Assembly (NCBI GenBank): GCA_018798825.1
Contig: CP076357.1
Coordinates: 620,001 to 684,000, forward strand
Length of the DNA: 64,000 nucleotides
Source of the DNA: Ochrobactrum sp. BTU1
Lineage (GTDB): Bacteria; Pseudomonadota; Alphaproteobacteria; Rhizobiales; Rhizobiaceae
Direction of reading: 5' to 3'
Shown here: positions 1 through 64,000 of the stretch, in pieces
Layout: the number at the start of each line of letters is the position of its first letter
Numbering within the stretch: the first letter of the stretch is position 1
Notes under the pieces: generated by a model
Seen by the model: only the letters and a program-made list of their open reading frames with translations
Database searches by the model: none
Told to the model about the DNA's origin: nothing
Program-made: the position numbers and the translations under genes

Positions 1-2
1 CA

Positions 3-1856
3 CAGCGCGCAGTGGATGAGCAAAACGCGCTCGAAGAAGAAGCCCGTCGCAAACAGGCTGAAGATGCTGCGCGTCAGGCTGAGGAAGATCAAAAGGCAGC
101 TGAGGAGCAAGCCAAACGCGAAGCTGAGCAGCAACAAAAGGCAGCCGATGAGCAAGAACAGCGTCAGGCTGATGAGCTCAAGCAGGCAGAGGACAAAGCC
201 CGTCGCGAAGCGGCTGAACAACAGACAACGACGGAGCAGCAGCAGACGATTGAAAATGAAGCCAAGCGGCAGGCAGGGGAAGAAGCAGACAAGGTGCCGC
301 TGCAAAAGCAGCCTGAGCAGCCTGAGCAGCCTGAGCAACCGCTTGAGCAATCCTCACCTGAAGAAAAGCCGGATCTTAATCCTCAGCCGACGGAACCCGC
401 CGACGCACAGCCGGTAGTGGAGCCTGCTGCGCCCGTGGATGCCGAGCCTAAGGCCAATCCTGAGACGAATTCTGATCAGCGGCCCGCGTCGAGTGAGCAA
501 CCGTCCTTGCAACCACAGCAGCCTAATGCTGAACAAGAAGCCGAGCAGCCTGTCACTGATCCGTTAACAGAACCCAAAGCAGAAATCGTGGATAAGCGGA
601 CCAAGGAACAACAGCAGGAAATTGCCAAGGATCCTTCGAGCACCGATGACACGGTCGTACTTCCAGTTGAAAATGGTGCCGCTGTTCTCGATAGTGACAA
701 GGACGCGGATAATTTTGGAGGCAATCAGTCTCGCGAGGAGCGCCGCAAGTCCCGTGAACAGCAGCGTGCCACGGAGGAGAAAATTTTACCTCCACCGGTC
801 GACGACGCATCGGCGCAGGTTGAGTTTTCGGATGAGTTGAAGAAGGCGCTACCGCAAAAAATTGAAGCGAACCTTAAAGAGGATGGCACGCGCATAAAAG
901 AAGCACCGGCATTCGCTGTTCCCGAGACGACAAACATTATCAACAATACCATCATCAACAACACGACTGTCAATAACACTACCGTCAACAACAACGTCAC
1001 GAATGTCAAAGTGGTTGAACAAATTGACAATCGTGTCATTCTTGATGCAGGTGATCGTATCTTTGTTCGCGGGGATGATCGTCCTCGTCTCCGCCGCGAT
1101 GCGCAAGAAACCTATTATGACGAGCTTCCTCGCGGTCGCTTGCGCGAAACGATCGTTCGACCAGGTGGTTATGAAATCGTCACCGTCTACGACCGCTACG
1201 GGGATATCGTGCAGCGTTCGCGTATCGATCGCGATGGTAATGAGTATCTGATGATCTATGCGCCGGAGTACGATGAAACCCCACGGGCCGCGATTTTCGA
1301 CGTCGGATATGATTTGCCGCCGATGCGACTGACCATTCCCGTACAAGATTACATCATCGATGTGGCCGATGATCCGGAACGTGATTTCTACGACTTTTTG
1401 GCCTTGCCGCCGGTAGAGCGCGTGGAGCGTGTTTATACAATCGATGAAGTTCGCCATTCCGCGCGTCTCCGTGACAAGGTCCGTCGCATCGACCTGGATA
1501 CCATCCATTTTGCAACTGGCAGCGCCGAGGTTTCATTGTCTCAGGCCAAGACCTTGCGAAAGGTTGCGACGGCTATGCAGAAGGTTCTGGCAAAGGACCC
1601 AGGCGAAACCTTTTTCATTGAAGGACACACCGACGCTGTCGGTTCCGACCGGTCAAATTTGGTGTTGTCGGATCGCCGGGCAGAGTCAGTGGCAAGTCTT
1701 CTCACGGAGGTTTACGATATTCCTGCAGAGAATCTAGTGACGCAGGGGTACGGAGAGCGTTTCTTGAAAATTCGAACTCAAGCCGCCGAACAAGAAAACA
1801 GGCGGGTGACAATACGACGTGTAACGCCACTGGTACGCCCAGTCTCACAGCGTTAA
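3..1856 (+). CDS. OmpA-family envelope protein with long coiled-coil N-terminal region (5' end outside window)
   Basis: The reading frame is open to the left edge, so the true start is upstream; an in-frame GTG at 12 is probably not the start. Of about 614 visible residues, 1-100 are Ala/Glu/Gln/Lys-rich with heptad-like AEEQAK repeats (predicted coiled coil), followed by Pro/Glu-rich QPEQPEQPEQ stretches. Residues about 305-335 are an unusual Asn/Thr/Ile-rich run of INNT/VNNT units. Residues about 495-605 are a C-terminal OmpA-like peptidoglycan-binding domain, with the conserved EGHTDAVGS segment and a downstream SDRRAESV arginine helix. The family anchors outer-membrane or periplasmic proteins to the cell wall. 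Role of the long N-terminal part is unknown. A hairpin follows the stop. Confidence 0.85.
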   Translation, partial: QRAVDEQNALEEEARRKQAEDAARQAEEDQKAAEEQAKREAEQQQKAADEQEQRQADELKQAEDKARREAAEQQTTTEQQQTIENEAKRQAGEEADKVPLQKQPEQPEQPEQPLEQSSPEEKPDLNPQPTEPADAQPVVEPAAPVDAEPKANPETNSDQRPASSEQPSLQPQQPNAEQEAEQPVTDPLTEPKAEIVDKRTKEQQQEIAKDPSSTDDTVVLPVENGAAVLDSDKDADNFGGNQSREERRKSREQQRATEEKILPPPVDDASAQVEFSDELKKALPQKIEANLKEDGTRIKEAPAFAVPETTNIINNTIINNTTVNNTTVNNNVTNVKVVEQIDNRVILDAGDRIFVRGDDRPRLRRDAQETYYDELPRGRLRETIVRPGGYEIVTVYDRYGDIVQRSRIDRDGNEYLMIYAPEYDETPRAAIFDVGYDLPPMRLTIPVQDYIIDVADDPERDFYDFLALPPVERVERVYTIDEVRHSARLRDKVRRIDLDTIHFATGSAEVSLSQAKTLRKVATAMQKVLAKDPGETFFIEGHTDAVGSDRSNLVLSDRRAESVASLLTEVYDIPAENLVTQGYGERFLKIRTQAAEQENRRVTIRRVTPLVRPVSQR

Positions 1857-1866
1857 TGCTCGTGTA

Positions 1867-1893
1867 AAGGGCCAGGCCTCAGGTCTGGTCCTT
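1867..1893 (+). terminator. Hairpin after the OmpA-family gene
   Basis: Arms AAGGGCCAGGCC and GGTCTGGTCCTT pair over 12 positions (two G-U pairs) around a TCA loop, 11 bases after the stop codon. No clear U-tract follows, so a Rho-independent terminator is likely but not certain. Confidence 0.5.
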
Positions 1894-2139
1894 ACAACGC
1901 CCACCAGGACAGAAATAATATATACCTTGGAACGCATTTCATACAGGCTTTAATTATGACCTGTAATGCTCGCACGAGATTTTTTTGGTCAGTTAAACAA
2001 GTGCGGCGCCACTCGGCGGGTAACAGTAAGAAATCTTGACAAGTCCAATTGATCAACAAGACATCTCGCTTTATTCGAGACTACCTGGCTGAATATTGAA
2101 AGGCGCTATCGAAGAACGCGCGAAAAATTTGTGAGAAAG

Positions 2140-2343
2140 ATGGGAACGGCAACTTCTATTACTCATCCAACCGCAGCGGTCGATCAGGATAAATATCGCC
2201 TCGAATGCGACCTAGCGCTTGAACCTGCGTTTCGAAACCTCGTGAATGAGGCTGAAAAGGCCGGATGGGACCGGCTGCAAATCGCGATTTCTATCATCAA
2301 TCTCTGCGAAGACATCATCTATGGTCCTGAGGCCACAGAATGA
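2140..2343 (+). CDS. Small conserved-looking hypothetical protein
   Basis: Encodes 67 residues from ATG 2140, or 70 from an in-frame GTG at 2131; neither has a strong ribosome-binding site. The sequence is soluble and acidic, with a predicted amphipathic C-terminal helix (DRLQIAISIINLCEDIIYG). No signal peptide or known motif is visible. It stands alone between the OmpA-family gene and the LacI regulator. I do not recognise the family. Confidence 0.5.
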   Translation: MGTATSITHPTAAVDQDKYRLECDLALEPAFRNLVNEAEKAGWDRLQIAISIINLCEDIIYGPEATE

Positions 2344-2480
2344 GATCGTTTTGATCACCAGTCAATTTGCCTAATAAGAGACGAGCATTCGCGGCTTAAA
2401 ATGCCTGTGCGGCACTTCAAATGACAAAAGCGGATTAGGAGACCGAGTTTTTTACACTTTGGTCAAGCAGATGGTTAACT

Positions 2481-3512
2481 CTATGCGGAGCCCCGCATAA
2501 TAAGGTGACTGCCAAGGCGACGAACCTCGGCTTCAACTGCAGCACCGCTCTCTTGGGCGTTGATCCGCGAAAACAGCATATCAAGACCAAGCTGAGCAAT
2601 TGTTCGATAATCTTGGGCAACAGTGGTTAGCGGTGGACACGTGAAACGGCTCAACGGGTGATCGTCGTGGCCAGCAACGCGCAAATCACATCCTTCTTCG
2701 CGCCCGACATGGCGTCTGCGTTCGAATGCTGCAGAAATGACCCCGAAAGCCAATCGATCATTTGCGCAGAGCACTGCACGGCTCGGAAAACCGCCGCGAT
2801 CAAGAATTTTCCCTGCCTCCTGATATCCAAGCTCTTCGAAGTTCCAGCTTTTGGCAACCATTGGCAGCACGATCGGATCAGCTCCAAGGCGCTCCATTGT
2901 TGCAACATAGGCGGCGCGTCGGTCGAGCGCATTTTGGTTGACCGCCGGCATCTCCAAGAAACATGGATTTTCCCCGGTACGAAGCAGATATTCGGTGATA
3001 TTTCCGATACTTTGGAGGTTGTCGGTCCCGACGAACGGTTGATCCTCTCCAATACGATTGTCCAGAAAGACGACCGGCATCGCACTGGATAGGCTAGCCA
3101 AAAGCTTTGCGTCTGTCTCAAATCCAAGCGGAGCCATCATAACGCCAGCAATCTTTAAAGACATCAAGCTACGCATTGCACGTGCTTCAAGCTTCCGATC
3201 GCCATGCGATGAGAGCACAATTGTCCAATAACCTTCCGCAAGACAGCGCGTTTCAATCTGCCGGATGATCTCAGCATAAAATGGATCTGAAATGTGCGGG
3301 ACAATTACGCCGATATTTTTTGGCCTTTTCCGGTTAAGGCTCACAGCAAAAATGTTTGGCTGATAATTATAATCTTTGAGAGCCTTCTCAATTCGCGCCC
3401 GCGTGGAAGGTTTTACACTTTGTGGATTATCAAAGAATTTTGATACAGTCGGCCGCGACAGTCCACTCGCCGCCGCAAACTCCTCCATAGTCCTGATCTT
3501 GTGATCGCCCAT
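2481..3512 (-). CDS. LacI-family transcriptional regulator of the adjacent sugar operon
   Basis: A 343-residue protein with an N-terminal LacI helix-turn-helix (TMEEFAAASGLSRPTVSKFF at residues about 8-27, then the hinge region YNYQPN) and a periplasmic-binding-protein-like sugar sensor domain to the C-terminus. The open frame extends 50 codons further upstream, but ATG 3512 is preceded by GGAAGA at good spacing and gives the usual family length, so I prefer it. It is divergent from the sugar ABC operon beginning at 3888 and most likely represses it until its sugar or phosphosugar binds. The effector is not determinable from the sequence. Confidence 0.88.
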   Translation of the reverse strand: MGDHKIRTMEEFAAASGLSRPTVSKFFDNPQSVKPSTRARIEKALKDYNYQPNIFAVSLNRKRPKNIGVIVPHISDPFYAEIIRQIETRCLAEGYWTIVLSSHGDRKLEARAMRSLMSLKIAGVMMAPLGFETDAKLLASLSSAMPVVFLDNRIGEDQPFVGTDNLQSIGNITEYLLRTGENPCFLEMPAVNQNALDRRAAYVATMERLGADPIVLPMVAKSWNFEELGYQEAGKILDRGGFPSRAVLCANDRLAFGVISAAFERRRHVGREEGCDLRVAGHDDHPLSRFTCPPLTTVAQDYRTIAQLGLDMLFSRINAQESGAAVEAEVRRLGSHLIMRGSA

Positions 3513-3887
3513 TTTCAGTCTTCCAGATTCAGTCAGCACTATACACTGTGGGTTCACGTTTCTTTCTATGCGTAAATTTTTTTTAGTATCCATGCAACCG
3601 ATATATGGGTGTTGCATGATTGCACGTTGTTTTTCCCAGTTATTTCCGCATGATTCACACATTCTTTTGGCATTTGTAGCGATATATTTTTTACACGTGA
3701 TAATTTTTAATATTGACTCGTTGAATAAGCTCTAGCATGTCTAGAGGCGGCGCCGTTCCGCGCCAAGAAGGAGCCTGCCCTTCAGGGAGGTTAAAGACGT
3801 CGCTGTTCAGTCTTGAGCCAGCAGGAGTGTTTGTGTCCCAGATCAGAAGGACGGTCCGGTGAATGCCGGTTCTACTCGGAGGAAATC
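3513..3887. promoter_or_regulatory. Divergent promoter region between LacI regulator and sugar ABC operon
   Basis: 375 bases with no convincing gene. It is AT-rich from about 3590 to 3740 and should hold both divergent promoters and the LacI operator. I could not pick out one convincing operator palindrome; a CACGTG core lies at about 3694-3699. Near the importer end a GGAGG precedes ATG 3888. Confidence 0.4.
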
Positions 3888-4790
3888 ATGTTTCGTAAGT
3901 CACTTGGACGTATGCTTTTTTCTGGCGTAGCTCTCGCTATGCTGACAAATTTTGCCGCAGCCGAAGGCATTGGTGCATCGCTACTCACTCAGCAGCATCC
4001 TTTCTACATTTCGCTGGCAGATGCGATGAAGAAAGAAGCTGAGACTCAGAATGTGCCCTTGGAAGTGTCGATCGCCAATCAGGACCTCAGTAAACAGCTC
4101 GCGGATGTTGAAGATTTCATCACCAAAGACGTGGACGTGATTATCATCTCGCCCGTAGATAGCAAGGGTGTCCGCTCTGCCATCAACAAAGCTGAAAAAG
4201 CCGGCATTAAGGTAATTACAGTCGACGTACCTGCGAATAATGTCGATGTCACATCATTTGTTGGTACAGATAATTTTGCTGGCGGTGAGAAGGCTGGCGA
4301 ACTTATGGCTAAGTCAATTGGTGAAAAAGGAAATGTGGCTGTGATCGAGTATCCAACCGTTCAATCGGTTGTGGATCGAGTTGAAGGCTTCAAAAAGACA
4401 ATCGCCAAATACCCCGATATCAAGATTGTGTCGGTTCAGCCGGGCATCACACGCTCTGAAGCGTTATCAGCGGCTCAGAACATTATCCAAGCTAACCCAG
4501 ATATCGTAGGAATTTTTGGGTTCGGCGACGATGCAGCCCTTGCTGCAGCCTCCGCTGTTAAAGCTGCCAAGCTCGAAAGCCAAGTTAAGGTGATTGGCTT
4601 TGATGGCATGGAAGAAGCGCGCAATGCGGTGAAAAGCGATCCTGTGATGGTCGGTGTGATAGCCCAGTACCCGGATGAAATGGGCAAAGTTGCAGTCCAG
4701 ACCGCGGTTAAAGTCATCAAGGGCGAAACGGTACCTGCGCAACAACCAATCGTTCCAGGCGTCGTCACAAAAGATGGTGAATCCAAGTAA
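3888..4790 (+). CDS. Sugar ABC transporter substrate-binding protein (RbsB-like)
   Basis: A 300-residue periplasmic protein of the ribose-binding (type 1, Peripla_BP_4) class. ATG 3888 has a clear CGGAGGA site 5 bases upstream; the longer open frame from 3813 is not needed. The N-terminus is a signal peptide (FRKSLGR, hydrophobic core, cleavage after NFAAA). Family features include the VIIISPVDSKGVRSAI sugar-binding loop and the IVGIFGFGDDAALAAASAV region. It is first in an operon with an ATPase, permease, PfkB kinase and GatZ-like enzyme, so it probably delivers a hexose or hexitol of the tagatose/galactitol kind. That substrate is inference. Confidence 0.9.
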   Translation: MFRKSLGRMLFSGVALAMLTNFAAAEGIGASLLTQQHPFYISLADAMKKEAETQNVPLEVSIANQDLSKQLADVEDFITKDVDVIIISPVDSKGVRSAINKAEKAGIKVITVDVPANNVDVTSFVGTDNFAGGEKAGELMAKSIGEKGNVAVIEYPTVQSVVDRVEGFKKTIAKYPDIKIVSVQPGITRSEALSAAQNIIQANPDIVGIFGFGDDAALAAASAVKAAKLESQVKVIGFDGMEEARNAVKSDPVMVGVIAQYPDEMGKVAVQTAVKVIKGETVPAQQPIVPGVVTKDGESK

Positions 4791-4798
4791 TACCGCGT

Positions 4799-4830
4799 GA
4801 AATGACGATACGCCTCCCAGTCGTCATTTC
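4799..4830 (+). terminator. Intercistronic hairpin between binding-protein and ATPase genes
   Basis: Perfect 10-bp inverted repeat GAAATGACGA / TCGTCATTTC with a 12-base loop, followed by TTCTT, 8 bases after the binding-protein stop. Hairpins at this position are common in ABC operons, where they protect or partly terminate the transcript so that binding protein is made in excess. Confidence 0.6.
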
Positions 4831-4960
4831 TTCTTAGCGCGGCGACGCGATCTTCACCACGGGTCCGCGTCGCCGCGGCTATGGCATTGCCAGCGGCCGA
4901 TGCATGACAATTTCTGAAGTCATGCTGCGTGCTTATTTAATAGGAAAGTCGAGGTAGATC

Positions 4961-6493
4961 GTGCCGGCGACCAAATCCGCAAAAGCCAGCGATACAGATA
5001 TCGTCCTTGAAATTGCCGATGTGGCTAAATCCTTTGGCTCCGTCATTGCGCTTAAGCGGATGAACCTAGTCGTTCGTCGTGGCCGCGTACACACGTTGCT
5101 CGGTGAAAATGGCGCGGGCAAATCGACGCTGATGAAAATCCTTGCTGGCGTGTTCCAGCCGACATCAGGGTCAATTAAATTGCGGGGTACAAACTACGCT
5201 CCAAAAAACCCGCGTGACGCACGAGCCTCCGGTATTTCAATTGTTTTTCAAGAGCTAAGCCTTTCTCGCAATCTCACAGTTGCAGAGAATATCTTTGCCA
5301 ATAATGAACCAAGCCGGTTCGGGTTTATCCGTGAAAACGCACTGAACAACGATGCGAGCAAACTCATAACAGAGTTGGGCCTTCCCGTTGATCCACGCAG
5401 TAAAGTCGGCGATCTTTCGATTGCTCAACGTCAGCTCGTCGAGATCGCTAAAGGTCTAAGCCAGCCGGCTGACGTTGTCATTCTGGATGAACCAACCTCG
5501 TCATTATCTGATAGCGAGGCGGAGATCCTGTTTTCGATTATTGAGCGCCTAAAGGCGCGTGGCACAGCGGTTATTTACATCTCCCACCGCATGGAAGAAA
5601 TCATGCGGCTTTCTGACGACATTACGGTTGTTCGAGACGGAGAATTTGTGACCACGATAGAAAAGCAGCAGACATCGATTGACAAGCTGATCGCTCTGAT
5701 GGTTGGGCGCGCGATGAACGACATCTATCCGCCACGCGTGGCGTTGCGCCCGCCAATCGATGTTCCGGCTATTCTCGCGACCAAAAATCTGACTGTTGCT
5801 AGAAAATTCCACGACGTCAACATCGACGTAAAGCCGGGTGAAGTTCTTGGACTGTTCGGTCTCGTTGGTTCGGGCCGATCCGATGTTATGAAAGCTTTGT
5901 TTGGTATGTATCAGCCGACGGGAGAAATCGCTCTTGACGGAAAGACGATCACCTTGACTTCGCCCACTCAGGCCATCCGAAGTGGAATTGCTTTTGTTAC
6001 CGAGAACCGCAAGGAAGAAGGCCTCGTCCTGCCTCACACTGTAGAGCGAAACATCAACATGGTGGCACTCGGCCAGCTTGCGGGACCATTTGGGCTAATG
6101 CGCTCATCGGCCGAGCGAGCAAGCGCAAAAGCCGAAGTTTTAAGGCTTGCCATCAAAACGGCCTCAATTGATACAATCGCTGGATCTCTCAGCGGCGGAA
6201 ACCAGCAAAAAATTGTCTTAGCAAAATGGCTTCAGATGCAACCGCGCGTATTGATCCTTGATGAGCCTACCCGCGGCGTTGATGTCGGCGCTAAATATGA
6301 AATTTACAGAATTATTCGTGAACTCGCCGCGAAAGGTGCGGCTATTCTTATGGTTTCATCGGAATTGCCCGAAGTGTTGGGATTGAGCGATCGGGTTGTC
6401 GTGATGCACAACAAGAGTGTCGCCGCTGTATTGGACGCCGAAAACCTAGCTCCGGAAACTGTCATGAGCTACGCAGCAGGAATGCATAAATGA
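4961..6493 (+). CDS. Sugar ABC transporter ATPase (RbsA/MglA-like, two nucleotide-binding domains)
   Basis: A 510-residue duplicated ATPase. The first domain has Walker A GENGAGKSTL (residues about 49-58), an LSIAQRQLVEIAK signature and Walker B VVILDEPTSS. The second has a degenerate Walker A (GLVGSGRSDVM), an intact signature SGGNQQKIVLAKW and Walker B VLILDEPTRG. This asymmetry is normal for RbsA/MglA. The start is GTG 4961, preceded by GAGG at good spacing. It powers import of the sugar bound by the preceding gene product through the permease that follows, whose start codon overlaps this stop by 4 bases. Confidence 0.93.
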   Translation: MPATKSAKASDTDIVLEIADVAKSFGSVIALKRMNLVVRRGRVHTLLGENGAGKSTLMKILAGVFQPTSGSIKLRGTNYAPKNPRDARASGISIVFQELSLSRNLTVAENIFANNEPSRFGFIRENALNNDASKLITELGLPVDPRSKVGDLSIAQRQLVEIAKGLSQPADVVILDEPTSSLSDSEAEILFSIIERLKARGTAVIYISHRMEEIMRLSDDITVVRDGEFVTTIEKQQTSIDKLIALMVGRAMNDIYPPRVALRPPIDVPAILATKNLTVARKFHDVNIDVKPGEVLGLFGLVGSGRSDVMKALFGMYQPTGEIALDGKTITLTSPTQAIRSGIAFVTENRKEEGLVLPHTVERNINMVALGQLAGPFGLMRSSAERASAKAEVLRLAIKTASIDTIAGSLSGGNQQKIVLAKWLQMQPRVLILDEPTRGVDVGAKYEIYRIIRELAAKGAAILMVSSELPEVLGLSDRVVVMHNKSVAAVLDAENLAPETVMSYAAGMHK

Positions 6494-7485
6494 ACAAGAC
6501 AAACAACATTCAGACAAAAGCTGCAGACGCCGAAATCCGTCGTTCGCTCTTTGCCTCCCCACTCATCCGCCAATACGGCGGCATCGTGATATCGCTCGTC
6601 GTTCTGTGCATTGTTTTCGCAGTTCTCAACCCGCGGTTTCTCGCTTTCAACAATTTCATGAACATCATGCAGCAGGTTGCGGTCATTGCAGTTGCTGCAT
6701 ATGGGATGACTTATGTCATTTTGCTCGGTGAAATCGATCTATCGATCGGCTCCATTATCGCTGTTTCAGGAATGGTTGCCGCTCAGGCATTCGCTATGGG
6801 TTTTGGTTTTGCCCCAACAGTAATTTTTACATTGGCAGCCGGCGCAATTATGGGCGGGCTAAACGGCTTGCTCTCTGCAAAATTAATGCTTCCCTCTTTC
6901 ATCGTCACCGTAGCGACCATGGGAATTTATCGAGGTACCGTCAGTCTACCCACGAATGGCGCCCCTGAAATCATTGACAATGATGCGTGGCTCGCCATCG
7001 GATCTGAGAGCTGGCTTGGCCTTCCTATCATCATCTGGATCGTCGCTGTCCTTTTTCTCATTAACTACATAGTTTTGTCCAAAACTGTCTTTGGAAGGCG
7101 CATCTATCTAGCAGGTGGCAACAAAGAAGCAGCAATTTATTCAGGAATCCGGGTCGATCGTATCAAGATCATCGTCTTCATGCTCTCCGGCGTTATGGCA
7201 GCAATCAGCGGGATATTGCTGTCCTCACGGCTTTCTTCAGCACAGACCAATGCTGGCATGGGCTACGAACTTGATGCAATTGCCGCAGTTGTTTTAGGCG
7301 GCACCTCGCTTGCAGGCGGCGTTGGAACTATGGTTGGCACTATACTGGGAGCACTGATCATCGGTGTGATCAACAACGGAATGAATATGCTCTCCGTGCC
7401 ATACTTCTACCAGCTCATCGTCAAAGGCGTCGTTATTCTCGTAGCCGTCTGGCTTGATGTTCGCTCGAAATCCGTCAGAACCTAA
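6490..7485 (+). CDS. Sugar ABC transporter permease (RbsC-like)
   Basis: A 331-residue integral membrane protein with about 8-10 hydrophobic segments of the BPD_transp_2 family. Diagnostic stretches include ILLGEIDLSIGSIIAVSGMV early and AIAAVVLGGTSLAGGVGT near the C-terminus. It is translationally coupled to the ATPase gene (ATGA overlap) and forms the membrane channel of the importer. A kinase gene starts 15 bases downstream, which indicates one operon for uptake and catabolism. Confidence 0.93.
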   Translation: MNKTNNIQTKAADAEIRRSLFASPLIRQYGGIVISLVVLCIVFAVLNPRFLAFNNFMNIMQQVAVIAVAAYGMTYVILLGEIDLSIGSIIAVSGMVAAQAFAMGFGFAPTVIFTLAAGAIMGGLNGLLSAKLMLPSFIVTVATMGIYRGTVSLPTNGAPEIIDNDAWLAIGSESWLGLPIIIWIVAVLFLINYIVLSKTVFGRRIYLAGGNKEAAIYSGIRVDRIKIIVFMLSGVMAAISGILLSSRLSSAQTNAGMGYELDAIAAVVLGGTSLAGGVGTMVGTILGALIIGVINNGMNMLSVPYFYQLIVKGVVILVAVWLDVRSKSVRT

Positions 7486-7500
7486 ACAACAGTAGACAGA

Positions 7501-8448
7501 ATGAAAAAGATCATCACAATTGGCGAAATCGTCGTCGAGATCATGGCGGTTGAAATCGGGAATGGTTTCAAATCTGCAATTCCCCTCATTGGTCCTTTTG
7601 CATCGGGCGCCCCGGCTATTTTCATTGATCAAGTGGCGAAGATGGGACAGCCCTGTGGCATTGTTAGCGCTGTGGGCAATGACGATTTCGGCGCGCTGAA
7701 CATTGAGCGACTGAAGTCCGACGGGGTCGACGTGTCTGCAATCAGCATACATCCAACGGCTGCAACGGGCAGTGCATTCGTGCGCTATCGGCAGGACGGA
7801 AATCGCGACTTCATCTTCAATATCAAACACAGTGCTTGCGGGACGATCACCTTGACACAGGAGGCGAACACCCTCCTCAACAATGCCGATCATCTGCATA
7901 TCATGGGGTCAGCACTATTCTCCCAAGGAATTGTTTCAGCCATCCATGAGGCGACAATACGCATCAAGGCTAAGGGCGGTACAGTTTCCTTCGATCCCAA
8001 TATCCGCAAGGAAATGCTTGAACTGCCAGGAATGCGAGAAGCGCTCTTTCACGCACTCGAAAATACCGATCTTTTCATGCCAAGTGGACCAGAGATATTT
8101 CTCTTCACCGAGGCAGTAGATGAAAAAGCTGCGGTCGCAGAGCTGTTGGGTCGTGGTATCGGTTCAATTGTAATCAAACGTGGCGCAGAGGGCGCAAGTT
8201 TCTTTGATTGCTCAGGTGAAGTCTTCGTTCCCGCTTTTAACGTCGAAGAAGTCGATCCAACCGGTGCAGGAGACAGTTTTGGTGCAGCATTTGTGACGTG
8301 TTGGCTTCGCGGCATGCCGCCTAAAGAGGCTCTGGAGATTGCCAATGCAACGGGTGCATGTGCCGTTCAGGTAAAAGGCCCAATGGAAGGCACAACGTCG
8401 ATGATCGAAATTGCTGCTTTCTTGGACAAAAATGGAGTCTCGTTATGA
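7501..8448 (+). CDS. PfkB-family sugar kinase, probably acting on a tagatose-type ketohexose
   Basis: A 315-residue ribokinase/PfkB-family kinase. The C-terminal signature DPTGAGDSFGAAF starts at residue 252, with catalytic Asp258; the N-terminal GEIVVEI strand and central GSIVIKRGAEG segment also fit. It lies between the sugar permease and a GatZ-like gene whose ATG overlaps this stop (ATGA). In Agrobacterium a PfkB-type D-tagatose kinase acts next to a GatZ-like D-tagatose-6-phosphate 4-epimerase in altritol and galactitol catabolism. By analogy this kinase probably makes a ketohexose 6-phosphate. PfkB specificity cannot be read reliably from sequence. Confidence 0.85.
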   Translation: MKKIITIGEIVVEIMAVEIGNGFKSAIPLIGPFASGAPAIFIDQVAKMGQPCGIVSAVGNDDFGALNIERLKSDGVDVSAISIHPTAATGSAFVRYRQDGNRDFIFNIKHSACGTITLTQEANTLLNNADHLHIMGSALFSQGIVSAIHEATIRIKAKGGTVSFDPNIRKEMLELPGMREALFHALENTDLFMPSGPEIFLFTEAVDEKAAVAELLGRGIGSIVIKRGAEGASFFDCSGEVFVPAFNVEEVDPTGAGDSFGAAFVTCWLRGMPPKEALEIANATGACAVQVKGPMEGTTSMIEIAAFLDKNGVSL

Positions 8449-9731
8449 GCAGCACTCAGACCTTGAGCAAACTTCCAGCGCGCTATGCGAGCGGTGCGCG
8501 GGGCGGCATCACCTCGATCTGCTCGGCACATCCTCTGGTTATCGAAGCAGCCCTTCTTGAAGGCATTGCAACCAACACCGACGTTCTGATCGAAGCCACC
8601 TGCAATCAGGTCAATCAGGATGGCGGCTATACCGGCATGACAGCTGCAGATTTCCGCCATTTTGTCGAAGACATTGCTGCACGTCTCGGTTTTGATACAA
8701 GCCGCCTTATTCTGGGTGGTGACCACCTCGGCCCCAATCCGTGGAAGTACCTTAGCGCTGAAGAAGCCATGGCCAAGTCCGAAGTGATGATGGACAGCTT
8801 TGTGCGTGCAGGCTTTACCAAAATTCACCTCGATACGTCCATGGGCTGCAAAGGGGAACCGGTTGCACTGCCTGATGCGGTAACCGCTGAACGTGCGGCC
8901 CGTCTTGCCAAGGTTGCAGAAAAGGCGGCCGCTGAATCCGGCTTTGATCTGCCGGTCTATATTGTCGGCACGGAAGTCCCGATCCCGGGCGGCGCGATGG
9001 AGGAAATAGAAGATCTGGAACTAACCAATCCAGATGCAGCGCTTGAAACCATCGCCATTCATCGCAAGGCTTTTGCAGCCCTTGGTTTAGAGGATGCATT
9101 TTCTCGCGCCATCGGCGTTGTTGTGCAGCCGGGTGTGGAGTTCGGCAATGAAAACGTTGTCTATTACGACAGCGACAAAGCGACCGCTTTAAGCGGCGTT
9201 CTCAACGAAACTCCGCAATTCGTCTTTGAAGCACATTCGACCGACTACCAGCCGGTTGAGGCGCTGTCGGCTCTGGTTCATGATGGCTTTGCCATTCTGA
9301 AAGTCGGACCGGGCCTGACGTTTGCGCTGCGTGAAGCACTCTATGGCCTTGATCAGATAGCGGCATTCTTAGACAAACTGCCCGAAGAAGAGACCGTTCG
9401 TGGCAAGCTTGAGAAGTTGCTTCTCAACGAGCCCAAGAACTGGGAGAAATATTATCATGGCGATGCCGAAGAGCTGCGTCTTCAGCGCCATTTCTCCTAT
9501 AGCGACCGCATTCGCTATTACTGGCCGCATCCGGAAGCCACAGCCGCCGTCAATTCGTTGCTGAAGCGTCTTGAAGGTCGTAAAATTCCTGAGACGCTGA
9601 TCAGCCAGTATCTCGGCACACTTTATCCAGCTGTTGCAGCTGGCAAGGTTGAAGCCACGCCACATGCATTGATGGTCGAAGCCGTCAGAAACGTTATCCG
9701 CGTCTATGGAAAAGCTGTCGGAACGCACTGA
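8445..9731 (+). CDS. GatZ/KbaZ-like protein, probable D-tagatose-6-phosphate 4-epimerase
   Basis: 428 residues from ATG 8445, which overlaps the kinase stop by 4 bases; an upstream extension to 8358 lies inside the kinase gene and is not needed. The family is the TIM-barrel 'tagatose-bisphosphate aldolase non-catalytic subunit' (GatZ/KbaZ), recognisable from VLIEATCNQVNQDGGYTGMT, ILGGDHLGPNPW and KIHLDTSMGCKGE. In enterobacteria GatZ supports the aldolase GatY, but no GatY/KbaY gene is present here. Members of this family from Agrobacterium are characterised as D-tagatose-6-phosphate 4-epimerases (EC 5.1.3.40), giving fructose 6-phosphate, and that fits a kinase-epimerase operon. The epimerase role is inference. 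Confidence 0.85.
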   Translation: MSSTQTLSKLPARYASGARGGITSICSAHPLVIEAALLEGIATNTDVLIEATCNQVNQDGGYTGMTAADFRHFVEDIAARLGFDTSRLILGGDHLGPNPWKYLSAEEAMAKSEVMMDSFVRAGFTKIHLDTSMGCKGEPVALPDAVTAERAARLAKVAEKAAAESGFDLPVYIVGTEVPIPGGAMEEIEDLELTNPDAALETIAIHRKAFAALGLEDAFSRAIGVVVQPGVEFGNENVVYYDSDKATALSGVLNETPQFVFEAHSTDYQPVEALSALVHDGFAILKVGPGLTFALREALYGLDQIAAFLDKLPEEETVRGKLEKLLLNEPKNWEKYYHGDAEELRLQRHFSYSDRIRYYWPHPEATAAVNSLLKRLEGRKIPETLISQYLGTLYPAVAAGKVEATPHALMVEAVRNVIRVYGKAVGTH

Positions 9732-9750
9732 TAGTTTCGTTAAACCAGTA

Positions 9751-9776
9751 AAAAGGCGGCCTTGCGGCCGCCTTTT
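9751..9776. terminator. Strong bidirectional terminator between sugar operon and dehydrogenase
   Basis: Perfect 11-bp stem, AAAAGGCGGCC / GGCCGCCTTTT, with a TTGC loop. A T-run follows on the plus strand and the A-run on the other side gives a U-tract for the minus strand. It ends both the GatZ operon and the convergent dehydrogenase gene, whose stop codon at 9779-9781 sits in the T-run. Confidence 0.9.
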
Positions 9777-9778
9777 CT

Positions 9779-10825
9779 TTACGCAGCCAGTGTAGCCATA
9801 TCAATGACAAATCTGTAGCGAACATCGCTTTTCAAAACGCGTTCATAAGCTTCGTTGATATCCTGAATTGCAATCTTTTCTATTTCAGAAACAATATTGT
9901 GCTTACCGCAGAAGTCGAGCATCTCCTGCGTTTCCTTGATCGACCCGATCATGGAACCAGCGAGACTTTTACGACCTGGAATGAGTGAGAAGGCATGAAG
10001 CGGCACCATGTCTTCGGGTGCACCAACAACAACCATTGTTCCATCGACTTTCAGCAGTCCCAGATAGGCGTTCCAATCCACTGCCACACCGACGGTGCAG
10101 ATGATTAGATCGAACGTACCGGCAAGTTCACTAAATGTTTGCCCATCGCTCGTTGCATAATAGGCGGTTGCCCCCAGTTTCAAGCCGTCTTCTTTCTTTG
10201 AGAGCGTCTGGCTCAGAACCGTCACTTCTGCGCCCATCGCGTTTGCGAGTTTAACGCCCATGTGACCGAGCCCGCCCATTCCGACAATGGCAACTTTCTT
10301 GCCCGGGCCTGCCTTCCAATGCCGCAACGGCGAGTAAAGTGTTATACCGGCACACAGAAGTGGTGCCGACGCGTCGAGCGGCAAGTTATCCGGTATCGAC
10401 AATACATAGCCTTCTTTCACAACAATCTGGTCTGAATACCCACCTTGCGTGCGGGTTTGACCATCCGCGTCTGTGCTGTTGTAGGTCTGAACCAAACCTG
10501 GCAGGTAGTGCTCATTGTCCAGATCTCTTGAAGCACAACCGACGCAAGAATCGACAAAACAACCGACACCGACCTTATCGCCAACCTTGAATTTTGTAAC
10601 GTTGGCGCCGACCGAAGTCACGACACCAACAATCTCATGTCCTGGTACAATTGGATAAACAGCGTTTCTCCATTCGTTGCGAACAGTATGAATATCGGAA
10701 TGACAAACGCCACAATACTGGATCGAAATCACCACATCATCGACATTCGGCTCACGACGCTCGAACGTGAAGGGTACCAGCGGCTGATCGGCATCGGTAG
10801 CGGCATAGCCTCTTGCAATCGCCAT
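9779..10825 (-). CDS. Zinc-dependent NAD(P) alcohol dehydrogenase / aldehyde reductase (YahK-like)
   Basis: A 348-residue medium-chain dehydrogenase. It shows the catalytic-zinc Cys in [15 protein letters not shown] with zinc-binding His/Glu, a structural-zinc cysteine cluster near [10 protein letters not shown], and the NAD(P)-binding [14 protein letters not shown] 10825 is preceded by TTGGAG; a TTG 12 bases upstream is less likely. The closest well-known relative by pattern is E. coli YahK, an NADPH aldehyde reductase. A divergent AraC_N-type regulator begins at 11017, as in the E. coli yqhC-yqhD pair, suggesting induction by reactive aldehydes. The substrate is inferred. Confidence 0.9.
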
Positions 10826-11016
10826 AATAAACTCCAATCATTATTTGTCATAGGGGAGGATCGAGACGATTGAATATGAACTAGTCTTGTGAAAATCGTT
10901 AGACCAATCCTACGTGCTTCTTGCACAATCCTGCAAAAGTTATCGGTGCAGACTGACACTTTTGGCGGCTCGGTCTATATATGTTTTGGTCTAACGCGAA
11001 GTTTTAAGAGGACGCA

Positions 11017-11904
11017 ATGAGGTCGGCAGCACAGGCATATGGCGAGCTTGCATCGCTGGCAGCACGTATTATTAGCGAGGACGGCGAAGTTCACACCGCA
11101 ATCGACGGACTGTCGCTTAGCCGCCGCACTTCACCGAGCACTCCTTGTCATGGTAGCTACCGGCCCTGTCTGGCGCTTGTACTTCAGGGCGCCAAATCGT
11201 TGCAGCTTGGCTCGGCGACAATCAACTACGCGACAGGCGAATATCTCGTCACATCACTCGACTTACCCGTTACATGGCGGGTTTCGGAGGCAAGTATTGA
11301 AGCACCACATTTTTGCATGTCACTGGCCATCGACAGTGAGAAGCTCGTCACACTGCTGGCAAAATTGGACATTCGCCGCCAAATTATCCCCAATACGATC
11401 AAGCGGGGGATCGCTGTCAACGCCGCTCCTATCGAATTGCTTGAAGCATCCATCCGACTGTTGAGCCTTCTCGATAAACCGAACGATATCCCGGTCATGG
11501 CTCCGCTGATCGAACAGGAAATCCTCTACAGACTTTTGACGGGTCCGGGTGGGGAGCGCCTCATCAATATCGCAACCATTGATAGCCATGCAAACAGGAT
11601 CGCTCGTTCAATCGGCTGGCTGCGGCAGAACTTTGCCCTGCCCCTCAGGATTGATCAATTGGCAGAATACGTCAACATGAGTGCATCCTCATTCCATCAT
11701 CACTTCAAAGCGGTAACCGCGATGTCACCGATACAATATCAAAAACAATTAAGATTAACGGAAGCGCGTCGTTTGATGCTTGTAGAAAGACTTGATGCGG
11801 GCACTGCAGGTCACCGTGTCGGCTATCAGAGCCCCTCCCAATTCAGTCGTGAATATAGTCGTCTTTATGGAAACCCTCCCGTTCGCGATATTGAAGCTGC
11901 ATGA
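11017..11904 (+). CDS. AraC-family regulator (AraC_N type, YqhC-like)
   Basis: 295 residues: an N-terminal AraC_N effector domain (SYRPCLALVLQGAKSLQLG at about 48-66) and a C-terminal double helix-turn-helix (LPLRIDQLAEYVNMSASSFH, then HRVGYQSPSQFSREYSRLYG). ATG 11017 has GAGGA upstream. In E. coli the homologous YqhC senses glyoxal and other aldehydes and activates adjacent reductases. Here the divergent dehydrogenase (9779-10825) is the likely target. The second HTH keeps the usual GYQSPSQFSREY core. It is convergent with the histidine kinase gene, 26 bases apart. Confidence 0.88.
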   Translation: MRSAAQAYGELASLAARIISEDGEVHTAIDGLSLSRRTSPSTPCHGSYRPCLALVLQGAKSLQLGSATINYATGEYLVTSLDLPVTWRVSEASIEAPHFCMSLAIDSEKLVTLLAKLDIRRQIIPNTIKRGIAVNAAPIELLEASIRLLSLLDKPNDIPVMAPLIEQEILYRLLTGPGGERLINIATIDSHANRIARSIGWLRQNFALPLRIDQLAEYVNMSASSFHHHFKAVTAMSPIQYQKQLRLTEARRLMLVERLDAGTAGHRVGYQSPSQFSREYSRLYGNPPVRDIEAA

Positions 11905-11930
11905 TTGCAGTTGAGCTTTTAGGCGAACCG

Positions 11931-13094
11931 CTAACCACAGACGTGGGGGAGTGTGATTGTTATAGAGGCACCCCCACCCGGCCGGTTTGTTAGCTCGAGC
12001 TTTCCGCCATGTGCGGCGGCTATTGCCCGAACAACGGAAAGACCGAGACCCGTTCCACCTGTATCCCGCGATCGTGACGTCTCTCCTCGCCAGAACGGAC
12101 TGACATCAACGGCACACATCTCAACAGGAAACCCGGGGCCGCGATCTGTCATCTGGATTTTATGGCTGCCGTCTTCCAATTGTTCCAATTTGCATTGCAA
12201 GATTGCGCCCTTCGATGCGTAGCGACAGGCATTTTCGACGAGCGCGAGGATTGCTTGTCTAATGCGATGGGCGTCGACATTTGCGATGCTCGACCGCAGT
12301 TCCGATTCAGCACTAATGTTGCTCGCCTTCAACATTGGCCGAGCAGTATCAAGTACGCCATTGATCAGGAGCGCGAGATCAACCGCTTCCCGATGCATAA
12401 CGAGTTGCTGCCCGATTGCAAGAGACAGGACGCGCAAATCTTCCACGATCCGCGACAGGCCCTCAGCCTGCATCAAAAGATTTACGAGGGTGTTTTTTTC
12501 CATGGGAAACACACCGTCAACCATGCCTTGCATTGTGCCCCTGAGTATCGTCAGAGGGGTCCGCAACTCGTGCGCTACGGCCATATTGTTAAAACGCAGT
12601 CTTTTTTCCATCGTCTCCAGGCTAGTCGCAAGCGAGTTGAAGCTTTCAATGAGGCTTCCGATTTCTACAGTGCTTTTATGATTGCGTGTCATGCGAACGG
12701 AAAAATCACCCGACTTCAGCCCTTCAGCGACTACCGTCAATTCTTCCAACGGTCTGGCAATCTTTCGGGCGAGATAAATGCCAATTGCACTGCAAATCGC
12801 TGCCGACAGCAGACCAGAAACCAAAACTGAAACATAAAGGTTCCAATCGAGTGGTTCTGAAAATCCATTCAAATATTCAAAAAGTACCTTTAGTCCGTCG
12901 CGGTCTGGGACGATGCCGGAATTGAAATCGCGATAAGCTGCCGCAGCATCCGCTGGTAGCTGCTGCAAGAGCCCTTCCTCGAGATAGTTGGAGTACCAAT
13001 TTACACCGAGATAGGCCAGCCCGACACTTAGCAGAAGCATCGCGGTTATGATGATCGCGGTTAATGTTGCAAGCGATAAGGATGGAAACTTCAT
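11931..13094 (-). CDS. Sensor histidine kinase of an OmpR-class two-component system (BaeS/AdeS-like)
   Basis: 387 residues. Two transmembrane segments at about 9-31 and 86-109 flank a short periplasmic sensor. A HAMP domain follows (LARKIARPLEEL), then an HisKA box with phospho-acceptor His175 in AHELRTPL, an N box (ALVENACRYASKG) and G boxes (DRGPGFP, GGTGLGLSVVRAI). It autophosphorylates and passes phosphate to the regulator encoded just upstream, whose stop overlaps this ATG by 4 bases. The short periplasmic loop suits membrane or envelope sensing. The signal is unknown. Confidence 0.93.
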   Translation of the reverse strand: MKFPSLSLATLTAIIITAMLLLSVGLAYLGVNWYSNYLEEGLLQQLPADAAAAYRDFNSGIVPDRDGLKVLFEYLNGFSEPLDWNLYVSVLVSGLLSAAICSAIGIYLARKIARPLEELTVVAEGLKSGDFSVRMTRNHKSTVEIGSLIESFNSLATSLETMEKRLRFNNMAVAHELRTPLTILRGTMQGMVDGVFPMEKNTLVNLLMQAEGLSRIVEDLRVLSLAIGQQLVMHREAVDLALLINGVLDTARPMLKASNISAESELRSSIANVDAHRIRQAILALVENACRYASKGAILQCKLEQLEDGSHKIQMTDRGPGFPVEMCAVDVSPFWRGETSRSRDTGGTGLGLSVVRAIAAAHGGKLELTNRPGGGASITITLPHVCG

Positions 13095-13783
13095 TTGGGG
13101 TCACAAAAGCGGTAGCCGATGCCTCGCACCGCAGTAAAAAATCCCGCTTGTCCCAGGTCTTCGAGCTTTCTTCGAAGGTTTGAGATATGAGTGTCTACTG
13201 TCCGTGCGAGAGCGTCGCTTTCCGGAAGACATGCATCCAGAATATCGCCGCGCTCGAAAGCGTGTGTTGGACGGCGGATCATGTAGGCAAGAATACGAAA
13301 CTCACTGAGTGTTAGTTGGAGTGCGGTACGACTTTCATCATGATAAACGAATGCTGAATACGATTTAAAATCGACTTCCAGGGCACCAAACCTGCGAACG
13401 GCCTCTTGATGGACGGCGTTCGTTCGGCGAAGCACTGCCTTAACGCGAGCAACCACTTCCTGAGGGTTGAAAGGCTTGAGAATATAATCATCAGCCCCAA
13501 GTCGCAGGCCACTCAGGCGGTCCAGATCTTCAGCCAGAGCGGTGATCATTATAACTGGCGTGTTGTCCGACTGCCGCAGCCGTCCAAGGACAGCAAAGCC
13601 GTCAAGTTTTGGCAGGCGCACGTCCAGCAGAACCAAGTCCGGAGATAACAGGCTGTGATGCTGGAGCGCGGTTTCCCCGTCCGCCGCGCGCACCGTTCTA
13701 AACCCCTCGCTCTCTAGGTAGGCACTTAGGATTCGAGCGATATCTGGCTCGTCCTCGACAATCAGTATCAGACTATTCTCCAC
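13091..13783 (-). CDS. OmpR/PhoB-family response regulator (BaeR/AdeR-like)
   Basis: About 230 residues. The receiver domain has the acidic pair in VEDEPDI, phospho-acceptor Asp near 54 (LVLLDVRLP), Thr/Ala in MITALAED and Lys in ILKPFNPQE. A winged-helix DNA-binding domain ends in SNLRRKLEDL and GIGYRF. The start is GTG 13783 with a G-rich site upstream; TTG 13786 is the alternative. It is co-transcribed with the following kinase and divergent from a PAP2 phosphatase gene at 13986, which may be a target. Confidence 0.93.
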   Translation of the reverse strand: MENSLILIVEDEPDIARILSAYLESEGFRTVRAADGETALQHHSLLSPDLVLLDVRLPKLDGFAVLGRLRQSDNTPVIMITALAEDLDRLSGLRLGADDYILKPFNPQEVVARVKAVLRRTNAVHQEAVRRFGALEVDFKSYSAFVYHDESRTALQLTLSEFRILAYMIRRPTHAFERGDILDACLPESDALARTVDTHISNLRRKLEDLGQAGFFTAVRGIGYRFCDPK

Positions 13784-13985
13784 CAATGCCCCCGAATTTC
13801 ACTTCTACAGCGCGTTTTTTTGCAATTGGGATTAGCTATGCCGGAGAAAAGATCGCCGTGCAATTTCCAAACCGTGTAATTTGCGTCGAGTTGTCCTGGT
13901 TCGACGGATCGCTGATCGGAACTCCATCATTTCTTGACAAACCACGTCCACAGCTCGGCCATAAAAATTGTTCGAGGCCGATCAA

Positions 13986-14756
13986 ATGCGAGAACAGGCA
14001 TCTCACCTGCGAAAAACGTCAGTTCACATGGGCGACGCCAATACAAAATCTCTTCCAAGCTGGGCGCCCCAGGTGGTATTTGTGCTTTTGGTATCGAGCG
14101 CACTATTTATTATGTTTCCCGCTATCGATTTGGCCGTCTCCCGCAGTTTCGCGCGTGGAGCCACGTTCCCTTTATCAGATAATCTTTTTCTTTTAGCGAT
14201 ACGCGATGCAAATCGTCGTTTTATGATCTATTTTTTGATTTTGATGACATTAGCAATTTTTCTTTATGCCCTTTGGCCCCAGAGATTTAAATTTGTACCT
14301 CCTCATAAAGCGTTTTTTGTTATTTTGACTTTTCTGCTGGGGCCTCTTCTCACTGTTCAGCTGCTCAAGCATTTTATTGGACGAGCACGACCACGTAGCC
14401 TGTTTGAATTCGGTGGAACTGCGGATTTTACACCCGTCTGGCAATATGCCGCCCAGTGTAGTCGAAACTGCTCGTTTCCTTCAGGTGAGGCCGCTACAGC
14501 AGCAGCAACACTGGCTTTGATTGTGTTCATCCCGGTGAGATGGCGGTTCCTTTCAATCGCACTGGTTTCGCCAGTCTTACTTTTCGCGTCCATTAACCGT
14601 GTATTATTTGGCGCCCACTTTCTTTCAGATGTCTTCGTCGCCTGGGGTCTGATGCTGTGTCTAATGGTGTGGCTTTGGAAGAAAGTTTCTGAAAATGCAC
14701 GTAACATTGACGACTTGATCGAAAGCTTCGGGGTCAAGAGCGGAGGCACTGACTGA
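13986..14756 (+). CDS. PAP2-superfamily membrane phosphatase with altered motif 2
   Basis: About 256 residues and roughly six membrane helices. The three phosphatase motifs are visible: KHFIGRARPR (motif 1), FPSGEAATA (motif 2) and NRVLFGAHFLSD (motif 3, with Arg, nucleophile His and Asp at the right spacing). In most PAP2 enzymes motif 2 is PSGH; here His is replaced by Glu, and two cysteines (CSRNC) precede it. Family substrates are undecaprenyl diphosphate, phosphatidate or lipid A. ATG 13986 has GAGG 8 bases upstream; the open frame starts earlier at TTG 13968. It is divergent from the two-component operon, suggesting envelope remodelling. The exact substrate is unknown. Confidence 0.85.
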   Translation: MREQASHLRKTSVHMGDANTKSLPSWAPQVVFVLLVSSALFIMFPAIDLAVSRSFARGATFPLSDNLFLLAIRDANRRFMIYFLILMTLAIFLYALWPQRFKFVPPHKAFFVILTFLLGPLLTVQLLKHFIGRARPRSLFEFGGTADFTPVWQYAAQCSRNCSFPSGEAATAAATLALIVFIPVRWRFLSIALVSPVLLFASINRVLFGAHFLSDVFVAWGLMLCLMVWLWKKVSENARNIDDLIESFGVKSGGTD

Positions 14757-14796
14757 AGTTCTTATCGAGTGCACTAGAAAGCCAGGAGGCTTGCCT

Positions 14797-14889
14797 ATGT
14801 TATTGGAATTTGCAAGTCCAACAGTCATGCTTTTGGCTTCAATCTCGCTCCAAATGGGTGCAGCTGGCGCGCTTTGCCAGCTCGATTGA
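14797..14889 (+). CDS. Possible 30-residue hydrophobic small protein
   Basis: A short frame begins at ATG 14797 with an excellent AGGAGG 7 bases upstream, 40 bases after the phosphatase stop. It encodes a 30-residue hydrophobic peptide (MLLEFASPTVMLLASISLQM at the start). No homology is recognised. The ribosome-binding site is the main evidence; the frame could also be chance. Confidence 0.35.
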   Translation: MLLEFASPTVMLLASISLQMGAAGALCQLD

Positions 14890-14956
14890 TTAGCTAGAGA
14901 GGCATGAGGGTTTCAGACTGGTAGAATATTCTACGTGAAGTTTCGAGCTCGACCGC

Positions 14957-15586
14957 CTATCCTTGCGGCAAAGCCGCTATAACGGTGACTTTGGAGTCAA
15001 AAAATATGTTCAGATTTAACTTTCGGATCGCAGTATAGGCGATGCTCTTTGACAGATCGACACAAATATCGTCGTAGTTTAATATGATCCGGTCAAGTGG
15101 GTAGACTGCTTTATAGACGGCTTCCTTCACACAGAATAATATGCGGTCAGCAAGAGCTGAGCTGTCATATTGACCGCAAATGTCTTCCGGTGTTCTCACC
15201 AGCGAGATTATATCCTCCGGTAAAGGACCTGCAGTTTCGATATCAATACCCAGACCCAGATAGTCTTTGTTCCGACCTATGACAGCGACGGCCATTTCGT
15301 CATCATGGGCAAGTGAACCAACAACGCCCTTTGGCCACAGAGGCTCACCGGTGGAAGACCTGAGAATCGAAAAATTATTGAACCCAATCTTAGCCAAAAT
15401 CTGCCGTGATAGAACGCGCGCAGCGCCGCTCGCATCAAGTCGTTTCGTATTGTTGGCAGGAAGCGATGATTGTTCCTCAGGCCTGAGAAGCATCCTGTCA
15501 TTTAACTGGATTGATCTCCGCCCCAAGAACACTTCGCTTGGAAAACAAGGGCTCAGTCCAAGCGACGTGATCGAACTATCCTTCAA
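14957..15586 (-). CDS. Sfp/EntD-type 4'-phosphopantetheinyl transferase
   Basis: 209 residues. Motifs of the EntD-like group are present: GSLAHDDEMAVA (about 90-101), the magnesium-binding GIDIE (113-117) and KEAVYKA (154-160). It transfers phosphopantetheine from CoA to the carrier-protein serine, here most likely Ser601 of the NRPS at the head of the same operon. The best start is TTG 15586 inside the end of the GNAT gene (11-base overlap), pointing to translational coupling; an in-frame stop lies just upstream. A later start is possible. It is the last gene of the operon. Confidence 0.88.
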   Translation of the reverse strand: MKDSSITSLGLSPCFPSEVFLGRRSIQLNDRMLLRPEEQSSLPANNTKRLDASGAARVLSRQILAKIGFNNFSILRSSTGEPLWPKGVVGSLAHDDEMAVAVIGRNKDYLGLGIDIETAGPLPEDIISLVRTPEDICGQYDSSALADRILFCVKEAVYKAVYPLDRIILNYDDICVDLSKSIAYTAIRKLNLNIFFDSKVTVIAALPQG

Positions 15587-16034
15587 TGTTCATTCTCGCA
15601 ATCATTTCATCATCTTCATCAAGGCCAATTTCGACAAAGCCAGCTTGCGCGTATAATCGGCTTGCTGGCAAATTCTCAGGATCATAGCAGACTGAAACTG
15701 ATTTAATTCCTCCAAGCCCATTGATTTCGTCGAGAAGAACGCGCAACGCAGCCTTTCCGTAACCCAATCCCTGAAACGACTTATCGATCATGAAACGGTA
15801 GAGTTGCGCTTTTCCGGGCTCGCTGGTGGCATCATACATTAGAAAGCCCACCAAGCGTGCATCCGCCAAAATGGCTCGCGGCATTGCATCGTCGTCTTCG
15901 TCTGCCTCTAGCAAAGATTCAATGTTGCTGGCAACCCAATGGATTTGTTCCACACCTATCGTCAATGCGGAAACCTGCGACCAATTTTCATCAGTCACAG
16001 GCACAAGTCTGACGTTACTTTCCGCTGACGCCAC
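15576..16034 (-). CDS. GNAT-family N-acetyltransferase in the NRPS operon
   Basis: 152 residues with the GNAT acetyl-CoA loop (FQGLGYGKAALRVLLDEI, about 88-105) and the late strand-helix NLPASRLYAQAGFVEIG. The overall pattern resembles polyamine or diamine acetyltransferases of the SpeG/BltD group. The start is GTG 16034, only 10 bases after the NRPS stop, and its end overlaps the phosphopantetheinyl transferase gene. If the NRPS makes a cationic peptide or amine, this enzyme could acetylate the product for tailoring or self-protection. That role is inference; the family fold is clear. Confidence 0.85.
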   Translation of the reverse strand: MASAESNVRLVPVTDENWSQVSALTIGVEQIHWVASNIESLLEADEDDDAMPRAILADARLVGFLMYDATSEPGKAQLYRFMIDKSFQGLGYGKAALRVLLDEINGLGGIKSVSVCYDPENLPASRLYAQAGFVEIGLDEDDEMIARMNIEG

Positions 16035-16044
16035 CTTTTTCAGC

Positions 16045-19000
16045 TCACGGCCTTTTCTTCGTCATCGCAACACTACCCTTCTTATGAAGTTTTCCCGCAT
16101 GGATGACATCTTTTATGACGATACCGTTCTCATCCACCGGCACAACGAACCGGTTCAGTTTAGCAGGATTTCCACGCCAAACTGAGTAAGCTTCCAACAC
16201 TTCGCCTTTCATCACGAAGGAATCCACGTCCACAATAGAACCCTCTCCCATTACGACACCGTAATGCACAAATGCCGATGGGCCTAAGGTGCAGCCGCTA
16301 CCGATACGGATAAAGTCGGATTTGAAAGCGCCCTCCTCTAATGAGTGAGGTTGAATAACCGACCCTTCATTGAGGGTCGCATCGTCACCGATTTCAACAA
16401 GTGAGCGCTCTGTCAAATTGGCTCCCCCGTCATAAATGCGTTTTCCTACCTTCACACCGAGCATTCTCAAAATGATCGGACGGAACGGCGTTCCCGCAAA
16501 GAGTTGTGTTATCGGAGAATCTGACAGTTTCCAATGGCGTTCATGTCGCCAGAACGCTTCGTCATAGATCGTCGTCATTCGTGGCTTGAGCCCTTTGAAG
16601 CCCAAAGAAAGTCTCTCGATAATAACATAGAACGGTATCGCAATTCCGGAGGTTAAGACCACGGCTGCGAAAAGTGCCTTATGTGTCCATGCATCATAGT
16701 AGTTAAGCGCACGGTCCCAGATCGCAATCGTCACAAATAACATCAACCATTGGCTCGCCAAAAACATCAATCCAGTCCGAAGATTGTGAAAGTTCTTGCG
16801 GCGCAGGCGGCGGAGGCGATCTTGTCCATTGATGTTAGCAATGAGTTCCTTATCTCGATTAACGATGCGTGGTATCTCGAACGATGGTGATCCCAACAGA
16901 CCAACATTCTCACGGATAGCACCATCGATCGGCACCATCACCTTCGTTCCCAACAAGCAATTGTCACCGGTACGGCCATCTGGTGGGTAAAAGATATTGT
17001 TGCCGAAGTAATTGCGTTCACCGATTTTGGTATGCTCAAGGCGAAATGTTGCCGCCGACTTGTGCATGTTGATCATAAACAGCCCGTCAGACACCATTGT
17101 CTGAGTACCAATTTCGCAGAGAAGGGGGTTCTCTTGTTGTTGGTTGGTTCCGAAATTCGATCCAGTCTGCACGACTTTATTTAGGTTCCATCCGATCGCA
17201 CGCATGTAATGGACGATGGCTGAACTGTCGCCAAACAGCAAATTGAGAAGACGCGAATTTCCGCTCAACTCCACCATCGACTGCAACCAGTAATGAAAGC
17301 CGTAAAGGGTGTAGGTACGGTTGGGCTTGAGCACAATGCTGACAAATCGTGGTACGACGACGGCGGCAATCAGTGAGACTGCGATCGCTCCAAATAGTGT
17401 AACAGTCGTACCTATCGCCACGATCCCGATCGTTTCCTGATAATCGTCACTCACATTCTGCCAATAACTATGAAAAAGCAGAGGAAATGGCGTAATAAGA
17501 GTGAACAAACCGACAAGCTGGACGATTTCAAAGGCAATACGACGCGTTTTCGACAAGGTGATGCTGCGAACCTTGCAATATTCAGCGTCCGTCGGCGTTG
17601 CTGGCGAACCATGCCAATGCTCACCGTCCGGGATGTATTGACCGCGCTGAAGGGAGGAAGCGTGTCCCAGCTGCGATCTGTTCCCCATCTTGGTGTCGAT
17701 ATCCAGGGTCGACCCCACCCCCACGAATGCATCGTTTCCGATCGAAACGGAACCCGTATGAATATAGCCGCTTTCCGCGCGGTAGCCCAAAATATTGGAT
17801 TCTCTCCGCAAGATTGAGTTTTCACCGATGGAAATCAGGTCTGTACATACAGGAATTGCGCGACATTCAATGGCGGTATTTCGACCAAGCTTAGCACCCA
17901 AAAGCCGCAAATAGAGACTGTAAAGCGGATTGCCACGAAACAGGACGACTGGTGCGGTCCTTATTAGCGTCTTTACAACCCAGAAGCGGTAATAGCGCAA
18001 GCCCCAGATTGGGAACTTCTCTTCTTTCCAACGGCCGATGAGCAACCACTTTGCTGCGACTGCAAATCCAGTCATTCCAAAGAAGGAAGCACCGGCGAGC
18101 ACGACGCAGCGGAAATATAGTTGGAAGGGCTCGTCAAGTTTTGCGTAGACCCAATCAAGGCCCTTGTCGAAAAACATTAGTGCGATATAGCTGTATACCG
18201 CATAAAAAGTGAGCTGCGCTGCACCACAAGTCCAGTAGATCAGGTTCGAAGCTTTATGCGTAACGCTTTGTTCGGTGACGGAAGCTACGGTCTGTTGTGG
18301 AAGATGAAGGTGTTTGGCAAGACCTGCAATAGATGGATGCAAGTAAATATCGCGCATCGATGCCATTTCCCATCCTTGTGCGGTGCGTAACCGGGCACAA
18401 AAGCGGGCCATTAACAGTGAATTGGCGCCGAGATCGTCAAAGAAATTGTCCTCGACGGAGACCTCATCCAGATTGAGTATCTCGGCCAAGGATTGCGCCA
18501 TAAACCGCTCATCGTCGTCGCGAGGTGAGACAATGCTGCGTTCAGCAGATAGACGGACGTTCGTTGGTTTTGGCAGCCGACGAAGATCAGCCTTGTTTGC
18601 GACTGTCATCGGGATTGCGTCGAGTTCCTCCAGATAGGAAGGAACCATGTAAGAAGGTAAGCGCCGTTTTAACTCGCGTGCAATATCCGCACGGTGAACG
18701 GATGGGACCCCTGATTTTTGAGCATAGTAAGCAACAAGCTCGACACGACCTGGTTCCACCTCCCAAGTAGTGACTGCGGCCTGGCCAATTGAAGGATCGT
18801 CGAGGAGAACCGCTTCAATCTCACCAAGTTCGATGCGATATCCACGGATTTTGACCTGCGTGTCAATTCGCCCCCGGTATTCAATTTCGCCATGCTCATT
18901 GATCCGGCCAAGATCACCAGTTCGGTAAATTCGCTTCGAGGGATTATTTGGCAAGCCTATAAAATCGGGAATGAATTTTTGTTCTGTAAGATCTTGTCGG

Positions 19001-20220
19001 TTCAGATAACCGACAGCGAGCCCTATTCCAGCGATACCAATTTCACCCAGCTCATCTGGACTTGTCAGTTTTGATTCACTTGGATCAATAATGACGATTG
19101 AGTAGGTTGGCAGCGGCGTACCGATTGTTACAGCTTTGTCGGGTCTCAGAACGCCCATCGTCGCTGTGACTGTTGCCTCTGTTGGACCGTAGGTATTCAA
19201 AAGCAGGCGCCCGGGCTTTGTCCAACGGGCGACCAGGTTTAATGGGCAAGCTTCACCGCCCACCATCAGCAATCGAAGCTTAGGCACATCGCTTTCGATG
19301 GATGACAGCAATGTCGGACTGCATGCCATACAATTGATGTCATTTATGCGCAGAAAATCTGCTAGTTCTTCTCCAACCAAAGTCATTGGTCCCGGAGCCG
19401 GTATCACTGTCGCACCGGCAACAAAAGGAACCCAGTATTCCTCCGCAGAGAAATCAAAGGCAATCGTCATTCCGTGATAGACGCGATCGCTTGGAGTATA
19501 GCCATATGATAGAGCTGCAACGCGGAGAAAATTGCAGAAACTTTGGTGACGGATGGCAACGCCCTTTGGACGACCAGTCGTCCCGGAGGTGTAAAGTATA
19601 TAACAAATCTGGTCTGGATTTGCTGTTCTCTCCGCCACATCGAGCCGAGCGCTTGAATATTGGGAAATCTCAACGGAGCAATTATCGACCAAAAGATGAG
19701 GGACCGGCATCGTATCCACTCGCATGCTATAGGCATGAATGGAGATAACGAGCTTTACTTTGGCATCCTCGATGATGAGCGCCATACGATCGTCAGGAAA
19801 AGCAGTGGCAAGCGGAACGTAAGCTGCACCAGCTTTCATGACGGCCAACAAAGCTATGTAAGTATCAGCAGACCGATCGAGCAGCAAACCAATCCGGTCA
19901 CCCGGTTGAACACCGCGTTCAATTAGCAGCCGCGCAAACTGATTGGAGCGTTCGTCCAGCTCTTCGTATGTCCAGCTGCGCCCGTCAGCAATTACAGCGC
20001 ACGTATCGGTATATTTGTCAGCAAGCTCTTCAAAGAAAAGATCCAGCCGCTCGTCAATCAACGCAGGCCGTGGAAAGTCGGCTCCGAGCAAAATCTGCTG
20101 CCCGTTACCAACCCTGTTTGGACCTGCCTCCTGTTGGGCGTTTTGGTAATCGCTTAATTCATTCGCATTCTGTGTTGCTGGAAACTTGTTTGATCCAGCA
20201 TCATCAATACCATGGCTCAT
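16045..20220 (-). CDS. Pls/PosA-type non-ribosomal peptide synthetase with membrane and hexapeptide-repeat C-terminus
   Basis: 1391 residues. Adenylation domain about 60-550: A3 YILYTSGTTGRPKGVAIRH (208-225), A5 NTYGPTEATV, A7/A8 YRTGDLGRINEHGEIEYRG through IRGYRIELGE, and A10 ANKADLRRLP. A carrier domain follows, with DDLGANSLL and phosphopantetheine Ser601. The C-terminal half alternates membrane segments (about 660-740, 895-960, 1150-1200) with three left-handed beta-helix hexapeptide blocks (about 775-860, 1010-1115, 1255-1370). No standard condensation or thioesterase domain is seen. This is the epsilon-polylysine-synthetase-like architecture, whose C-terminal domains join monomers. By-eye alignment to GrsA gives specificity residues near D-F-E-A-M-G-T-V-T-K, which I cannot assign to a substrate. 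It heads the operon. Confidence 0.92.
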   Translation of the reverse strand: MSHGIDDAGSNKFPATQNANELSDYQNAQQEAGPNRVGNGQQILLGADFPRPALIDERLDLFFEELADKYTDTCAVIADGRSWTYEELDERSNQFARLLIERGVQPGDRIGLLLDRSADTYIALLAVMKAGAAYVPLATAFPDDRMALIIEDAKVKLVISIHAYSMRVDTMPVPHLLVDNCSVEISQYSSARLDVAERTANPDQICYILYTSGTTGRPKGVAIRHQSFCNFLRVAALSYGYTPSDRVYHGMTIAFDFSAEEYWVPFVAGATVIPAPGPMTLVGEELADFLRINDINCMACSPTLLSSIESDVPKLRLLMVGGEACPLNLVARWTKPGRLLLNTYGPTEATVTATMGVLRPDKAVTIGTPLPTYSIVIIDPSESKLTSPDELGEIGIAGIGLAVGYLNRQDLTEQKFIPDFIGLPNNPSKRIYRTGDLGRINEHGEIEYRGRIDTQVKIRGYRIELGEIEAVLLDDPSIGQAAVTTWEVEPGRVELVAYYAQKSGVPSVHRADIARELKRRLPSYMVPSYLEELDAIPMTVANKADLRRLPKPTNVRLSAERSIVSPRDDDERFMAQSLAEILNLDEVSVEDNFFDDLGANSLLMARFCARLRTAQGWEMASMRDIYLHPSIAGLAKHLHLPQQTVASVTEQSVTHKASNLIYWTCGAAQLTFYAVYSYIALMFFDKGLDWVYAKLDEPFQLYFRCVVLAGASFFGMTGFAVAAKWLLIGRWKEEKFPIWGLRYYRFWVVKTLIRTAPVVLFRGNPLYSLYLRLLGAKLGRNTAIECRAIPVCTDLISIGENSILRRESNILGYRAESGYIHTGSVSIGNDAFVGVGSTLDIDTKMGNRSQLGHASSLQRGQYIPDGEHWHGSPATPTDAEYCKVRSITLSKTRRIAFEIVQLVGLFTLITPFPLLFHSYWQNVSDDYQETIGIVAIGTTVTLFGAIAVSLIAAVVVPRFVSIVLKPNRTYTLYGFHYWLQSMVELSGNSRLLNLLFGDSSAIVHYMRAIGWNLNKVVQTGSNFGTNQQQENPLLCEIGTQTMVSDGLFMINMHKSAATFRLEHTKIGERNYFGNNIFYPPDGRTGDNCLLGTKVMVPIDGAIRENVGLLGSPSFEIPRIVNRDKELIANINGQDRLRRLRRKNFHNLRTGLMFLASQWLMLFVTIAIWDRALNYYDAWTHKALFAAVVLTSGIAIPFYVIIERLSLGFKGLKPRMTTIYDEAFWRHERHWKLSDSPITQLFAGTPFRPIILRMLGVKVGKRIYDGGANLTERSLVEIGDDATLNEGSVIQPHSLEEGAFKSDFIRIGSGCTLGPSAFVHYGVVMGEGSIVDVDSFVMKGEVLEAYSVWRGNPAKLNRFVVPVDENGIVIKDVIHAGKLHKKGSVAMTKKRP

Positions 20221-20684
20221 ATTTCTTACTCACTGACCGAAGGTCGCGCATCGCCGGGCATTCGTACGCGTTAGCTTAGACACCTGGGTTCCTCAGGTAT
20301 GGTCTATCGTCGGACTGTGCACAGCGGCTCATAGACCGCTTTTCGCGGCTAGCGCTGTATCAAATTCTAGAAAATATGAAAGTGACATTATCTTTACTAA
20401 CAACATTGCCTGGACGGTGTTGCAGATTGGTACGGAACTGTCTGACCGTGTTCGTATGAGTGGGTTGTCGTTCATCGAAAACAACCGTCAAGAGCCAACA
20501 GCAAACCGTGAGGAAAATACTGCTCCACGGGTGCGACTAGGACGCGCAGCAGTTTATGACTATGTGCTCATATGATCGGTGACACAGAAGGTTGCAACGA
20601 CACAATAGCTTGTCGGCTGTATGTCCCTTGCCCAGGAAAGCAGATGCCTCTACTGTCGGCTGCGGAGGTCGCACGCTCATTACA
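20221..20684. promoter_or_regulatory. Divergent intergenic region upstream of NRPS operon and DUF930 gene
   Basis: 464 bases without a convincing gene. It must hold the promoters of both divergent units. A 6-bp inverted repeat, GGTTGT / ACAACC with 12 bases between, lies at 20463-20486 and could bind a regulator. No sigma-70 boxes stand out, and no EcfG-type promoter is present. Confidence 0.3.
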
Positions 20685-21530
20685 ATGTACCAATTTCTTA
20701 AAAATCACATAAATATTGGCTGGGGTGCGTCCGTCTCCCTCGCGACACATCTTCTGCTCGCTATTCTTTTATTCTACACCCCTTTTTGGCGATCAGTTTC
20801 TGAAGTTTCTCAAGAAGTTGATGTCCAGCTTGTTCCTCCGGCAGTTCAAAAACCTGCCCCTGAAGAAGAGAAAATGTCTCAAGCGCCCATGCCGCAAGCA
20901 TTCGAAAGCGCGAGCAAAGAGCAATCGGAAGAGTTGAGTGAACCGGAGCCTCTAGGTAATAACGCCGCATCGCATGTGGCGAGCCCCCTGGCACCTCAGC
21001 CGAATCCGATTGAGCGGGGCGCGGCTTTAGAACCACAGGCACAAGGCAACGAAGCAACAATGCCTCCGACCAGCGCAACAACTGATGGCGCTGCTCACAA
21101 TGCTGAGGACGGGCAGCGACCACCTTCGAGCGCAGCAAAGCCGGCAGCGGCCAATGCTTTGGATAAGCTTGAGCGAGCACGCAAGATTTATTCAAAGGAC
21201 GCGTTAAACAATCCGCGGGTGAAGCAAGCACTCGGAAAGCTTCCCTTTCGGGATCGCCTGGTCCAGATTTGTGGTATCGAAGCATTAGAGCAAGTCCGTA
21301 ACCATCGATCTGGATCATTTCCGGATATGCTCGCCCCTGACGGAGGCATAGTTGCTCAGAACAGTTTCACCATAAGGGATGGTGCCTTTCGTAGCAAAGG
21401 AACATGGTATTCAATCGACTTCCGCTGCCTGGTTGATGATGACGCTATGGAAATCAAGAACTTCAGTTACGCCATCGGCAAAGCGATTCCGAGGGCTGAA
21501 TGGAATTCACGGCAACTACCAATCGATTGA
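20685..21530 (+). CDS. DUF930 domain protein with TonB-like N-terminus
   Basis: 281 residues from ATG 20685; the frame is open from 20592. An N-terminal signal-anchor helix (about 14-34) is followed by a Pro/Glu/Ala-rich linker (about 45-165) like that of TonB. The C-terminal DUF930 domain is recognised by FRDRLVQICGIEALEQV and a later GTWYSIDFRCLVDDDAM. The two cysteines in these segments probably pair. The layout suggests an inner-membrane-anchored protein with a periplasmic globular domain. The function of DUF930 is unknown. No ideal ribosome-binding site is visible. Confidence 0.75.
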   Translation: MYQFLKNHINIGWGASVSLATHLLLAILLFYTPFWRSVSEVSQEVDVQLVPPAVQKPAPEEEKMSQAPMPQAFESASKEQSEELSEPEPLGNNAASHVASPLAPQPNPIERGAALEPQAQGNEATMPPTSATTDGAAHNAEDGQRPPSSAAKPAAANALDKLERARKIYSKDALNNPRVKQALGKLPFRDRLVQICGIEALEQVRNHRSGSFPDMLAPDGGIVAQNSFTIRDGAFRSKGTWYSIDFRCLVDDDAMEIKNFSYAIGKAIPRAEWNSRQLPID

Positions 21531-21562
21531 TACAGGTGGAGGATCTCATCGATTGTTCATCG

Positions 21563-21595
21563 ATTGACCGATCCGGCATGACCTCGTTGGTCAAT
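21563..21595. terminator. Inverted repeat between convergent DUF930 and lipoprotein genes
   Basis: Arms ATTGACCGA and TTGGTCAAT (one G-T pair) flank a loop between two convergent stop codons. There is no T-run. It probably acts as a bidirectional transcript end. Confidence 0.4.
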
Positions 21596-21603
21596 GCATC
21601 TCA

Positions 21604-21807
21604 TCAACGTGCCAAAACAAGATCATGAGCATTTGCACCATCCCAACCCAGTTTGATGTTACGAGATTTCGCAGCTTGAGAATGTGTCTGTTCAAGCTGC
21701 GAACACTTATCACCCAAACTTGCAGCACAATCCTTCTCCGTAGTGGCACAACCCGCAGAACTTAGCGATATTACCAGCGCAATTAGTATTTTGACTGTCT
21801 TTATCAT
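21604..21807 (-). CDS. Small lipoprotein
   Basis: 67 residues with a type II signal peptide: MIKTVK, a hydrophobic core and lipobox SSAGC with lipidated Cys20. The mature part is short and polar, with two more cysteines (KDC and DKC) that could form a disulfide. ATG 21807 has GGAAG upstream. It is convergent with the DUF930 gene. No family recognised. Confidence 0.7.
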   Translation of the reverse strand: MIKTVKILIALVISLSSAGCATTEKDCAASLGDKCSQLEQTHSQAAKSRNIKLGWDGANAHDLVLAR

Positions 21808-21913
21808 TCTATTACTTCCGTATAATTTAATTTACGAATCCTATTGATAGATGTTTTTGGATCGATTCATTTATATTTTGTTCGCTTTCCTGATTTGACA
21901 ATTTCTACTAGAT

Positions 21914-21933
21914 ATGTGAGCGTTTACTCACAT
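21914..21933. promoter_or_regulatory. Perfect palindromic operator upstream of the TetR gene
   Basis: ATGTGAG-N6-CTCACAT is a perfect inverted repeat with 7-base arms, 27 bases before the TetR start codon. This is the size and position expected of a TetR-family autoregulatory operator. Confidence 0.65.
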
Positions 21934-21960
21934 TGTCTACTCGCTTTCAGGAGATGAATT

Positions 21961-22638
21961 TTGACGACCAAAATTTTAACAAAACCCAGGAAAACCGCGT
22001 CTCAGAAGCGATCACAAGTAACAGTTGAGGCGATTTTGGATGCGACTGCTCGCGTTTTAGTACGGGAAGGCTATGCCCGGGCGAGTACAAATAGGATCGC
22101 CCTTGTCGCAGGTGTCAGCATTGGTTCTCTTTACCAGTATTTTCCCAGTAAGGAGGCATTGGTTGCAGCGCTAATCGCCCGTCACAATCGAGACATGCTT
22201 ATTCTGCTTGAAACCTCTATGCGCCAATGTGCCAAAGATGATCTGCCGACTGCGATGCGGGAGCTCATTCGTGCAATGTTCGCGGCCCACCGCGTTGAGC
22301 CTGAGCTACACAGGATCCTGAAGGAGGAGGTTCCAAGGATAGGAAAACTCGCAGAAGTGGAAGACATCCGAAAAACGACTTTTGAACTCGTCAGGCGCTA
22401 CATGGAGGAGTGCAAGGATGAAATTCACTTAAAGGATCTTGATACTGCAGCATTTATTTGCGTAACGGCCGTAGAAAGCTTAACGCATGCGCTCATCATC
22501 AATGAATGCGGCCATCCCCTCTCGGACGAGGCCGATATCGTCGAACATTTGACACGGCTCATTGCAGGTTACCTGGGCCAGGCCCCTTCTCCCGTGCGTC
22601 CGATACTCAAAGTTGAGGACAAGCCGAGCGAAAGCTGA
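21961..22638 (+). CDS. TetR/AcrR-family transcriptional regulator
   Basis: 225 residues. The TetR DNA-binding domain at about 18-65 includes VEAILDATARVLVREGY, STNRIALVAGVSIGSLYQYF and PSKEALVAAL. A C-terminal helical ligand and dimer domain follows. The start is TTG 21961: AGGAG lies 7 bases upstream, and the nearby ATG 21954 is in another frame. A perfect palindrome just upstream suggests autorepression. The neighbouring genes do not reveal other targets; the lipoprotein gene, divergent across the operator, is one candidate. Confidence 0.88.
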   Translation: MTTKILTKPRKTASQKRSQVTVEAILDATARVLVREGYARASTNRIALVAGVSIGSLYQYFPSKEALVAALIARHNRDMLILLETSMRQCAKDDLPTAMRELIRAMFAAHRVEPELHRILKEEVPRIGKLAEVEDIRKTTFELVRRYMEECKDEIHLKDLDTAAFICVTAVESLTHALIINECGHPLSDEADIVEHLTRLIAGYLGQAPSPVRPILKVEDKPSES

Positions 22639-22685
22639 TTTGAATAATCAGCTGCCCCGGCACATCACTGCAAAGATGGAATGAC

Positions 22686-22759
22686 TTGGCATCTTGCCAA
22701 TGACAACTCAAGGTCAGCCATTTAATTGTTGCTTAGCTCGGAAGCCCCAGTAATGGGGC
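22686..22759. terminator. Two small hairpins between convergent TetR and prc genes
   Basis: TTGGCA-TCT-TGCCAA (22686-22700) and GCCCCA-GTAA-TGGGGC (22744-22759) are two perfect short stems in the 225-base gap between convergent stop codons. Neither has a clear U-tract. No gene is seen in this gap. Confidence 0.4.
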
Positions 22760-22863
22760 ATCCGGTGCGTTGCAGAGGCATTGGACTTGAGAAGCGCCTT
22801 TATTCGTGGAGCTCAACGAGTTCACTAACGTTCTCAGCAACTGATCTGGCCTGAACTTGACCG

Positions 22864-24993
22864 TTATTCGGTCGTCGCTGCATTGATATCAGCCAAATTT
22901 GCGACGATTGCTGCAGCCTCATTTTGCAGCGCATCCTTTACAGTGGTTCGAGCCTTTTCGATTGCGAGATCGGCATTGAGGCTTCGCTCATTTGCCTGCA
23001 AGCCGTCATCCTTGCTGGCATCAAGTTCACCTTGGTTCTCACCACGGGCAGCCAGACGTTCCGTTTCCTTGTTGATTTCGTCGCGACGGTCGGCTTCATT
23101 AAGCGATATCACTGTTTTTTCACGCTGTGCCTTCAAGGCTGCAATATCTTCAACAAAGCGCTGATACTCTTTATCTGTTTTCACGCGCTCCTCATGTTTG
23201 GCTTGCAGCGCTGGCAAAACTTTGCTCACATCGCCAAAAAGCCTGTACTTGGCGGGATCAACTTCGCTCCACGGCAAGGCGTTTTCGAAACTCGATTCCC
23301 CTGTGGTCTTGATATCGAACGTGCCGGGCAAACTTATATCCGGGGTGACGCCGCGCAACTGGGTAGTGCCGCCATTCACGCGGAAAAATTGGGCAATCGT
23401 GAACTTCAATTCACCCAACTTCGGGTCTGGGTTCTGCACGACTTCGTCTAGATTGACGACTGTCTGAACTGTTCCTTTCCCAAAACTTGGTTCTCCAATG
23501 ATAACCCCGCGGCCGTAATCCTGGATAGCGGCTGCAAAAATCTCGGATGCCGATGCCGATCCTCGATTAATAAGGACTCCGAGCGGTCCGCTCCAAAGTG
23601 GCTTGTCGAGATCGTCACTTTCAACCTTAACTTCACCTTTCGCGTTACGCTGCTGTACGACTGGGCCCTTTCCGGTGAAAAGTCCGGTAAGATCAATCGC
23701 CTCAGTTAATGAACCTCCGCCATTGTTGCGCAGGTCGAACAAGATACCGTCAATATTCTCCGCTTTAAGCTCGGTGATAAGTTTGGCGACGTCACGACTG
23801 GCGCTTTTGTAATCCTTGTCTTCCTTCCGGCGGGCTTCAATATCTTCATAGAAGGCTGGAAGCGTGATCACACCAATCTGACGCGTGAGATTTCCGTCCT
23901 TGATCGGCAAAATGGTCTTTTTGGCAGCCTGCTTATCCAGGCTGATTTTATCGCGCACCAGGTTAATCACGTAGTGTTTGCCATCTGGGCCGGCGTCTGC
24001 TGGCAGAATATCAAGGCGTACAACCGAACCTTTGGCGCCCCGTATGAGCTGAACAACCTCATCAAGGCGCAGACCCACGACTTCTTTAATTGGGCCGGTT
24101 TCGTCCTGTCCAACGCCGACGATACGGTCTCCGACAGCAAGTTTTCCAGATACTTGGGCCGGTCCGCCTGCCACAAGCTCGCGAATGGTGGTGTATTCAT
24201 CGCGCTCTTGAAGCACTGCGCCAATGCCGACCAGCGAAAGCTTCATCGAAATATCAAATTCGGCAGAAGCCTTCGCGCCAAAATAATCGGTATGGGGATC
24301 CACTGAGGTCGTGTAGGCCGCCATAAAAATCTGAAAGACATCCTCCGCTTTCGTCTTATTGGCGCGCGCGAGAGTGTTTTCGTATCTTTTATTGAGAGTT
24401 TCACGGATAGTAGCGTCATCCTTGCCGGCGAGCTTTAATCTCAACCAGTCGTTCTTGACGCGTTTCCGCCACAAATCGTCCCGTTCTGCTTCTGTGGCCG
24501 GCCATGCAGCTTTGTCGCGAACAATCGTGTAGTCTTCTTGTTCGTTAAAATCGAACCCCTTGTCGAGGAGGCTACGGGCATAGTTCATCCGATCAACGAT
24601 ACGTTGGCTATAAATGTTGAAGATTGCGAATGGAATACTGAGATCTTCTTTGTTGATAGCGTCATCGAGCTCTGCGCGGCCGGTCTTGAAACTGTCGATA
24701 TCGGCCTTCAAAAAAATCAACCGGTCAGGATCCAGCGAGTCAATGTATCGATCCATGATTTTCGCTGACAGATCGTCATCAAGCGAAACGGGCTTGTAAT
24801 GAAAGCGCGATAGAAACTCGGCAGTTATACGGGCAGCCTGAAGTTGCTCGGGCAATGGCTTTAATTCTGGCGATGATACGGCTTCAAGAGCATAGGCTGG
24901 AGAAGCAAGCATTGCGACGCACAGAAGAAGAGAGGCAAACTTTTTATGTATCAACGTGAATTCCGTTTTCTCGAGGCAGACGATTGCGGTCAT
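22864..24993 (-). CDS. prc: Tail-specific (C-terminal processing) periplasmic protease Prc
   Basis: 709 residues, close to E. coli Prc (682). It has an N-terminal signal peptide ending ASPAYA, a long helical N-terminal domain, a PDZ domain at about 240-340 and an S41 catalytic core. The nucleophile Ser lies in GSASASEIF (about 479-483) and the base is Lys506 in SFGKGTVQ; FDLRNNGGGSL is also conserved. It degrades periplasmic proteins from exposed C-termini and helps control peptidoglycan hydrolases. It stands alone as a transcription unit. No strong ribosome-binding site precedes ATG 24993. Confidence 0.93.
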   Translation of the reverse strand: MTAIVCLEKTEFTLIHKKFASLLLCVAMLASPAYALEAVSSPELKPLPEQLQAARITAEFLSRFHYKPVSLDDDLSAKIMDRYIDSLDPDRLIFLKADIDSFKTGRAELDDAINKEDLSIPFAIFNIYSQRIVDRMNYARSLLDKGFDFNEQEDYTIVRDKAAWPATEAERDDLWRKRVKNDWLRLKLAGKDDATIRETLNKRYENTLARANKTKAEDVFQIFMAAYTTSVDPHTDYFGAKASAEFDISMKLSLVGIGAVLQERDEYTTIRELVAGGPAQVSGKLAVGDRIVGVGQDETGPIKEVVGLRLDEVVQLIRGAKGSVVRLDILPADAGPDGKHYVINLVRDKISLDKQAAKKTILPIKDGNLTRQIGVITLPAFYEDIEARRKEDKDYKSASRDVAKLITELKAENIDGILFDLRNNGGGSLTEAIDLTGLFTGKGPVVQQRNAKGEVKVESDDLDKPLWSGPLGVLINRGSASASEIFAAAIQDYGRGVIIGEPSFGKGTVQTVVNLDEVVQNPDPKLGELKFTIAQFFRVNGGTTQLRGVTPDISLPGTFDIKTTGESSFENALPWSEVDPAKYRLFGDVSKVLPALQAKHEERVKTDKEYQRFVEDIAALKAQREKTVISLNEADRRDEINKETERLAARGENQGELDASKDDGLQANERSLNADLAIEKARTTVKDALQNEAAAIVANLADINAATTE

Positions 24994-25094
24994 AATATCT
25001 GGAACAATTATGGTCTTTTAGCAACCGGCTGTCACCCCGCCACTGACCTACGTTTTTACGCTATCGAGAAAAAGTTACCGAAATCCAGTACCAC

Positions 25095-26132
25095 TTAGAC
25101 CTCCGGCAAAGGAGTGTCGAGGCTCATTGCATGGTCGAGAACACGCTGCAGGTTTGCGGCATGGCTGAAATTGGGTTCCGAGCCGACACCATCACCAACA
25201 GCACGTGCGAACCGTTGATAATTTGTCTCGACAGGCTCGACTTCCAGATCTCGCCAAACTGGCGTTTCGATATCCTCCCCGGTACAGCCGCGCAAAGAGG
25301 AGCCGGTTGGCGTGTGAATGACCTCCAAAGCACCCTTGTCACCATGTATCCGCAGACGCAATTCATTCAGATGGCCCGTCGCCCACCGGCTTGCATGGAT
25401 AACACCAAGGGCACCGTTCGAACATTCGGCCATCATGACAAAACTGTCATTTGCGTCCAGCTTATACTCGCCAATATGGTTATTGTCAGCCTTATCAAAA
25501 GTTTTGAGCCTCGCAGAGGCTCTTTGCACATCACTTCCGATCGCATAAGAGGCGAAATCGAGAATATGGATACCAACGTCGCCTAAAACTCCGTTGGAAC
25601 CATGCCGCGTGGACAGCCGCCATAGCCATTTGCTTTCTGTTTTCCAGTCACCCCAAGTTTTGGAAACAAGCCAGCTCTGCAGATAAGAGGCTTCAAAATG
25701 GCGTATCTGCCCGATTTCGCCTGATTTAACGATTTGGCGTGCTTTCTGCAAAGGAGCAACATTGCGATAAGTGAGATTGACCATGTTCACTATACCGGCC
25801 TGCTCAGCAGCGTCCGCCATTTCGGCGGCTTTCTCATAGCTCTCAGCAAGCGGCTTCTCACAGAAAATATGCTTACCCGCACCGATCAGGATCATAGATG
25901 TCGGATGATGGATCGCGTCCGGGGTCACATTTGCAACGGCATCAAACCGGTTCCATGCGAGGACATCCTCAAGACGGGTGAAGCGATTGTGAATATCATG
26001 ATTTTCGGAGAAGCCATCAACCCGTTCTGCAGAAACATCGCAAGCCGCAACTACTTCCACGCCGTCAATCGCTCTGAACGCCTCGACATGGTTCTTCGCC
26101 ATACCGCCTGTACCAAGAATGAGAAGACGCAT
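25095..26132 (-). CDS. thuB: ThuB-like Gfo/Idh/MocA oxidoreductase of disaccharide catabolism
   Basis: 345 residues. The N-terminal NAD-binding Rossmann motif is ILGTGGMAKNHVEAF, followed by the family's GKHIFCEKPLAESYEKA active-site segment with Lys. ATG 26132 has GAGGTG upstream. It is the last gene of a thuEFGKAB operon; its upstream open frame overlaps the thuA stop. In Sinorhizobium meliloti ThuA and ThuB are needed for trehalose, maltitol and sucrose use through 3-keto disaccharides. The same role is inferred here from synteny. Confidence 0.88.
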   Translation of the reverse strand: MRLLILGTGGMAKNHVEAFRAIDGVEVVAACDVSAERVDGFSENHDIHNRFTRLEDVLAWNRFDAVANVTPDAIHHPTSMILIGAGKHIFCEKPLAESYEKAAEMADAAEQAGIVNMVNLTYRNVAPLQKARQIVKSGEIGQIRHFEASYLQSWLVSKTWGDWKTESKWLWRLSTRHGSNGVLGDVGIHILDFASYAIGSDVQRASARLKTFDKADNNHIGEYKLDANDSFVMMAECSNGALGVIHASRWATGHLNELRLRIHGDKGALEVIHTPTGSSLRGCTGEDIETPVWRDLEVEPVETNYQRFARAVGDGVGSEPNFSHAANLQRVLDHAMSLDTPLPEV

Positions 26133-26140
26133 CAAACACC

Positions 26141-26932
26141 TCACCGATATCCGGCTTCGCCAGCTTCGTGCAGTTTTGGACCGCGTTCAACAATCGGTTC
26201 AAGAGCTTCATCAATTGGAACGTTCGGTGCCGTATGAATAGCCGTAAAAGCTGTCTGCTGATTATATGCCCATTTAACCGAGTTCCGTAGAACGGTTTGA
26301 ACATTTGCATCGTGGTAAGTCGGATAGGTTTCGTGTCCAGGACGAAAATAAAAAATGTTGCCTGCACCACGGCGCCAGGTCATGCCGGATCGAAAGACTT
26401 CCCCGCCCGCAAACCAGGAAATAAATACTGTCTCCAATGGTTCTGGTACCGAAAATTGTTCACCATACATTTCCTCGTTTTCGAGAACAAAATTCTCCCC
26501 GATCCCGGCGGCAATTGGGTGTCCTCGATTGACAACCCATATACGTTCCCGCTCTCCAGCTTCACGCCATTTCAACGCGCAAGGTGTTCCCATCAGCCGT
26601 TTGAAAATCTTCGAGAAATGCCCTGAATGAAGAACTATAAGCCCCATACCTTCGAAAACCCGCTTTGCAACACGCTCGACGACGGCGTCGGAGACAGCGG
26701 CATGATCTTTATGCCCCCACCAAACCAGAACATCGGTATTATCTAGACGTTCCACTGGAAGTCCGTGCTCGGGCTCTTGAAGCGTCGCTGTTGAAGCCTC
26801 GATTGCGCTGTCTTTGTTGAGGGTGGCCGCGATTGTATTATGCATACCCTTTGGATATAGCGCGCGAACGGTTTCGTTGGTTTGTTCGTGAATATTCTCT
26901 CCCCATACAATCGTACGTATCGACACGAGCAT
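26141..26932 (-). CDS. thuA: ThuA (trehalose-utilisation domain) protein
   Basis: 263 residues of the ThuA family, a glutamine-amidotransferase-like fold. Typical segments are [31 protein letters not shown] and [21 protein letters not shown] 26932 has AAGGAG at good spacing. It works with ThuB in disaccharide oxidation or 3-keto-sugar handling in rhizobia. It lies 120 bases after thuK, an unusually wide gap for this operon, containing an inverted repeat. Confidence 0.9.
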
Positions 26933-26996
26933 TCTCCTTGCTTTGAGCTATTTCAAGCCCTGTGGAAATTCAGGATCGGGCCATCACTTTAGGCAG

Positions 26997-27026
26997 AGGA
27001 ACCAACGCCTGAGGGAATTGGTTCCT
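26997..27026 (-). other. Inverted repeat between thuK and thuA
   Basis: Arms AGGAACCAA and TTGGTTCCT pair over 9 bp with a 12-base loop. On the minus-strand transcript there is no U-tract after it, so it is more likely an mRNA-stability or partial-termination hairpin than a full terminator. Confidence 0.4.
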
Positions 27027-27052
27027 AAATTACAAATAATTCATGGGCATAT

Positions 27053-28060
27053 TCACGCGATTTGCGCCTTCCCATATTCATCAAAACGATGGATACGCTC
27101 ACCCGTCGGTGAGACAGACACCATCTCGCCCTGCCTCCTCGCGGAGACACCCGCCTCGCGGACCACAAGCGGTTCGGCGCGTGATAGATCCACATAAATG
27201 AAGCTGTCCGATCCCAAGACCTCGGTATGCACAACTCGACCATTCCAGTGGCCTTCTTGAGAAACAATTCTAAGATGCTCAGGTCTTAAACCGACTGTAT
27301 GTGCACCGAACGCCGCCGCATCCGCTCCATTGAGCAGGTTCATCTTCGGTGAGCCTATAAATCCGGCCACGAACACGGATTTTGGTCGCTCATAGAGCTC
27401 CAGCGGTGTGCCTATTTGTTCAACGCGACCGTCTCTGAGAACGCATATGCGATCGGCCAGCGTCATCGCTTCAACCTGGTCATGGGTAACATAGATCATA
27501 GTGGTCTGTTCCATACTTCTGTGTAAATTCGCGATCTCCAGTCTGGTGGCGACACGCAAAGCTGCGTCAAGGTTTGAAAGCGGTTCATCAAATAAGAAGA
27601 CTTGTGGATCCCGAACGATAGCCCGTCCGATCGCTACCCTTTGACGTTGTCCGCCAGAAAGCTGACGGGGCAATCGCTTCATATAATCAGTAAGCTGTAG
27701 CATCTCGCACGCCTGCTGAATACGACGCGCACAGTCCTCCTTGTTCCGGCCGGCCAGTTTCATCCCAAATTCCATATTCTGGTAAACCGTCATATGCGGA
27801 TAAAGAGCATAGGATTGGAACACCATCGCAATTCCACGCTTCGAAGGGCTGAGGCTGTTGACAAGCTTCCCGTCGATCGCAAGGCTGCCTGAACTAATTT
27901 CCTCCAGACCCGCAATGAGCCGCAGCAGTGTTGACTTTCCACAGCCCGAAGGCCCGACGAAAACCATAAACTCACCGCTTCGAATATCGAGATCTACGCC
28001 CTTGATGACTTCGAAATTTCCAAAAGACTTGCGCAGACCGCGCAGCTGAAGTTCTGCCAT
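27053..28060 (-). CDS. thuK: ThuK-like disaccharide ABC transporter ATPase
   Basis: 335 residues of the MalK/UgpC class. Walker A is GPSGCGKSTLL (residues about 37-47), then Q-loop VFQSYALYPHMTV, signature LSGGQRQRVAIGRAI, Walker B VFLFDEPLSNLD and switch His in VTHDQVEAM. The C-terminal TOBE region carries the usual PKMNLL start. It energises the ThuF-ThuG channel. It starts 6 bases after the thuG stop. Confidence 0.93.
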   Translation of the reverse strand: MAELQLRGLRKSFGNFEVIKGVDLDIRSGEFMVFVGPSGCGKSTLLRLIAGLEEISSGSLAIDGKLVNSLSPSKRGIAMVFQSYALYPHMTVYQNMEFGMKLAGRNKEDCARRIQQACEMLQLTDYMKRLPRQLSGGQRQRVAIGRAIVRDPQVFLFDEPLSNLDAALRVATRLEIANLHRSMEQTTMIYVTHDQVEAMTLADRICVLRDGRVEQIGTPLELYERPKSVFVAGFIGSPKMNLLNGADAAAFGAHTVGLRPEHLRIVSQEGHWNGRVVHTEVLGSDSFIYVDLSRAEPLVVREAGVSARRQGEMVSVSPTGERIHRFDEYGKAQIA

Positions 28061-28066
28061 ATCTTT

Positions 28067-28891
28067 TTACCCCTTTACGCCGCCCGCAGTCAGCCCTGAC
28101 ACGATCCGTCGCTGAAAGATAAGAACAAGAACAACGAGCGGTACCGTCACAACGACGGACGCAGCCATGATGTTGCCCCATGGAATTTCGAACTGACTGC
28201 TACCTGATAGCAGCGCTATCGCAACAGGAACCGTCCGCTGCCCTGACGAGGACGTAAAGGTCAGGGCGAAAAGGAACTCATTCCAAGCGGAGATAAATGC
28301 AAGCAATCCAGTCGTCGCCAATGCGGGCCACATGAGAGGCATGAACACCCTTGTGACGATAATCCAGGCCGAAGCACCGTCAACGATCGCTGCTTCTTCG
28401 ATTTCGACAGGGAGTTCGCGCATAAATGTGGTCAAAACCCACACCGTGAACGGCAATGTGAAGATCAGATATGAGAAGATTAAAGCGAGCGGTGTGTTAA
28501 AAATGCCGAAGAAGCGAACGAGTTCAAAGAGGCCCGCGAGCACGGCTATCTGAGGAAACATAGAAACTGATAATATTGTGAGCAACAAAAGGCCCCGTCC
28601 CCGAAACTTGACCCGGGCCAGCGCATAGGACGCGGTAACTGCGAGCAGAAGTGATATGGCAACTACAATAGTCGCCACCAATAAAGAGTTGCCAAGGCTT
28701 TGCAGGAAACTGCCTTGCGACAGAACCTCCGTATAATTTCTCAAGGATAATGACGATGGCCAGAAGTCTGCCTTAAAGAGGGCAGTACCCGATTTAAAAC
28801 TCGTCAAAAGCGCATAATAGAATGGGAAGACCGCTACGATCACAATGATTGCGACTAATGCGTAGAAGCCTACAGATTTGGCTATTCGCAT
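28067..28891 (-). CDS. thuG: ThuG-like ABC transporter permease
   Basis: 274 residues with six predicted membrane helices, MalG-like. The EAA loop contacting the ATPase is EEAAIVDGASAWIIVTRVFM (about 182-201). It starts 2 bases after the thuF stop, so translation is tightly coupled. With ThuF it forms the channel for trehalose/maltose-type disaccharides. Confidence 0.92.
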   Translation of the reverse strand: MRIAKSVGFYALVAIIVIVAVFPFYYALLTSFKSGTALFKADFWPSSLSLRNYTEVLSQGSFLQSLGNSLLVATIVVAISLLLAVTASYALARVKFRGRGLLLLTILSVSMFPQIAVLAGLFELVRFFGIFNTPLALIFSYLIFTLPFTVWVLTTFMRELPVEIEEAAIVDGASAWIIVTRVFMPLMWPALATTGLLAFISAWNEFLFALTFTSSSGQRTVPVAIALLSGSSQFEIPWGNIMAASVVVTVPLVVLVLIFQRRIVSGLTAGGVKG

Positions 28892-28893
28892 GA

Positions 28894-29874
28894 CTATTCT
28901 CCCATATGCCCGAGTTTAATCCGCCCGAACATCATGTAGAAAGCGGTGATGGCTGCGATGATAAGAAACAGCATCGTCGAGGCTGCCGCACCATAGGCAA
29001 ACTTGTCGAAGTCGAAGAGGTTCTCGCGGGCGAAAACTGACATGCTTTTTGTTTGCGCGTTGTTTGGTGTGAGGACATAAACCAGATCGAAGATCCGCAT
29101 CGCATCAAGCATTCGGAAGATCACTGCCACCATCAAAGCAGGCCTTATAAGGGGAAGGGTGATACGCCAAAAAACTTTGAGCGGATGGACCCCATCGATC
29201 TTGGCTGCCTCATAAATATCAGAGGGTACCATTTGCAATCCAGCCAGGATAAGCAACGCCATGAAAGGCGTCGTTTTCCAGACATCCACAATGAGAATTG
29301 CAATCATTGCGGTGTCGGGATTGGCGGTCCACGCGATTTTTTGACTGATGAAACCGAAATTCAAAAGGATGTGGTTCAATATACCGAATTGGTCATTGAG
29401 CATCCACGCCCACATTTTTGCCGAAACAATTGTCGGAATGGCCCAAGGTATCAAAATTGCAGCCCGCACCAGCCCGCGGCCGCGAAAGATCGCATTCAAA
29501 ACGAGCGCTACGATCAACCCAAAGAAAGTTTCCAGGCTGACCGAAATAACAGTGAAACGGATTGTGTTCCATACAGCATCCCACCATGCCGGGTCGGCCA
29601 GCAAGCCTCGAAAAACAGTACGTCCGCTTTTCAGAGTAACCCAGGTGAGATAGTTCTTGAAACCTACAAACTGAGCGGTCGCAAGGTTTGTAAGGGATGC
29701 ATCTGTAAAGCTGAAATATACCGTGCGAAACAATGGCCACCCAGCAACCAGCGCTAAGACGAATAAGGTAGGCCCCAGAAAAATCCATGCAGAACGGGTT
29801 CGCATATGCTGCAGATCTGATCGGCTTTGAGGCCTGCCTGTTGTACCACAGACATCAGCAGAAGGGTCTGTCAT
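28894..29874 (-). CDS. thuF: ThuF-like ABC transporter permease
   Basis: 326 residues, MalF-like, with six membrane helices and the EAA loop YEAAKIDGVHPLKVFWRITL. ATG 29874 is preceded by GAGGAAG. A hairpin-containing gap of 80 bases separates it from the binding-protein gene, a usual way of lowering permease output relative to binding protein. Confidence 0.92.
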   Translation of the reverse strand: MTDPSADVCGTTGRPQSRSDLQHMRTRSAWIFLGPTLFVLALVAGWPLFRTVYFSFTDASLTNLATAQFVGFKNYLTWVTLKSGRTVFRGLLADPAWWDAVWNTIRFTVISVSLETFFGLIVALVLNAIFRGRGLVRAAILIPWAIPTIVSAKMWAWMLNDQFGILNHILLNFGFISQKIAWTANPDTAMIAILIVDVWKTTPFMALLILAGLQMVPSDIYEAAKIDGVHPLKVFWRITLPLIRPALMVAVIFRMLDAMRIFDLVYVLTPNNAQTKSMSVFARENLFDFDKFAYGAAASTMLFLIIAAITAFYMMFGRIKLGHMGE

Positions 29875-29935
29875 AATCTTCCTCAGCTTATATCGAGGTC
29901 CGGACAGGACTCAGTTCGAGTTTAGGCGAGGCCTG

Positions 29936-29949
29936 CCGAGGCGCCTCGG
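29936..29949 (-). other. GC-rich palindrome between thuE and thuF
   Basis: CCGAGGCGCCTCGG is a perfect 14-base palindrome just after the thuE stop, next to another CGAGGC copy. In the transcript it would form a stable hairpin in the binding-protein/permease gap, likely protecting thuE mRNA. Confidence 0.45.
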
Positions 29950-29953
29950 TGGG

Positions 29954-31216
29954 TTACCATGCGGAACCTTGAAGCTCTGTGAGTTCGACCTCGAGCATCT
30001 CCAAGTTTTCAGCAGCCGTTCCCCGACCGGAAAGGGTGTTATGAACCGCAGACCAGAATTTTGATGAAACCTCATTATATTTGACTTTTGTAGCCGCCGA
30101 TGGTCTCGGCACCGCATTTTGGAAAATCGGTTTCCAGTGAGCCATGAAAGGCTGCGCGCTTAGAATATCTTTATCGTCGTAGAGGGCCTCAATTGTCGGT
30201 AATCGAGAAATTTCAACGGCCTGTACTTTTTGTACTTCTGGTGACGCCAGATATTTCACCAGCGCAATCGCGGGTTCCTGCTGCCGGGAATATTTCGACA
30301 CTGCCAAATTCCAGCCACCAAGGGTCGATGATGGTGCGTCTCCCTCCTTCGCCGCTGGAAGCGGGGCGACATCGAACTTTCCTTTGACCGCGCTATCTTC
30401 ATTGTTCCCCAATGCATAAGCATAAGGCCAGTTGCGCATGAAGACCGCATTGCCCGTCTGCCAAACACCGCGGGATTCCTCCTCCTGATAGGCAAGAACA
30501 CCCTGCGGCGAGATGGTTCCAATCCATGATTTTGCACGCTCTAATGCAGCCGCTGCCGCTTCATTGTTGACCGAAATGTCGCCGTCCAATTCAACGACTT
30601 GCCCCCCTCCGGACGACTTGATCCATTCCAATGCGTTGCAAGTCAGCCCCTCATAGGCGTTGCCCTGAAAGACATAGCCCCAAAGATCTCCATTCCCTCC
30701 AGCGCGTTCTTTGTCCATAATTTCTTTTGCGGTCGTATTCATGCCATCCCACGTCCTGGGCACCGCCTTACCGTATTTTTCCAACAGGTCTTTACGATAG
30801 AACAGCGCTGGCGCGTCTGTGTAGAATGGCAGAGCCACCAACTTGCCATTTACCGTCTGAGACGCGATGATCGATGGAAAATGGCTTGAAGAAACATCCT
30901 TTGTAGCCTCCGTTAAGTCCAAAAACTGATCGGCAAGCTGCGGCGCCCAAACCACATCTGTCTGATAAACGTCGATATCAGCATTCCCTGCGGCAAACCA
31001 TAATCGGTATTGGCTGAACTGTTCGCTACTTGATGGCGGCATGGAGACAATATGAACTTTGTTGCCTGTCGCCTTTTCAAATTTGGCAATCTGTTCCGTC
31101 AGAAATTGAATATTATTGCCGGTTGAATTTGCGGCAATCGAAATATCAGCTGCTTGGGCAAACGTGGTCACATAGCCGAATGCGACGCAGGCGATGAGTG
31201 CACCTTTTAAAGCCAT
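29954..31216 (-). CDS. thuE: ThuE-like periplasmic disaccharide-binding protein
   Basis: 420 residues of the SBP_bac_1 class. The signal peptide (ALKGALIACVAFGYVTTFA) is cleaved near AQA-AD. Typical features include EQIAKFEKATGNKV, ALPFYTDAPALFYRKDLLEK and GGWNLAVSKYSRQQEPAIAL. It captures trehalose/maltose/sucrose-type sugars for ThuFGK. ATG 31216 follows GGAGGAAAGAAGGA. It is first in the operon and divergent from the LacI regulator thuR. Confidence 0.92.
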   Translation of the reverse strand: MALKGALIACVAFGYVTTFAQAADISIAANSTGNNIQFLTEQIAKFEKATGNKVHIVSMPPSSSEQFSQYRLWFAAGNADIDVYQTDVVWAPQLADQFLDLTEATKDVSSSHFPSIIASQTVNGKLVALPFYTDAPALFYRKDLLEKYGKAVPRTWDGMNTTAKEIMDKERAGGNGDLWGYVFQGNAYEGLTCNALEWIKSSGGGQVVELDGDISVNNEAAAAALERAKSWIGTISPQGVLAYQEEESRGVWQTGNAVFMRNWPYAYALGNNEDSAVKGKFDVAPLPAAKEGDAPSSTLGGWNLAVSKYSRQQEPAIALVKYLASPEVQKVQAVEISRLPTIEALYDDKDILSAQPFMAHWKPIFQNAVPRPSAATKVKYNEVSSKFWSAVHNTLSGRGTAAENLEMLEVELTELQGSAW

Positions 31217-31575
31217 CGTCCTTCTTTCCTCCCATCCACTCTACTGGCAGATTTCAAAAATCGAAAACGGTTTGGATCCTAAAAAGGTTACAGAAGCCCA
31301 CTTTACTGTCAAGTCGCAGTTTAGTAACAGTAGATTTCTGGGAGCGATAATGAATTTAGTTATTGAAAATCATCTTGTTATGGCGACACGATCAAAAAGA
31401 TCGAGTCCGATTGGCTCACAGCAAAAACTGCGTCCTAGATTTTTTTTGAAAACGGTTTGACTCAGTCACACCTTTCTAAGAGGATGGAAAACCGCTTCTC
31501 CTTGTGCAATTGTGAATAAGGAGCAACTCGTTATAATCGGCTCGGCAAAGCTACCCTCTGAAAACCAATAGACCA
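31217..31575. promoter_or_regulatory. thuE-thuR divergent promoter region with repeated candidate ThuR operators
   Basis: 359 gene-free bases. The 12-mer GAAAACGGTTTG occurs twice, exactly, at 31263-31274 and 31448-31459, and a related GAAAACCGCTT lies at 31487-31497. These near-palindromic A-tract/CG/T-tract sites look like LacI-family operators. Two sites 185 bases apart could allow looping over both divergent promoters. Confidence 0.6.
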
Positions 31576-32592
31576 ATGAAACTTCGCGAATTCGCCAAAC
31601 TTATTCGGCTCTCCCCGACCACCGTCAGTCGCGCACTGAGCGGATATCCTGAAGTAGCAGAATCCACGCGTAAACGCGTAATCGCAGAGGCTGCAAGACT
31701 CGGATACCGACCCAACGTCAACGCAGTGCGTTTGGTGACGGGTCGAGCGGGCGCTGTCGGAGTGGTCATGGGACGCAACAGCGAGTTTCATTTCGCGGAA
31801 TTCATGCGCGGGATGGCTGAGCGGCTTAGCCAGGACGAAGTTGATATTCTTGTCAGTCCTATTGCCAGTAACGGAACTGACGACGAGGTGGATATCTGTC
31901 GTCGTCTTGCGACCAGCCGACGGGTTGATGCCATTATTGTTACATCGCCAAAACCGAACGATGAAAGAATTCGTCTGCTCGATCAGCTCGGAATGCCATT
32001 TCTTGTCCACGGCCGTTCAGAAATCGAGATACCTCATGCTTGGCTTGATATAGACAATGACGGCGCGGTCTACCGATCAACTGCACACCTGCTTGACCTT
32101 GGTCACAGTCGGATAGCGATGATCAATGGTCGATATGGTTTCACTTTTTCACTTCATCGGGATGCGGGATATCGCCGCGCGCTTGAAGAGAGAGGGGTCT
32201 CTTTCGATCCCGCTCTCGTGGAGCATTGTGATTTTACCGATGAAGCGGGCTATCGCATCGCACTGAAGTTGCTAGACTCCGAGTTGAGACCAACTGCATT
32301 TATTGCCGGTTCGATGATGTCAACCTTGGGTATTTATCGTGCTGCACGTTCAGTCGGATTGGAGATCGGGAAAGACATATCTGTAGTTGCCCATGATGAT
32401 GTCATATCCTTCCTAAGCGCTGACAATATGGTTCCTTCACTGACCGCAACACGGTCTTCCATGCGCTTGGCAGGAAAAAGATGTGCGGACCTTGTGATGG
32501 AGATGCTGGACGGAAGGATCGCCACAGATATTCAAGAGTTGTGGCCGGTGGAACTGATTTTAAGGGAGTCCGCTACCCGCGCTCCCTATTGA
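31576..32592 (+). CDS. thuR: ThuR-like LacI-family repressor of the thu operon
   Basis: 338 residues. The LacI helix-turn-helix is at the extreme N-terminus (KLREFAKLIRLSPTTVSRAL, residues 2-21), followed by the hinge (LGYRPN) and a sugar-sensing domain with AHLLDLGHSRIAMINGR and a C-terminal SVVAHDDV strand. It is divergent from thuE, as thuR is in S. meliloti, and should repress thuEFGKAB until disaccharide is present. The assignment rests on synteny plus family. Confidence 0.88.
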   Translation: MKLREFAKLIRLSPTTVSRALSGYPEVAESTRKRVIAEAARLGYRPNVNAVRLVTGRAGAVGVVMGRNSEFHFAEFMRGMAERLSQDEVDILVSPIASNGTDDEVDICRRLATSRRVDAIIVTSPKPNDERIRLLDQLGMPFLVHGRSEIEIPHAWLDIDNDGAVYRSTAHLLDLGHSRIAMINGRYGFTFSLHRDAGYRRALEERGVSFDPALVEHCDFTDEAGYRIALKLLDSELRPTAFIAGSMMSTLGIYRAARSVGLEIGKDISVVAHDDVISFLSADNMVPSLTATRSSMRLAGKRCADLVMEMLDGRIATDIQELWPVELILRESATRAPY

Positions 32593-32680
32593 GATGAGGA
32601 AATGGCGAATGAAGTCTGAGGAATGTCTCACCTTCTCCGAACACTTATGGGCGTGGCGCAGGGTGTCAGCCTTCACACCC

Positions 32681-33958
32681 TTACGTTTTTGATCGCAAAA
32701 TATTGCTATTGAGCACAAGGTAGGCGAGCAAACCGATAAGCAGCCCCCAGAATGCGCCGCCAATTCCAAAAAGCTTTATATTTGCAGCCGAGGCAAGGAA
32801 CGTAATCACTGCCGCTTCTCGGGTTGATGGTTCAGACACTGCTCCAGCAAGACTGCCACCGATCGTGCCCAGCAAAGCGAGACCAGCAAGTGTCGTGATA
32901 AACGTGGAAGGGAAAGCCATAAACACGGCCGCAAGCGTTACGCCGAATATTCCGACGAGAATATAGAACAATCCAGCGGCAATCCCAGCGATCCAACGCT
33001 TCGACGGGTTTTCATGTGCCTCATTTCCTGTTGCAATCGCAGCGGTGATCGCCGCCAAGTTAAAGGCATGTGATCCGAATGGGGCCATGATAAGTGACCC
33101 GAGGCCTGTGACAGTGACGATAGGATCAGCACTTGTCTTAAAGCCGTCGTTTCTCAGAACAAGCATCCCAGGCACGTACTGGCCCGTAAGGGTGATGAGA
33201 AACAAGGGTAGCGCCATCGACAACGAAGCATTGAGCGAGAACACAGGCATCGTGAATATAGGGACAGCAAATTCCAGGCTCACTTCCGAAAAAGCAATCT
33301 TATCTTGTAAAACCAGAAATGATATTCCGACGATAAGAATACCGACCACTGCGTAGCGTGGAATGATGCGTTTCAGGATTATATAGGATGCGATCAGTAA
33401 GGTAACCAACACCGGATCCATGGTCGCACCCCCGAAAGCCCCAATTCCAAACTGCAAGAGAACGCCCGCGAGCAGTGCGGAGGCTATCGGCTGCGGAATT
33501 AAGCGAACGACCCGCTCAAAGTAGCCTGACAATCCAAGTACAATGAATGCGATTGCCGATAGGATGAATGCCCCTACTGCTTCACGATACGGGGTTGTCG
33601 CAAGGGCGGTAACTAGAAATGCTGCTGCCGGTGTTGACCAGGCCGTGATAATCGGCTCGCGAAAGCGCATGCTGAGATATATCCCTGTTATCCCAACACC
33701 TATCGAGACTGACCAGACCCAGGAAGCAGTGAGATCAGGGCTTAGGCCGGCAACCTTAGCGGCCTGAAACACAAGTATAAATGTCCCACCGTAATTGACG
33801 ATCACCGAAACCAAACCGGCTATAATTGGATGAGGCAGATCGCGCAGACTGATGGTGGATGTCGAAGCTGTGGACGGCAAGAGAATATCTCCGGAATTTT
33901 GGCATTTGCGAACAGGTTCACATTGACAGGTAACGGGTGATTGGTCTGATGTATCCAT
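32681..33958 (-). CDS. benE: BenE-family transporter (benzoate/H+ symporter family)
   Basis: About 425 residues from ATG 33958; the frame runs on to 34060, but that part overlaps the divergent regulator gene. About 11-12 membrane helices fit BenE/YdcO, with LRDLPHPIIAGLVSVIVNYG at the start of the core and GMLVLRNDGFKTSADPIVTV, FGSHAFNLAAITAAIATGNE and AGAVSEPSTREAAVITFLAS later. The name comes from benzoate uptake in Acinetobacter, but no aromatic-degradation genes are here. Its neighbours are a PLP-binding MocR regulator and YggS, so another substrate, for example a B6 vitamer, is possible. Confidence 0.88.
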   Translation of the reverse strand: MDTSDQSPVTCQCEPVRKCQNSGDILLPSTASTSTISLRDLPHPIIAGLVSVIVNYGGTFILVFQAAKVAGLSPDLTASWVWSVSIGVGITGIYLSMRFREPIITAWSTPAAAFLVTALATTPYREAVGAFILSAIAFIVLGLSGYFERVVRLIPQPIASALLAGVLLQFGIGAFGGATMDPVLVTLLIASYIILKRIIPRYAVVGILIVGISFLVLQDKIAFSEVSLEFAVPIFTMPVFSLNASLSMALPLFLITLTGQYVPGMLVLRNDGFKTSADPIVTVTGLGSLIMAPFGSHAFNLAAITAAIATGNEAHENPSKRWIAGIAAGLFYILVGIFGVTLAAVFMAFPSTFITTLAGLALLGTIGGSLAGAVSEPSTREAAVITFLASAANIKLFGIGGAFWGLLIGLLAYLVLNSNILRSKT

Positions 33959-33985
33959 CCACTTTCTGTCTGAAGGACCATCCAA

Positions 33986-35491
33986 TTGTTCAAGCATGCC
34001 CAGTTGGAAACTGTAAAAGCCTGGATCGCTCTGCCAGCAAATGCAGCGATGCCGCTGCATGCACGCATACAGCGTGCCATCCGGCAGTTGATTATCGACG
34101 GTGCCTTGTCCTCAGGTCGACCCCTTCCAGCGTCCCGCATGTTGGCGAAGTCGCTTCAAGTGTCGCGCGATACGGTCGAGGCAGCTTACACTCAGCTTCA
34201 TGCTGAAGGTTTCATCGACCGGAGGGTTGGCAGCGGCAGCTTTGTTGCTGAGATGAGCGAATTGCTGTCTCATCAATGCTCTCAGAACCGCGTCGTGCCA
34301 ACGCGTAACCCAGGAAAGCTAAGTAGACGTGGCAACGTCATGGCCCGCAATGGCGGCGTGCGAGAAGCATCATTTCCTCGCCCTTTTTCGCCGGGAGTGC
34401 CGGAAACTCGGGCATTTCCGTTAGCTCTTTGGGAACGATTAGAGCGGCAGGTGCGAAAAGAATATGGTGTGCAAACGCTTACGCATGGCGACCCGCAGGG
34501 GAGCGAACGTTTACGAAAAGCCGTTGCCGATTATGTCAATCTTGAGCGAGGCGCTCGAGCCACTGCAGAGCAAGTACTGATCTTAACTAGCTCTCAACAA
34601 GCTCTGTCACTTTGTGCAAATGTCTTATTCGATCCCGGCGATCGAATTTTCATCGAGGATCCTGCATATCACGGCGCCCGTAAAGCCTTTGAGGCAGCTG
34701 GACTTGAGTGCATGCCGGTCCGCGTCGATGAGAATGGGCTTGTCGTCGAGGAGATGCTTGGTTCGGATGTTCAGACCAAGGCAGTCTTTCTCACACCCTC
34801 CCATCAGTTTCCCACCGGGGCAACGTTATCCCTTGAACGACGATTGTCAATTATCGAATGGGCTCGGAAAAATCAGACCTGGGTTATTGAAGACGATTAC
34901 GACAGCGAATTTCATTACGCGGGAAAACCAACTGCCTGCGTGCAGGGGTTGGACGCAGGCGAGCAGACAATTTATATAGGGACATTCACAAAGTCGCTTT
35001 TTCCAGGTTTGCGTATTGGCTACGTTGTTCTGCCACCAGCCTTGGTTCAACCGATGACATCCGCCCGAACGCTCTTTGATGGTCATTCAGCTTTAACATC
35101 ACAATTAACACTCGCGCGTTTCATGGAAGGGGGCCATTTTGGGGCTTATGTCCGCACAATGCGTATCCTTTACGCAAAACGTCTCAGCATCCTGACCGAT
35201 CTCATTTCCAAGCACCTGTCAGAGTATCTGACGACAAATGTTCCAACAGGCGGCCTGCAATTGGCTTGCACACTCACCGGCCGCCTTTCTGAAGCGTCGT
35301 TGATTGAGGCCGGCCGTCGCGCTGGTATCGATCTTTTGGGGCTGTCGCACTTATACATGTGCGATCGCCCTCCAGCAGGTATATTAATGGGCTTTGCGGC
35401 CTATACCCCCGGGGAACTCGAAGCAGCCGTGAAGAAGCTGGCGATCTCTATTGAAGATTTGACAGTGAACCGCATTCAAGGTCTGAAGTGA
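33986..35491 (+). CDS. MocR/PdxR-family regulator (GntR HTH plus aminotransferase-like domain)
   Basis: 501 residues. A GntR winged helix (LHARIQRAIRQLIIDGALSS, then SRMLAKSLQVSRDTVEAAYT) at about 22-90 is fused to a fold-type I aminotransferase domain. The PLP-binding Lys is about residue 335 in GTFTKSLFPGLRIGY, and EDDYDSEFHY is the cofactor Asp region. The start is TTG 33986, with AAGGA 8 bases upstream. Characterised relatives sense PLP or amino acids and control B6, taurine or GABA genes. It is divergent from the BenE gene and followed by yggS, which favours PLP-related control (inference). Confidence 0.9.
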   Translation: MFKHAQLETVKAWIALPANAAMPLHARIQRAIRQLIIDGALSSGRPLPASRMLAKSLQVSRDTVEAAYTQLHAEGFIDRRVGSGSFVAEMSELLSHQCSQNRVVPTRNPGKLSRRGNVMARNGGVREASFPRPFSPGVPETRAFPLALWERLERQVRKEYGVQTLTHGDPQGSERLRKAVADYVNLERGARATAEQVLILTSSQQALSLCANVLFDPGDRIFIEDPAYHGARKAFEAAGLECMPVRVDENGLVVEEMLGSDVQTKAVFLTPSHQFPTGATLSLERRLSIIEWARKNQTWVIEDDYDSEFHYAGKPTACVQGLDAGEQTIYIGTFTKSLFPGLRIGYVVLPPALVQPMTSARTLFDGHSALTSQLTLARFMEGGHFGAYVRTMRILYAKRLSILTDLISKHLSEYLTTNVPTGGLQLACTLTGRLSEASLIEAGRRAGIDLLGLSHLYMCDRPPAGILMGFAAYTPGELEAAVKKLAISIEDLTVNRIQGLK

Positions 35492-35595
35492 GCAGAAATT
35501 GGTCTGCCATTGCAGTTAAAATTGGCGGGGAAGTGCGGACCAAATAGGCGATATAGTGAGGCCTGCATAACGTCGACTTGCCAGCGAGTTTTCCT

Positions 35596-36387
35596 ATGGA
35601 AGTGTCTTATGATGGTTGTCTCACTGATGAAGACATCAAGCGGTTTGGGAATGATCCTGCGGCTAGGTTCCGTGAAAATCTTCAGGAACTGCAAGAAAGA
35701 ATTCTGGTGTGCGCTCAAAGCAACTCTCGCCAGTCACAGGAAGTTCGGCTTCTCCCTGTGACAAAAACTGTCCCTGGTCATATTTTGCGGTTCGGATTTG
35801 CCGCAGGTATCAGGGCTTTTGGGGAAAACAAGATTCAGGAAGCACTGCAAAAGCAAGACATTCTGTCCGATCTTGATATTGATTGGACAGTTATTGGTCA
35901 CCTTCAATCAAATAAGGCCAAGCATCTGATCCGGTTCGCATCTGAGTTTCACGCGCTCGATAGCCTGAAATTGGCGCATGAACTCAATCGCCGACTAACC
36001 GCTTCCAACCGCACGCTTAAAGTGTACATCCAGGTCAATACATCAGGAGAGCCGAGCAAGTATGGTCTCCAACCAGATGAGCTTTTACCTTTTCTCGAGC
36101 GACTTCACGAATATCCTCAGCTTAAGCCTCAAGGCCTCATGACGCTTGCAGTCTTCGATCCAGATCGTGTTCGCGTCCGGGAATGTTTTCGGCGCCTTCG
36201 TCTCCTGCGCGATAACGCCATTTCGATACATAAAGAGATTAAAGGGCTTTCGATGGGGATGAGCGGCGACTTTGAAATCGCGATTGCAGAAGGTGCGACC
36301 GTGGTGCGCATAGGCCAAGCCATTTTCGGAACCAGACCCTCTGGAGGCGCGGTCTACTGGCCTGGGTATGTGGGTTCTCCCAGCTAA
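35596..36387 (+). CDS. yggS: YggS/PLPBP-family PLP homeostasis protein
   Basis: About 263 residues from ATG 35596; TTG 35578 is possible. Family signatures are LPVTKTVP with the PLP Lys, FGENKIQEALQK, VIGHLQSNKAKHL, YIQVNTSGEPSKYGL and LSMGMSGDFEIAIAEGATVV. These proteins bind PLP without a known catalytic activity and keep free PLP and amino-acid pools balanced. It lies 104 bases after the MocR/PdxR-type gene on the same strand, probably in one operon. It may be a second copy, because yggS usually lies elsewhere in this group (not checkable here). Confidence 0.9.
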   Translation: MEVSYDGCLTDEDIKRFGNDPAARFRENLQELQERILVCAQSNSRQSQEVRLLPVTKTVPGHILRFGFAAGIRAFGENKIQEALQKQDILSDLDIDWTVIGHLQSNKAKHLIRFASEFHALDSLKLAHELNRRLTASNRTLKVYIQVNTSGEPSKYGLQPDELLPFLERLHEYPQLKPQGLMTLAVFDPDRVRVRECFRRLRLLRDNAISIHKEIKGLSMGMSGDFEIAIAEGATVVRIGQAIFGTRPSGGAVYWPGYVGSPS

Positions 36388-36769
36388 CAAAACAACGAAC
36401 AAGACTGGCGGTAGAATCTGTCCGCATCGCCCGACAAAACCCGGAAAACTCACGCTTAGCAGCGAGCGCGTCCCTCTCATCGATGGAAAGTCTTACTAAA
36501 ACATCCCTTAAGTGAGGTGAAGATCAGAGCCCTCACCCCATATTCGTTCGGCTCGAATGACAAAAGGTCCGTTTTGGTCGATGTGTCTGATATTGCATCG
36601 AACAAGAATTCTCCGGCATCAAAGATCAGAGGTCGTCGATGCTAGATTTCGATGCTTTCAATTGATAGGTCGCGACGCCTTGCGGATAGGATCAGGCAAA
36701 TTTTTAAACCCGGCTGAGACTTTGAGCCTCATGGCCAGCCCGTCTGGATCGGGGCTGACCATTTGAGCC
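36388..36769. other. Gene-free stretch with one imperfect hairpin
   Basis: 382 bases between convergent units. A 69-codon frame at 36557-36766 has no ribosome-binding site or recognisable motif. An imperfect 9-bp stem, GGCCAGCCC / GGGCTGACC (36733-36760), sits just after the yjiX-like stop and may end that transcript. Nothing else is seen. Confidence 0.4.
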
Positions 36770-36967
36770 TTAGCAACATCTAAAGCCGCCTTTTCCCCCA
36801 TAGCGTACTTCCTGGCGCTCCCGGAAGAACTCAGCATAACTCATTGGCGTAGTTTCAGGATGGTTCTCCGTAAAATGTCGAACATAATTGTCATAGTCTG
36901 GTACGCCGATCATCAGCCTTGCCGTTTGGCATAAGCATTTTCCTGCTCGTAGCATTGTGTCAAACAT
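36770..36967 (-). CDS. YbdD/YjiX-family small protein (DUF466), partner of CstA
   Basis: 65 residues from ATG 36967, the normal family length; a longer frame to 37027 would run into cstA. Conserved features are [36 protein letters not shown] and the Cys-containing end GGKGGFRCC. The gene follows cstA by 29 bases, as ybdD/yjiX follows cstA/btsT in enterobacteria, where the small protein is linked to pyruvate transport. AAAGGA precedes the start. Confidence 0.9.
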
Positions 36968-36996
36968 GAATGTGTCCTTTCGGGAATTTCGTTGCA

Positions 36997-39051
36997 TCAA
37001 TGCTGATGTGCCAGCTGTGCCTCCCAATTTTCTGGTAGCCGCTCATATGGGACTTCACGAATGCTCGGCTCTTTTTTGCGCCACGCAATCATCGCCGTCT
37101 TCACCGAAAAGACTGCAAGCACAATAACAACAATCATAAAGAATGCTGTTAACGTGCCATTGATATAGTTGGCGAGCGCGTCGTGAGGGGTTTTAGCGTT
37201 ACGTGCGGCTGCAAAGAAACCAATCTTCTCACTGAAGATTTTCTGCCAACCCGCAGTCATCGTGCAGATAAACAGCCAGATCGCCGGAAGGAGAGCCACA
37301 AAGACGTAACGCTCGCGTTTCATTTTTACCAGTACCACCGCACAGAGCATCAACGCCATCCCGGCCAGCATCTGATTTGCGATGCCAAATAGCGGCCATA
37401 ACGTATAGATCCCACCCTTTGGATCGATCGCGCCCTGATAAACAAAATATCCCCAGCACAAGACAACCAACGCTGTCGCAAGGACATTGGCATACAGACT
37501 GTCAGTTCGGCGCAGATTTGGGTTCATCATTCCCAAGAGGTCTTGCAGCATAAAACGCGCAGATCTTGTCCCCGCATCGACTGCCGTTAGGATGAACAGA
37601 GCTTCAAACAGGATCGCAAAATGGTACCAAAATGACATATTCAGCCAGCTGCCAAGCGCATTGTGAAGAATATGCGCGATCCCTACAGCAAGGGTGGGTG
37701 CACCGCCTGCCTTGGCGACGATCGATGTTTCGCCGACATCCTGGGCGATAGCCTGCAGCGCCTCAGGCGTGATATGAAATCCCCAATTGCTGACCACTGT
37801 GGCTGCCGATTGTAGAACGTCTTGTGTACCTGCCGGCGCCAGGACGGCCAAAGGCGTATTCATTGCAAAGTAAATGCCAGGATTGATTACGCAGGCGCCA
37901 ATCAAGGCCATGATGGCGACAAAGGATTCCATCAGCATGCCGCCGTAGCCAATGTAACAACTCTGGTCCTCGTTCGCCAACATCTTGGGCGTGGTTCCCG
38001 ATGATATCAGCGCGTGGAAACCCGAGACAGCACCGCAGGCAATGGTGATGAAGAGAAATGGAAAGATGTCGCCGCTCCACACGGGACCAGTTCCGTCCGT
38101 GAAACGTGTTAAGGCCGGCATTTCAAGGACTGGACGTAGAATAACTATTCCCACCGCCAGAGCGATAATCGTGCCAATCTTCAGAAAAGTCGACAGATAG
38201 TCTCGGGGTGCTAAAAGCAGCCACACGGGCAAAACAGCCGCAACGAAACCATAAACGATGATAATTCCGGTAAGCGTCGTCGCTTCAAAAGTGAACAAGG
38301 ATGCATAGGCGCTGTCTTTGATCCAGCCTCCAGAAACGATTGCGAAAAGCAATAAAACAACGCCGATAAGGGAGACTTCGCCGACCCGACCCGGCCGGAG
38401 GTAGCGAAGATAAATCCCCATGAAAAGGGCGAGCGGGATGGTGAAACCGACAGTATAGGTCCCCCACGGGCTTTCAGCGAGCGCCTTCACCACGACCATG
38501 GCAAGTACACCCAATATGATGATCATGATCATGAAACAGGCAACAAGCGCAATGACGCCTGCGACATTTCCCATCTCTTCGCGGACCAGCTCGCCGAGCG
38601 ATCGGCCATCACGCCGGGTGGATATGAACAGGATCATAAAGTCTTGCACGGCACCGGCCAGTACACAGCCCGCCAGAATCCACAGCATTCCGGGCAGATA
38701 GCCCATTTGCGCGGCTAAAACCGGGCCGACCAAAGGTCCCGCGCCAGCAATTGCCGCGAAATGGTGTCCATAAAGAATATGCTTATCGGTGGGGACATAA
38801 TCGAGCCCGTCATTATGCCTGAATGCAGGTGTCATGCGTGTCGAATCCGCCCGCAGCACCGAATTGAGGATAAAAATGCCGTATAGCCTGTAGGCGATGA
38901 AGTAGATGCATACAGCGGCGATAACGATCCACATTGCATTAATCGGTTCATCGCGGTTGAGCGCGATAAACCCTAACGAGAATGCACCGACGATTGCAAT
39001 GACGGCGAGAATAAAAATGGTTAAAGCTGATTTCGGTCTTGAGGTTTGCAT
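36997..39051 (-). CDS. cstA: CstA/BtsT-family carbon-starvation (pyruvate) transporter
   Basis: 684 residues, about 16-18 membrane helices. Characteristic runs are [24 protein letters not shown] (here [20 protein letters not shown]), [13 protein letters not shown] (AVQDFMILF) and [15 protein letters not shown]. coli CstA and BtsT import pyruvate, and CstA is induced by carbon starvation. ATG 39051 has GAGGA upstream. It is divergent from acnB across about 300 bases. Confidence 0.93.
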
Positions 39052-39351
39052 GCGTGTCCTCGTTCAAAAAACAGAGAAAGCCCGACCACCCCAAACCTGA
39101 AAGACAAGATAATATTTGTCAATCAAACGTCGTCGTCACGACAACAACCTTGGGCGAAAGCCGGTCAAACTTCAAAATCCGTAAGCGCAGTAGAGGTTTT
39201 TTCAGTCAGCAAGACCGATGTTAGCTAACCGGCGCTTGATGCAACAGCAGACTTGATTGCAATAATTGAAACCTCTATGAAACCAGTACTTTTGCGAGAC
39301 ACTTGGCTGGCGTGAACCCTCGTCGTCAGTTAAACCAACATTGAGATAGCG
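39052..39351. promoter_or_regulatory. Divergent cstA-acnB promoter region
   Basis: 300 bases with no gene. Both promoters must lie here. A 5-bp inverted repeat GACAA / TTGTC at about 39103-39120 is the only visible symmetry, and it is weak. Confidence 0.3.
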
Positions 39352-42141
39352 ATGACCCTTTATCAAGATTACCTGGCTGAGATCAAAAGCAGAGAACCTC
39401 AGGGCCTTGCCCCCAAGCCAATTGACGACGGCGGGCTCATTGCTGAAATCATTACTTTGATCGAAGATACTGGAAACGCACTTCGTTCAGAAGCTTTGAA
39501 ATTCTTCATATACAACACCTTGCCGGGCACCACGAGCGCCGCAGGCGTCAAGGCAGCCTTCTTGAAGAAGATCATCCAGGGCGCATCAGTTGTTGAAGAG
39601 ATATCGCCACAATTTGCACTGGAACTGCTCTCGCATATGAAGGGCGGCCCCTCCATTGAAGTGCTTCTTGACATCGCACTGAGCGATGGCGACGCTATGG
39701 CTCAGGCGGCCGGTGAAATCCTTAAAACCCAGGTATTCCTCTACGACGCAGATATGTTCCGTCTTCGTGACGCATTTCAGGCTGGAAACTTGATCGCAAA
39801 AGACGTGCTCGAAAGCTACGCGAAGGCTGAGTTTTTCACGAAGCTTCCCGATGTCGATGATGAAATCAAGGTCGTAACTTTTGTTGCCGCCGAAGGCGAT
39901 ATCTCAACTGACTTGCTCTCACCAGGAAATCAGGCGCATTCGCGCTCGGATCGTCAGTTGCATGGACAGTGCATGATCACGCCTGAAGCGCAGGCAGAAA
40001 TCGTTGCACTGCAAAAGCAGCATCCCGACAAGCGCGTCATGATGATTGCTGAAAAAGGCACGATGGGTGTCGGATCTTCGCGCATGTCCGGCGTTAACAA
40101 TGTCGCTCTTTGGACAGGCAAGCAGGCAAGCCCTTATGTGCCTTTCGTCAATTTTGCACCGATCGTCGCTGGAACCAACGGGATCTCGCCGATTTTTGCA
40201 ACGACTGTCGATGTAACTGGCGGTATTGGGCTCAATCTGAAGAATTGGACCAAAAAGCTCGGCGAAGATGGCAAGCCTATCCTGAACAATGATGGAAATC
40301 CCATCCTCGAGCAGCAATACGCGGTCGATACAGGAACTGTGCTCAGCATCGATGCCAAAAACAAGAAGCTGCGCGATGAGGCTGGCAATGAGCTTGTTGA
40401 TATTGCTTCTGCATTCACTCCCCAGAAGATGGAGTTCATGAAGGCTGGCAGTTCCTATGCCATCGTCTTTGGCAAAAAACTCCAGACGTTTGCGGCCCAG
40501 ACGCTTGGCATACCGGTCACACCGGTCTTTGCACCCAACAAGGAAATCACCATTGAAGGCCAAGGCCTGACAGCCGTAGAAAAGATATTCAACCGCAACG
40601 CGGTCGGAGTTACCCCTGGCAAGGTTCTGCACGCGGGTTCGGACGTACGCGTGAAAGTGAATATTGTTGGCTCTCAGGATACAACCGGCCTGATGACCGC
40701 TCAGGAACTTGAAGCGATGGCGGCGACGGTGATTTCACCGCTGGTCGACGGCGCTTATCAGTCTGGCTGTCACACTGCATCCGTTTGGGATAAAAAGGCG
40801 CAGGCCAATATTCCTAAGTTGATGAGCTTCATGAATAATTTCGGCCTCATAACCGCCCGCGATCCAAAGGGCGTTTATCATTCCATGACCGATGTCATCC
40901 ATAAAGTCCTCAACGACATCACCGTTGACGACTGGGCGATCATCATCGGCGGGGACAGCCATACACGCATGTCAAAGGGCGTGGCTTTCGGCGCAGATTC
41001 CGGAACGGTGGCCCTTGCGCTGGCAACGGGCGAAGCAACAATGCCGATCCCGCAATCCGTGAAAGTCACGTTCAAGGGCTCGATGCAGCCACACATGGAT
41101 TTCCGTGATGTGGTTCATGCGACGCAGGCTCAGATGCTTAAGCAGTGTGGCGACAATGTCTTCCAGGGTCGCATTATCGAAGTCCACATCGGGACACTGC
41201 TAGCGGACCAGGCGTTTACCTTCACTGACTGGACGGCAGAGATGAAGGCAAAGGCCTCTATCTGCATCTCTGAAGATGAAACACTTATCGAGTCGCTGGA
41301 AATTGCAAAATCCCGCATTCAGATCATGATCGATAAGGGGATGGAGAACGCGGCTCACACGTTGCAGGGACTGATCTCCAAGGCGAATGCGCGCATTGAT
41401 GAAATCCGCTCGGGCAAAAAGCCGGCTTTGGCGCCAGACAATGATGCGAAATATTTCGCTGAAGTCGTCGTAGACCTCGACCTGATTGACGAACCGATGA
41501 TCGCGGATCCGGACGTTAATAATGCCGATGTTTCAAAGCGCTATACCCACGATACCATTCGCCCGGTATCCTATTATGGCGGAACGAAGAAAGTTGACCT
41601 TGGTTTTGTTGGCTCTTGCATGGTGCACAAAGGCGATATGAAAATTGTCGCCCAGATGCTCCGAAACATCGAAAAGGCCGAAGGCAAAGTCGAGTTCAAC
41701 GCACCATTGGTTGTTGCAGCTCCGACCTATAACATTATCGACGAACTCAAAGAGGAAGGCGATTGGGAAATATTGCAGCGCTACTCCGGCTTCGAATTCG
41801 ACGATCAGATGCCAAAGAATGCAGCACGCACAGTTTATGAGAACATTCTCTATCTAGAACGGCCGGGTTGCAATCTTTGCATGGGGAACCAGGAAAAGGC
41901 CGAAAGGGGCGACACTGTACTTGCGACGTCGACACGACTCTTCCAGGGTCGCGTTGTTGAAGATACAGCAGAGAAGAAGGGGGAATCCCTTCTCGCGTCA
42001 ACACCGGTCGTTGTGCTTTCAGCAATCCTTGGCCGCACGCCAAGTCCTGAAGAGTACAAGGCTGCGGTCGAAGGCATCGATCTGACAAAGTTTACGCCGC
42101 CAAAATCCCCATTGCTGGACACTCTCTCCGTCCACTACTAA
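39352..42141 (+). CDS. acnB: Aconitate hydratase B (AcnB; also 2-methylisocitrate dehydratase)
   Basis: 929 residues, full length for AcnB. It has an N-terminal HEAT-like helical domain (about 1-160), a swivel domain, and the catalytic aconitase domains. The [4Fe-4S] ligands are visible as Cys in FVGSCMVHKGD and the pair in PGCNLCMGNQEKAERG. GGDSHTRMSKGVAFGADSGT is the conserved active-site segment. It interconverts citrate and isocitrate in the TCA cycle. Most Rhizobiales rely on AcnA, so this AcnB is probably accessory or acquired. Confidence 0.95.
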   Translation: MTLYQDYLAEIKSREPQGLAPKPIDDGGLIAEIITLIEDTGNALRSEALKFFIYNTLPGTTSAAGVKAAFLKKIIQGASVVEEISPQFALELLSHMKGGPSIEVLLDIALSDGDAMAQAAGEILKTQVFLYDADMFRLRDAFQAGNLIAKDVLESYAKAEFFTKLPDVDDEIKVVTFVAAEGDISTDLLSPGNQAHSRSDRQLHGQCMITPEAQAEIVALQKQHPDKRVMMIAEKGTMGVGSSRMSGVNNVALWTGKQASPYVPFVNFAPIVAGTNGISPIFATTVDVTGGIGLNLKNWTKKLGEDGKPILNNDGNPILEQQYAVDTGTVLSIDAKNKKLRDEAGNELVDIASAFTPQKMEFMKAGSSYAIVFGKKLQTFAAQTLGIPVTPVFAPNKEITIEGQGLTAVEKIFNRNAVGVTPGKVLHAGSDVRVKVNIVGSQDTTGLMTAQELEAMAATVISPLVDGAYQSGCHTASVWDKKAQANIPKLMSFMNNFGLITARDPKGVYHSMTDVIHKVLNDITVDDWAIIIGGDSHTRMSKGVAFGADSGTVALALATGEATMPIPQSVKVTFKGSMQPHMDFRDVVHATQAQMLKQCGDNVFQGRIIEVHIGTLLADQAFTFTDWTAEMKAKASICISEDETLIESLEIAKSRIQIMIDKGMENAAHTLQGLISKANARIDEIRSGKKPALAPDNDAKYFAEVVVDLDLIDEPMIADPDVNNADVSKRYTHDTIRPVSYYGGTKKVDLGFVGSCMVHKGDMKIVAQMLRNIEKAEGKVEFNAPLVVAAPTYNIIDELKEEGDWEILQRYSGFEFDDQMPKNAARTVYENILYLERPGCNLCMGNQEKAERGDTVLATSTRLFQGRVVEDTAEKKGESLLASTPVVVLSAILGRTPSPEEYKAAVEGIDLTKFTPPKSPLLDTLSVHY

Positions 42142-42171
42142 ACATTCCGATCTCATTTAGATCATGCCCTC

Positions 42172-42207
42172 CCCCACTTTAATTGCGTTCACGCAGTTAA
42201 AGTGGGG
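42172..42207 (+). terminator. Long hairpin after acnB
   Basis: A 16-bp stem (CCCCACTTTAATTGCG with CGCAGTTAAAGTGGGG, one G-T pair) closes on a TTCA loop, 30 bases after the acnB stop. It lacks a U-tract but is very stable, and is likely the acnB transcript end. Confidence 0.65.
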
Positions 42208-42901
42208 CTAAATACACGTGGGCAAGACAACGCGATAATTCTTTCTTTAAAATGGTGAAGCCATTTGCAGCGCTTGCCTCACTTCGTCAGTATGGCGTCA
42301 AAGGCTTCGAACCAGTAACTGAGCCGACTAATTCCACGAGCGACCTCAGCCGGCCAGCTCGGCGGCGTTACCAATTCCAATAGGTTGCTCTTCGGCATTC
42401 CCGGCAATGCACCGTCGGCGTATCTCGCGCCGAGGATCAAGAAGCTGTTAGCATATTACCTTAGAGAAGCAGACTAGAGCAGTTTCGCTGCCGACTTGGT
42501 AAGCGTTATGCCGCCAATAGGCGCTTTCGAGAGCTGCAAGTCACCGCCTGTTAGCGTTTCCAGTTGTTGGGCGGCAACTGCCAAGTCTGAAAAGTTTTGT
42601 TTTCCCATAGTGCCCGATACAGCGGTCTCGACCGGCGCTCGCATTGCTGCGAGCCTCTTCAAGCTCTGCAGCCGGGCTCTCGACCTTTATAGATACCTCC
42701 TGAGCGGCTTTGCCGTGAGGTTCAGCCACGCGCCGCTGAATAACATCATTTGTCATCTGCCTTGATGCATTCTGGCGATGCGAATTTAAAACACCTGCTG
42801 GATAAGCGAAGTCTGTGATCGCCCCTTAGCTAGCACTTGTACGAACGATTCATGTTTGGCATTTTTCAAAACTTGTATGACCAACCTTGGAGGGAGAGTG
42901 G
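42208..42901. other. Long gene-poor stretch between acnB and small gene
   Basis: About 690 bases. Apart from a possible frame-broken minus-strand gene at 42474-42756, I see no gene, repeat or promoter motif. The stretch may be degraded sequence, in keeping with a junction between the acnB locus and the stress island. Confidence 0.4.
42474..42756 (-). pseudogene. Possible frameshifted small helical protein gene
   Basis: Two overlapping minus-strand frames look protein-like. One starts at ATG 42756 (TNDVIQRRVAEPHGK, then AAELEEA) and the other ends at 42474 (AAMRAPVETAVSG, then SDLAVAAQQLETLTGGDLQL). Joined by one frameshift near 42650-42665 they would give a continuous alanine-rich helical protein, somewhat phasin-like. 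Either segment could also be chance. Low confidence. Confidence 0.25.
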
Positions 42902-43072
42902 ATGGAAGAAATGGTGGAAGGAACTAGAGTATATACAAGGCGAAACGGCACCTTTGTTGCGGAGGTAGTGGTAAACCGACGAGTGGTATGGCGACGACAG
43001 GGCTATAGATCTCAACAAGAAGCACAGGCGGAAGCTGACCGAAAGTGGACAGATATCAAGCGCAACCGCTGA
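42902..43072 (+). CDS. Small hypothetical basic protein
   Basis: 56 residues from ATG 42902, preceded by GGAGGGAG. It is highly charged, with a predicted beta-rich first half (GTRVYTRRNGTFVAEVVVNR) and a helical tail (SQQEAQAEADRKW). The fold is reminiscent of small nucleic-acid-binding domains, but I cannot name a family. It lies alone between acnB and an FAD oxidoreductase. Confidence 0.6.
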   Translation: MEEMVEGTRVYTRRNGTFVAEVVVNRRVVWRRQGYRSQQEAQAEADRKWTDIKRNR

Positions 43073-43321
43073 ATCTGATCAACCTAAAGCAATTCAAGTC
43101 CCTTGTAGTGGCTTGAGCCTCACTCAAGGGCGGCGCTGTGATCAATCTTCTCCCATTCCGATAGATCAATGATTAGCCCACCACGCACAAAGTGATTGGC
43201 CATATCCAACCAAAGCGACGTCGCACTCGCTCTTGCAAGCGTGACCTGATTACCGTGATTGAACTATTTTCGCATCCTCGCGTTCTTCAAAAGGGCAGGT
43301 TCAGCGCGAAAGGGAAGTCAT

Positions 43322-44548
43322 TTGAAACACGCCTCTGTTACTGAAAAAAGAAAACTGAGAGAAGCTTTCCCTTACTGGCAAAAAACCCCGAATATTAGCG
43401 TGCGTTCGAAGCGCTATCCTACACGCCGACATTACGATGTGGTTGTGGTTGGTGGGGGCATCAGCGGCGCCCTCGTCGCCCATGCGTTAATCGATGGGAA
43501 GCGAACAATTGCCGTAATCGATCGCCAAAAGCCTGTGCTTGGAAGCACGATCGCAAGCACAGCCATGCTTCAGCACGAGATCGACGTTCCGCTTTATAAG
43601 TTAAAGAAAATGATCAAGGCTGAAGATGCAGAGCGGGTTTGGCTCCGATCTGCCGCCGGCGTCAAAGGGCTTATAGAGCTCGTCAAAAATCTTGATATTT
43701 CCTGTAGTATGCAACCCAAGAAAGCCCTTTACCTTGCAGGCGACGACTACGGGTCGCGAGCATTGATTTCTGAAGTGGAAGCGCGAAAGGCTATCGGTCT
43801 TGATGCTACACTGCTTGATCGTACTGCGCTTATGCGCAGATTTGGCGTTGATCGAGAGGCCGCAATAAAAAGCAATATTTCTGCTTCAGCCAATCCCGCT
43901 CAACTGGCAGCGGGGATTTTGCGGGTTTGCGAAAAGCAGGGCGTTGAGATTATCTCGGACACTGAGATTACCGACTTTGTCGAGATCAATCACAAGGTTG
44001 CGCTCGCAACTTCCATGGGAAACGTCCTCAGTACCTCGCATGTGGTGTTTTGCACCGGTTACGAGTTCCTAAAATCGCTGGCCAATAAAGAACACCAGAT
44101 TATATCAACCTGGGCGATCGCCAGCCGACAGGCCGCCAAGGCGCCGGAATGGCTGCGGGACTACCTGGTCTGGGAAGCCTCCGATCCCTATCTCTATTTC
44201 CGTAGCGGTCCCGATGGCAGGATTATTGCAGGTGGCGAAGATGAACCGTCAGACGACGCATTCGAAGATGAGAAAAAGCGCTCTCAGAAGAGTTCAACGA
44301 TTGCAAAAAAAGTCGGATCTTTGCTGGGATTTGACATGGGAAACCCCGATTACAGCTGGTCGGCAGCTTTCGGTTCAACGAAGCTCGGAACACCGATGAT
44401 CGGAGCGGTACCAGGTCATGCTAACGTCTATGCAGCAATGGGATATGGCGGAAACGGGATCACATTCAGCAAAATAGCCTCAGAGATTATTGCTTCGATG
44501 CTTGCAGGCAAGGACGACCCAGATGCCGATGTCTTTGCTTTCAGATGA
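43322..44548 (+). CDS. FAD-dependent oxidoreductase (DAO/glycine-oxidase-like)
   Basis: 408 residues from TTG 43322, which has AGGGAAG at good spacing; the open frame reaches TTG 43259. The N-terminal FAD-binding motif is VVVVGGGISGALVAHALIDG, followed by STAMLQHEID near the flavin. The C-terminal GAVPGHANVYAAMGYGGNGI is the second FAD-contact segment. Such enzymes oxidise amines, amino acids or sugars. The substrate is not predictable. It lacks the Rieske domain found in some relatives. No EcfG-type promoter precedes it. Confidence 0.82.
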   Translation: MKHASVTEKRKLREAFPYWQKTPNISVRSKRYPTRRHYDVVVVGGGISGALVAHALIDGKRTIAVIDRQKPVLGSTIASTAMLQHEIDVPLYKLKKMIKAEDAERVWLRSAAGVKGLIELVKNLDISCSMQPKKALYLAGDDYGSRALISEVEARKAIGLDATLLDRTALMRRFGVDREAAIKSNISASANPAQLAAGILRVCEKQGVEIISDTEITDFVEINHKVALATSMGNVLSTSHVVFCTGYEFLKSLANKEHQIISTWAIASRQAAKAPEWLRDYLVWEASDPYLYFRSGPDGRIIAGGEDEPSDDAFEDEKKRSQKSSTIAKKVGSLLGFDMGNPDYSWSAAFGSTKLGTPMIGAVPGHANVYAAMGYGGNGITFSKIASEIIASMLAGKDDPDADVFAFR

Positions 44549-44596
44549 GTTTTTTTAAAGGAAAACCCATTCCTGACCGTCCCAATGACGACTATT

Positions 44597-44621
44597 GGAA
44601 CTATTTTTGTGACAGTAAGTT
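44597..44621 (+). promoter_or_regulatory. EcfG-type promoter for the DUF3606 gene
   Basis: GGAAC (44597-44601), 17-base spacer, GTT (44619-44621), followed by A. It matches the general-stress GGAAC-N16/17-CGTT class apart from the C, about 105 bases before ATG 44727. Confidence 0.75.
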
Positions 44622-44726
44622 AGTCTTCAGATGTGTTTGCCCGTCTAATGGTAAAGCGCCGAGACACAAGTGTTGAATTTTATCCCGCAACGTGAAGTCA
44701 GACCCAACTGCAGGGGAATGAAGAGC

Positions 44727-44891
44727 ATGAATTCTAAAAGCACCGATCCACTCACCCAGGATGAAGATATCAAGTTTCTGGCGGAAAATACCGACCTTTC
44801 GCCCCTGCAAGCAAAAGATATGATCGAAAAACATGGTCGTGATCGCAAGGTACTCCTTGAGGAAGCCAAAAAATTCAAAGCAGAGAGCTAA
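44727..44891 (+). CDS. DUF3606 domain small protein
   Basis: 54 residues. The family pattern is DIKFLAENTDLSPLQAKDMI followed by HGRDRKVLLEEAKKFK. The frame is open further upstream; ATG 44727 or 44718 is likely, given the GGGGA before them. It has no signal peptide, and two helices are predicted. The family is common in rhizobia and linked to stress-response regulons, which agrees with the EcfG-type promoter upstream. Its molecular function is unknown. Confidence 0.82.
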   Translation: MNSKSTDPLTQDEDIKFLAENTDLSPLQAKDMIEKHGRDRKVLLEEAKKFKAES

Positions 44892-44930
44892 TCAGTTCCC
44901 TTTTTTTGGCAGCAGCCTTCATAACAGTTT

Positions 44931-45992
44931 TTACTGACTGGTTCCCACATGAAGGAGCCATTTCAACGTGATGCGTTCACCTTCGTCTAGCAGGGGTGCA
45001 ACGAGACGCTGCTTTGATGCAAGCTCAGCCTCGTCATGCAAAAGATCGTCTTCCCACTGTTTTAGAACCAAGGGATGAATATAAGAGCTTCGGCAGACCG
45101 CTCTGGTATTGCAAAGTTGCTGCGCGATTTTGTCGATCTCACAGTTAAGCATCTTTTTGCGTGCCGCGGTCGTCGACGGTCGCTCCAAAGCGATCAATCC
45201 TTTAAAGGCAGAGGATGTGGCAGCCCATGTTCTGAAATGCTTGGAGGTAAACTCCGCGTGGGTTGCATTGCGCAAATATGCGTTGATGTCTTGCGATGAT
45301 ATTGCGTGACGCTGTCCAGCCTCGTCAAGGTATTGAAATAACTGTTGTCCGGGCAGTTCTTGCAAGGAACGAATGATCTTCGAAATCCTTCTATCTGAGA
45401 TTTTCAAATTCCAGTCCTTGCCGGATTTCCCTTTGAATATAAGACGCAACTCACCGCTTTCTTCTCGAAGATGGCGGTTGCGCAAAGTGGTCACTCCAAA
45501 GCTTTTATTGTTACGCGCATAGTCGATATTTCCAACGCGCAGCAATAGCCGATCCATCAACCAAATGACGGTTGCAATGACCTTGTCGCGGCTAAATGCG
45601 CGTCGCCGCATATCCTTATCTACTCGTCGACGCAAATCACTGAGACCGCTTGCAAAACCGGCAAGATTTGCGAATTTTGAGTTTCCCTGCAAAAGGGTCC
45701 AATCCGCGTGATAGCGATATTGCTTTCGACCCCTAACGTCGCGCCCCGTCGCCTGAATATGACCTCTTGGATTTTGACAAATCCAAACATCCTTCCATGC
45801 GGGTGGGATGACTATTTTTGCGATACGCTCCTTGTCTTCAAACGAGAGAGCTGCACCTTTTGCGTTTAAATATTGAAACCCCTTGCCTCTTTTCAGGCGT
45901 CGAATGCCAGGTTCTTCGTCACTCACATAGACCAGTTCGCCCAGCGATAACATTTCTTCGTGCTCCGACGGCGGAGAAGTTCTCTCTAACAA
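44931..45992 (-). CDS. DNA topoisomerase IB (poxvirus/eukaryote-type)
   Basis: 353 residues. Key catalytic residues are visible: LLRVGNIDYARNN (Arg152), FKGKSGKDW (Lys about 189), KHFRTWAATSSAF (Arg254) and SSYIHPLVLKQW with nucleophile Tyr304. The N-terminal clamp has ADWTLLQGNSKFA. The enzyme relaxes supercoils through a 3'-phosphotyrosyl intermediate. The start is TTG 45992 with a strong GAGGTGA; ATG 45953 is the alternative. It is divergent from the first Ku gene, with candidate EcfG-type promoters for both between them. Confidence 0.9.
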   Translation of the reverse strand: MLERTSPPSEHEEMLSLGELVYVSDEEPGIRRLKRGKGFQYLNAKGAALSFEDKERIAKIVIPPAWKDVWICQNPRGHIQATGRDVRGRKQYRYHADWTLLQGNSKFANLAGFASGLSDLRRRVDKDMRRRAFSRDKVIATVIWLMDRLLLRVGNIDYARNNKSFGVTTLRNRHLREESGELRLIFKGKSGKDWNLKISDRRISKIIRSLQELPGQQLFQYLDEAGQRHAISSQDINAYLRNATHAEFTSKHFRTWAATSSAFKGLIALERPSTTAARKKMLNCEIDKIAQQLCNTRAVCRSSYIHPLVLKQWEDDLLHDEAELASKQRLVAPLLDEGERITLKWLLHVGTSQ

Positions 45993-46034
45993 ATTTCACC
46001 TCACCAAGGCAGCTGCGCTCAGACTGTCGCCACT

Positions 46035-46060
46035 AACTCTCGAGAGGCGTTGGAGGTTCC
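46035..46060 (-). promoter_or_regulatory. EcfG-type promoter candidate for topoisomerase IB
   Basis: On the minus strand GGAAC (46060-46056), 18-base spacer, GTT (46037-46035), then A. The spacer is one base longer than in most sites here. It is 43 bases from the TTG start. Confidence 0.55.
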
Positions 46061-46078
46061 TCAGAGTCATCGAAATGC

Positions 46079-46103
46079 GGAACCAAGCCCCGTTTTATGA
46101 GTT
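46079..46103 (+). promoter_or_regulatory. EcfG-type promoter for the first Ku gene
   Basis: GGAAC (46079-46083), 17-base spacer, GTT (46101-46103). It lies downstream of ATG 46075, which rules that codon out as the start and supports GTG 46132. Confidence 0.75.
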
Positions 46104-46131
46104 CACTTGGCGAGTGAGAAGGAGCAAGGTT

Positions 46132-46932
46132 GTGCCGAATGCTTTTTGGAAAGGCTATCTCAAGCTGTCGTTGGTGACTTGTGCCGTCGAACTGCGGCCA
46201 GCAACGAGCGAGAGTGAGAGAGTTCGATTTCACACCTTGAACGAGAAAACCGGCAATCGTGTGATAAGCCGTTACATTGATCAGGTCACAAAAAAGCCCG
46301 TGCGCGACGAGGATCAGGCTAAAGGCTATGAGAAGGCTGAGGGCGGATATATTATTCTCGATGATGATGAGTTGGAGCAGGTGGCGCTCGAGAGTACGAA
46401 AACCATTGATATCGATAAATTCGTGCCCCAGGACCGTATCGGGTGGATTTGGTATGATAAACCGCATTTCCTCACTCCCGCCGACAAAATTGGTGCCGAA
46501 GCTTTCGCGGTTATTCGTGAAGCCATGCACCAATCAGCCGTCTATGGCGTCGCGCGCTTGGTTATGTATCGGCGTGAACGTGCTGTATTATTAGAACCGC
46601 GTGAGCGTGGCATTGTGCTCTGGACACTTCGATATGGCGATGAAGTTCGAGATAAGCAGGAATACTTCGCTAAGATCGAAGACAAGGATCCGGAAAAGAA
46701 AATGTTTTCAATGGTCCGGAAATTAATTAAGGCCAATACCGAGGAATGGAACGGCGATGTTTTGCAGGACCCGGTTCAAAAAAACCTCAAGCGGATGATC
46801 GCCAACAAAAAGAAGAAAAAGAAAAACGTTCCTTCTACAAAGAAGGAGGACGCCTCCCCTAAAAGCGATGGCAAGGTGGTCAATATAATGGATGCTTTGC
46901 GTAAGAGCCTTGCAAAAGAAACCAAAGGATAA
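46132..46932 (+). CDS. ku: Ku DNA end-binding protein (first copy)
   Basis: 266 residues from GTG 46132, which has AAGGAG 7 bases upstream; the EcfG-type promoter lies between the upstream ATG 46075 and this start. Bacterial Ku signatures: WKGYLKLSLVTCAVEL at the start, HTLNEKTGNRVISRYID, VRDEDQAKGYEK, YYLAP-like segment WYDKPHFLTPADK and VLLEPRERGIVLWTLRY. A lysine-rich tail (ANKKKKKKN) follows. Ku bridges DNA ends for non-homologous end joining with LigD, which is not in this window. It is convergent with a second Ku gene. Confidence 0.93.
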   Translation: MPNAFWKGYLKLSLVTCAVELRPATSESERVRFHTLNEKTGNRVISRYIDQVTKKPVRDEDQAKGYEKAEGGYIILDDDELEQVALESTKTIDIDKFVPQDRIGWIWYDKPHFLTPADKIGAEAFAVIREAMHQSAVYGVARLVMYRRERAVLLEPRERGIVLWTLRYGDEVRDKQEYFAKIEDKDPEKKMFSMVRKLIKANTEEWNGDVLQDPVQKNLKRMIANKKKKKKNVPSTKKEDASPKSDGKVVNIMDALRKSLAKETKG

Positions 46933-47036
46933 TTGGGCGCGCAATTGCCCGTTAGACGGACCAGGCTCCCAAAAGAGGCTCCACGTTGTGAGGAAAATTC
47001 TAAGGTTGAAATAGATTAAAGTGACTAGCCAGATTC

Positions 47037-47867
47037 TCAGCTTGCCTTTTTTGTCGTGGATTTCTTGGAGGTTGATCGCGACTTCTCATTTCCACTCTTA
47101 AGGCCAGCGCTCTTGCGCAGTGCCTCCTTAAGATCAATAACAGTAGCTGATTTTGGCTCGGCAGGTTTCTTGAACGGTTTACCTGCCATCTTAGCCTTAA
47201 TAAGTTCTGCCAGGGCAGCATCGTAGCGATCATCGAAGGTGCCGGGGTCAAATTCTCCTAGTTTCGTCTTTATAATGTGGCCAGCAAGTTCAAGCATTTC
47301 CTTATCAAACTTGAAGGTTCCGAGATCTGAAAATGCGTCCCGCGCGGACCGCACTTCGTAATCGAAGTTGAGTGTGGTTGCGACAAGCCCATCGTCATAT
47401 GGACGGATCAGTAACTTTCTTGCCCGCCGGAAAAGGACTGCTTCGGCGACAGCTGCAACCTTTTCTGTACGCATACCCTCGCGGATTAGCGCGAAAGCCT
47501 CGTCGTCGTCGGTGGGAGCGAGATAATAGGGACGATCCAGATAAATATCGTCAATCGCATCGCATTTTACGAAATTGAGCACATTCAGCGTTTTATCGTT
47601 CTCAGGAAGTGCCGTCGCAATCTCTTCATCATCGAAGCTGACATAGTTTCCTGAGGATACTTCGTATCCCTTGATTTGCTCATCACGTGGCACAGGCTTC
47701 CCGGTGTCACTATCCACGAACTCACGGTTCAGTCTGTTCCCGGTCTTGCGATTGACCAGGTGAAAGGACACTCGGTCTGAAGTTGAAACCGCGGTGAAAA
47801 GCGCAACGGGGCATAAGAGCTGATCGACTTTTAGCTGGCCTTTCCAGTTTGCACGAGGCGACATCAT
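47037..47867 (-). CDS. ku: Ku DNA end-binding protein (second copy)
   Basis: 276 residues. It has the same core as the first copy (WKGQLKVDQLLCPVALF, HLVNRKTGNRLNREFVD, VPRDEQIKGYEV, YLDRPYYLAPTDDD) but is clearly diverged, with a Lys/Ser/Thr-rich tail (STSKKSTTKKAS). The ATG directly follows the TGA of a 40-residue membrane-protein gene, so the two are translated from one mRNA. Rhizobia often carry several Ku proteins that can act as heterodimers. Confidence 0.93.
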   Translation of the reverse strand: MMSPRANWKGQLKVDQLLCPVALFTAVSTSDRVSFHLVNRKTGNRLNREFVDSDTGKPVPRDEQIKGYEVSSGNYVSFDDEEIATALPENDKTLNVLNFVKCDAIDDIYLDRPYYLAPTDDDEAFALIREGMRTEKVAAVAEAVLFRRARKLLIRPYDDGLVATTLNFDYEVRSARDAFSDLGTFKFDKEMLELAGHIIKTKLGEFDPGTFDDRYDAALAELIKAKMAGKPFKKPAEPKSATVIDLKEALRKSAGLKSGNEKSRSTSKKSTTKKAS

Positions 47868-47990
47868 TCAAGCTCCGTCTTCATGAGAGGACATATTGCG
47901 TGTTTTGCCGAGATACCGGGCGTATAGGAACCCACACGCGACCAACAAGGGAAGCCCAAGCAACACAATCCAGATAAAAAGCGCTCCCAT
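47868..47990 (-). CDS. 40-residue membrane protein co-transcribed with Ku
   Basis: ATG 47990 has GAGGAG 6 bases upstream, and its TGA abuts the Ku start. The peptide has one transmembrane helix (ALFIWIVLLGLPLLVACGFL) and a basic, polar tail. An EcfG-type promoter lies about 40 bases upstream of the start. No family is recognised. The tight coupling to Ku is unexpected for a membrane peptide. Confidence 0.7.
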   Translation of the reverse strand: MGALFIWIVLLGLPLLVACGFLYARYLGKTRNMSSHEDGA

Positions 47991-48026
47991 TTTAAACTCC
48001 TCGATGTGACGGGGAAGTTTCGATTT

Positions 48027-48051
48027 AACCTTTATACCGCGTGATGGTTCC
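48027..48051 (-). promoter_or_regulatory. EcfG-type promoter for the small-membrane-protein/Ku operon
   Basis: Minus strand GGAAC (48051-48047), 17-base spacer, GTT (48029-48027), then A. It is 37 bases before ATG 47990. Confidence 0.75.
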
Positions 48052-48180
48052 AGAACTCGGCCATTTCTGCTGAACAAAAGGGCCGCGTGGGCGCTTGATG
48101 CCCAAAACAACAATCTGTTCCAATGGCAAGGCACTGCGTATGGCGTCTACCGCACCAAACCGACCATTTTCAGCTCTTTG

Positions 48181-48205
48181 GGAACGAAATCGGGCCACAG
48201 GCGTT
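48181..48205 (+). promoter_or_regulatory. EcfG-type promoter for the gene at 48237
   Basis: GGAAC (48181-48185), 17-base spacer with C before GTT (48203-48205), a full GGAAC-N16-CGTT match. It is 31 bases before ATG 48237 and excludes an upstream ATG at 48123. Confidence 0.78.
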
Positions 48206-48236
48206 TTGTACCAATTCTCGTATCGGGACGGTTACA

Positions 48237-48500
48237 ATGCAAAATATCGACAGCAAAGACAGGCTGATCCTCGCTCTGGCTTCACTTTTGCGGGCTGAGC
48301 GAGAAACGCGCGGCGCGCTGGAAGCTGCACTTGAAAACGATGATGTTTCGCCGGAGACTTTGCGTGCTATCCTGTCTGATCCGGTTCCGGTCATTACACA
48401 GGAAGACGTTGATTTTGCTGAGAAATTTGCGATGTCGAGGTATTTTTCGGACATCAACCGGAATGCGCAACGCGCCTTGACGGAAAAAGGGACGCAATAG
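48237..48500 (+). CDS. Hypothetical 87-residue stress-regulon protein
   Basis: 87 residues, helical and charged (SKDRLILALASLLRAERETR, then PETLRAILSDPVPVITQEDV). No signal peptide or membrane helix. The promoter position fixes the start at ATG 48237 rather than the longer frame from 48123. I do not recognise the family. Its promoter places it in the general stress regulon. Confidence 0.7.
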   Translation: MQNIDSKDRLILALASLLRAERETRGALEAALENDDVSPETLRAILSDPVPVITQEDVDFAEKFAMSRYFSDINRNAQRALTEKGTQ

Positions 48501-48681
48501 CGATGTAAGGAAGCAGACTAGAGGATGGCCCGTCGAACCCATTTTCATTCCACGGCCTCTTCATGCAGTTGCGGTCCACAAAAATCAAGCTAGTCTATAT
48601 CGAGCTCAATGACGTCACAGCTTTGCATCAATTATCGCTGTGTCTTATTCATTATGATTTATTTACTTTGGGGAGAAACAG

Positions 48682-50550
48682 GTGAGCGAGAAGGATAATT
48701 TGAAGGCTGCTTCATTGAGTTCGACATTGGAAGCATCGACGCCCGAGAACAAAGACATCACTCGATCTGTAACCTGCAAAGAATTGATGGAAACCATGGA
48801 CTGGACCACAAGCCCTCTCGGCCCAGTTGAACAATGGTCGCCAGAATTGCGCTCAACGCTTGACCTGATACTTCCTGCTCATGCCCAGATCGTCATTTTC
48901 TGGGGGCCTGAGTTCATAGCGCTCTATAATGACGCCTACAGCCCAACAATTGGCAACAAACACCCACAGGCTTTTGGTCGCCCGGCCCGCGAAAACTGGT
49001 CGGAATTGTGGGACGATCTTGGCCCATTGCTTGAGAATGTGATTGCGACCGGCGAGACATTCTCCGCGGAAAATAGAGCGTTTTATATTGAGCGATTTGG
49101 TTATCCCGAGACGGTCTATTTCGACATTTCCTACTCCCCAATCCAGGTATCAGAGAACGGGCCCATGGGAGTGCTTTGCATTGTGAACGAGACGACTAAA
49201 AAAGTCGTTGCAGAACGCCAGCTGGCGGAAAACCAGCAGCGACTGGAATTGGTTTTCTCCCAGACCGATGCCGGGATTGCCTTAAGTGATCGCTCGGGCC
49301 GCTTCATCAAGATCAATCCGCGCCTTTCGGAGATATCAGGATTCCATCATGAAACTCTCTTAGAGACCGGCCTCGCCAAATTGCTGGTTCCTGGGGACAT
49401 GGACGAGTACAATGCAGCACTTGAACGGCTTTTTTCATCGGGTGAAAGTTTCGTTCATGTGTTCAACCTTACCCAAGATGGCCAGCGTACATTGCCTGTC
49501 AGTTGTTCTGCCAGTCCGGTACGCGACGTTAATGGCACGATCACCCACGCGGTCTGGACTATCCTTGATGTGAGTGAACAGTTGCGGGCGCAAGCCTTGG
49601 AAAGCCAATTGGCAGCAATCGTTTCTTCGTCGCATGATGCCATTTTAAGCACCGACCTTGAAATGCGTATCTCGAGTTGGAACGAGGGTGCGCAGCGACT
49701 TTACGGTTACACGGCCGAAGAGGTTATCGGAAAAAAAGTGACTATGCTTTTACCGCCCGACCGATTGACCGAAGAAAACGATATTATAGAGCAAATCTCG
49801 AGCGGATCTCGCGTTGCTCCGCACGAGACTGTTCGTCTTCACAAGGACGGAACGCGATTGGACGTGCAGTTGACTGTTTCTCCCGTTCGCGACGGTGAAG
49901 GGAAGATTGTCGGCGCGTCAAAGACTGCACACGACATAAGTGACAAGCGCAAAGCCCGTGAACTGCAACAGGCGATCCTGCTTGAAATGAAGCACCGCGT
50001 TAAAAATGTTCTGGCTACTGTCCAGGCACTTGCACGGCAGACTTTTCGCAATGATACCCATAAGGCTGCGTATGAAACCTTCGAGGCCCGTCTTGCAGCG
50101 ATGGCGAGAACCCACGACATTCTGGCGGCCGACGGCTGGCAGGCCGCAAAGCTAAACGAGATTATTGAGCAGGCACTTTTGCCTTTCGGCCCAAATAATT
50201 TCACAGTTAATGGCCCATCCGTTATCGTTTCATCGCGCGCGGCAATGGCCTTCTCACTTGGACTGCACGAACTGGCCACCAATGCGTCGAAATACGGCGC
50301 TCTTTCGGTTTCAGGTGGCCGGGTTAACGTTAACTGGCACGTCGATCTTGAGCAACAGCGCCTGCATTTCGCATGGACTGAACAAGACGGTCCACCCGTT
50401 ATGAAGCCTAAAGACGCAGGATTTGGCACGAAACTCATCCGGGGCGTACTGGCTGCGGAAATCGACGGCGTGGTGGAACTAAACTACAACGCTCAGGGCT
50501 TTGTCTGCTCCATCTCGACAGCGCTTAGCAAAATTTCGCAAATCGATTAA
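48682..50550 (+). CDS. Multi-PAS HWE-family sensor histidine kinase
   Basis: 622 residues from GTG 48682, with GGGGAGA upstream. There are three PAS regions: about 40-170 (WTTSPLGPVEQWSPELRSTL start), 180-300 (LVFSQTDAGIALSDRSGRF) and 305-425 (AIVSSSHDAILSTDLEMRIS). The HWE kinase core has H-box EMKHRVKNVLATVQALARQ at about 434 and LHELATNASKYGALS as N box. There is no membrane helix, so it is cytoplasmic. In alphaproteobacteria such kinases feed the PhyR-NepR-EcfG pathway. Its place in a GGAAC-promoter island suggests that role here. Confidence 0.9.
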   Translation: MSEKDNLKAASLSSTLEASTPENKDITRSVTCKELMETMDWTTSPLGPVEQWSPELRSTLDLILPAHAQIVIFWGPEFIALYNDAYSPTIGNKHPQAFGRPARENWSELWDDLGPLLENVIATGETFSAENRAFYIERFGYPETVYFDISYSPIQVSENGPMGVLCIVNETTKKVVAERQLAENQQRLELVFSQTDAGIALSDRSGRFIKINPRLSEISGFHHETLLETGLAKLLVPGDMDEYNAALERLFSSGESFVHVFNLTQDGQRTLPVSCSASPVRDVNGTITHAVWTILDVSEQLRAQALESQLAAIVSSSHDAILSTDLEMRISSWNEGAQRLYGYTAEEVIGKKVTMLLPPDRLTEENDIIEQISSGSRVAPHETVRLHKDGTRLDVQLTVSPVRDGEGKIVGASKTAHDISDKRKARELQQAILLEMKHRVKNVLATVQALARQTFRNDTHKAAYETFEARLAAMARTHDILAADGWQAAKLNEIIEQALLPFGPNNFTVNGPSVIVSSRAAMAFSLGLHELATNASKYGALSVSGGRVNVNWHVDLEQQRLHFAWTEQDGPPVMKPKDAGFGTKLIRGVLAAEIDGVVELNYNAQGFVCSISTALSKISQID

Positions 50551-50713
50551 CGCAGAAGTGCACGAGAAACAGTGTGCTCGCCAGAATGTGAGTAATGGCT
50601 TGTGCCGTTACGAAAGAGTTCACTTGCAAACCAAGATGAACATTGGCGCAGTCCCGCTCAAAATTCTCAACGTCAGACAGAAATCGTTTTTGACAAAAAA
50701 ACGCTGAATGAAG

Positions 50714-50738
50714 GAAACATTTTTCTTCCTAGACGGTT
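50714..50738 (+). promoter_or_regulatory. EcfG-type promoter, variant -35, for the DUF892 gene
   Basis: GAAAC (one mismatch to GGAAC), 17-base spacer, GTT (50736-50738), 64 bases before ATG 50803. It is the only site in the island whose -35 deviates. Confidence 0.5.
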
Positions 50739-50802
50739 TGGTGGCTGCCCGCATGTATGAAGCCTGCGGCTAATGCTACCAAGCTTGTAAGGAGAAGTTC
50801 CG

Positions 50803-51306
50803 ATGGCCAGAACGAAAGAACGTAATCTTGAAGATCTCTTCTATGATACGCTCAAAGACATCTATTACGCAGAAAGAAAAATCCTGAAGACGCTTCCTAA
50901 GATGGCACGCGCTGCTGCAGACGAAAAATTGAAACTTGCTTTTGAGAAGCACCGCGAGCAAACGGAAACGCATGTCGAACGCTTACAGCAAGTGTTCGAG
51001 ATTCTTGGCAAACGCGCGCAGGGTAAGACTTGTGATGCGATTGAAGGGATCATCGCAGAAGGTGAGGAAATCATGGAGGAGTTCTCCGATAGTCCTGCGC
51101 TGGACGCGGGCCTTATTTCTTCAGCTCAGGCGGTGGAGCACTATGAGATTACTCGTTATGGCACCCTGAAGCGCTGGGCAGAGACTTTGGGCTACAAGGA
51201 TGCGGCGAAGCTGCTTGATGCCACTTTGCAGGAGGAAGGTCAGACCGATAAGGATCTGACGGGTCTTGCTGAGACTTCGGCCAATAGGACTGCCCAAGCT
51301 GCATAA
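50803..51306 (+). CDS. DUF892 (YciF-type) ferritin-like stress protein
   Basis: 167 residues. The family start is NLEDLFYDTLKDIYYAERKI, then LKLAFEKHREQTETHVERLQ, and later QAVEHYEITRYGTLKRWAE; these helices carry the Glu/His di-metal ligands. ATG 50803 has AAGGAG. E. coli YciF and YciE belong here and are stress-induced, but their catalytic role is unclear. A stable hairpin follows the gene. Confidence 0.9.
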   Translation: MARTKERNLEDLFYDTLKDIYYAERKILKTLPKMARAAADEKLKLAFEKHREQTETHVERLQQVFEILGKRAQGKTCDAIEGIIAEGEEIMEEFSDSPALDAGLISSAQAVEHYEITRYGTLKRWAETLGYKDAAKLLDATLQEEGQTDKDLTGLAETSANRTAQAA

Positions 51307-51323
51307 GCTAAGAGATGGCAAAC

Positions 51324-51354
51324 ATCGGATCGGATGGTGACCATCTGATCCGAT
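51324..51354 (+). terminator. Hairpin after the DUF892 gene
   Basis: A 14-bp stem, ATCGGATCGGATGG with CCATCTGATCCGAT (one G-T pair), and a TGA loop, 17 bases after the stop. It lacks a T-run but is strong. Confidence 0.6.
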
Positions 51355-51433
51355 CTGTCCAATTCCTTTCGCAATGTGGGCGGGTGAACTGATTTCGCCT
51401 ATTTATTGGGACGCGCACGCAAGGAGAATTGTC

Positions 51434-52078
51434 ATGGTCTTCGTTACAGGACTTTTCGACACCTATGATGAAGCTGCTAACGCAGTGCATGCGCTTGCAG
51501 AGGCGGGAATTGCGGAAGAGGACACTTGTCTTGTAACGAACAACTTCTCTCAGTGCTCAGGAGAGGTGGCTCAGGGCGACAACTCTAGTTTTGCGCATGA
51601 GACCCCTTCGGGACCCTTGTCGACACAGTTAGCTGAGGGCCAGAAATGCAAAACCCTCTCCGCAGTTGGACTTGTCGTACTCCCAGGGATCGGCCAGATT
51701 GCAGCCTACGGCTTTCTGACGGCTTCGCTCGCCAGTCTCGCTGGCGCATTCAGCGCTGAGGCGGCGACAGGCAACCTTGTGGACACTCTCGTGCAAAACG
51801 GAATATCCGAACGAAGCGCGCACACTGTGTGTGAGGCGTTACGACGGGGCAGTACATTAGTCATCGTGAGATGTAGTGAAAAAGAACAAAAGATTGCCGA
51901 AGCGACGCTCGATGATTGGGCCCGGATCAACATTGATGCACGCCGTGATAGCTATATCGCAGAGGGATGGACGTTTTTCGACCATTTAAAACCAGCCATG
52001 AGCACTGATGAACTTCAGCGGGATCAACGGCTGAGATTGCAGGGTTACGAAAGATTTCCTCCGCAGAGCCGTTCCTAA
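51434..52078 (+). CDS. General-stress-protein-like protein (YflT-type N-terminus), paralogue of the gene at 60384
   Basis: 214 residues. FVTGLFDTYDEAANAVHALA at the start and NIDARRDSYIAEGWTFFDHL at the end match the protein encoded at 60384-60962, with a hydrophobic, glycine-containing middle (VGLVVLPGIGQIAAYGFLTA). ATG 51434 has AAGGAG. These proteins resemble Bacillus general stress proteins of the GSP17M/YflT group. The central hydrophobic part may insert in or contact membranes. No own EcfG-type promoter is visible; read-through from DUF892 is possible despite the hairpin. Confidence 0.78.
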   Translation: MVFVTGLFDTYDEAANAVHALAEAGIAEEDTCLVTNNFSQCSGEVAQGDNSSFAHETPSGPLSTQLAEGQKCKTLSAVGLVVLPGIGQIAAYGFLTASLASLAGAFSAEAATGNLVDTLVQNGISERSAHTVCEALRRGSTLVIVRCSEKEQKIAEATLDDWARINIDARRDSYIAEGWTFFDHLKPAMSTDELQRDQRLRLQGYERFPPQSRS

Positions 52079-52411
52079 GGTCTCTTAAACGCTTGGCCGA
52101 TTTCAGGCCCCTTCCTGCCAAAAACGGGTTTTCCTCTTAAGCTCGCGTTCGTTCACACCCGGACATTTGGCGTTCAGCAGGGATTGTGATGTTCATTGGG
52201 GCCACCCCTCCTGCGATCCGCGATCACGAAAATCTCCCTTCTTGTCCATGGCCGAAAACAAATGGCCCTCGATACTCGAAAAGCGGGCGCAGCCCTCGAT
52301 CACGAATTCGTTTTTGAGCTTCAACGCAAAAAACGCATTGCCGCAAAAATTATCGGATTCGTCGCCCTGCCCATCCGATTTTAATCGTGAAGTATATTAC
52401 AGACGGAATGA
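52079..52411. other. Gene-poor stretch before the KGG-protein promoter
   Basis: About 330 bases. A 40-codon frame from ATG 52262 (MALDTRKAGAALDHEFVFEL, then QRKKRIAAK) has a protein-like composition but no ribosome-binding site. I see no other signal. Confidence 0.3.
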
Positions 52412-52436
52412 GGAACAACGGTCCTTTCGTATGGTT
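52412..52436 (+). promoter_or_regulatory. EcfG-type promoter for the KGG protein and ECF sigma gene
   Basis: GGAAC (52412-52416), 17-base spacer, GTT (52434-52436), then A. It is 61 bases before ATG 52497. If transcription reads through the next hairpin, the ECF sigma gene at 52744 would be under autoregulation. Confidence 0.75.
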
Positions 52437-52496
52437 AGGCGCAGGTCACACAAATTGTGGCAGTCACACCTACACAAATTGGGAAGGAACCGAAAA

Positions 52497-52685
52497 ATGG
52501 CCCAGAACCATACACAGGGCGGAAGTCACGAACAGCACGTAAAGGCCGGTCAGCAGAGCCACAAGAATACTGACAAGCAGGCCAGTGACGCTAAAGGTCG
52601 CGACAATGATAAGCAATCCTCCTCACGTGGCGGTAGTCATGAGCAGCACGTGAAGGCGGGACAGCAGAGCCACAAAAACTCTTAA
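52497..52685 (+). CDS. KGG-repeat stress-induced protein
   Basis: 62 residues. Two identical 17-residue units, GGSHEQHVKAGQQSHKN (about 8-24 and 45-61), are joined by a very polar linker. It is of the KGG / 'stress-induced bacterial acidophilic repeat' kind, small hydrophilic proteins linked to desiccation and stationary phase. ATG 52497 has GAAGGAA. The upstream promoter excludes the longer open frame from 52167. Confidence 0.82.
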   Translation: MAQNHTQGGSHEQHVKAGQQSHKNTDKQASDAKGRDNDKQSSSRGGSHEQHVKAGQQSHKNS

Positions 52686-52692
52686 CTCCCCA

Positions 52693-52712
52693 GGGGCAGC
52701 TTATGCTGCCCC
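52693..52712 (+). terminator. Perfect hairpin between KGG gene and ECF sigma gene
   Basis: GGGGCAGC-TTAT-GCTGCCCC, a perfect 8-bp stem 8 bases after the KGG stop, without a U-tract. It may reduce read-through into the sigma gene. Confidence 0.6.
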
Positions 52713-52743
52713 AACCGGACACGCTTCCGGAAAGGCTAAAGCA

Positions 52744-53250
52744 ATGTTTTGCCAGCCAAATTCAAACTATGTGTTACAAGCTGACGACCTTGTCGAGATG
52801 ATACCGGCATTGCGTGCTTTCTCTCGAACCTTCTACAAAAATAAGGAGGATGCCGAGGATCTCGTTCAGGAAACCTTGATGAAAGCGATCGCAAAGAGGG
52901 AAAAATATGCTCCTTATTCACCGCTCAGGTCATGGCTTTTTACGATTATGAAGAACACGTTTTGCACACGTTTACGGGTTGAGAAGCGAGAGGCACCCGG
53001 ACATGATGCCTGTGTTTCTCCGCAGTTGACGATAAGAGCGTCGCAAGAGTCTGCTCTGGAAGCAAAAGAAGTGCGGATGGCGCTAGAGGTCTTGCCGGAG
53101 AAATATCGTCGAGTTCTTATGCTTGTCGTCTTTGAAGGTAATTCTTACGACCGGACGGCCGACATCTGTTCATGCTCGGTAGGTACCGTGAAAAGTAGGT
53201 TGCACCGCGCACGTCACAAACTCCATGAGATCGTAGATGGGGTCAACTAG
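52744..53250 (+). CDS. EcfG-like ECF sigma factor (first)
   Basis: 168 residues. Region 2: IPALRAFSRTFYKNKEDAED, LVQETLMKAIAKREKY and SPLRSWLFTIMKNTFCTRLR. Region 4: LEVLPEKYRRVLMLVVFEGN, then SVGTVKSRLHRARHKL. The pattern is that of the alphaproteobacterial EcfG/ECF15 group, which recognises GGAAC promoters. It could transcribe the many GGAAC-type promoters around it. No anti-sigma (NepR) gene is adjacent. Confidence 0.9.
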   Translation: MFCQPNSNYVLQADDLVEMIPALRAFSRTFYKNKEDAEDLVQETLMKAIAKREKYAPYSPLRSWLFTIMKNTFCTRLRVEKREAPGHDACVSPQLTIRASQESALEAKEVRMALEVLPEKYRRVLMLVVFEGNSYDRTADICSCSVGTVKSRLHRARHKLHEIVDGVN

Positions 53251-53338
53251 TCCGAGCACGTTGGAATTCCGTGAAAGTGCCAACAAAAAGCACAGTTCGC
53301 GCTTGAATTTCGTTCTAAGACATGGCCAATTGTTTGTA

Positions 53339-53731
53339 ATGGCTCATACAATACGAGATGCAATGCATCTACTTGACGGAAAAAATGTTCTGATTTTCGA
53401 AAACGATTTCTTCTTGTCTGAAGAAGCGGAACGAAAGCTCGCTGACCTAGGTGTTATAATATCGGGTCCGTTTAACAGTCCAAGTCGGGTTTTAGACTAC
53501 TTGGCCATTAATTCCGTCGACGCAGTTATCATGGATGTCACCCTTGAACCCGAAGAAGCGCTACCTGTAGTAGCCGTTTTAGATAAAAGCGGCATTCCTT
53601 TCATTTTCGCTCTCTCCAGCAATCCAAACCATGACGGTCGTCATTTTGCTGGTTTTATCTTGAGTGGAGAGGATGACGATCTTGCCGCAATTTCGACGGC
53701 TCTGTTTTGCAATCGCTCCAAGACGCACTGA
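53339..53731 (+). CDS. Single-domain receiver protein lacking the conserved lysine
   Basis: About 130 residues (start uncertain: ATG 53339 or 53363). The receiver fold is clear: NVLIFENDFFLSEEAERKL, then VDAVIMDVTLEPEE with the phospho-acceptor Asp, then IPFIFALSS. The usual C-terminal K-P is missing (GFILSGEDDDL instead), and the first acidic patch is E-N-D. It may be a phosphate sink or a phosphorylation-independent partner. It begins about 90 bases after the sigma gene on the same strand, likely one operon. Confidence 0.75.
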   Translation: MAHTIRDAMHLLDGKNVLIFENDFFLSEEAERKLADLGVIISGPFNSPSRVLDYLAINSVDAVIMDVTLEPEEALPVVAVLDKSGIPFIFALSSNPNHDGRHFAGFILSGEDDDLAAISTALFCNRSKTH

Positions 53732-54054
53732 CGTCAATATGCTACTTTTAATTGTGTTTGATAAGACCGATTGATTGGTTTTAATCGCGTTTATTATCAC
53801 TGTCATGTGCAACGCTCAGTGTGGTCGCGTTGCTCGTGGTGCAGTCGCTTGAGATTTGAACCAAAGAAGTTCAACCCGTGACTTGAATTCTCATCATCTC
53901 GCTTTGCCCAACTGCTCCAAGCGAGAAGTCGTTACTGTCTGCTATCGTACAGAAAAACAATGTCGGATCAGGGTGTTATAGATTGTCCTTCGTCAAGCAG
54001 ATTCGAGGGGGCATCGTGGTGCGAAGTGCAATAGTTGTCCCAAAAGCAGGATAT
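53732..54054. promoter_or_regulatory. Intergenic region upstream of the first Crp/Fnr gene
   Basis: About 320 bases without a gene. An inverted repeat TTGAAC-N7-GTTCAA at 53856-53874 is a plausible regulator site. No GGAAC-type promoter is present. Confidence 0.35.
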
Positions 54055-54765
54055 ATGGACGGCGTAATTCAATTGAAGAACCGAATACTAAGAAGCCTTT
54101 CTCCCGACGTATTTCATGATATTTTTTCTTCCTTTGAGCCAGTCGCGCTGGAGCGCGGTCAGATAATTGTTCCTGCAAGCAAGCCGATTGATTATCTCTA
54201 TTTCCTTTGCGATGGAATTGCTTCCGTCATTACCGTGTCCGCAAGCGGCCAGCTTGCTGAAGCGGGCATGGTTGGGCGCGAAGGTTTTGCACCAACATCG
54301 ATCGCCGTTGGTGCAAATACGAGCCTGCACCAGGTGGTCATGCAGGTGAGCGGCACTGGACATCGAATAAGGGCGACCGATTTACGAGCCCACCTCGACA
54401 AACACAGTGTTTTAGCAAATTTACTCGCCCGTTATATTCAAAGCTTTGCTTCTCAAGTTTCCTACACAGTTTGGGCCAACGTCAATCTTCATATCCAGGA
54501 ACGTCTTGCGCGGTGGTTATTAATGGCGCATGACCGAACAGATACTGATGAGATCGAGCTGACGCATGACTTTATTGCGCTGATGCTCGGCGTAAGACGT
54601 CCAAGCATCACAACCGGTATGCATACGCTTGAAGGAAAGAAGCTGGTTCGTTCAGAGCGGGGCCGGATTACAATTCGGGACAGAAAGGGACTGGAAGACT
54701 TTGCAGGCGACGCTTACGGGAAACCGGAGGAAGAATATCTTACTCTTTTCGGAACGGTGCTCTAA
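54055..54765 (+). CDS. Crp/Fnr-family regulator (first of a facing pair)
   Basis: 236 residues from ATG 54055 (AGGA upstream); the frame is open from TTG 53983. The N-terminal cyclic-nucleotide-binding-like beta barrel has DYLYFLCDGIASVITVSASG. The C-terminal winged helix has LTHDFIALMLGVRRPSITTG followed by LEGKKLVRSERGRITIRDR. No Fnr-type cysteine cluster is seen. Its stop overlaps that of the second Crp/Fnr gene, which faces it. Confidence 0.88.
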   Translation: MDGVIQLKNRILRSLSPDVFHDIFSSFEPVALERGQIIVPASKPIDYLYFLCDGIASVITVSASGQLAEAGMVGREGFAPTSIAVGANTSLHQVVMQVSGTGHRIRATDLRAHLDKHSVLANLLARYIQSFASQVSYTVWANVNLHIQERLARWLLMAHDRTDTDEIELTHDFIALMLGVRRPSITTGMHTLEGKKLVRSERGRITIRDRKGLEDFAGDAYGKPEEEYLTLFGTVL

Positions 54766-55493
54766 CCGGCCGCAACGGCTTCGACGTCCAGCATGAGGCG
54801 CTGATATTCTTTTTCTGCCCATCCATACGCACCTCCAGCATACCGTTCCAAGCCCGAGCGGTCACGAATAATTATGGAGCCACGCAGCGATCTGATCAGG
54901 CCCATACCTTCCAGCACGTGCAATGATGTCGTCACACTGGGGCGTCGAACTGCTAACATTACAGAGAGAAATTCGTGGGTCAGCGCAATGTCCTGCCCTG
55001 ATATTCGATCATCACACATCAAGAGCCAGCGGGCCAGGCGTTGTGTAATTTCATGGAGCGCATTGGTAACTGCCGTTGATGCGAGTTGAACCGAGAAGGC
55101 CTCAATCGCCCTTATCATTATCCGGGCAAAACTCCGGCTTTCTTCCATTAAGGCCCTGAAATCGCTGTAGCCCAGAGCATAGCCATGCCCTCCTACCTGC
55201 ATAATAACCTCATAGGAACTGGTTTCCACACCGGCGACGGCCGAGGTTGGAACATATCCATCCATTCCAAAGATCCCGGCCTCGGCCCTGTCACCTTCTT
55301 GAGTGGTAACGATGACCGACCCTATACCGGCAGCCAGAAAATATACGGTATCGATTGGTTTGCCTGTCTCTGCCAACACAGTGTTTCGAGGGAGCTCGAC
55401 AAAATGTGAACGTGCCCGCACCTCATCGTAATCTTTAGGGGCAAGAAGACTAAGAAGCCTGTTACTCATATTCGCTTTGGCTGGAAAGTCCAT
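54762..55493 (-). CDS. Crp/Fnr-family regulator (second of a facing pair)
   Basis: 243 residues. The same fold and clear paralogy with the first copy: DTVYFLAAGIGSVIVTTQEG, LTHEFLSVMLAVRRPSVTTS and GLIRSLRGSIIIRDRSGLER. ATG 55493 has GAGGTGA. An EcfG-type promoter lies about 35 bases upstream. The two stops overlap (TAA and TAG share bases 54763-54764), so the genes end tail-to-tail. Confidence 0.88.
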   Translation of the reverse strand: MDFPAKANMSNRLLSLLAPKDYDEVRARSHFVELPRNTVLAETGKPIDTVYFLAAGIGSVIVTTQEGDRAEAGIFGMDGYVPTSAVAGVETSSYEVIMQVGGHGYALGYSDFRALMEESRSFARIMIRAIEAFSVQLASTAVTNALHEITQRLARWLLMCDDRISGQDIALTHEFLSVMLAVRRPSVTTSLHVLEGMGLIRSLRGSIIIRDRSGLERYAGGAYGWAEKEYQRLMLDVEAVAAG

Positions 55494-55526
55494 TCACGTC
55501 ACCTCACGTGGTCGCTGAATAAAGCA

Positions 55527-55552
55527 AACCCAGTGGGACACCCTATTGTTCC
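55527..55552 (-). promoter_or_regulatory. EcfG-type promoter candidate for the second Crp/Fnr gene
   Basis: Minus strand GGAAC (55552-55548), 18-base spacer, GTT (55529-55527). It is 34 bases before ATG 55493. Confidence 0.6.
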
Positions 55553-55673
55553 AAATGTTGCAAAGACACCGATCACAATTTGTACGGTAACGGACGAAAC
55601 TCCATTCCCGTGCAATTTTGATTAAGCTAGGATCCTGCCAATGTCTCATTGACTTCACAACAAGGAGATCGAC

Positions 55674-55952
55674 TTGCCCCTTTTTAATGAAGCGAGCAGA
55701 ATCTACACGCCGGAGGAGATCGAATTCTTACGCGAGTGCGTTACTCAAGCTTCAAACAAGCTTTCGGACAATGGTTATGCTTCACCGCTTTTAGCGCAGC
55801 GGGTCCTCAAGTTTTATGAAAGCGGCCTTAGGGACGCAGAACAAATCGTCGATCTGACCGTCCGAATGCACGATCGGGTTAAACAATCCCTTGAACAATA
55901 TGCGGCAAACTTTGATCCCTCAGCGGACGTAGACGTTCACCGACGCGATTAA
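55674..55952 (+). CDS. Hypothetical 92-residue protein
   Basis: The start is TTG 55674, decided by AAGGAG 7 bases upstream. It is helical and soluble (TPEEIEFLRECVTQASNKLS; RDAEQIVDLTVRMHDRVKQS). No known motif or signal peptide. It lies between the second Crp/Fnr gene and the second sigma gene, ending 6 bases before the convergent sigma stop. Confidence 0.65.
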   Translation: MPLFNEASRIYTPEEIEFLRECVTQASNKLSDNGYASPLLAQRVLKFYESGLRDAEQIVDLTVRMHDRVKQSLEQYAANFDPSADVDVHRRD

Positions 55953-55958
55953 GGGGAT

Positions 55959-56432
55959 TCACCCCAAATCCGCTTCAAGTTGGTTTCTCGCACGACACAA
56001 TCTGCTTTTAATAGTACCGATTGTACATCCAGCCTGCGTTGCAGCATTTTCGTAGCTTAACCCGTTAAAGACGACCATATCGATCACGTTACGGTGGCTT
56101 TGAGTTAATTTACTGTATGCGCGCCCGACATCCTGTAAATCCATCGCAGAATCTTGCGGTGGATGGATCACAGGGCCCACTTCATCTCCAAGCGGTCGTT
56201 CTCTGCGCGCCTTTTTAAAGCGACTGCAAAAACTGTTCTTCATGATGGTAAAGAGCCAAGATTTAAGCGTCCCATACGGAGTGAACTTTTCCCGGTTCTT
56301 CAAAGCTTTGACAACTGTTTCCTGCACCAAGTCGTCAGCATCGGCTGGCTGGCGACACAAAGAGCGTGCAAACTGGTTAAGCGCGGGTAGCAAATCCATT
56401 AGCTCGCGCTCAAAATCCTTTTCCGATAACAT
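55959..56432 (-). CDS. EcfG-like ECF sigma factor (second)
   Basis: 157 residues. Region 2: LLPALNQFARSLCRQPADAD, DLVQETVVKALKNREKF and GTLKSWLFTIMKNSFCSRFK. Region 4: LTQSHRNVIDMVVFNGLSYE, then GTIKSRLCRARNQLEADL. It is paralogous to the sigma at 52744 and fits EcfG-type recognition of GGAAC promoters. ATG 56432 has GGGAGA upstream. No NepR or PhyR gene is beside it and no GGAAC-type promoter precedes it. Confidence 0.9.
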   Translation of the reverse strand: MLSEKDFERELMDLLPALNQFARSLCRQPADADDLVQETVVKALKNREKFTPYGTLKSWLFTIMKNSFCSRFKKARRERPLGDEVGPVIHPPQDSAMDLQDVGRAYSKLTQSHRNVIDMVVFNGLSYENAATQAGCTIGTIKSRLCRARNQLEADLG

Positions 56433-56571
56433 TTTCGTCTCCCTGTCTCCTTCCCTCGCCTTAAGGTTAAGACGTTATGGCTCGTTTGGTTCCGATAAAG
56501 AGGGATTTGGTCCGACACCGTACGGTAAGACCATATCTTCGCTGCAAGCAGAATGCGGTACGGCCGCGATT

Positions 56572-56596
56572 GGAACGAAAGCACCAATTCAGAGTT
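56572..56596 (+). promoter_or_regulatory. EcfG-type promoter for the isochorismatase-family gene
   Basis: GGAAC (56572-56576), 17-base spacer, GTT (56594-56596), 84 bases before ATG 56680. It excludes the long upstream frame from 56242. Confidence 0.75.
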
Positions 56597-56679
56597 CGGC
56601 TATCGGAAACCCACTTGTCGATTGGAACAACAAGCTTTGCGATGTCAGCCACCAGTCGAGCACGCAGCGAGGAATAGCG

Positions 56680-57288
56680 ATGGCGCGAGACGCAGACATA
56701 ATCAGAGACAATCTCCGTTTCGGAAGCGTGCACCTATGCGTTGATATGCAAAACCTATTCGGAGCAGGATCGCCGTGGAATGTACCCTGGAGCGAAGCGA
56801 TCCTTCCAAAAATTGTAAGCATTTGCGAAGTTTGCGCGGAAAAAACGGTGTTCACCCGGTTTATTCCCCCTAAAAATCCCGGCATCGCAATTGGCGCATG
56901 GAAGAAATATTACGAGAAATGGGAATCCGTTACACTTGATAAGATCGACAGCAGACTGGTCGAACTGGCTGACCCTCTGCAAAGGTTTGTCGGTCGCGCG
57001 AGGGTGTTGGATAAATCCGTGTATTCCCCCTGGACGGAAGGCCACCTTCAGCGTTCGCTTTACAAACTGCGCATACGTACACTGGTTGTCACTGGTGCTG
57101 AAACCGACCTTTGCGTGCTTGCAACAGTTCTTGGTGCGGTCGATCGAGGCTATCGCGTCATTTTAGTGAAAGATGCTGTTTGCAGCAGTTCGGATAAGAC
57201 ACATGATGCCGCTTTATCGCTCTATCACAACCGATTGTCCGAGCAAATTACCCTGATTTCTACCGACGAGCTGCTTGATGCATGGTAA
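56680..57288 (+). CDS. Isochorismatase-family cysteine hydrolase
   Basis: 202 residues from ATG 56680, with CGAGGAA upstream. The catalytic triad is visible: Asp22 (LCVDMQNLF), Lys112 (VLDKSVYSPW) and Cys145 (GAETDLCVLATV). The family includes nicotinamidases, N-carbamoyl hydrolases and isochorismatases; the substrate is not clear. Its EcfG-type promoter puts it in the stress regulon, where nicotinamide recycling is one plausible role (inference). Confidence 0.85.
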   Translation: MARDADIIRDNLRFGSVHLCVDMQNLFGAGSPWNVPWSEAILPKIVSICEVCAEKTVFTRFIPPKNPGIAIGAWKKYYEKWESVTLDKIDSRLVELADPLQRFVGRARVLDKSVYSPWTEGHLQRSLYKLRIRTLVVTGAETDLCVLATVLGAVDRGYRVILVKDAVCSSSDKTHDAALSLYHNRLSEQITLISTDELLDAW

Positions 57289-57309
57289 AATTACTCTGCG
57301 AGCAGCCAT

Positions 57310-57540
57310 TTAAAACCGGCGCAGCGTCGGCTGGTCAGGGTTTGTCGGCGGTGGTGGCAGGTGCTCAGGCGCAGGCAAGTCAGGCTCTGGTTCGGGTTGC
57401 GCAGGAATATCGGGGCCCAAAGGCTCCGGCACGACGTCCGGCTCTTTCTCAGGGACTTGAGCGGGCGGAACGTCTGGAATTTCCGGCGTACCATTGATTG
57501 AAGCAAGATTGAAAGCCCGGCGAGTTGATGAATTGATCAT
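57310..57540 (-). CDS. Small proline-rich protein
   Basis: 76 residues. After a short N-terminal STRRAFNLASINGTPEI segment comes a Pro/Glu/Asp run (PAQVPEKEPDVVPEPLGPDI, then PAQPEPEPDLPAPEHLPP). ATG 57540 has AAAGGA upstream and an EcfG-type promoter 23 bases before it; the alternative ATG 57555 would sit at the predicted transcript start. It is probably intrinsically disordered. No signal peptide is seen. Family unknown. Confidence 0.65.
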   Translation of the reverse strand: MINSSTRRAFNLASINGTPEIPDVPPAQVPEKEPDVVPEPLGPDIPAQPEPEPDLPAPEHLPPPPTNPDQPTLRRF

Positions 57541-57562
57541 AGGGTTTCCTTTCATTCAAACC

Positions 57563-57587
57563 AACTCGTGGGCAACTGGGTTGTTCC
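57563..57587 (-). promoter_or_regulatory. EcfG-type promoter for the proline-rich protein
   Basis: Minus strand GGAAC (57587-57583), 17-base spacer, GTT (57565-57563). Confidence 0.75.
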
Positions 57588-57643
57588 AAATCAAATATGC
57601 TCATCGACAGGCAATATATGCTTCTGCACGTCCAATGCTGCAC

Positions 57644-58411
57644 CTAACCGCCAGTCTCTTCATTTGTAGCGTCAACAGGCTTGGATTCTGGTGACCCCTT
57701 TTCTCGTAAGTATATTGAGAGGACAACCAATACAGCGGTTAAGAGAAACTCGGACTGCCAGTTCTGAAACGACTCAAACCATAGGCCCGCATCCAAAAGA
57801 TATGACCAATAGTTGCCAGCGGTCTCTCCGTGAGCGGTCGCCTCATCCACAGCTGCGCGGAAGCTTCCCGCCGTATGAAGTCCAGAACAGAGAATAAATA
57901 GTAAGAACAGCGCTATACCCAACGAATGCCGGTAGAAAAAACCCGTTCTAGAATGTTTATTTTCGGCGCTGTTGGGTTCTTCGTCGGGATCTTTTGATTC
58001 AGCTGAGCCGCGCTGGAACAGCCATGCAGTGAGGACCACATAAACCCCCATCTGTAAAAATTCACTTTCCCAATTTTCAAAAAGCGCCGACAAGAAATTG
58101 CCGCCTGTTATGAAACTTATGAGGCTGACACTTGCTTGTCTGTGCCGCAAAAGTTCTTCATTATGGTGAGCGAAGCCTGCAGCGATCATGCCAATAAGCG
58201 AGAGCAGGAAGAGAATAGCGAGAGCTATCGTTAAGCCGTTATCTCTAAAGAATGAATGCTTCGCTTTCGGCATTTGGTACTCTCCTGTGCCATTCCGCTT
58301 CGTGTCAAATGCCATCAATCCTGGATGCTCGAGTTTCTCATGCCGGGTCGTATTCGCAGACAACTCGCGGCTCTTTGCCCGTGTTGCTAAGGGGTCGTAA
58401 GTTGGCTTCAT
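57644..58411 (-). CDS. DUF6766-family membrane protein with internal duplication
   Basis: 255 residues from ATG 58411 (GAGAGGAA upstream), or 209 from ATG 58273 (AGGAG upstream); both have good sites and the first 46 residues are polar. Two halves repeat each other: FFRDNGLTIALAILFLLSLI with FENWESEFLQMGVYVVLTAW, and FFYRHSLGIALFLLFILCSG with FQNWQSEFLLTAVLVVLSIY; each ends with a GS-ESK tail. Each half has two membrane helices. An EcfG-type promoter lies just upstream. Function unknown. Confidence 0.82.
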   Translation of the reverse strand: MKPTYDPLATRAKSRELSANTTRHEKLEHPGLMAFDTKRNGTGEYQMPKAKHSFFRDNGLTIALAILFLLSLIGMIAAGFAHHNEELLRHRQASVSLISFITGGNFLSALFENWESEFLQMGVYVVLTAWLFQRGSAESKDPDEEPNSAENKHSRTGFFYRHSLGIALFLLFILCSGLHTAGSFRAAVDEATAHGETAGNYWSYLLDAGLWFESFQNWQSEFLLTAVLVVLSIYLREKGSPESKPVDATNEETGG

Positions 58412-58435
58412 GTCAATATTTCCTCTCCATCATCG

Positions 58436-58460
58436 AACTCTCGGAGAGGTGACATGTTCC
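58436..58460 (-). promoter_or_regulatory. EcfG-type promoter for the DUF6766 gene
   Basis: Minus strand GGAAC (58460-58456), 17-base spacer, GTT (58438-58436). It leaves a leader of about 17-20 bases to ATG 58411. Confidence 0.75.
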
Positions 58461-58536
58461 TTGAGCGCTGAACCGCCGGGTGGACCTGGTGCGCCATGGG
58501 AAGGTTTATCCCTGACGTTCTTGGTGTTGGTAAGCT

Positions 58537-58953
58537 TCACGGCTGCACATAGCTTGTTACGGAAAGCTTGAGCGACCCCTCGTTTGGATTGGTTCCGAAA
58601 AATAACGCACCACGCGAGGTGGCCTCTGACGCGACGTAATCAAATGTCGTCACGGCCTGCTCGGGGCCACCTTGACCATCAAGTTCTCCAACGACACGTA
58701 CTGCAGCAGCACTCGCCTGGCTGAGATTAGTCACGGAAAAGGCCACTCTATAGCTGTCGTTAACGCGCGTGATTTCAGTTGTTTCCAGGCGAAATGAGGC
58801 TTCCTGCGGTTGGTAGCGGTAGGTTTCATAGCCGAGCCAACCCAGAAGAAGTGCGATCAGAATGCCTGAGATCGCACCTGCACACCATTCAGTCCAATGC
58901 ACTTTTTCCGACTGCTCGTCATTCTTGCTGGTCTTGTTTTGGGTAGAATTCAT
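58537..58953 (-). CDS. TIGR02588-family membrane-anchored protein
   Basis: 138 residues. One transmembrane helix near the N-terminus (ISGILIALLLGWLGYETYRY, about 29-48) precedes a beta-rich soluble domain (RVNDSYRVAFSVTNLSQASA) likely in the periplasm. It follows the TIGR02587 gene by 6 bases. The two are known as a conserved pair of unknown function. It shares that gene's EcfG-type promoter. Confidence 0.82.
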   Translation of the reverse strand: MNSTQNKTSKNDEQSEKVHWTEWCAGAISGILIALLLGWLGYETYRYQPQEASFRLETTEITRVNDSYRVAFSVTNLSQASAAAVRVVGELDGQGGPEQAVTTFDYVASEATSRGALFFGTNPNEGSLKLSVTSYVQP

Positions 58954-58959
58954 AATGCC

Positions 58960-59802
58960 TCACAATATCAGTCGTGCCGAAGCCGCACCGATGGCGCCGG
59001 GAAAACTCAAGACGATGATCGTTGTTATTGATTGCGCCAATGACGCATCATCTAATCGCTCGAAGGTCCACAGCGCATAGGCACTCGTTGTAAAGGCGAG
59101 CAAATATCCTGGCAGCGTAAACCGAACAAATGAGTTCCACCATTGAGTGTTTTCCGGCCCACGATGACTACCTCGAAAATGGATGCTGTAGACGAAACCA
59201 TGCATGAGAAGGATTGAGCTCAACAGAATAAGGAGTGTTTGAGCCGGCACGATCTTGTAGGCGATTAAGATCATTTCCTCGGTCGGCGCGACGTTCAGGC
59301 TCAAGAATAATGCGCCGACGGTCATCATGAAGAGCTCGTTCCAGTAGCCCTCCTCACCCTCATAATCACCTTCTTGTTTATCATCTTTTTCCGAGCGCAT
59401 TCCGAGCTGGCTCCGACCGAGCAGCGCACCGATGCTCGCTGGCACTGCCTGCAAGGCAATCATTGCGATCATATGATTTAAGGTAAGATCGCTATTGATA
59501 AGACCGAACATGGCCAAGACAAGCGCACTTAGGATAATCCCAAGCGCGTAGGCGATAAATGCGTCTCGCGCCGACTGCCGCCAATTCGTAGCCCGCTCAA
59601 ATCCGATCCGATAGGCCAATCCAATCAACAAAGGAATGTTCACAAAACAAAGCAACAGGATGCGGAAAGGACTAGCATAAAGGCCCAATTCCCACATTTC
59701 CATGGTCATAAGCATGGGCAATGCAAATAAGAGCGCACCGGCCAGTCCGCGCGCAAGACCTGTATAGAAGTCTGGATGCATTTCTAACGGCTTAACCTTC
59801 AC
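58960..59802 (-). CDS. TIGR02587-family integral membrane protein
   Basis: 280 residues and about seven membrane helices (for example ARGLAGALLFALPMLMTMEM and NELFMMTVGALFLSLNVAPT). A charged cytoplasmic loop (EKDDKQEGDYEGEEGYWNE) lies mid-protein. The start is GTG 59802, with AAGGGG upstream. It is the first gene of the TIGR02587/TIGR02588 pair, with an EcfG-type promoter 44 bases upstream. Function unknown; a stress-induced membrane complex is inferred. Confidence 0.82.
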   Translation of the reverse strand: MKVKPLEMHPDFYTGLARGLAGALLFALPMLMTMEMWELGLYASPFRILLLCFVNIPLLIGLAYRIGFERATNWRQSARDAFIAYALGIILSALVLAMFGLINSDLTLNHMIAMIALQAVPASIGALLGRSQLGMRSEKDDKQEGDYEGEEGYWNELFMMTVGALFLSLNVAPTEEMILIAYKIVPAQTLLILLSSILLMHGFVYSIHFRGSHRGPENTQWWNSFVRFTLPGYLLAFTTSAYALWTFERLDDASLAQSITTIIVLSFPGAIGAASARLIL

Positions 59803-59845
59803 ATTATTTCCCCTTCATGGGTGCTAAGGAACAATTTGAATTTTA

Positions 59846-59870
59846 AACATTGCTTCTCCAATCTTGTTCC
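59846..59870 (-). promoter_or_regulatory. EcfG-type promoter for the TIGR02587/TIGR02588 pair
   Basis: Minus strand GGAAC (59870-59866), 17-base spacer, GTT (59848-59846). Confidence 0.75.
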
Positions 59871-59941
59871 ACTCACTGCGCACGAGCATTTACGCCTTCA
59901 TTCATTTGCTCGCCTGCGAAGGCTCCGAGAAACATTTTTTG

Positions 59942-59966
59942 GGAACCTAGTTCGATCTGGGGAGTT
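59942..59966 (+). promoter_or_regulatory. EcfG-type promoter for the PepSY and general-stress-protein genes
   Basis: GGAAC (59942-59946), 17-base spacer, GTT (59964-59966), 37 bases before ATG 60003. Confidence 0.75.
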
Positions 59967-60002
59967 CGGTAAGGGTAGATTTAAAATCACTGGAGAAAAC
60001 TG

Positions 60003-60323
60003 ATGAAAATCAAGATCTTAGCGCTTGCTTGCGCATGCTTTGTTGCGCCGTCAATTGGCTTCGCCCAAGACACTGGGACAACTTCTCCCGAGACTCCAGC
60101 GGTTGCAACCCCTGAGAACAACAATCCCGATGCGCCTGTGAAGGGAGCGAATAGTTTTACAGAGGATCAGGCAAAGTCCCGGATTGAAGAAGCGGGTTAC
60201 AGTGATGTGACAGCTTTGAAGCTACGAGAAGACGGTGTCTGGGAAGCTTCAGCCATGAAGGGGACTGAAAAGACCGAAGTTCAACTCGATTATCAAGGCA
60301 ATGTCACCAAGAAGGCGATGTAA
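60003..60323 (+). CDS. Secreted PepSY-like small protein
   Basis: 106 residues. The signal peptide (KIKILALACACFVAPSIGFA) is cleaved near FAQ. A Thr/Pro-rich spacer follows, then a PepSY-like domain: FTEDQAKSRIEEAGYSDVTA, LREDGVWEASA and VQLDYQGNVTKK. GGAGAA precedes the start. The domain is associated with periplasmic regulation or protease inhibition. It is upstream of the general stress protein gene by 60 bases, probably one transcript. Confidence 0.82.
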   Translation: MKIKILALACACFVAPSIGFAQDTGTTSPETPAVATPENNNPDAPVKGANSFTEDQAKSRIEEAGYSDVTALKLREDGVWEASAMKGTEKTEVQLDYQGNVTKKAM

Positions 60324-60383
60324 CGGCCTCGGACATTTTTATGACCAATCAAACTTTCTAAGTATCTCACAAGGGAGACGATA

Positions 60384-60962
60384 ATGAGAACTGTAACAGG
60401 ACTTTTTGATAGCTATGAAGCAGCAAAAGACGCGGTCGCTCGTCTTGAAAGCGCTGGGATTCCGTCGGATGATATTTCCATTGTTTCTCACCATCGCGAC
60501 AGCGAAAGCAACGCAGGTTCCGGCGCAGGCGTCGGTGCCGGTTTGGGCGCAGCGGTCGGCGGAGCCGGTGGTTTGCTAACTGGTCTCGGCATCATGGCCA
60601 TCCCTGGCGTTGGTCCCGTTGTTGCAGCAGGTTGGCTCGCCGCCACCTTGACCGGTGCCGTGGGTGGCGCAGTTGTTGGCGGCGTTGCTGGTGGATTGAT
60701 CGGGGCTCTTACCGAAAGCGGTGTTTCTGAAGAAGACGCCCATGTCTACGCTGAAAGCGTACGTCGTGGCGGTTCTCTCGTGACAGCCCGTGTTCCCGAC
60801 GAGCGGGTTGCAGAAGCCGATGCTATTCTCGCCGGTACAAACCGTGTGGACATTGGCACGCGTCGCAAACTTTATGCCGATGAGGGCTGGCAGAGCTTCG
60901 ATGCCGACGCTGATCCTTATACGGACGAAGAAATTGAACGCGAGCGCAGTCGTTATCTCTAA
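60384..60962 (+). CDS. General stress protein (YflT-type ends, glycine-rich hydrophobic middle)
   Basis: 192 residues. The N-terminus TVTGLFDSYEAAKDAVARLE and C-terminus RVDIGTRRKLYADEGWQSFD match the protein at 51434. The middle (about 45-115) is a glycine-zipper-like stretch such as GAGVGAGLGAAVGGAGGLLT and VGGAVVGGVAGGLIGALTES, which may insert into membranes. AAGGGAG precedes the start. The family is known from general-stress regulons, but no activity is established. Confidence 0.85.
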   Translation: MRTVTGLFDSYEAAKDAVARLESAGIPSDDISIVSHHRDSESNAGSGAGVGAGLGAAVGGAGGLLTGLGIMAIPGVGPVVAAGWLAATLTGAVGGAVVGGVAGGLIGALTESGVSEEDAHVYAESVRRGGSLVTARVPDERVAEADAILAGTNRVDIGTRRKLYADEGWQSFDADADPYTDEEIERERSRYL

Positions 60963-61052
60963 AATTTAAGCGAAGAGCGGGTGAAAGCCCGCTTTTCTCA
61001 TTTTGGAAGAAATGTATCAATTTCTGTTTCTTCCCCTTCAAGGAGGAAAGTT

Positions 61053-61946
61053 ATGAATAAGATCCCGAAGCTGCAGGACCCTCGTGGCTTGTATCCGTCA
61101 CCGCCGTTTCCGCAGCAGCGACAAACAATGCCAGGCGTTGCAGAAAAGATGCAACCCGAACCAGATCATGGGGAAACGTCCTATAAGGGCAATGGGCGCC
61201 TTGAAGGGCGGCGTGCGCTTATCACTGGTGGAGATTCTGGAATTGGGCGCGCTGCTGCGATAGCATTCGCCCGTGAAGGTGCTGATGTGGCAATTTCCTA
61301 CCTGCCGGAGGAAGCGGAAGACGCAGAGACCGTGCTCGCGCTGATTTCTGCTGAAGGGCGTAAAGCTATAGCACTTCCTGGAAATATTATGGACGAGACC
61401 TGGTGCCGTGAAATGGTCGAAAAGGCTGCCAGCGAACTAGGCGGGCTTGATATCGTTGTGATAAATGCCGGCCGTCAGCAGTTCCGCGAAGATATCTCGG
61501 AACTCACTACAGATGATTTTGATAAGACTATGAAGACCAATCTCTATGCTCTGCATTGGATAGCACAGACGGCAGAACCCCATTTGCCGCCAGGTGCATC
61601 GGTCATAACCACGGCTTCGATACAGGCATATCAACCCTCTGAAATTCTGCTGGATTATGCGACCACAAAAGCAGGCATCGTTGCTTACACCAAAGCGCTA
61701 TCCAAGCAGTTCATCAAGAAGGGGGTGCGGGTAAATGCGGTGGCGCCTGGACCTGTGTGGACGGTACTTCAGCCTTCTGGTGGGCAGCCTGACGAAAAGG
61801 TAGAAAATTTTGGCGCCAATAGCGATTTTGGCAGACCCGGACAACCGGTGGAACTGGCTCCTATTTACGTCTTTCTGGCTTCCAGCGAAGCAAGTTTCAT
61901 AAATGGTGAGGTTTATGGAGCCACCGGTGGCAAGGGCATTGGTTAG
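61053..61946 (+). CDS. Short-chain dehydrogenase/reductase (YhdF/YghA-like stress SDR)
   Basis: 297 residues from ATG 61053, with AAGGAGG upstream. The N-terminal extension (DPRGLYPSPPFPQQRQTMPG) is typical of this stress-SDR subgroup. NAD(P) motif is ALITGGDSGIGRAAAIAFAR, then VINAGRQQ, catalytic Ser in TTASIQAY and the YxxxK motif in LDYATTKAGI. It probably reduces aldehydes or ketones or oxidises an alcohol. It is downstream of the general stress protein gene, likely in its operon. Confidence 0.9.
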   Translation: MNKIPKLQDPRGLYPSPPFPQQRQTMPGVAEKMQPEPDHGETSYKGNGRLEGRRALITGGDSGIGRAAAIAFAREGADVAISYLPEEAEDAETVLALISAEGRKAIALPGNIMDETWCREMVEKAASELGGLDIVVINAGRQQFREDISELTTDDFDKTMKTNLYALHWIAQTAEPHLPPGASVITTASIQAYQPSEILLDYATTKAGIVAYTKALSKQFIKKGVRVNAVAPGPVWTVLQPSGGQPDEKVENFGANSDFGRPGQPVELAPIYVFLASSEASFINGEVYGATGGKGIG

Positions 61947-62288
61947 CCAGCACTGTCCCCGCGGTCGTCATTGAAATGAGTCTGAGTTAAGGATGCTGGC
62001 GGCGGCGTAATTGCCGTCGCCATGTGGATACCGATCACGCTAACCATCTGGCTTGGTGCCTGTAGAGAAGCACAGTGGGCGCGTTCTGTATCGTTTTGGT
62101 CAATCCGTCGAGCGCCCTTGCGGATATCGTCGCCTGTCGACGACAAACACCGGAAAGTGTTTGCCCGGCCCAACGATCGTTGGGCATGCAGCTCCCTTAA
62201 AAGGATCGCTTCCGTACTCGCCACCTCAGCCGAGTTCATACTGTCAGTCTCAATCGAGCTGACAGTATGTAAGGACAGGCGAGACACC
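61947..62288. other. Intergenic region with inverted repeat
   Basis: About 340 bases between convergent genes. A perfect 11-bp inverted repeat (CATACTGTCAG / CTGACAGTATG, 62237-62269) sits 20 bases after the dehydrogenase stop and probably ends its transcript. A 114-codon minus-strand frame covers this region, but I do not support it as a gene. Confidence 0.45.
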
Positions 62289-63452
62289 CTATCCGTTCGG
62301 ACTGATCACAACCTTCACACAGCCATTTTCTTTATCCCGAAACCGTTTATAAGCATTTGGCCCTTCTTCGATCGTCACCCGATCAGTGATGAGAAAGGTG
62401 GGGTCAATCTTGCCATCCGCAATAAGCTGCATCAGCGGTGCAAGATAACGCTGAACGTGTGTCTGACCAGTCTTCATCGTCAACCCTTTTCCGACGAAGG
62501 GGCCGAGTGCTATCGGAACAGCAGGACCGATAAAAACCCCGGGTAAAAATACGGTACCACCCGGCCGACAAGCAAGCAAAGCTTGGTTAAGAGCATAGGG
62601 CCGTTCCAACGAAGTGAACTTGGACTGCATCGTTTCAAGTGCCCCACCCGATCCGTGGCTTTCCATACCCACCGCTTCAATGACTGCATCTGGCCCCGCT
62701 CCATCCGTCATCTCTACGATTTTCTGCTGCAGATCTTCGTCGGTATAGTCGAGAACGTCTGCTCCCGAAATTCCGGCCAGTTCCAATCGCTCAGGGACAG
62801 TGTCGATAGCAATTACTCTGCCAGCGCCTAAGAGAAATGCGGACTTGATTGCAAACAATCCCACCGGGCCGCATCCGAATACGGCGACAGTCTGTCCAGG
62901 TTTGATATCGCAATTTTCTGCAGCCATATAACCGGTGGGAAAGATATCGGATAGAAAAAGGACCTGCTCATCAGAGAGACCATCGGGGACCACGATTGGT
63001 CCAACATCAGCGAAGGGAACCCTGAGATATTGCGCTTGTCCTCCCGGGTAGCGGCCATACATTTCAGAATAACCAAAAAGACCAGCGGTCGGATAACCGA
63101 TCTGTTTAGCCTGTTGGGTTGCGGCAGGATTTGATCGTTCGCAAAGAGAGAATAGGCTCTGGCGGCACATTCTGCACTCCCCGCAAGATATCGTAAAGGG
63201 AACAACGACCCGATCCCCTATTTTGAGGCGGCTATTTCCACGGCCGACCTCCACTACCTCTCCCATGGTTTCGTGCCCCATGACATCACCCGCATGCATA
63301 CCAGGTACAAATCCTCCATAAAGATGGAGGTCAGAACCGCAAATTGCGCAACTCGTTACCTTAATGATTGCGTCGCGATCATCCTGGATAAACGGATCAT
63401 CGACTGTTTCGCAGCGAATATCACCTGTACCGTGCCATGTGAGAGCTTTCAT
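62289..63452 (-). CDS. Zinc-dependent alcohol dehydrogenase (formaldehyde-dehydrogenase-like)
   Basis: 387 residues. The catalytic zinc site shows CAICGSDLHLYGG and GHETMGEVVEVG. The structural zinc cysteines are in CGECRMCRQSLFSLCE. The NAD motif is VAVFGCGPVGLFAIKSAFLL. The class resembles glutathione-independent formaldehyde or threonine-type dehydrogenases. ATG 63452 has AAAGGAA. An EcfG-type promoter lies about 85 bases upstream. A role in clearing stress-produced aldehydes is likely but inferred. Confidence 0.9.
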   Translation of the reverse strand: MKALTWHGTGDIRCETVDDPFIQDDRDAIIKVTSCAICGSDLHLYGGFVPGMHAGDVMGHETMGEVVEVGRGNSRLKIGDRVVVPFTISCGECRMCRQSLFSLCERSNPAATQQAKQIGYPTAGLFGYSEMYGRYPGGQAQYLRVPFADVGPIVVPDGLSDEQVLFLSDIFPTGYMAAENCDIKPGQTVAVFGCGPVGLFAIKSAFLLGAGRVIAIDTVPERLELAGISGADVLDYTDEDLQQKIVEMTDGAGPDAVIEAVGMESHGSGGALETMQSKFTSLERPYALNQALLACRPGGTVFLPGVFIGPAVPIALGPFVGKGLTMKTGQTHVQRYLAPLMQLIADGKIDPTFLITDRVTIEEGPNAYKRFRDKENGCVKVVISPNG

Positions 63453-63537
63453 TGTCAGTTTCCTTTTTGATTAAGTTTTGTTCCCCTGTGACGCACATGC
63501 AGTAATGGACGCATCATTCCGGTATGCGGCTCCCCCC

Positions 63538-63562
63538 AACTCACCGCCGGACCAACTGTTCC
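63538..63562 (-). promoter_or_regulatory. EcfG-type promoter for the zinc dehydrogenase
   Basis: Minus strand GGAAC (63562-63558), 17-base spacer, GTT (63540-63538). Confidence 0.75.
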
Positions 63563-63606
63563 CTGCGGACCAATGACTAAAATCTTTGAAACTAAATGGC
63601 GTTGGG

Positions 63607-63631
63607 GGAACATGACGCGGCCATCGGGGTT
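63607..63631 (+). promoter_or_regulatory. EcfG-type promoter for the right-edge gene
   Basis: GGAAC (63607-63611), 17-base spacer, GTT (63629-63631), 43 bases before ATG 63675. It is back-to-back with the dehydrogenase promoter. Confidence 0.75.
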
Positions 63632-63674
63632 TGATGTACACCAGCCGTCATTGCATTTACCAAGGAGAAAAATC

Positions 63675-64000
63675 ATGCCCTATCGAGATTGGAATGGCTT
63701 TAGCAAGTGGGGAGAAAAACCTGATCCAGGGGTCGCCGTTTCGCCATCGTCTGATCTGTTTTTGTTTGCGTTAATGCCCGCCGAAGGTGCGCAGTTTCAA
63801 GATCGCGCTGATGTCGCTGGAGGTGCATTAGTGGTGGCTCGCTCCGCAGCAGATGCGCGACTGGTGGCCGCCGAGAGTGAATACTTACAGGAAAATAGCG
63901 TAATACCTGAAGCTGGGATCACTCATAGTTCGGCATTTCGAGATGAGAAGCTTTATCATGTTCAGCAAGTCGACGGCAATCCAGTGGAAGGCGAACGAGC
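63675..64000 (+). CDS. Hypothetical protein, cut by the right edge
   Basis: At least 108 residues from ATG 63675, with AAGGAG upstream. It begins PYRDWNGFSKWGEKPDPGVA and continues with SSDLFLFALMPAEGAQFQDR and VAGGALVVARSAADARLVAA. No signal peptide or motif is recognised, and the gene continues beyond the window. Its EcfG-type promoter assigns it to the stress regulon. Confidence 0.7.
   Translation, partial: MPYRDWNGFSKWGEKPDPGVAVSPSSDLFLFALMPAEGAQFQDRADVAGGALVVARSAADARLVAAESEYLQENSVIPEAGITHSSAFRDEKLYHVQQVDGNPVEGER

What the first reader, a model, noticed from the sequence alone, without database searches (positions are those of the whole stretch)
44597..63631. A dense EcfG-type general-stress regulon defined by repeated GGAAC-N17/18-GTT promoters
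Reading the intergenic DNA between 44.6 and 63.7 kb I find 14 exact GGAAC-N17/18-GTT sites and one near match. Each lies 20-110 bases upstream of a gene and in its orientation. A rough count for 8 fixed bases over about 20 kb, two strands and two spacings is about one chance hit, with most not upstream of genes. I did not see the motif in the intergenic regions of the left 44 kb. EcfG sigma factors of alphaproteobacteria use GGAAC-N16/17-CGTT. The island therefore acts as one regulon that includes many genes of unknown function.
Basis: partly seen in the sequence, partly recalled or inferred. Interest (0 to 1): 0.8.

Follow-up and report, generated by a model that had tools for sequence, protein, structure and literature searches.

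The report
Stress-gene island with its own promoters
A bacterium of the Brucella/Ochrobactrum group carries a cluster of stress-type genes that share one repeated promoter-like sequence, and two sigma-factor genes inside the cluster are predicted to read a slightly different promoter dialect from the one used by the cell's main stress regulator, so the cluster would work as a partly self-governed second stress response.

Summary
In detail: 14 GGAAC-N17/18-GTT sites in the interval against about 1.1 expected (Poisson P about 1e-11), each pointing at a gene or ORF, with a sharp spacing peak at N17 and conserved sites in related genomes. The island continues at least 23 kb past the window. The canonical PhyR-NepR-EcfG genes lie on another contig with a CGTT promoter, and CGTT makes up 19 of 33 non-island sites upstream of genes. 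Only 1 of the 14 window sites is CGTT. In islands GTT is followed by NGG in 28-37% of sites; this form is absent from 33 non-island sites and from 23 sites in genomes lacking the island's two EcfG-like sigma genes. In such genomes the YflT-type stress operon carries CGTT in 6 of 8 copies, against 1 of 22 in genomes with them. Twelve plasmid neighbourhoods of related sigma genes show the same GTTNGG bias. Best explanation: most island promoters are read by the resident non-canonical EcfG paralogs, a minority by canonical EcfG. This assignment is inferred. Counterexamples (genome G025, some CGTT sites in islands) and published GGTT targets of canonical EcfG support the rival: canonical EcfG reads all.

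The parts
44597..44621 (+). promoter-like site GGAAC-N17-GTT (A before GTT), upstream of a 53-aa ORF at 44730-44891
   Evidence: no Pfam family over its cut-off for the ORF
44931..45953 (-). bacterial DNA topoisomerase IB
   Evidence: Pfam PF01028, PF21338
46035..46060 (-). site, N18, A before GTT, upstream of topoisomerase IB
   Evidence: the site divergent from Ku1 is N18 in 15 of 24 Ku1 rows of at least 69% identity and N17 with CGTT in 4
46079..46103 (+). site, N17, A before GTT, upstream of Ku1; 24 of 24 rows (22 genomes) of at least 69% identity have an N17 site: G 19, A 4, C 1
46132..46932 (+). Ku1, non-homologous end-joining protein
   Evidence: PF02735, TIGR02772
47037..47867 (-). Ku2, second Ku protein, behind a small ORF 47868-47990
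   Evidence: PF02735, TIGR02772
48027..48051 (-). site, N17, G before GTT, upstream of the small ORF and Ku2
48181..48205 (+). site, N17, the only canonical CGTT of the 14; upstream of ORF 48237-48500
   Evidence: scores as canonical class, -6.0
48682..50550 (+). PAS-domain HWE-family histidine kinase (possible input to the stress response)
   Evidence: PF07536 and PAS families
50713..50738 (+). near-match promoter GGAAAC...GGTT upstream of the DUF892 gene
   Evidence: sequence, by eye
50803..51306 (+). DUF892 protein
   Evidence: PF05974
51434..52078 (+). YflT-like protein, weak match
   Evidence: PF11181 E=0.00056, below cut-off
52412..52436 (+). site, N17, GGTTAGG; promoter of the operon small ORF - ECF1 - receiver-like; a site lies there in 8 of 8 ECF1 relatives examined, never with C
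   Evidence: island-class score 6.3
52497..52685 (+). 62-aa repeat protein (KGG-like by recall; no Pfam match), first gene of the ECF1 operon
52744..53250 (+). ECF1, non-canonical EcfG-like sigma factor (40% identical to the chromosomal EcfG)
   Evidence: PF04542, PF08281, PF22029
53336..53731 (+). receiver-domain-like protein, very weak match
   Evidence: PF00072 E=0.086, below cut-off; found beside ECF1 in relatives
54055..54765 (+). Crp/Fnr-like regulator 1
   Evidence: PF13545
54762..55493 (-). Crp/Fnr-like regulator 2
   Evidence: PF13545, PF00027
55527..55552 (-). site, N18, G before GTT, upstream of Crp2
55959..56432 (-). ECF2, second non-canonical EcfG-like sigma factor (46% identical to ECF1, 41% to EcfG); no exact site within 300 bases upstream
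   Evidence: PF04542, PF08281, PF22029
56572..56596 (+). site, N17, AGTTCGG, upstream of the isochorismatase-family gene
   Evidence: sites before the orthologous gene in relatives
56680..57288 (+). isochorismatase-family hydrolase
   Evidence: PF00857
57563..57587 (-). site, N17, AGTTGG, upstream of ORF 57310-57555
57644..58411 (-). DUF6766 protein
   Evidence: PF20554
58436..58460 (-). site, N17, A before GTT, upstream of the DUF6766 gene
58960..59802 (-). DUF2391 integral membrane protein, followed by ORF 58537-58953
   Evidence: PF09622
59846..59870 (-). site, N17, T before GTT, upstream of the DUF2391 gene; CGTT at this gene in G010 and G013, which lack ECF1/2
59942..59966 (+). site, N17, AGTTCGG, before the PepSY - YflT - SDR genes
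   Evidence: ortholog comparison
60003..60323 (+). PepSY-domain protein
   Evidence: PF13670
60384..60962 (+). YflT-domain stress protein
   Evidence: PF11181
61053..61946 (+). SDR-family oxidoreductase
   Evidence: NF004782 over cut-off
62289..63452 (-). zinc-dependent alcohol dehydrogenase family
   Evidence: PF08240, PF00107
63538..63562 (-). site, N17, AGTTGGG, upstream of the alcohol dehydrogenase gene
63607..63631 (+). site, N17, G before GTT, upstream of ORF 63675 that runs out of the window

Best explanation
This is a dense stress-gene island whose promoter-like sites share the GGAAC -35 box and N16/17 spacing of the alphaproteobacterial general stress response, and most of them are likely read by two EcfG-like sigma factors encoded inside the island rather than by the cell's canonical EcfG. 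Shown: the site cluster, its conservation, and a dialect with mostly A, G or T before GTT and in 28-37% of sites GG two bases after it, against mostly CGTT elsewhere in the genome. Inferred: stress acting through HWE kinases and the PhyR-NepR switch frees canonical EcfG, which would fire the CGTT promoters (phyR itself and a few island genes). ECF1 would fire its own operon promoter (52412) and, with ECF2, the remaining island genes, giving a positive-feedback module for DNA end-joining, membrane, redox and unknown functions. How ECF1 and ECF2 are held off is unknown; the one NepR found in the genome is not beside them.
For: (1) Density and spacing: 14 sites against 1.07 expected; in 14 loci of relatives, some of them near copies, N17 = 104 against 3-25 at other spacings. 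(2) Own-genome census of 179 N17 sites outside the island: upstream of a gene are 19/54 with C, 8/44 with T, 4/50 with G, 2/31 with A; island, 18 intergenic sites: A10, G4, C3, T1; Fisher P = 0.007 for C. (3) GTTNGG: 0/33 own non-island and 0/23 in ECF1/2-less genomes, but 5/18 own island, 21/57 relatives' islands and 29/72 around related sigma genes on 12 plasmids, against 5-7% background. (4) Out of sample: a score trained only on other genomes separates own island from own non-island sites, AUC 0.77, P = 8e-4; without the first -10 base AUC 0.71, P = 0.007; the phyR promoters of 5 genomes all score as canonical. (5) Promoter of the PepSY-YflT genes: 22 genomes with ECF1/2 and a site give A11, G10, C1 (a 23rd has no site); 8 copies in 7 genomes without give C6, T1, A1. 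DUF2391: CGTT in G010 and G013, the two ECF1/2-less genomes where it was seen. (6) The site before the ECF1 operon is GGTT in own and G or T in 8 of 8 relatives, some near copies. (7) No NepR and no full PhyR was found in the 12 plasmid neighbourhoods, and their sigma is nearer to ECF1 or ECF2 than to own EcfG in all 12, in one (L414) by little. (8) Published: R. etli EcfG1 and EcfG2 each preferred their own promoter in E. coli, and only 1 of 19 EcfG2-dependent units had the EcfG1 motif (PMC3892343; passages and sections 16 and 19).
Against: G025 has no ECF1/2 yet has GGTT at Ku1 and AGTT at YflT and elsewhere; its 6 deduplicated sites lack GTTNGG and 4 of 6 score as canonical. ECF1/2-less G034 has GGTT 284 bases before its catalase, and in ECF1/2-less G010 even the phyR promoter is AGTT. 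Conversely, genomes with ECF1/2 have CGTT before topoisomerase IB (4 genomes), Ku1 (G033) and YflT (G027). In the own island 6 of 18 sites score below zero, three of them strongly, and 9 of 33 non-island sites score above zero. C before GTT in the own island (3/18) is not below background (P = 0.59); what is missing is the C enrichment seen elsewhere. The YflT gene tree needs only 3 changes of label, 2 forced, so independent events are few. In M. extorquens the consensus of EcfG1 and EcfG1/EcfG2 targets is C/GGTT and its EcfG paralogs were judged to read similar promoters (PMC4814048, passages); in Sphingopyxis the -10 box is flexible (PMC7083833, passages); in R. etli both EcfGs activated phyR in E. 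coli.
Confidence: 0.52

Rival explanations
1. Canonical EcfG reads all GGAAC-N16/17-NGTT promoters; the island is simply a dense part of the ordinary general stress regulon, and the first -10 base only tunes strength. ECF1 and ECF2 amplify the same regulon.
For: M. extorquens consensus C/GGTT; flexible -10 in Sphingopyxis; C. crescentus SigU as amplifier, as told in PMC3892343; G025 keeps A/G-type sites without ECF1/2; G034 catalase GGTT and G010 phyR AGTT; CGTT at some island genes of genomes with ECF1/2.
Against: Outside the island, AGTT and GGTT sites are upstream of genes in only 6 of 81 and GTTNGG in 0 of 33; ten stretches of eight ECF1/2-less genomes also show 0 of 23 GTTNGG. Flanking bases other than the first -10 base also separate the classes.
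Confidence: 0.36
2. Base composition or a shared recent origin of the island explains the dialect: the sites were duplicated with their flanks and the letters mean nothing.
For: The contig has lower G+C than the C1 stretches sampled (0.50-0.53, once 0.41, against 0.52-0.55); some orthologous sites in close relatives are near copies.
Against: Other intergenic GTTs in the same DNA are followed by NGG in 5-7%, against 28% of own-island, 37% of relatives'-island and 40% of plasmid sites. The 14 spacers are different sequences. Counts in relatives were made after removing rows at least 70% alike. High-G+C plasmids of other families show the same GTTNGG bias.
Confidence: 0.05
3. The cluster of motifs is chance or an artefact of reading.
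For: 8 fixed bases are short and the genome-wide count is no higher than the reversed control.
Against: 14 against 1.07 expected, P = 1e-11; sharp N17 peak and conservation across genomes.
Confidence: 0.01

Closest known systems
Canonical EcfG (ECF15) general stress regulon, PhyR-NepR-EcfG
   Same: GGAAC -35 box, N16/17 spacing, stress-type gene content; the genome has one PhyR/NepR/EcfG locus at C1:1842.5-1844 kb with a CGTT promoter before phyR.
   Different: Genes are packed in one island on another contig; 13 of 14 window sites lack the C of CGTT; GTT is followed by NGG in 28-37% of island sites.
Non-canonical plasmid-borne EcfG2 of Rhizobium etli (PF00052), PMC3892343
   Same: EcfG-like sigma without neighbouring anti-sigma or response-regulator genes, on a plasmid, with dependent genes that mostly lack the EcfG1 motif.
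   Different: No motif could be found for EcfG2 there; here a candidate dialect (GGAAC-N16-DGTTNGG) is proposed. Orthology of ECF1/2 to EcfG2 was not tested; R. phaseoli plasmid relatives are about 49% identical to ECF1.
RpoE5 of Sinorhizobium meliloti (ECF15, pSymB), PMC6180224
   Same: Second ECF15 sigma on a large plasmid (passages).
   Different: Its gene is activated by canonical RpoE2 and only one putative target was found by overexpression.
EcfG1/EcfG2 pair of Sphingopyxis granuli, PMC7083833
   Same: Two EcfG paralogs and variable -10 boxes (passages).
   Different: There the authors suggest that both sigma factors read the same promoters, best with CGTT; no island was described in the passages seen.

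Membership tests
Canonical EcfG regulon (promoters) | GGAAC -35 box with N16/17 to the -10 box | tested here: met
   14 sites, spacing peak at N17 counted to GTT
Canonical EcfG regulon (promoters) | CGTT -10 box | tested here: not met
   1 of 14 window sites; 3 of 18 N17 intergenic sites of the whole island
Canonical EcfG regulon (promoters) | dependence on PhyR-NepR-EcfG | not testable with these tools
   components present on C1; no expression data
EcfG-like (ECF15-type) sigma factor: ECF1 and ECF2 | sigma region 2 and region 4 without further domains | tested here: met
   PF04542 and PF08281
EcfG-like (ECF15-type) sigma factor: ECF1 and ECF2 | similarity to EcfG and to the sigma-like domain of PhyR | tested here: met
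   40-41% identity to EcfG; PF22029 over cut-off. In NCBIfam the general ECF model TIGR02937 is over its cut-off; the best-scoring narrower sigma models are below theirs
Canonical EcfG: ECF1 and ECF2 | gene beside nepR and phyR | tested here: not met
   the only NepR match in the genome is at C1:1842761; hence filed as non-canonical
Canonical EcfG: ECF1 and ECF2 | held by NepR | not testable with these tools
   no binding data

The most novel reading that the evidence does not exclude
Large plasmid-type replicons of Hyphomicrobiales carry a second, self-governed general stress response: a non-canonical EcfG that switches on a surrounding island of stress genes through its own promoter dialect, GGAACA-N15-DGTTNGG, insulated from the chromosomal CGTT regulon by one -10 base and the bases just after the box.
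Probability: 0.4. Interest if true: 0.75.

Novelty: new variant of a known kind. Interest (0 to 1): 0.6.

Why it matters
According to the R. etli paper (PMC3892343, abstract and sections seen) about half of the completed alphaproteobacterial genomes have two or more EcfG-type genes, the extra copies had not been satisfactorily explained, and no promoter motif could be found for its second EcfG. The island gives a concrete, testable answer: extra copies may serve stress-gene islands on secondary replicons, with a promoter form that can be told from the canonical one by sequence. It also gathers genes of unknown function (DUF6766, DUF2391, several small ORFs) under one predicted stress control.

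Tried and rejected
Catalase as a second ortholog test (20 rows): with ECF1/2, 8 rows have a same-strand N17 site within 500 bases (A 2, G 5, T 1) and 8 have none; without, G034 has GGTT at -284, and G010, G015 and G018 have none (there a CGTT site lies before an upstream DUF892 gene). It does not support the reading and G034 goes against it. Loop 3 of sigma region 2 as the cause of the dialect: ECF1/2 carry PY where EcfG carries GTN, but plasmid relatives with the same dialect carry GT there, so this was dropped. Per-genome DGTT counts: genomes with ECF1/2 have a higher ratio to the reversed control (median 0.97 against 0.75, n = 23 and 12, P = 8e-4), but related genomes are not independent and composition is not controlled, so it is not main evidence. 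A near search of the plasmid collection with the 20-kb region gave no match. In the script the small first gene of the ECF1 operon was translated out of frame; corrected. The gene caller is home-made and at the setting missed ECF1 and ECF2 themselves, so 'intergenic' and 'upstream' counts are approximate; a start was sought up to 250 bases away (200). The census leaves out the left 44 kb of the window (4 N17 sites, all coding) and drops sites near locus ends. It compares non-island sites with a called gene against island sites that are intergenic, with or without one. Plasmid neighbourhoods: 12 of 447 matching records were analysed, chosen from the best 60; two of the 12 (L404, L414) show no N17 peak; a 13th was not used for sites. 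On re-checking, the odds of the best explanation were lowered from 0.55 to 0.52 and of the novel case from 0.42 to 0.40, and the main rival raised from 0.33 to 0.36, because of the G034 catalase site and the CGTT sites before topoisomerase IB, which I had left out.


Full report
What is there. The interval holds 14 exact GGAAC-N17/18-GTT sites, 12 with N17 and 2 with N18. A crude gene caller puts all 14 in intergenic DNA; 13 have a called gene on the same strand downstream, and 57563 has an ORF. Eight lie inside the longest possible form of an ORF, so this rests on later starts. The window is C4:620001-684000 of a 5.88-Mb, four-contig genome; C4 is 840 kb. The whole genome has 329 such hits against 419 for the reversed pattern, so the motif is not enriched overall; in this interval 1.07 are expected and 14 are found, P = 1e-11. 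The left 44 kb has 7 hits, 5 coding and one overlapping palindromic pair intergenic at 26998-27025.

Extent. The next 40 kb of C4 (684-724 kb) were read. Five further sites lie upstream of called genes up to C4:707 kb, and a sixth (N18) before an ORF called at a lower threshold. By eye, and not by a family search, some of these genes look like a catalase, a pyridoxamine-oxidase-like stress protein, MgtC and an exonuclease III. The island is thus about 42 kb, or 47 kb if a last site without a near gene (C4:711540) is counted.

Gene content: DNA topoisomerase IB, two Ku proteins, a PAS/HWE histidine kinase, DUF892, a YflT-domain stress protein and a second weak YflT match, two EcfG-like sigma factors (ECF1, ECF2), two Crp-like regulators, isochorismatase, DUF6766, DUF2391, PepSY, an SDR and a zinc alcohol dehydrogenase, plus small ORFs without a Pfam family over cut-off. 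A receiver-like protein beside ECF1 matches Response_reg only at E = 0.086.

Whose genome. The single scan of named genomes with ECF1 gave its closest matches (67-71% identity) in Brucella/Ochrobactrum species such as B. pituitosa, B. tritici, B. rhizosphaerae and B. oryzae, among the 80 loci kept.

Conservation. Fourteen loci of such relatives (L027-L040) were mapped with the island's proteins. Many of the same genes carry sites, also where gene order differs. Over these loci N17 occurs 104 times and other spacings from 8 to 27 bases 3-25 times; the reversed N17/18 control gives 29 against 114 forward. Some of these loci are near copies of each other. The Ku1 promoter has an N17 site in 24 of 24 rows (22 genomes) of at least 69% identity, out of 30 rows examined; of the other six, one more has a site and five have none.

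Canonical system. The genome has one NepR match, and beside it PhyR and a canonical EcfG, at C1:1842.5-1844 kb; the promoter before phyR is CGTT. Of the other three PhyR-sigma2-domain hits two are ECF1 and ECF2, and one is a sigma on C2 in a different setting. ECF1 and ECF2 are 40-41% identical to EcfG and 46% to each other.

Two promoter forms in one genome. I listed sites by the base before GTT, fetched 156 stretches around N17 sites outside the island that I did not already hold, and classified 179 distinct N17 sites. Upstream of a gene: 19 of 54 with C, 8 of 44 with T, 4 of 50 with G, 2 of 31 with A. In the island, 18 of 19 N17 sites are intergenic: A10, G4, C3, T1. C in the own island is not below background (P = 0.59); what it lacks is the C enrichment of the non-island sites. 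The classes also differ behind the box: GTTNGG occurs in 0 of 33 non-island upstream sites and in 5 of 18 island sites (P = 0.004). In other Ochrobactrum-type islands, after removing rows at least 70% alike, 57 sites give G31, T14, A9, C3 and 21 GTTNGG; background among other intergenic GTTs there is 6% GTTNGG and 24% C. A score trained on those islands against ECF1/2-less genomes, with the own genome left out, ranks own island above own non-island sites (AUC 0.77, P = 8e-4; 0.71 and P = 0.007 without the first -10 base), and the phyR promoters of five genomes all score as canonical. Six of 18 island sites score below zero (strongly at 48181 and at two sites right of the window, -3.8 at Ku1, slightly at 48027 and 44597), and 9 of 33 non-island sites score above zero. 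The island is a mixture, not pure.

A natural experiment. Of 35 genus genomes, 23 encode ECF1/ECF2-type proteins (in G001 in split pieces; in G005 more distant ones) and 12 only more distant sigma factors such as canonical EcfG. The PepSY-YflT promoter was read in 30 genomes plus a second copy of G010. With ECF1/2: A 11, G 10, C 1, no site 1. Without: C 6, T 1, A 1 (Fisher P = 3e-4). DUF2391 is preceded by CGTT in the two ECF1/2-less genomes where it was seen, and DUF892 in four, with a fifth C at N18; DUF892 copies without a site exist too, and the own DUF892 gene has only a near match. The gene tree shows few independent events: 3 changes at best, 2 forced. Against the reading: G025 has no ECF1/2 but GGTT at Ku1 and AGTT at YflT and elsewhere (its six deduplicated sites lack GTTNGG and four score as canonical); G034 has GGTT before its catalase; the phyR promoter of G010 is AGTT; and genomes with ECF1/2 have CGTT before topoisomerase IB (four genomes), Ku1 (G033) and YflT (G027).

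Wider occurrence. ECF1-like sigma genes (all below 60% identity) are in 447 plasmid records, 321 of them Rhizobium, Sinorhizobium or Agrobacterium. Twelve neighbourhoods of about 17-20 kb were fetched. They hold 79 N17 sites against 7 reversed-control hits, though two of the twelve show no N17 peak. Seventy-two distinct intergenic sites give G28, A15, C15, T14, and 29 GTTNGG against 6.8% background, P = 7e-16. No NepR and no full PhyR was found in them. Where annotation exists, neighbours include DUF892 or ferritin-like proteins, topoisomerase IB, CsbD, Crp and HWE kinase genes. No canonical control from the same high-G+C species was available.

Mechanism. Shown: the clustering, the conservation, the two dialects, their association with ECF1/2-type genes, and a non-CGTT site before the ECF1 operon in own and 8 of 8 relatives. 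Inferred: that ECF1 and ECF2 read the island form, that ECF1 feeds back on itself, and that the HWE kinase and receiver-like protein take part. How ECF1 and ECF2 are restrained is unknown.

Literature. I saw passages, and for PMC3892343 also sections 16 and 19, of PMC3892343, PMC7083833, PMC4814048, PMC8103513, PMC6180224, PMC3616915 and PMC4167512. PMC4167512 states that RpoE4 and PF00052 of R. etli share one motif, citing PMC3892343, whose own section 19 says that no motif was found for EcfG2. Searches for such an island or dialect in the held open-access library listed no paper whose title or abstract start describes it; listings were capped and most subscription journals are not in that library.

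Verdict. It is a new variant of a known kind of system, with the sigma assignment the point to test.

Noticed in passing
26998-27025: Palindrome GGAACCAA...TTGGTTCC between two minus-strand genes, giving a motif hit on both strands; may be an operator rather than a promoter.
   Followed up: no
C2:437860-438315 (L026): Another ECF sigma gene with PF22029 similarity (31-36% identity to EcfG, ECF1 and ECF2), followed by an ORF that looks like a membrane anti-sigma factor by eye; no GGAAC-N17/18-GTT site in the 3.2-kb locus. A separate system.
   Followed up: partly
52744-53250 and 55959-56432: Both sigma genes were missed by the codon-usage gene caller at the setting; possibly of foreign origin.
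   Followed up: no
L011 (C4:784001-804000): Local G+C drops to 0.41 against 0.50-0.53 in the other stretches of C4 read, suggesting an insertion.
   Followed up: no
L030:14157-14183, L038:10335-10361, L040:10535-10561: The site before Crp2 in some relatives is a two-strand overlap (GGAAC...GTTCC), so one stretch could fire in both directions.
   Followed up: no
L038, G001:C2, G006:C4: Island genes, sigma genes among them, are split by frame changes in some assemblies; sequencing error or decay cannot be told apart.
   Followed up: no
46035-46103: Topoisomerase IB and Ku1 face away from two back-to-back sites; the pair of sites is seen in many relatives, usually with N18 on the topoisomerase side.
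   Followed up: partly
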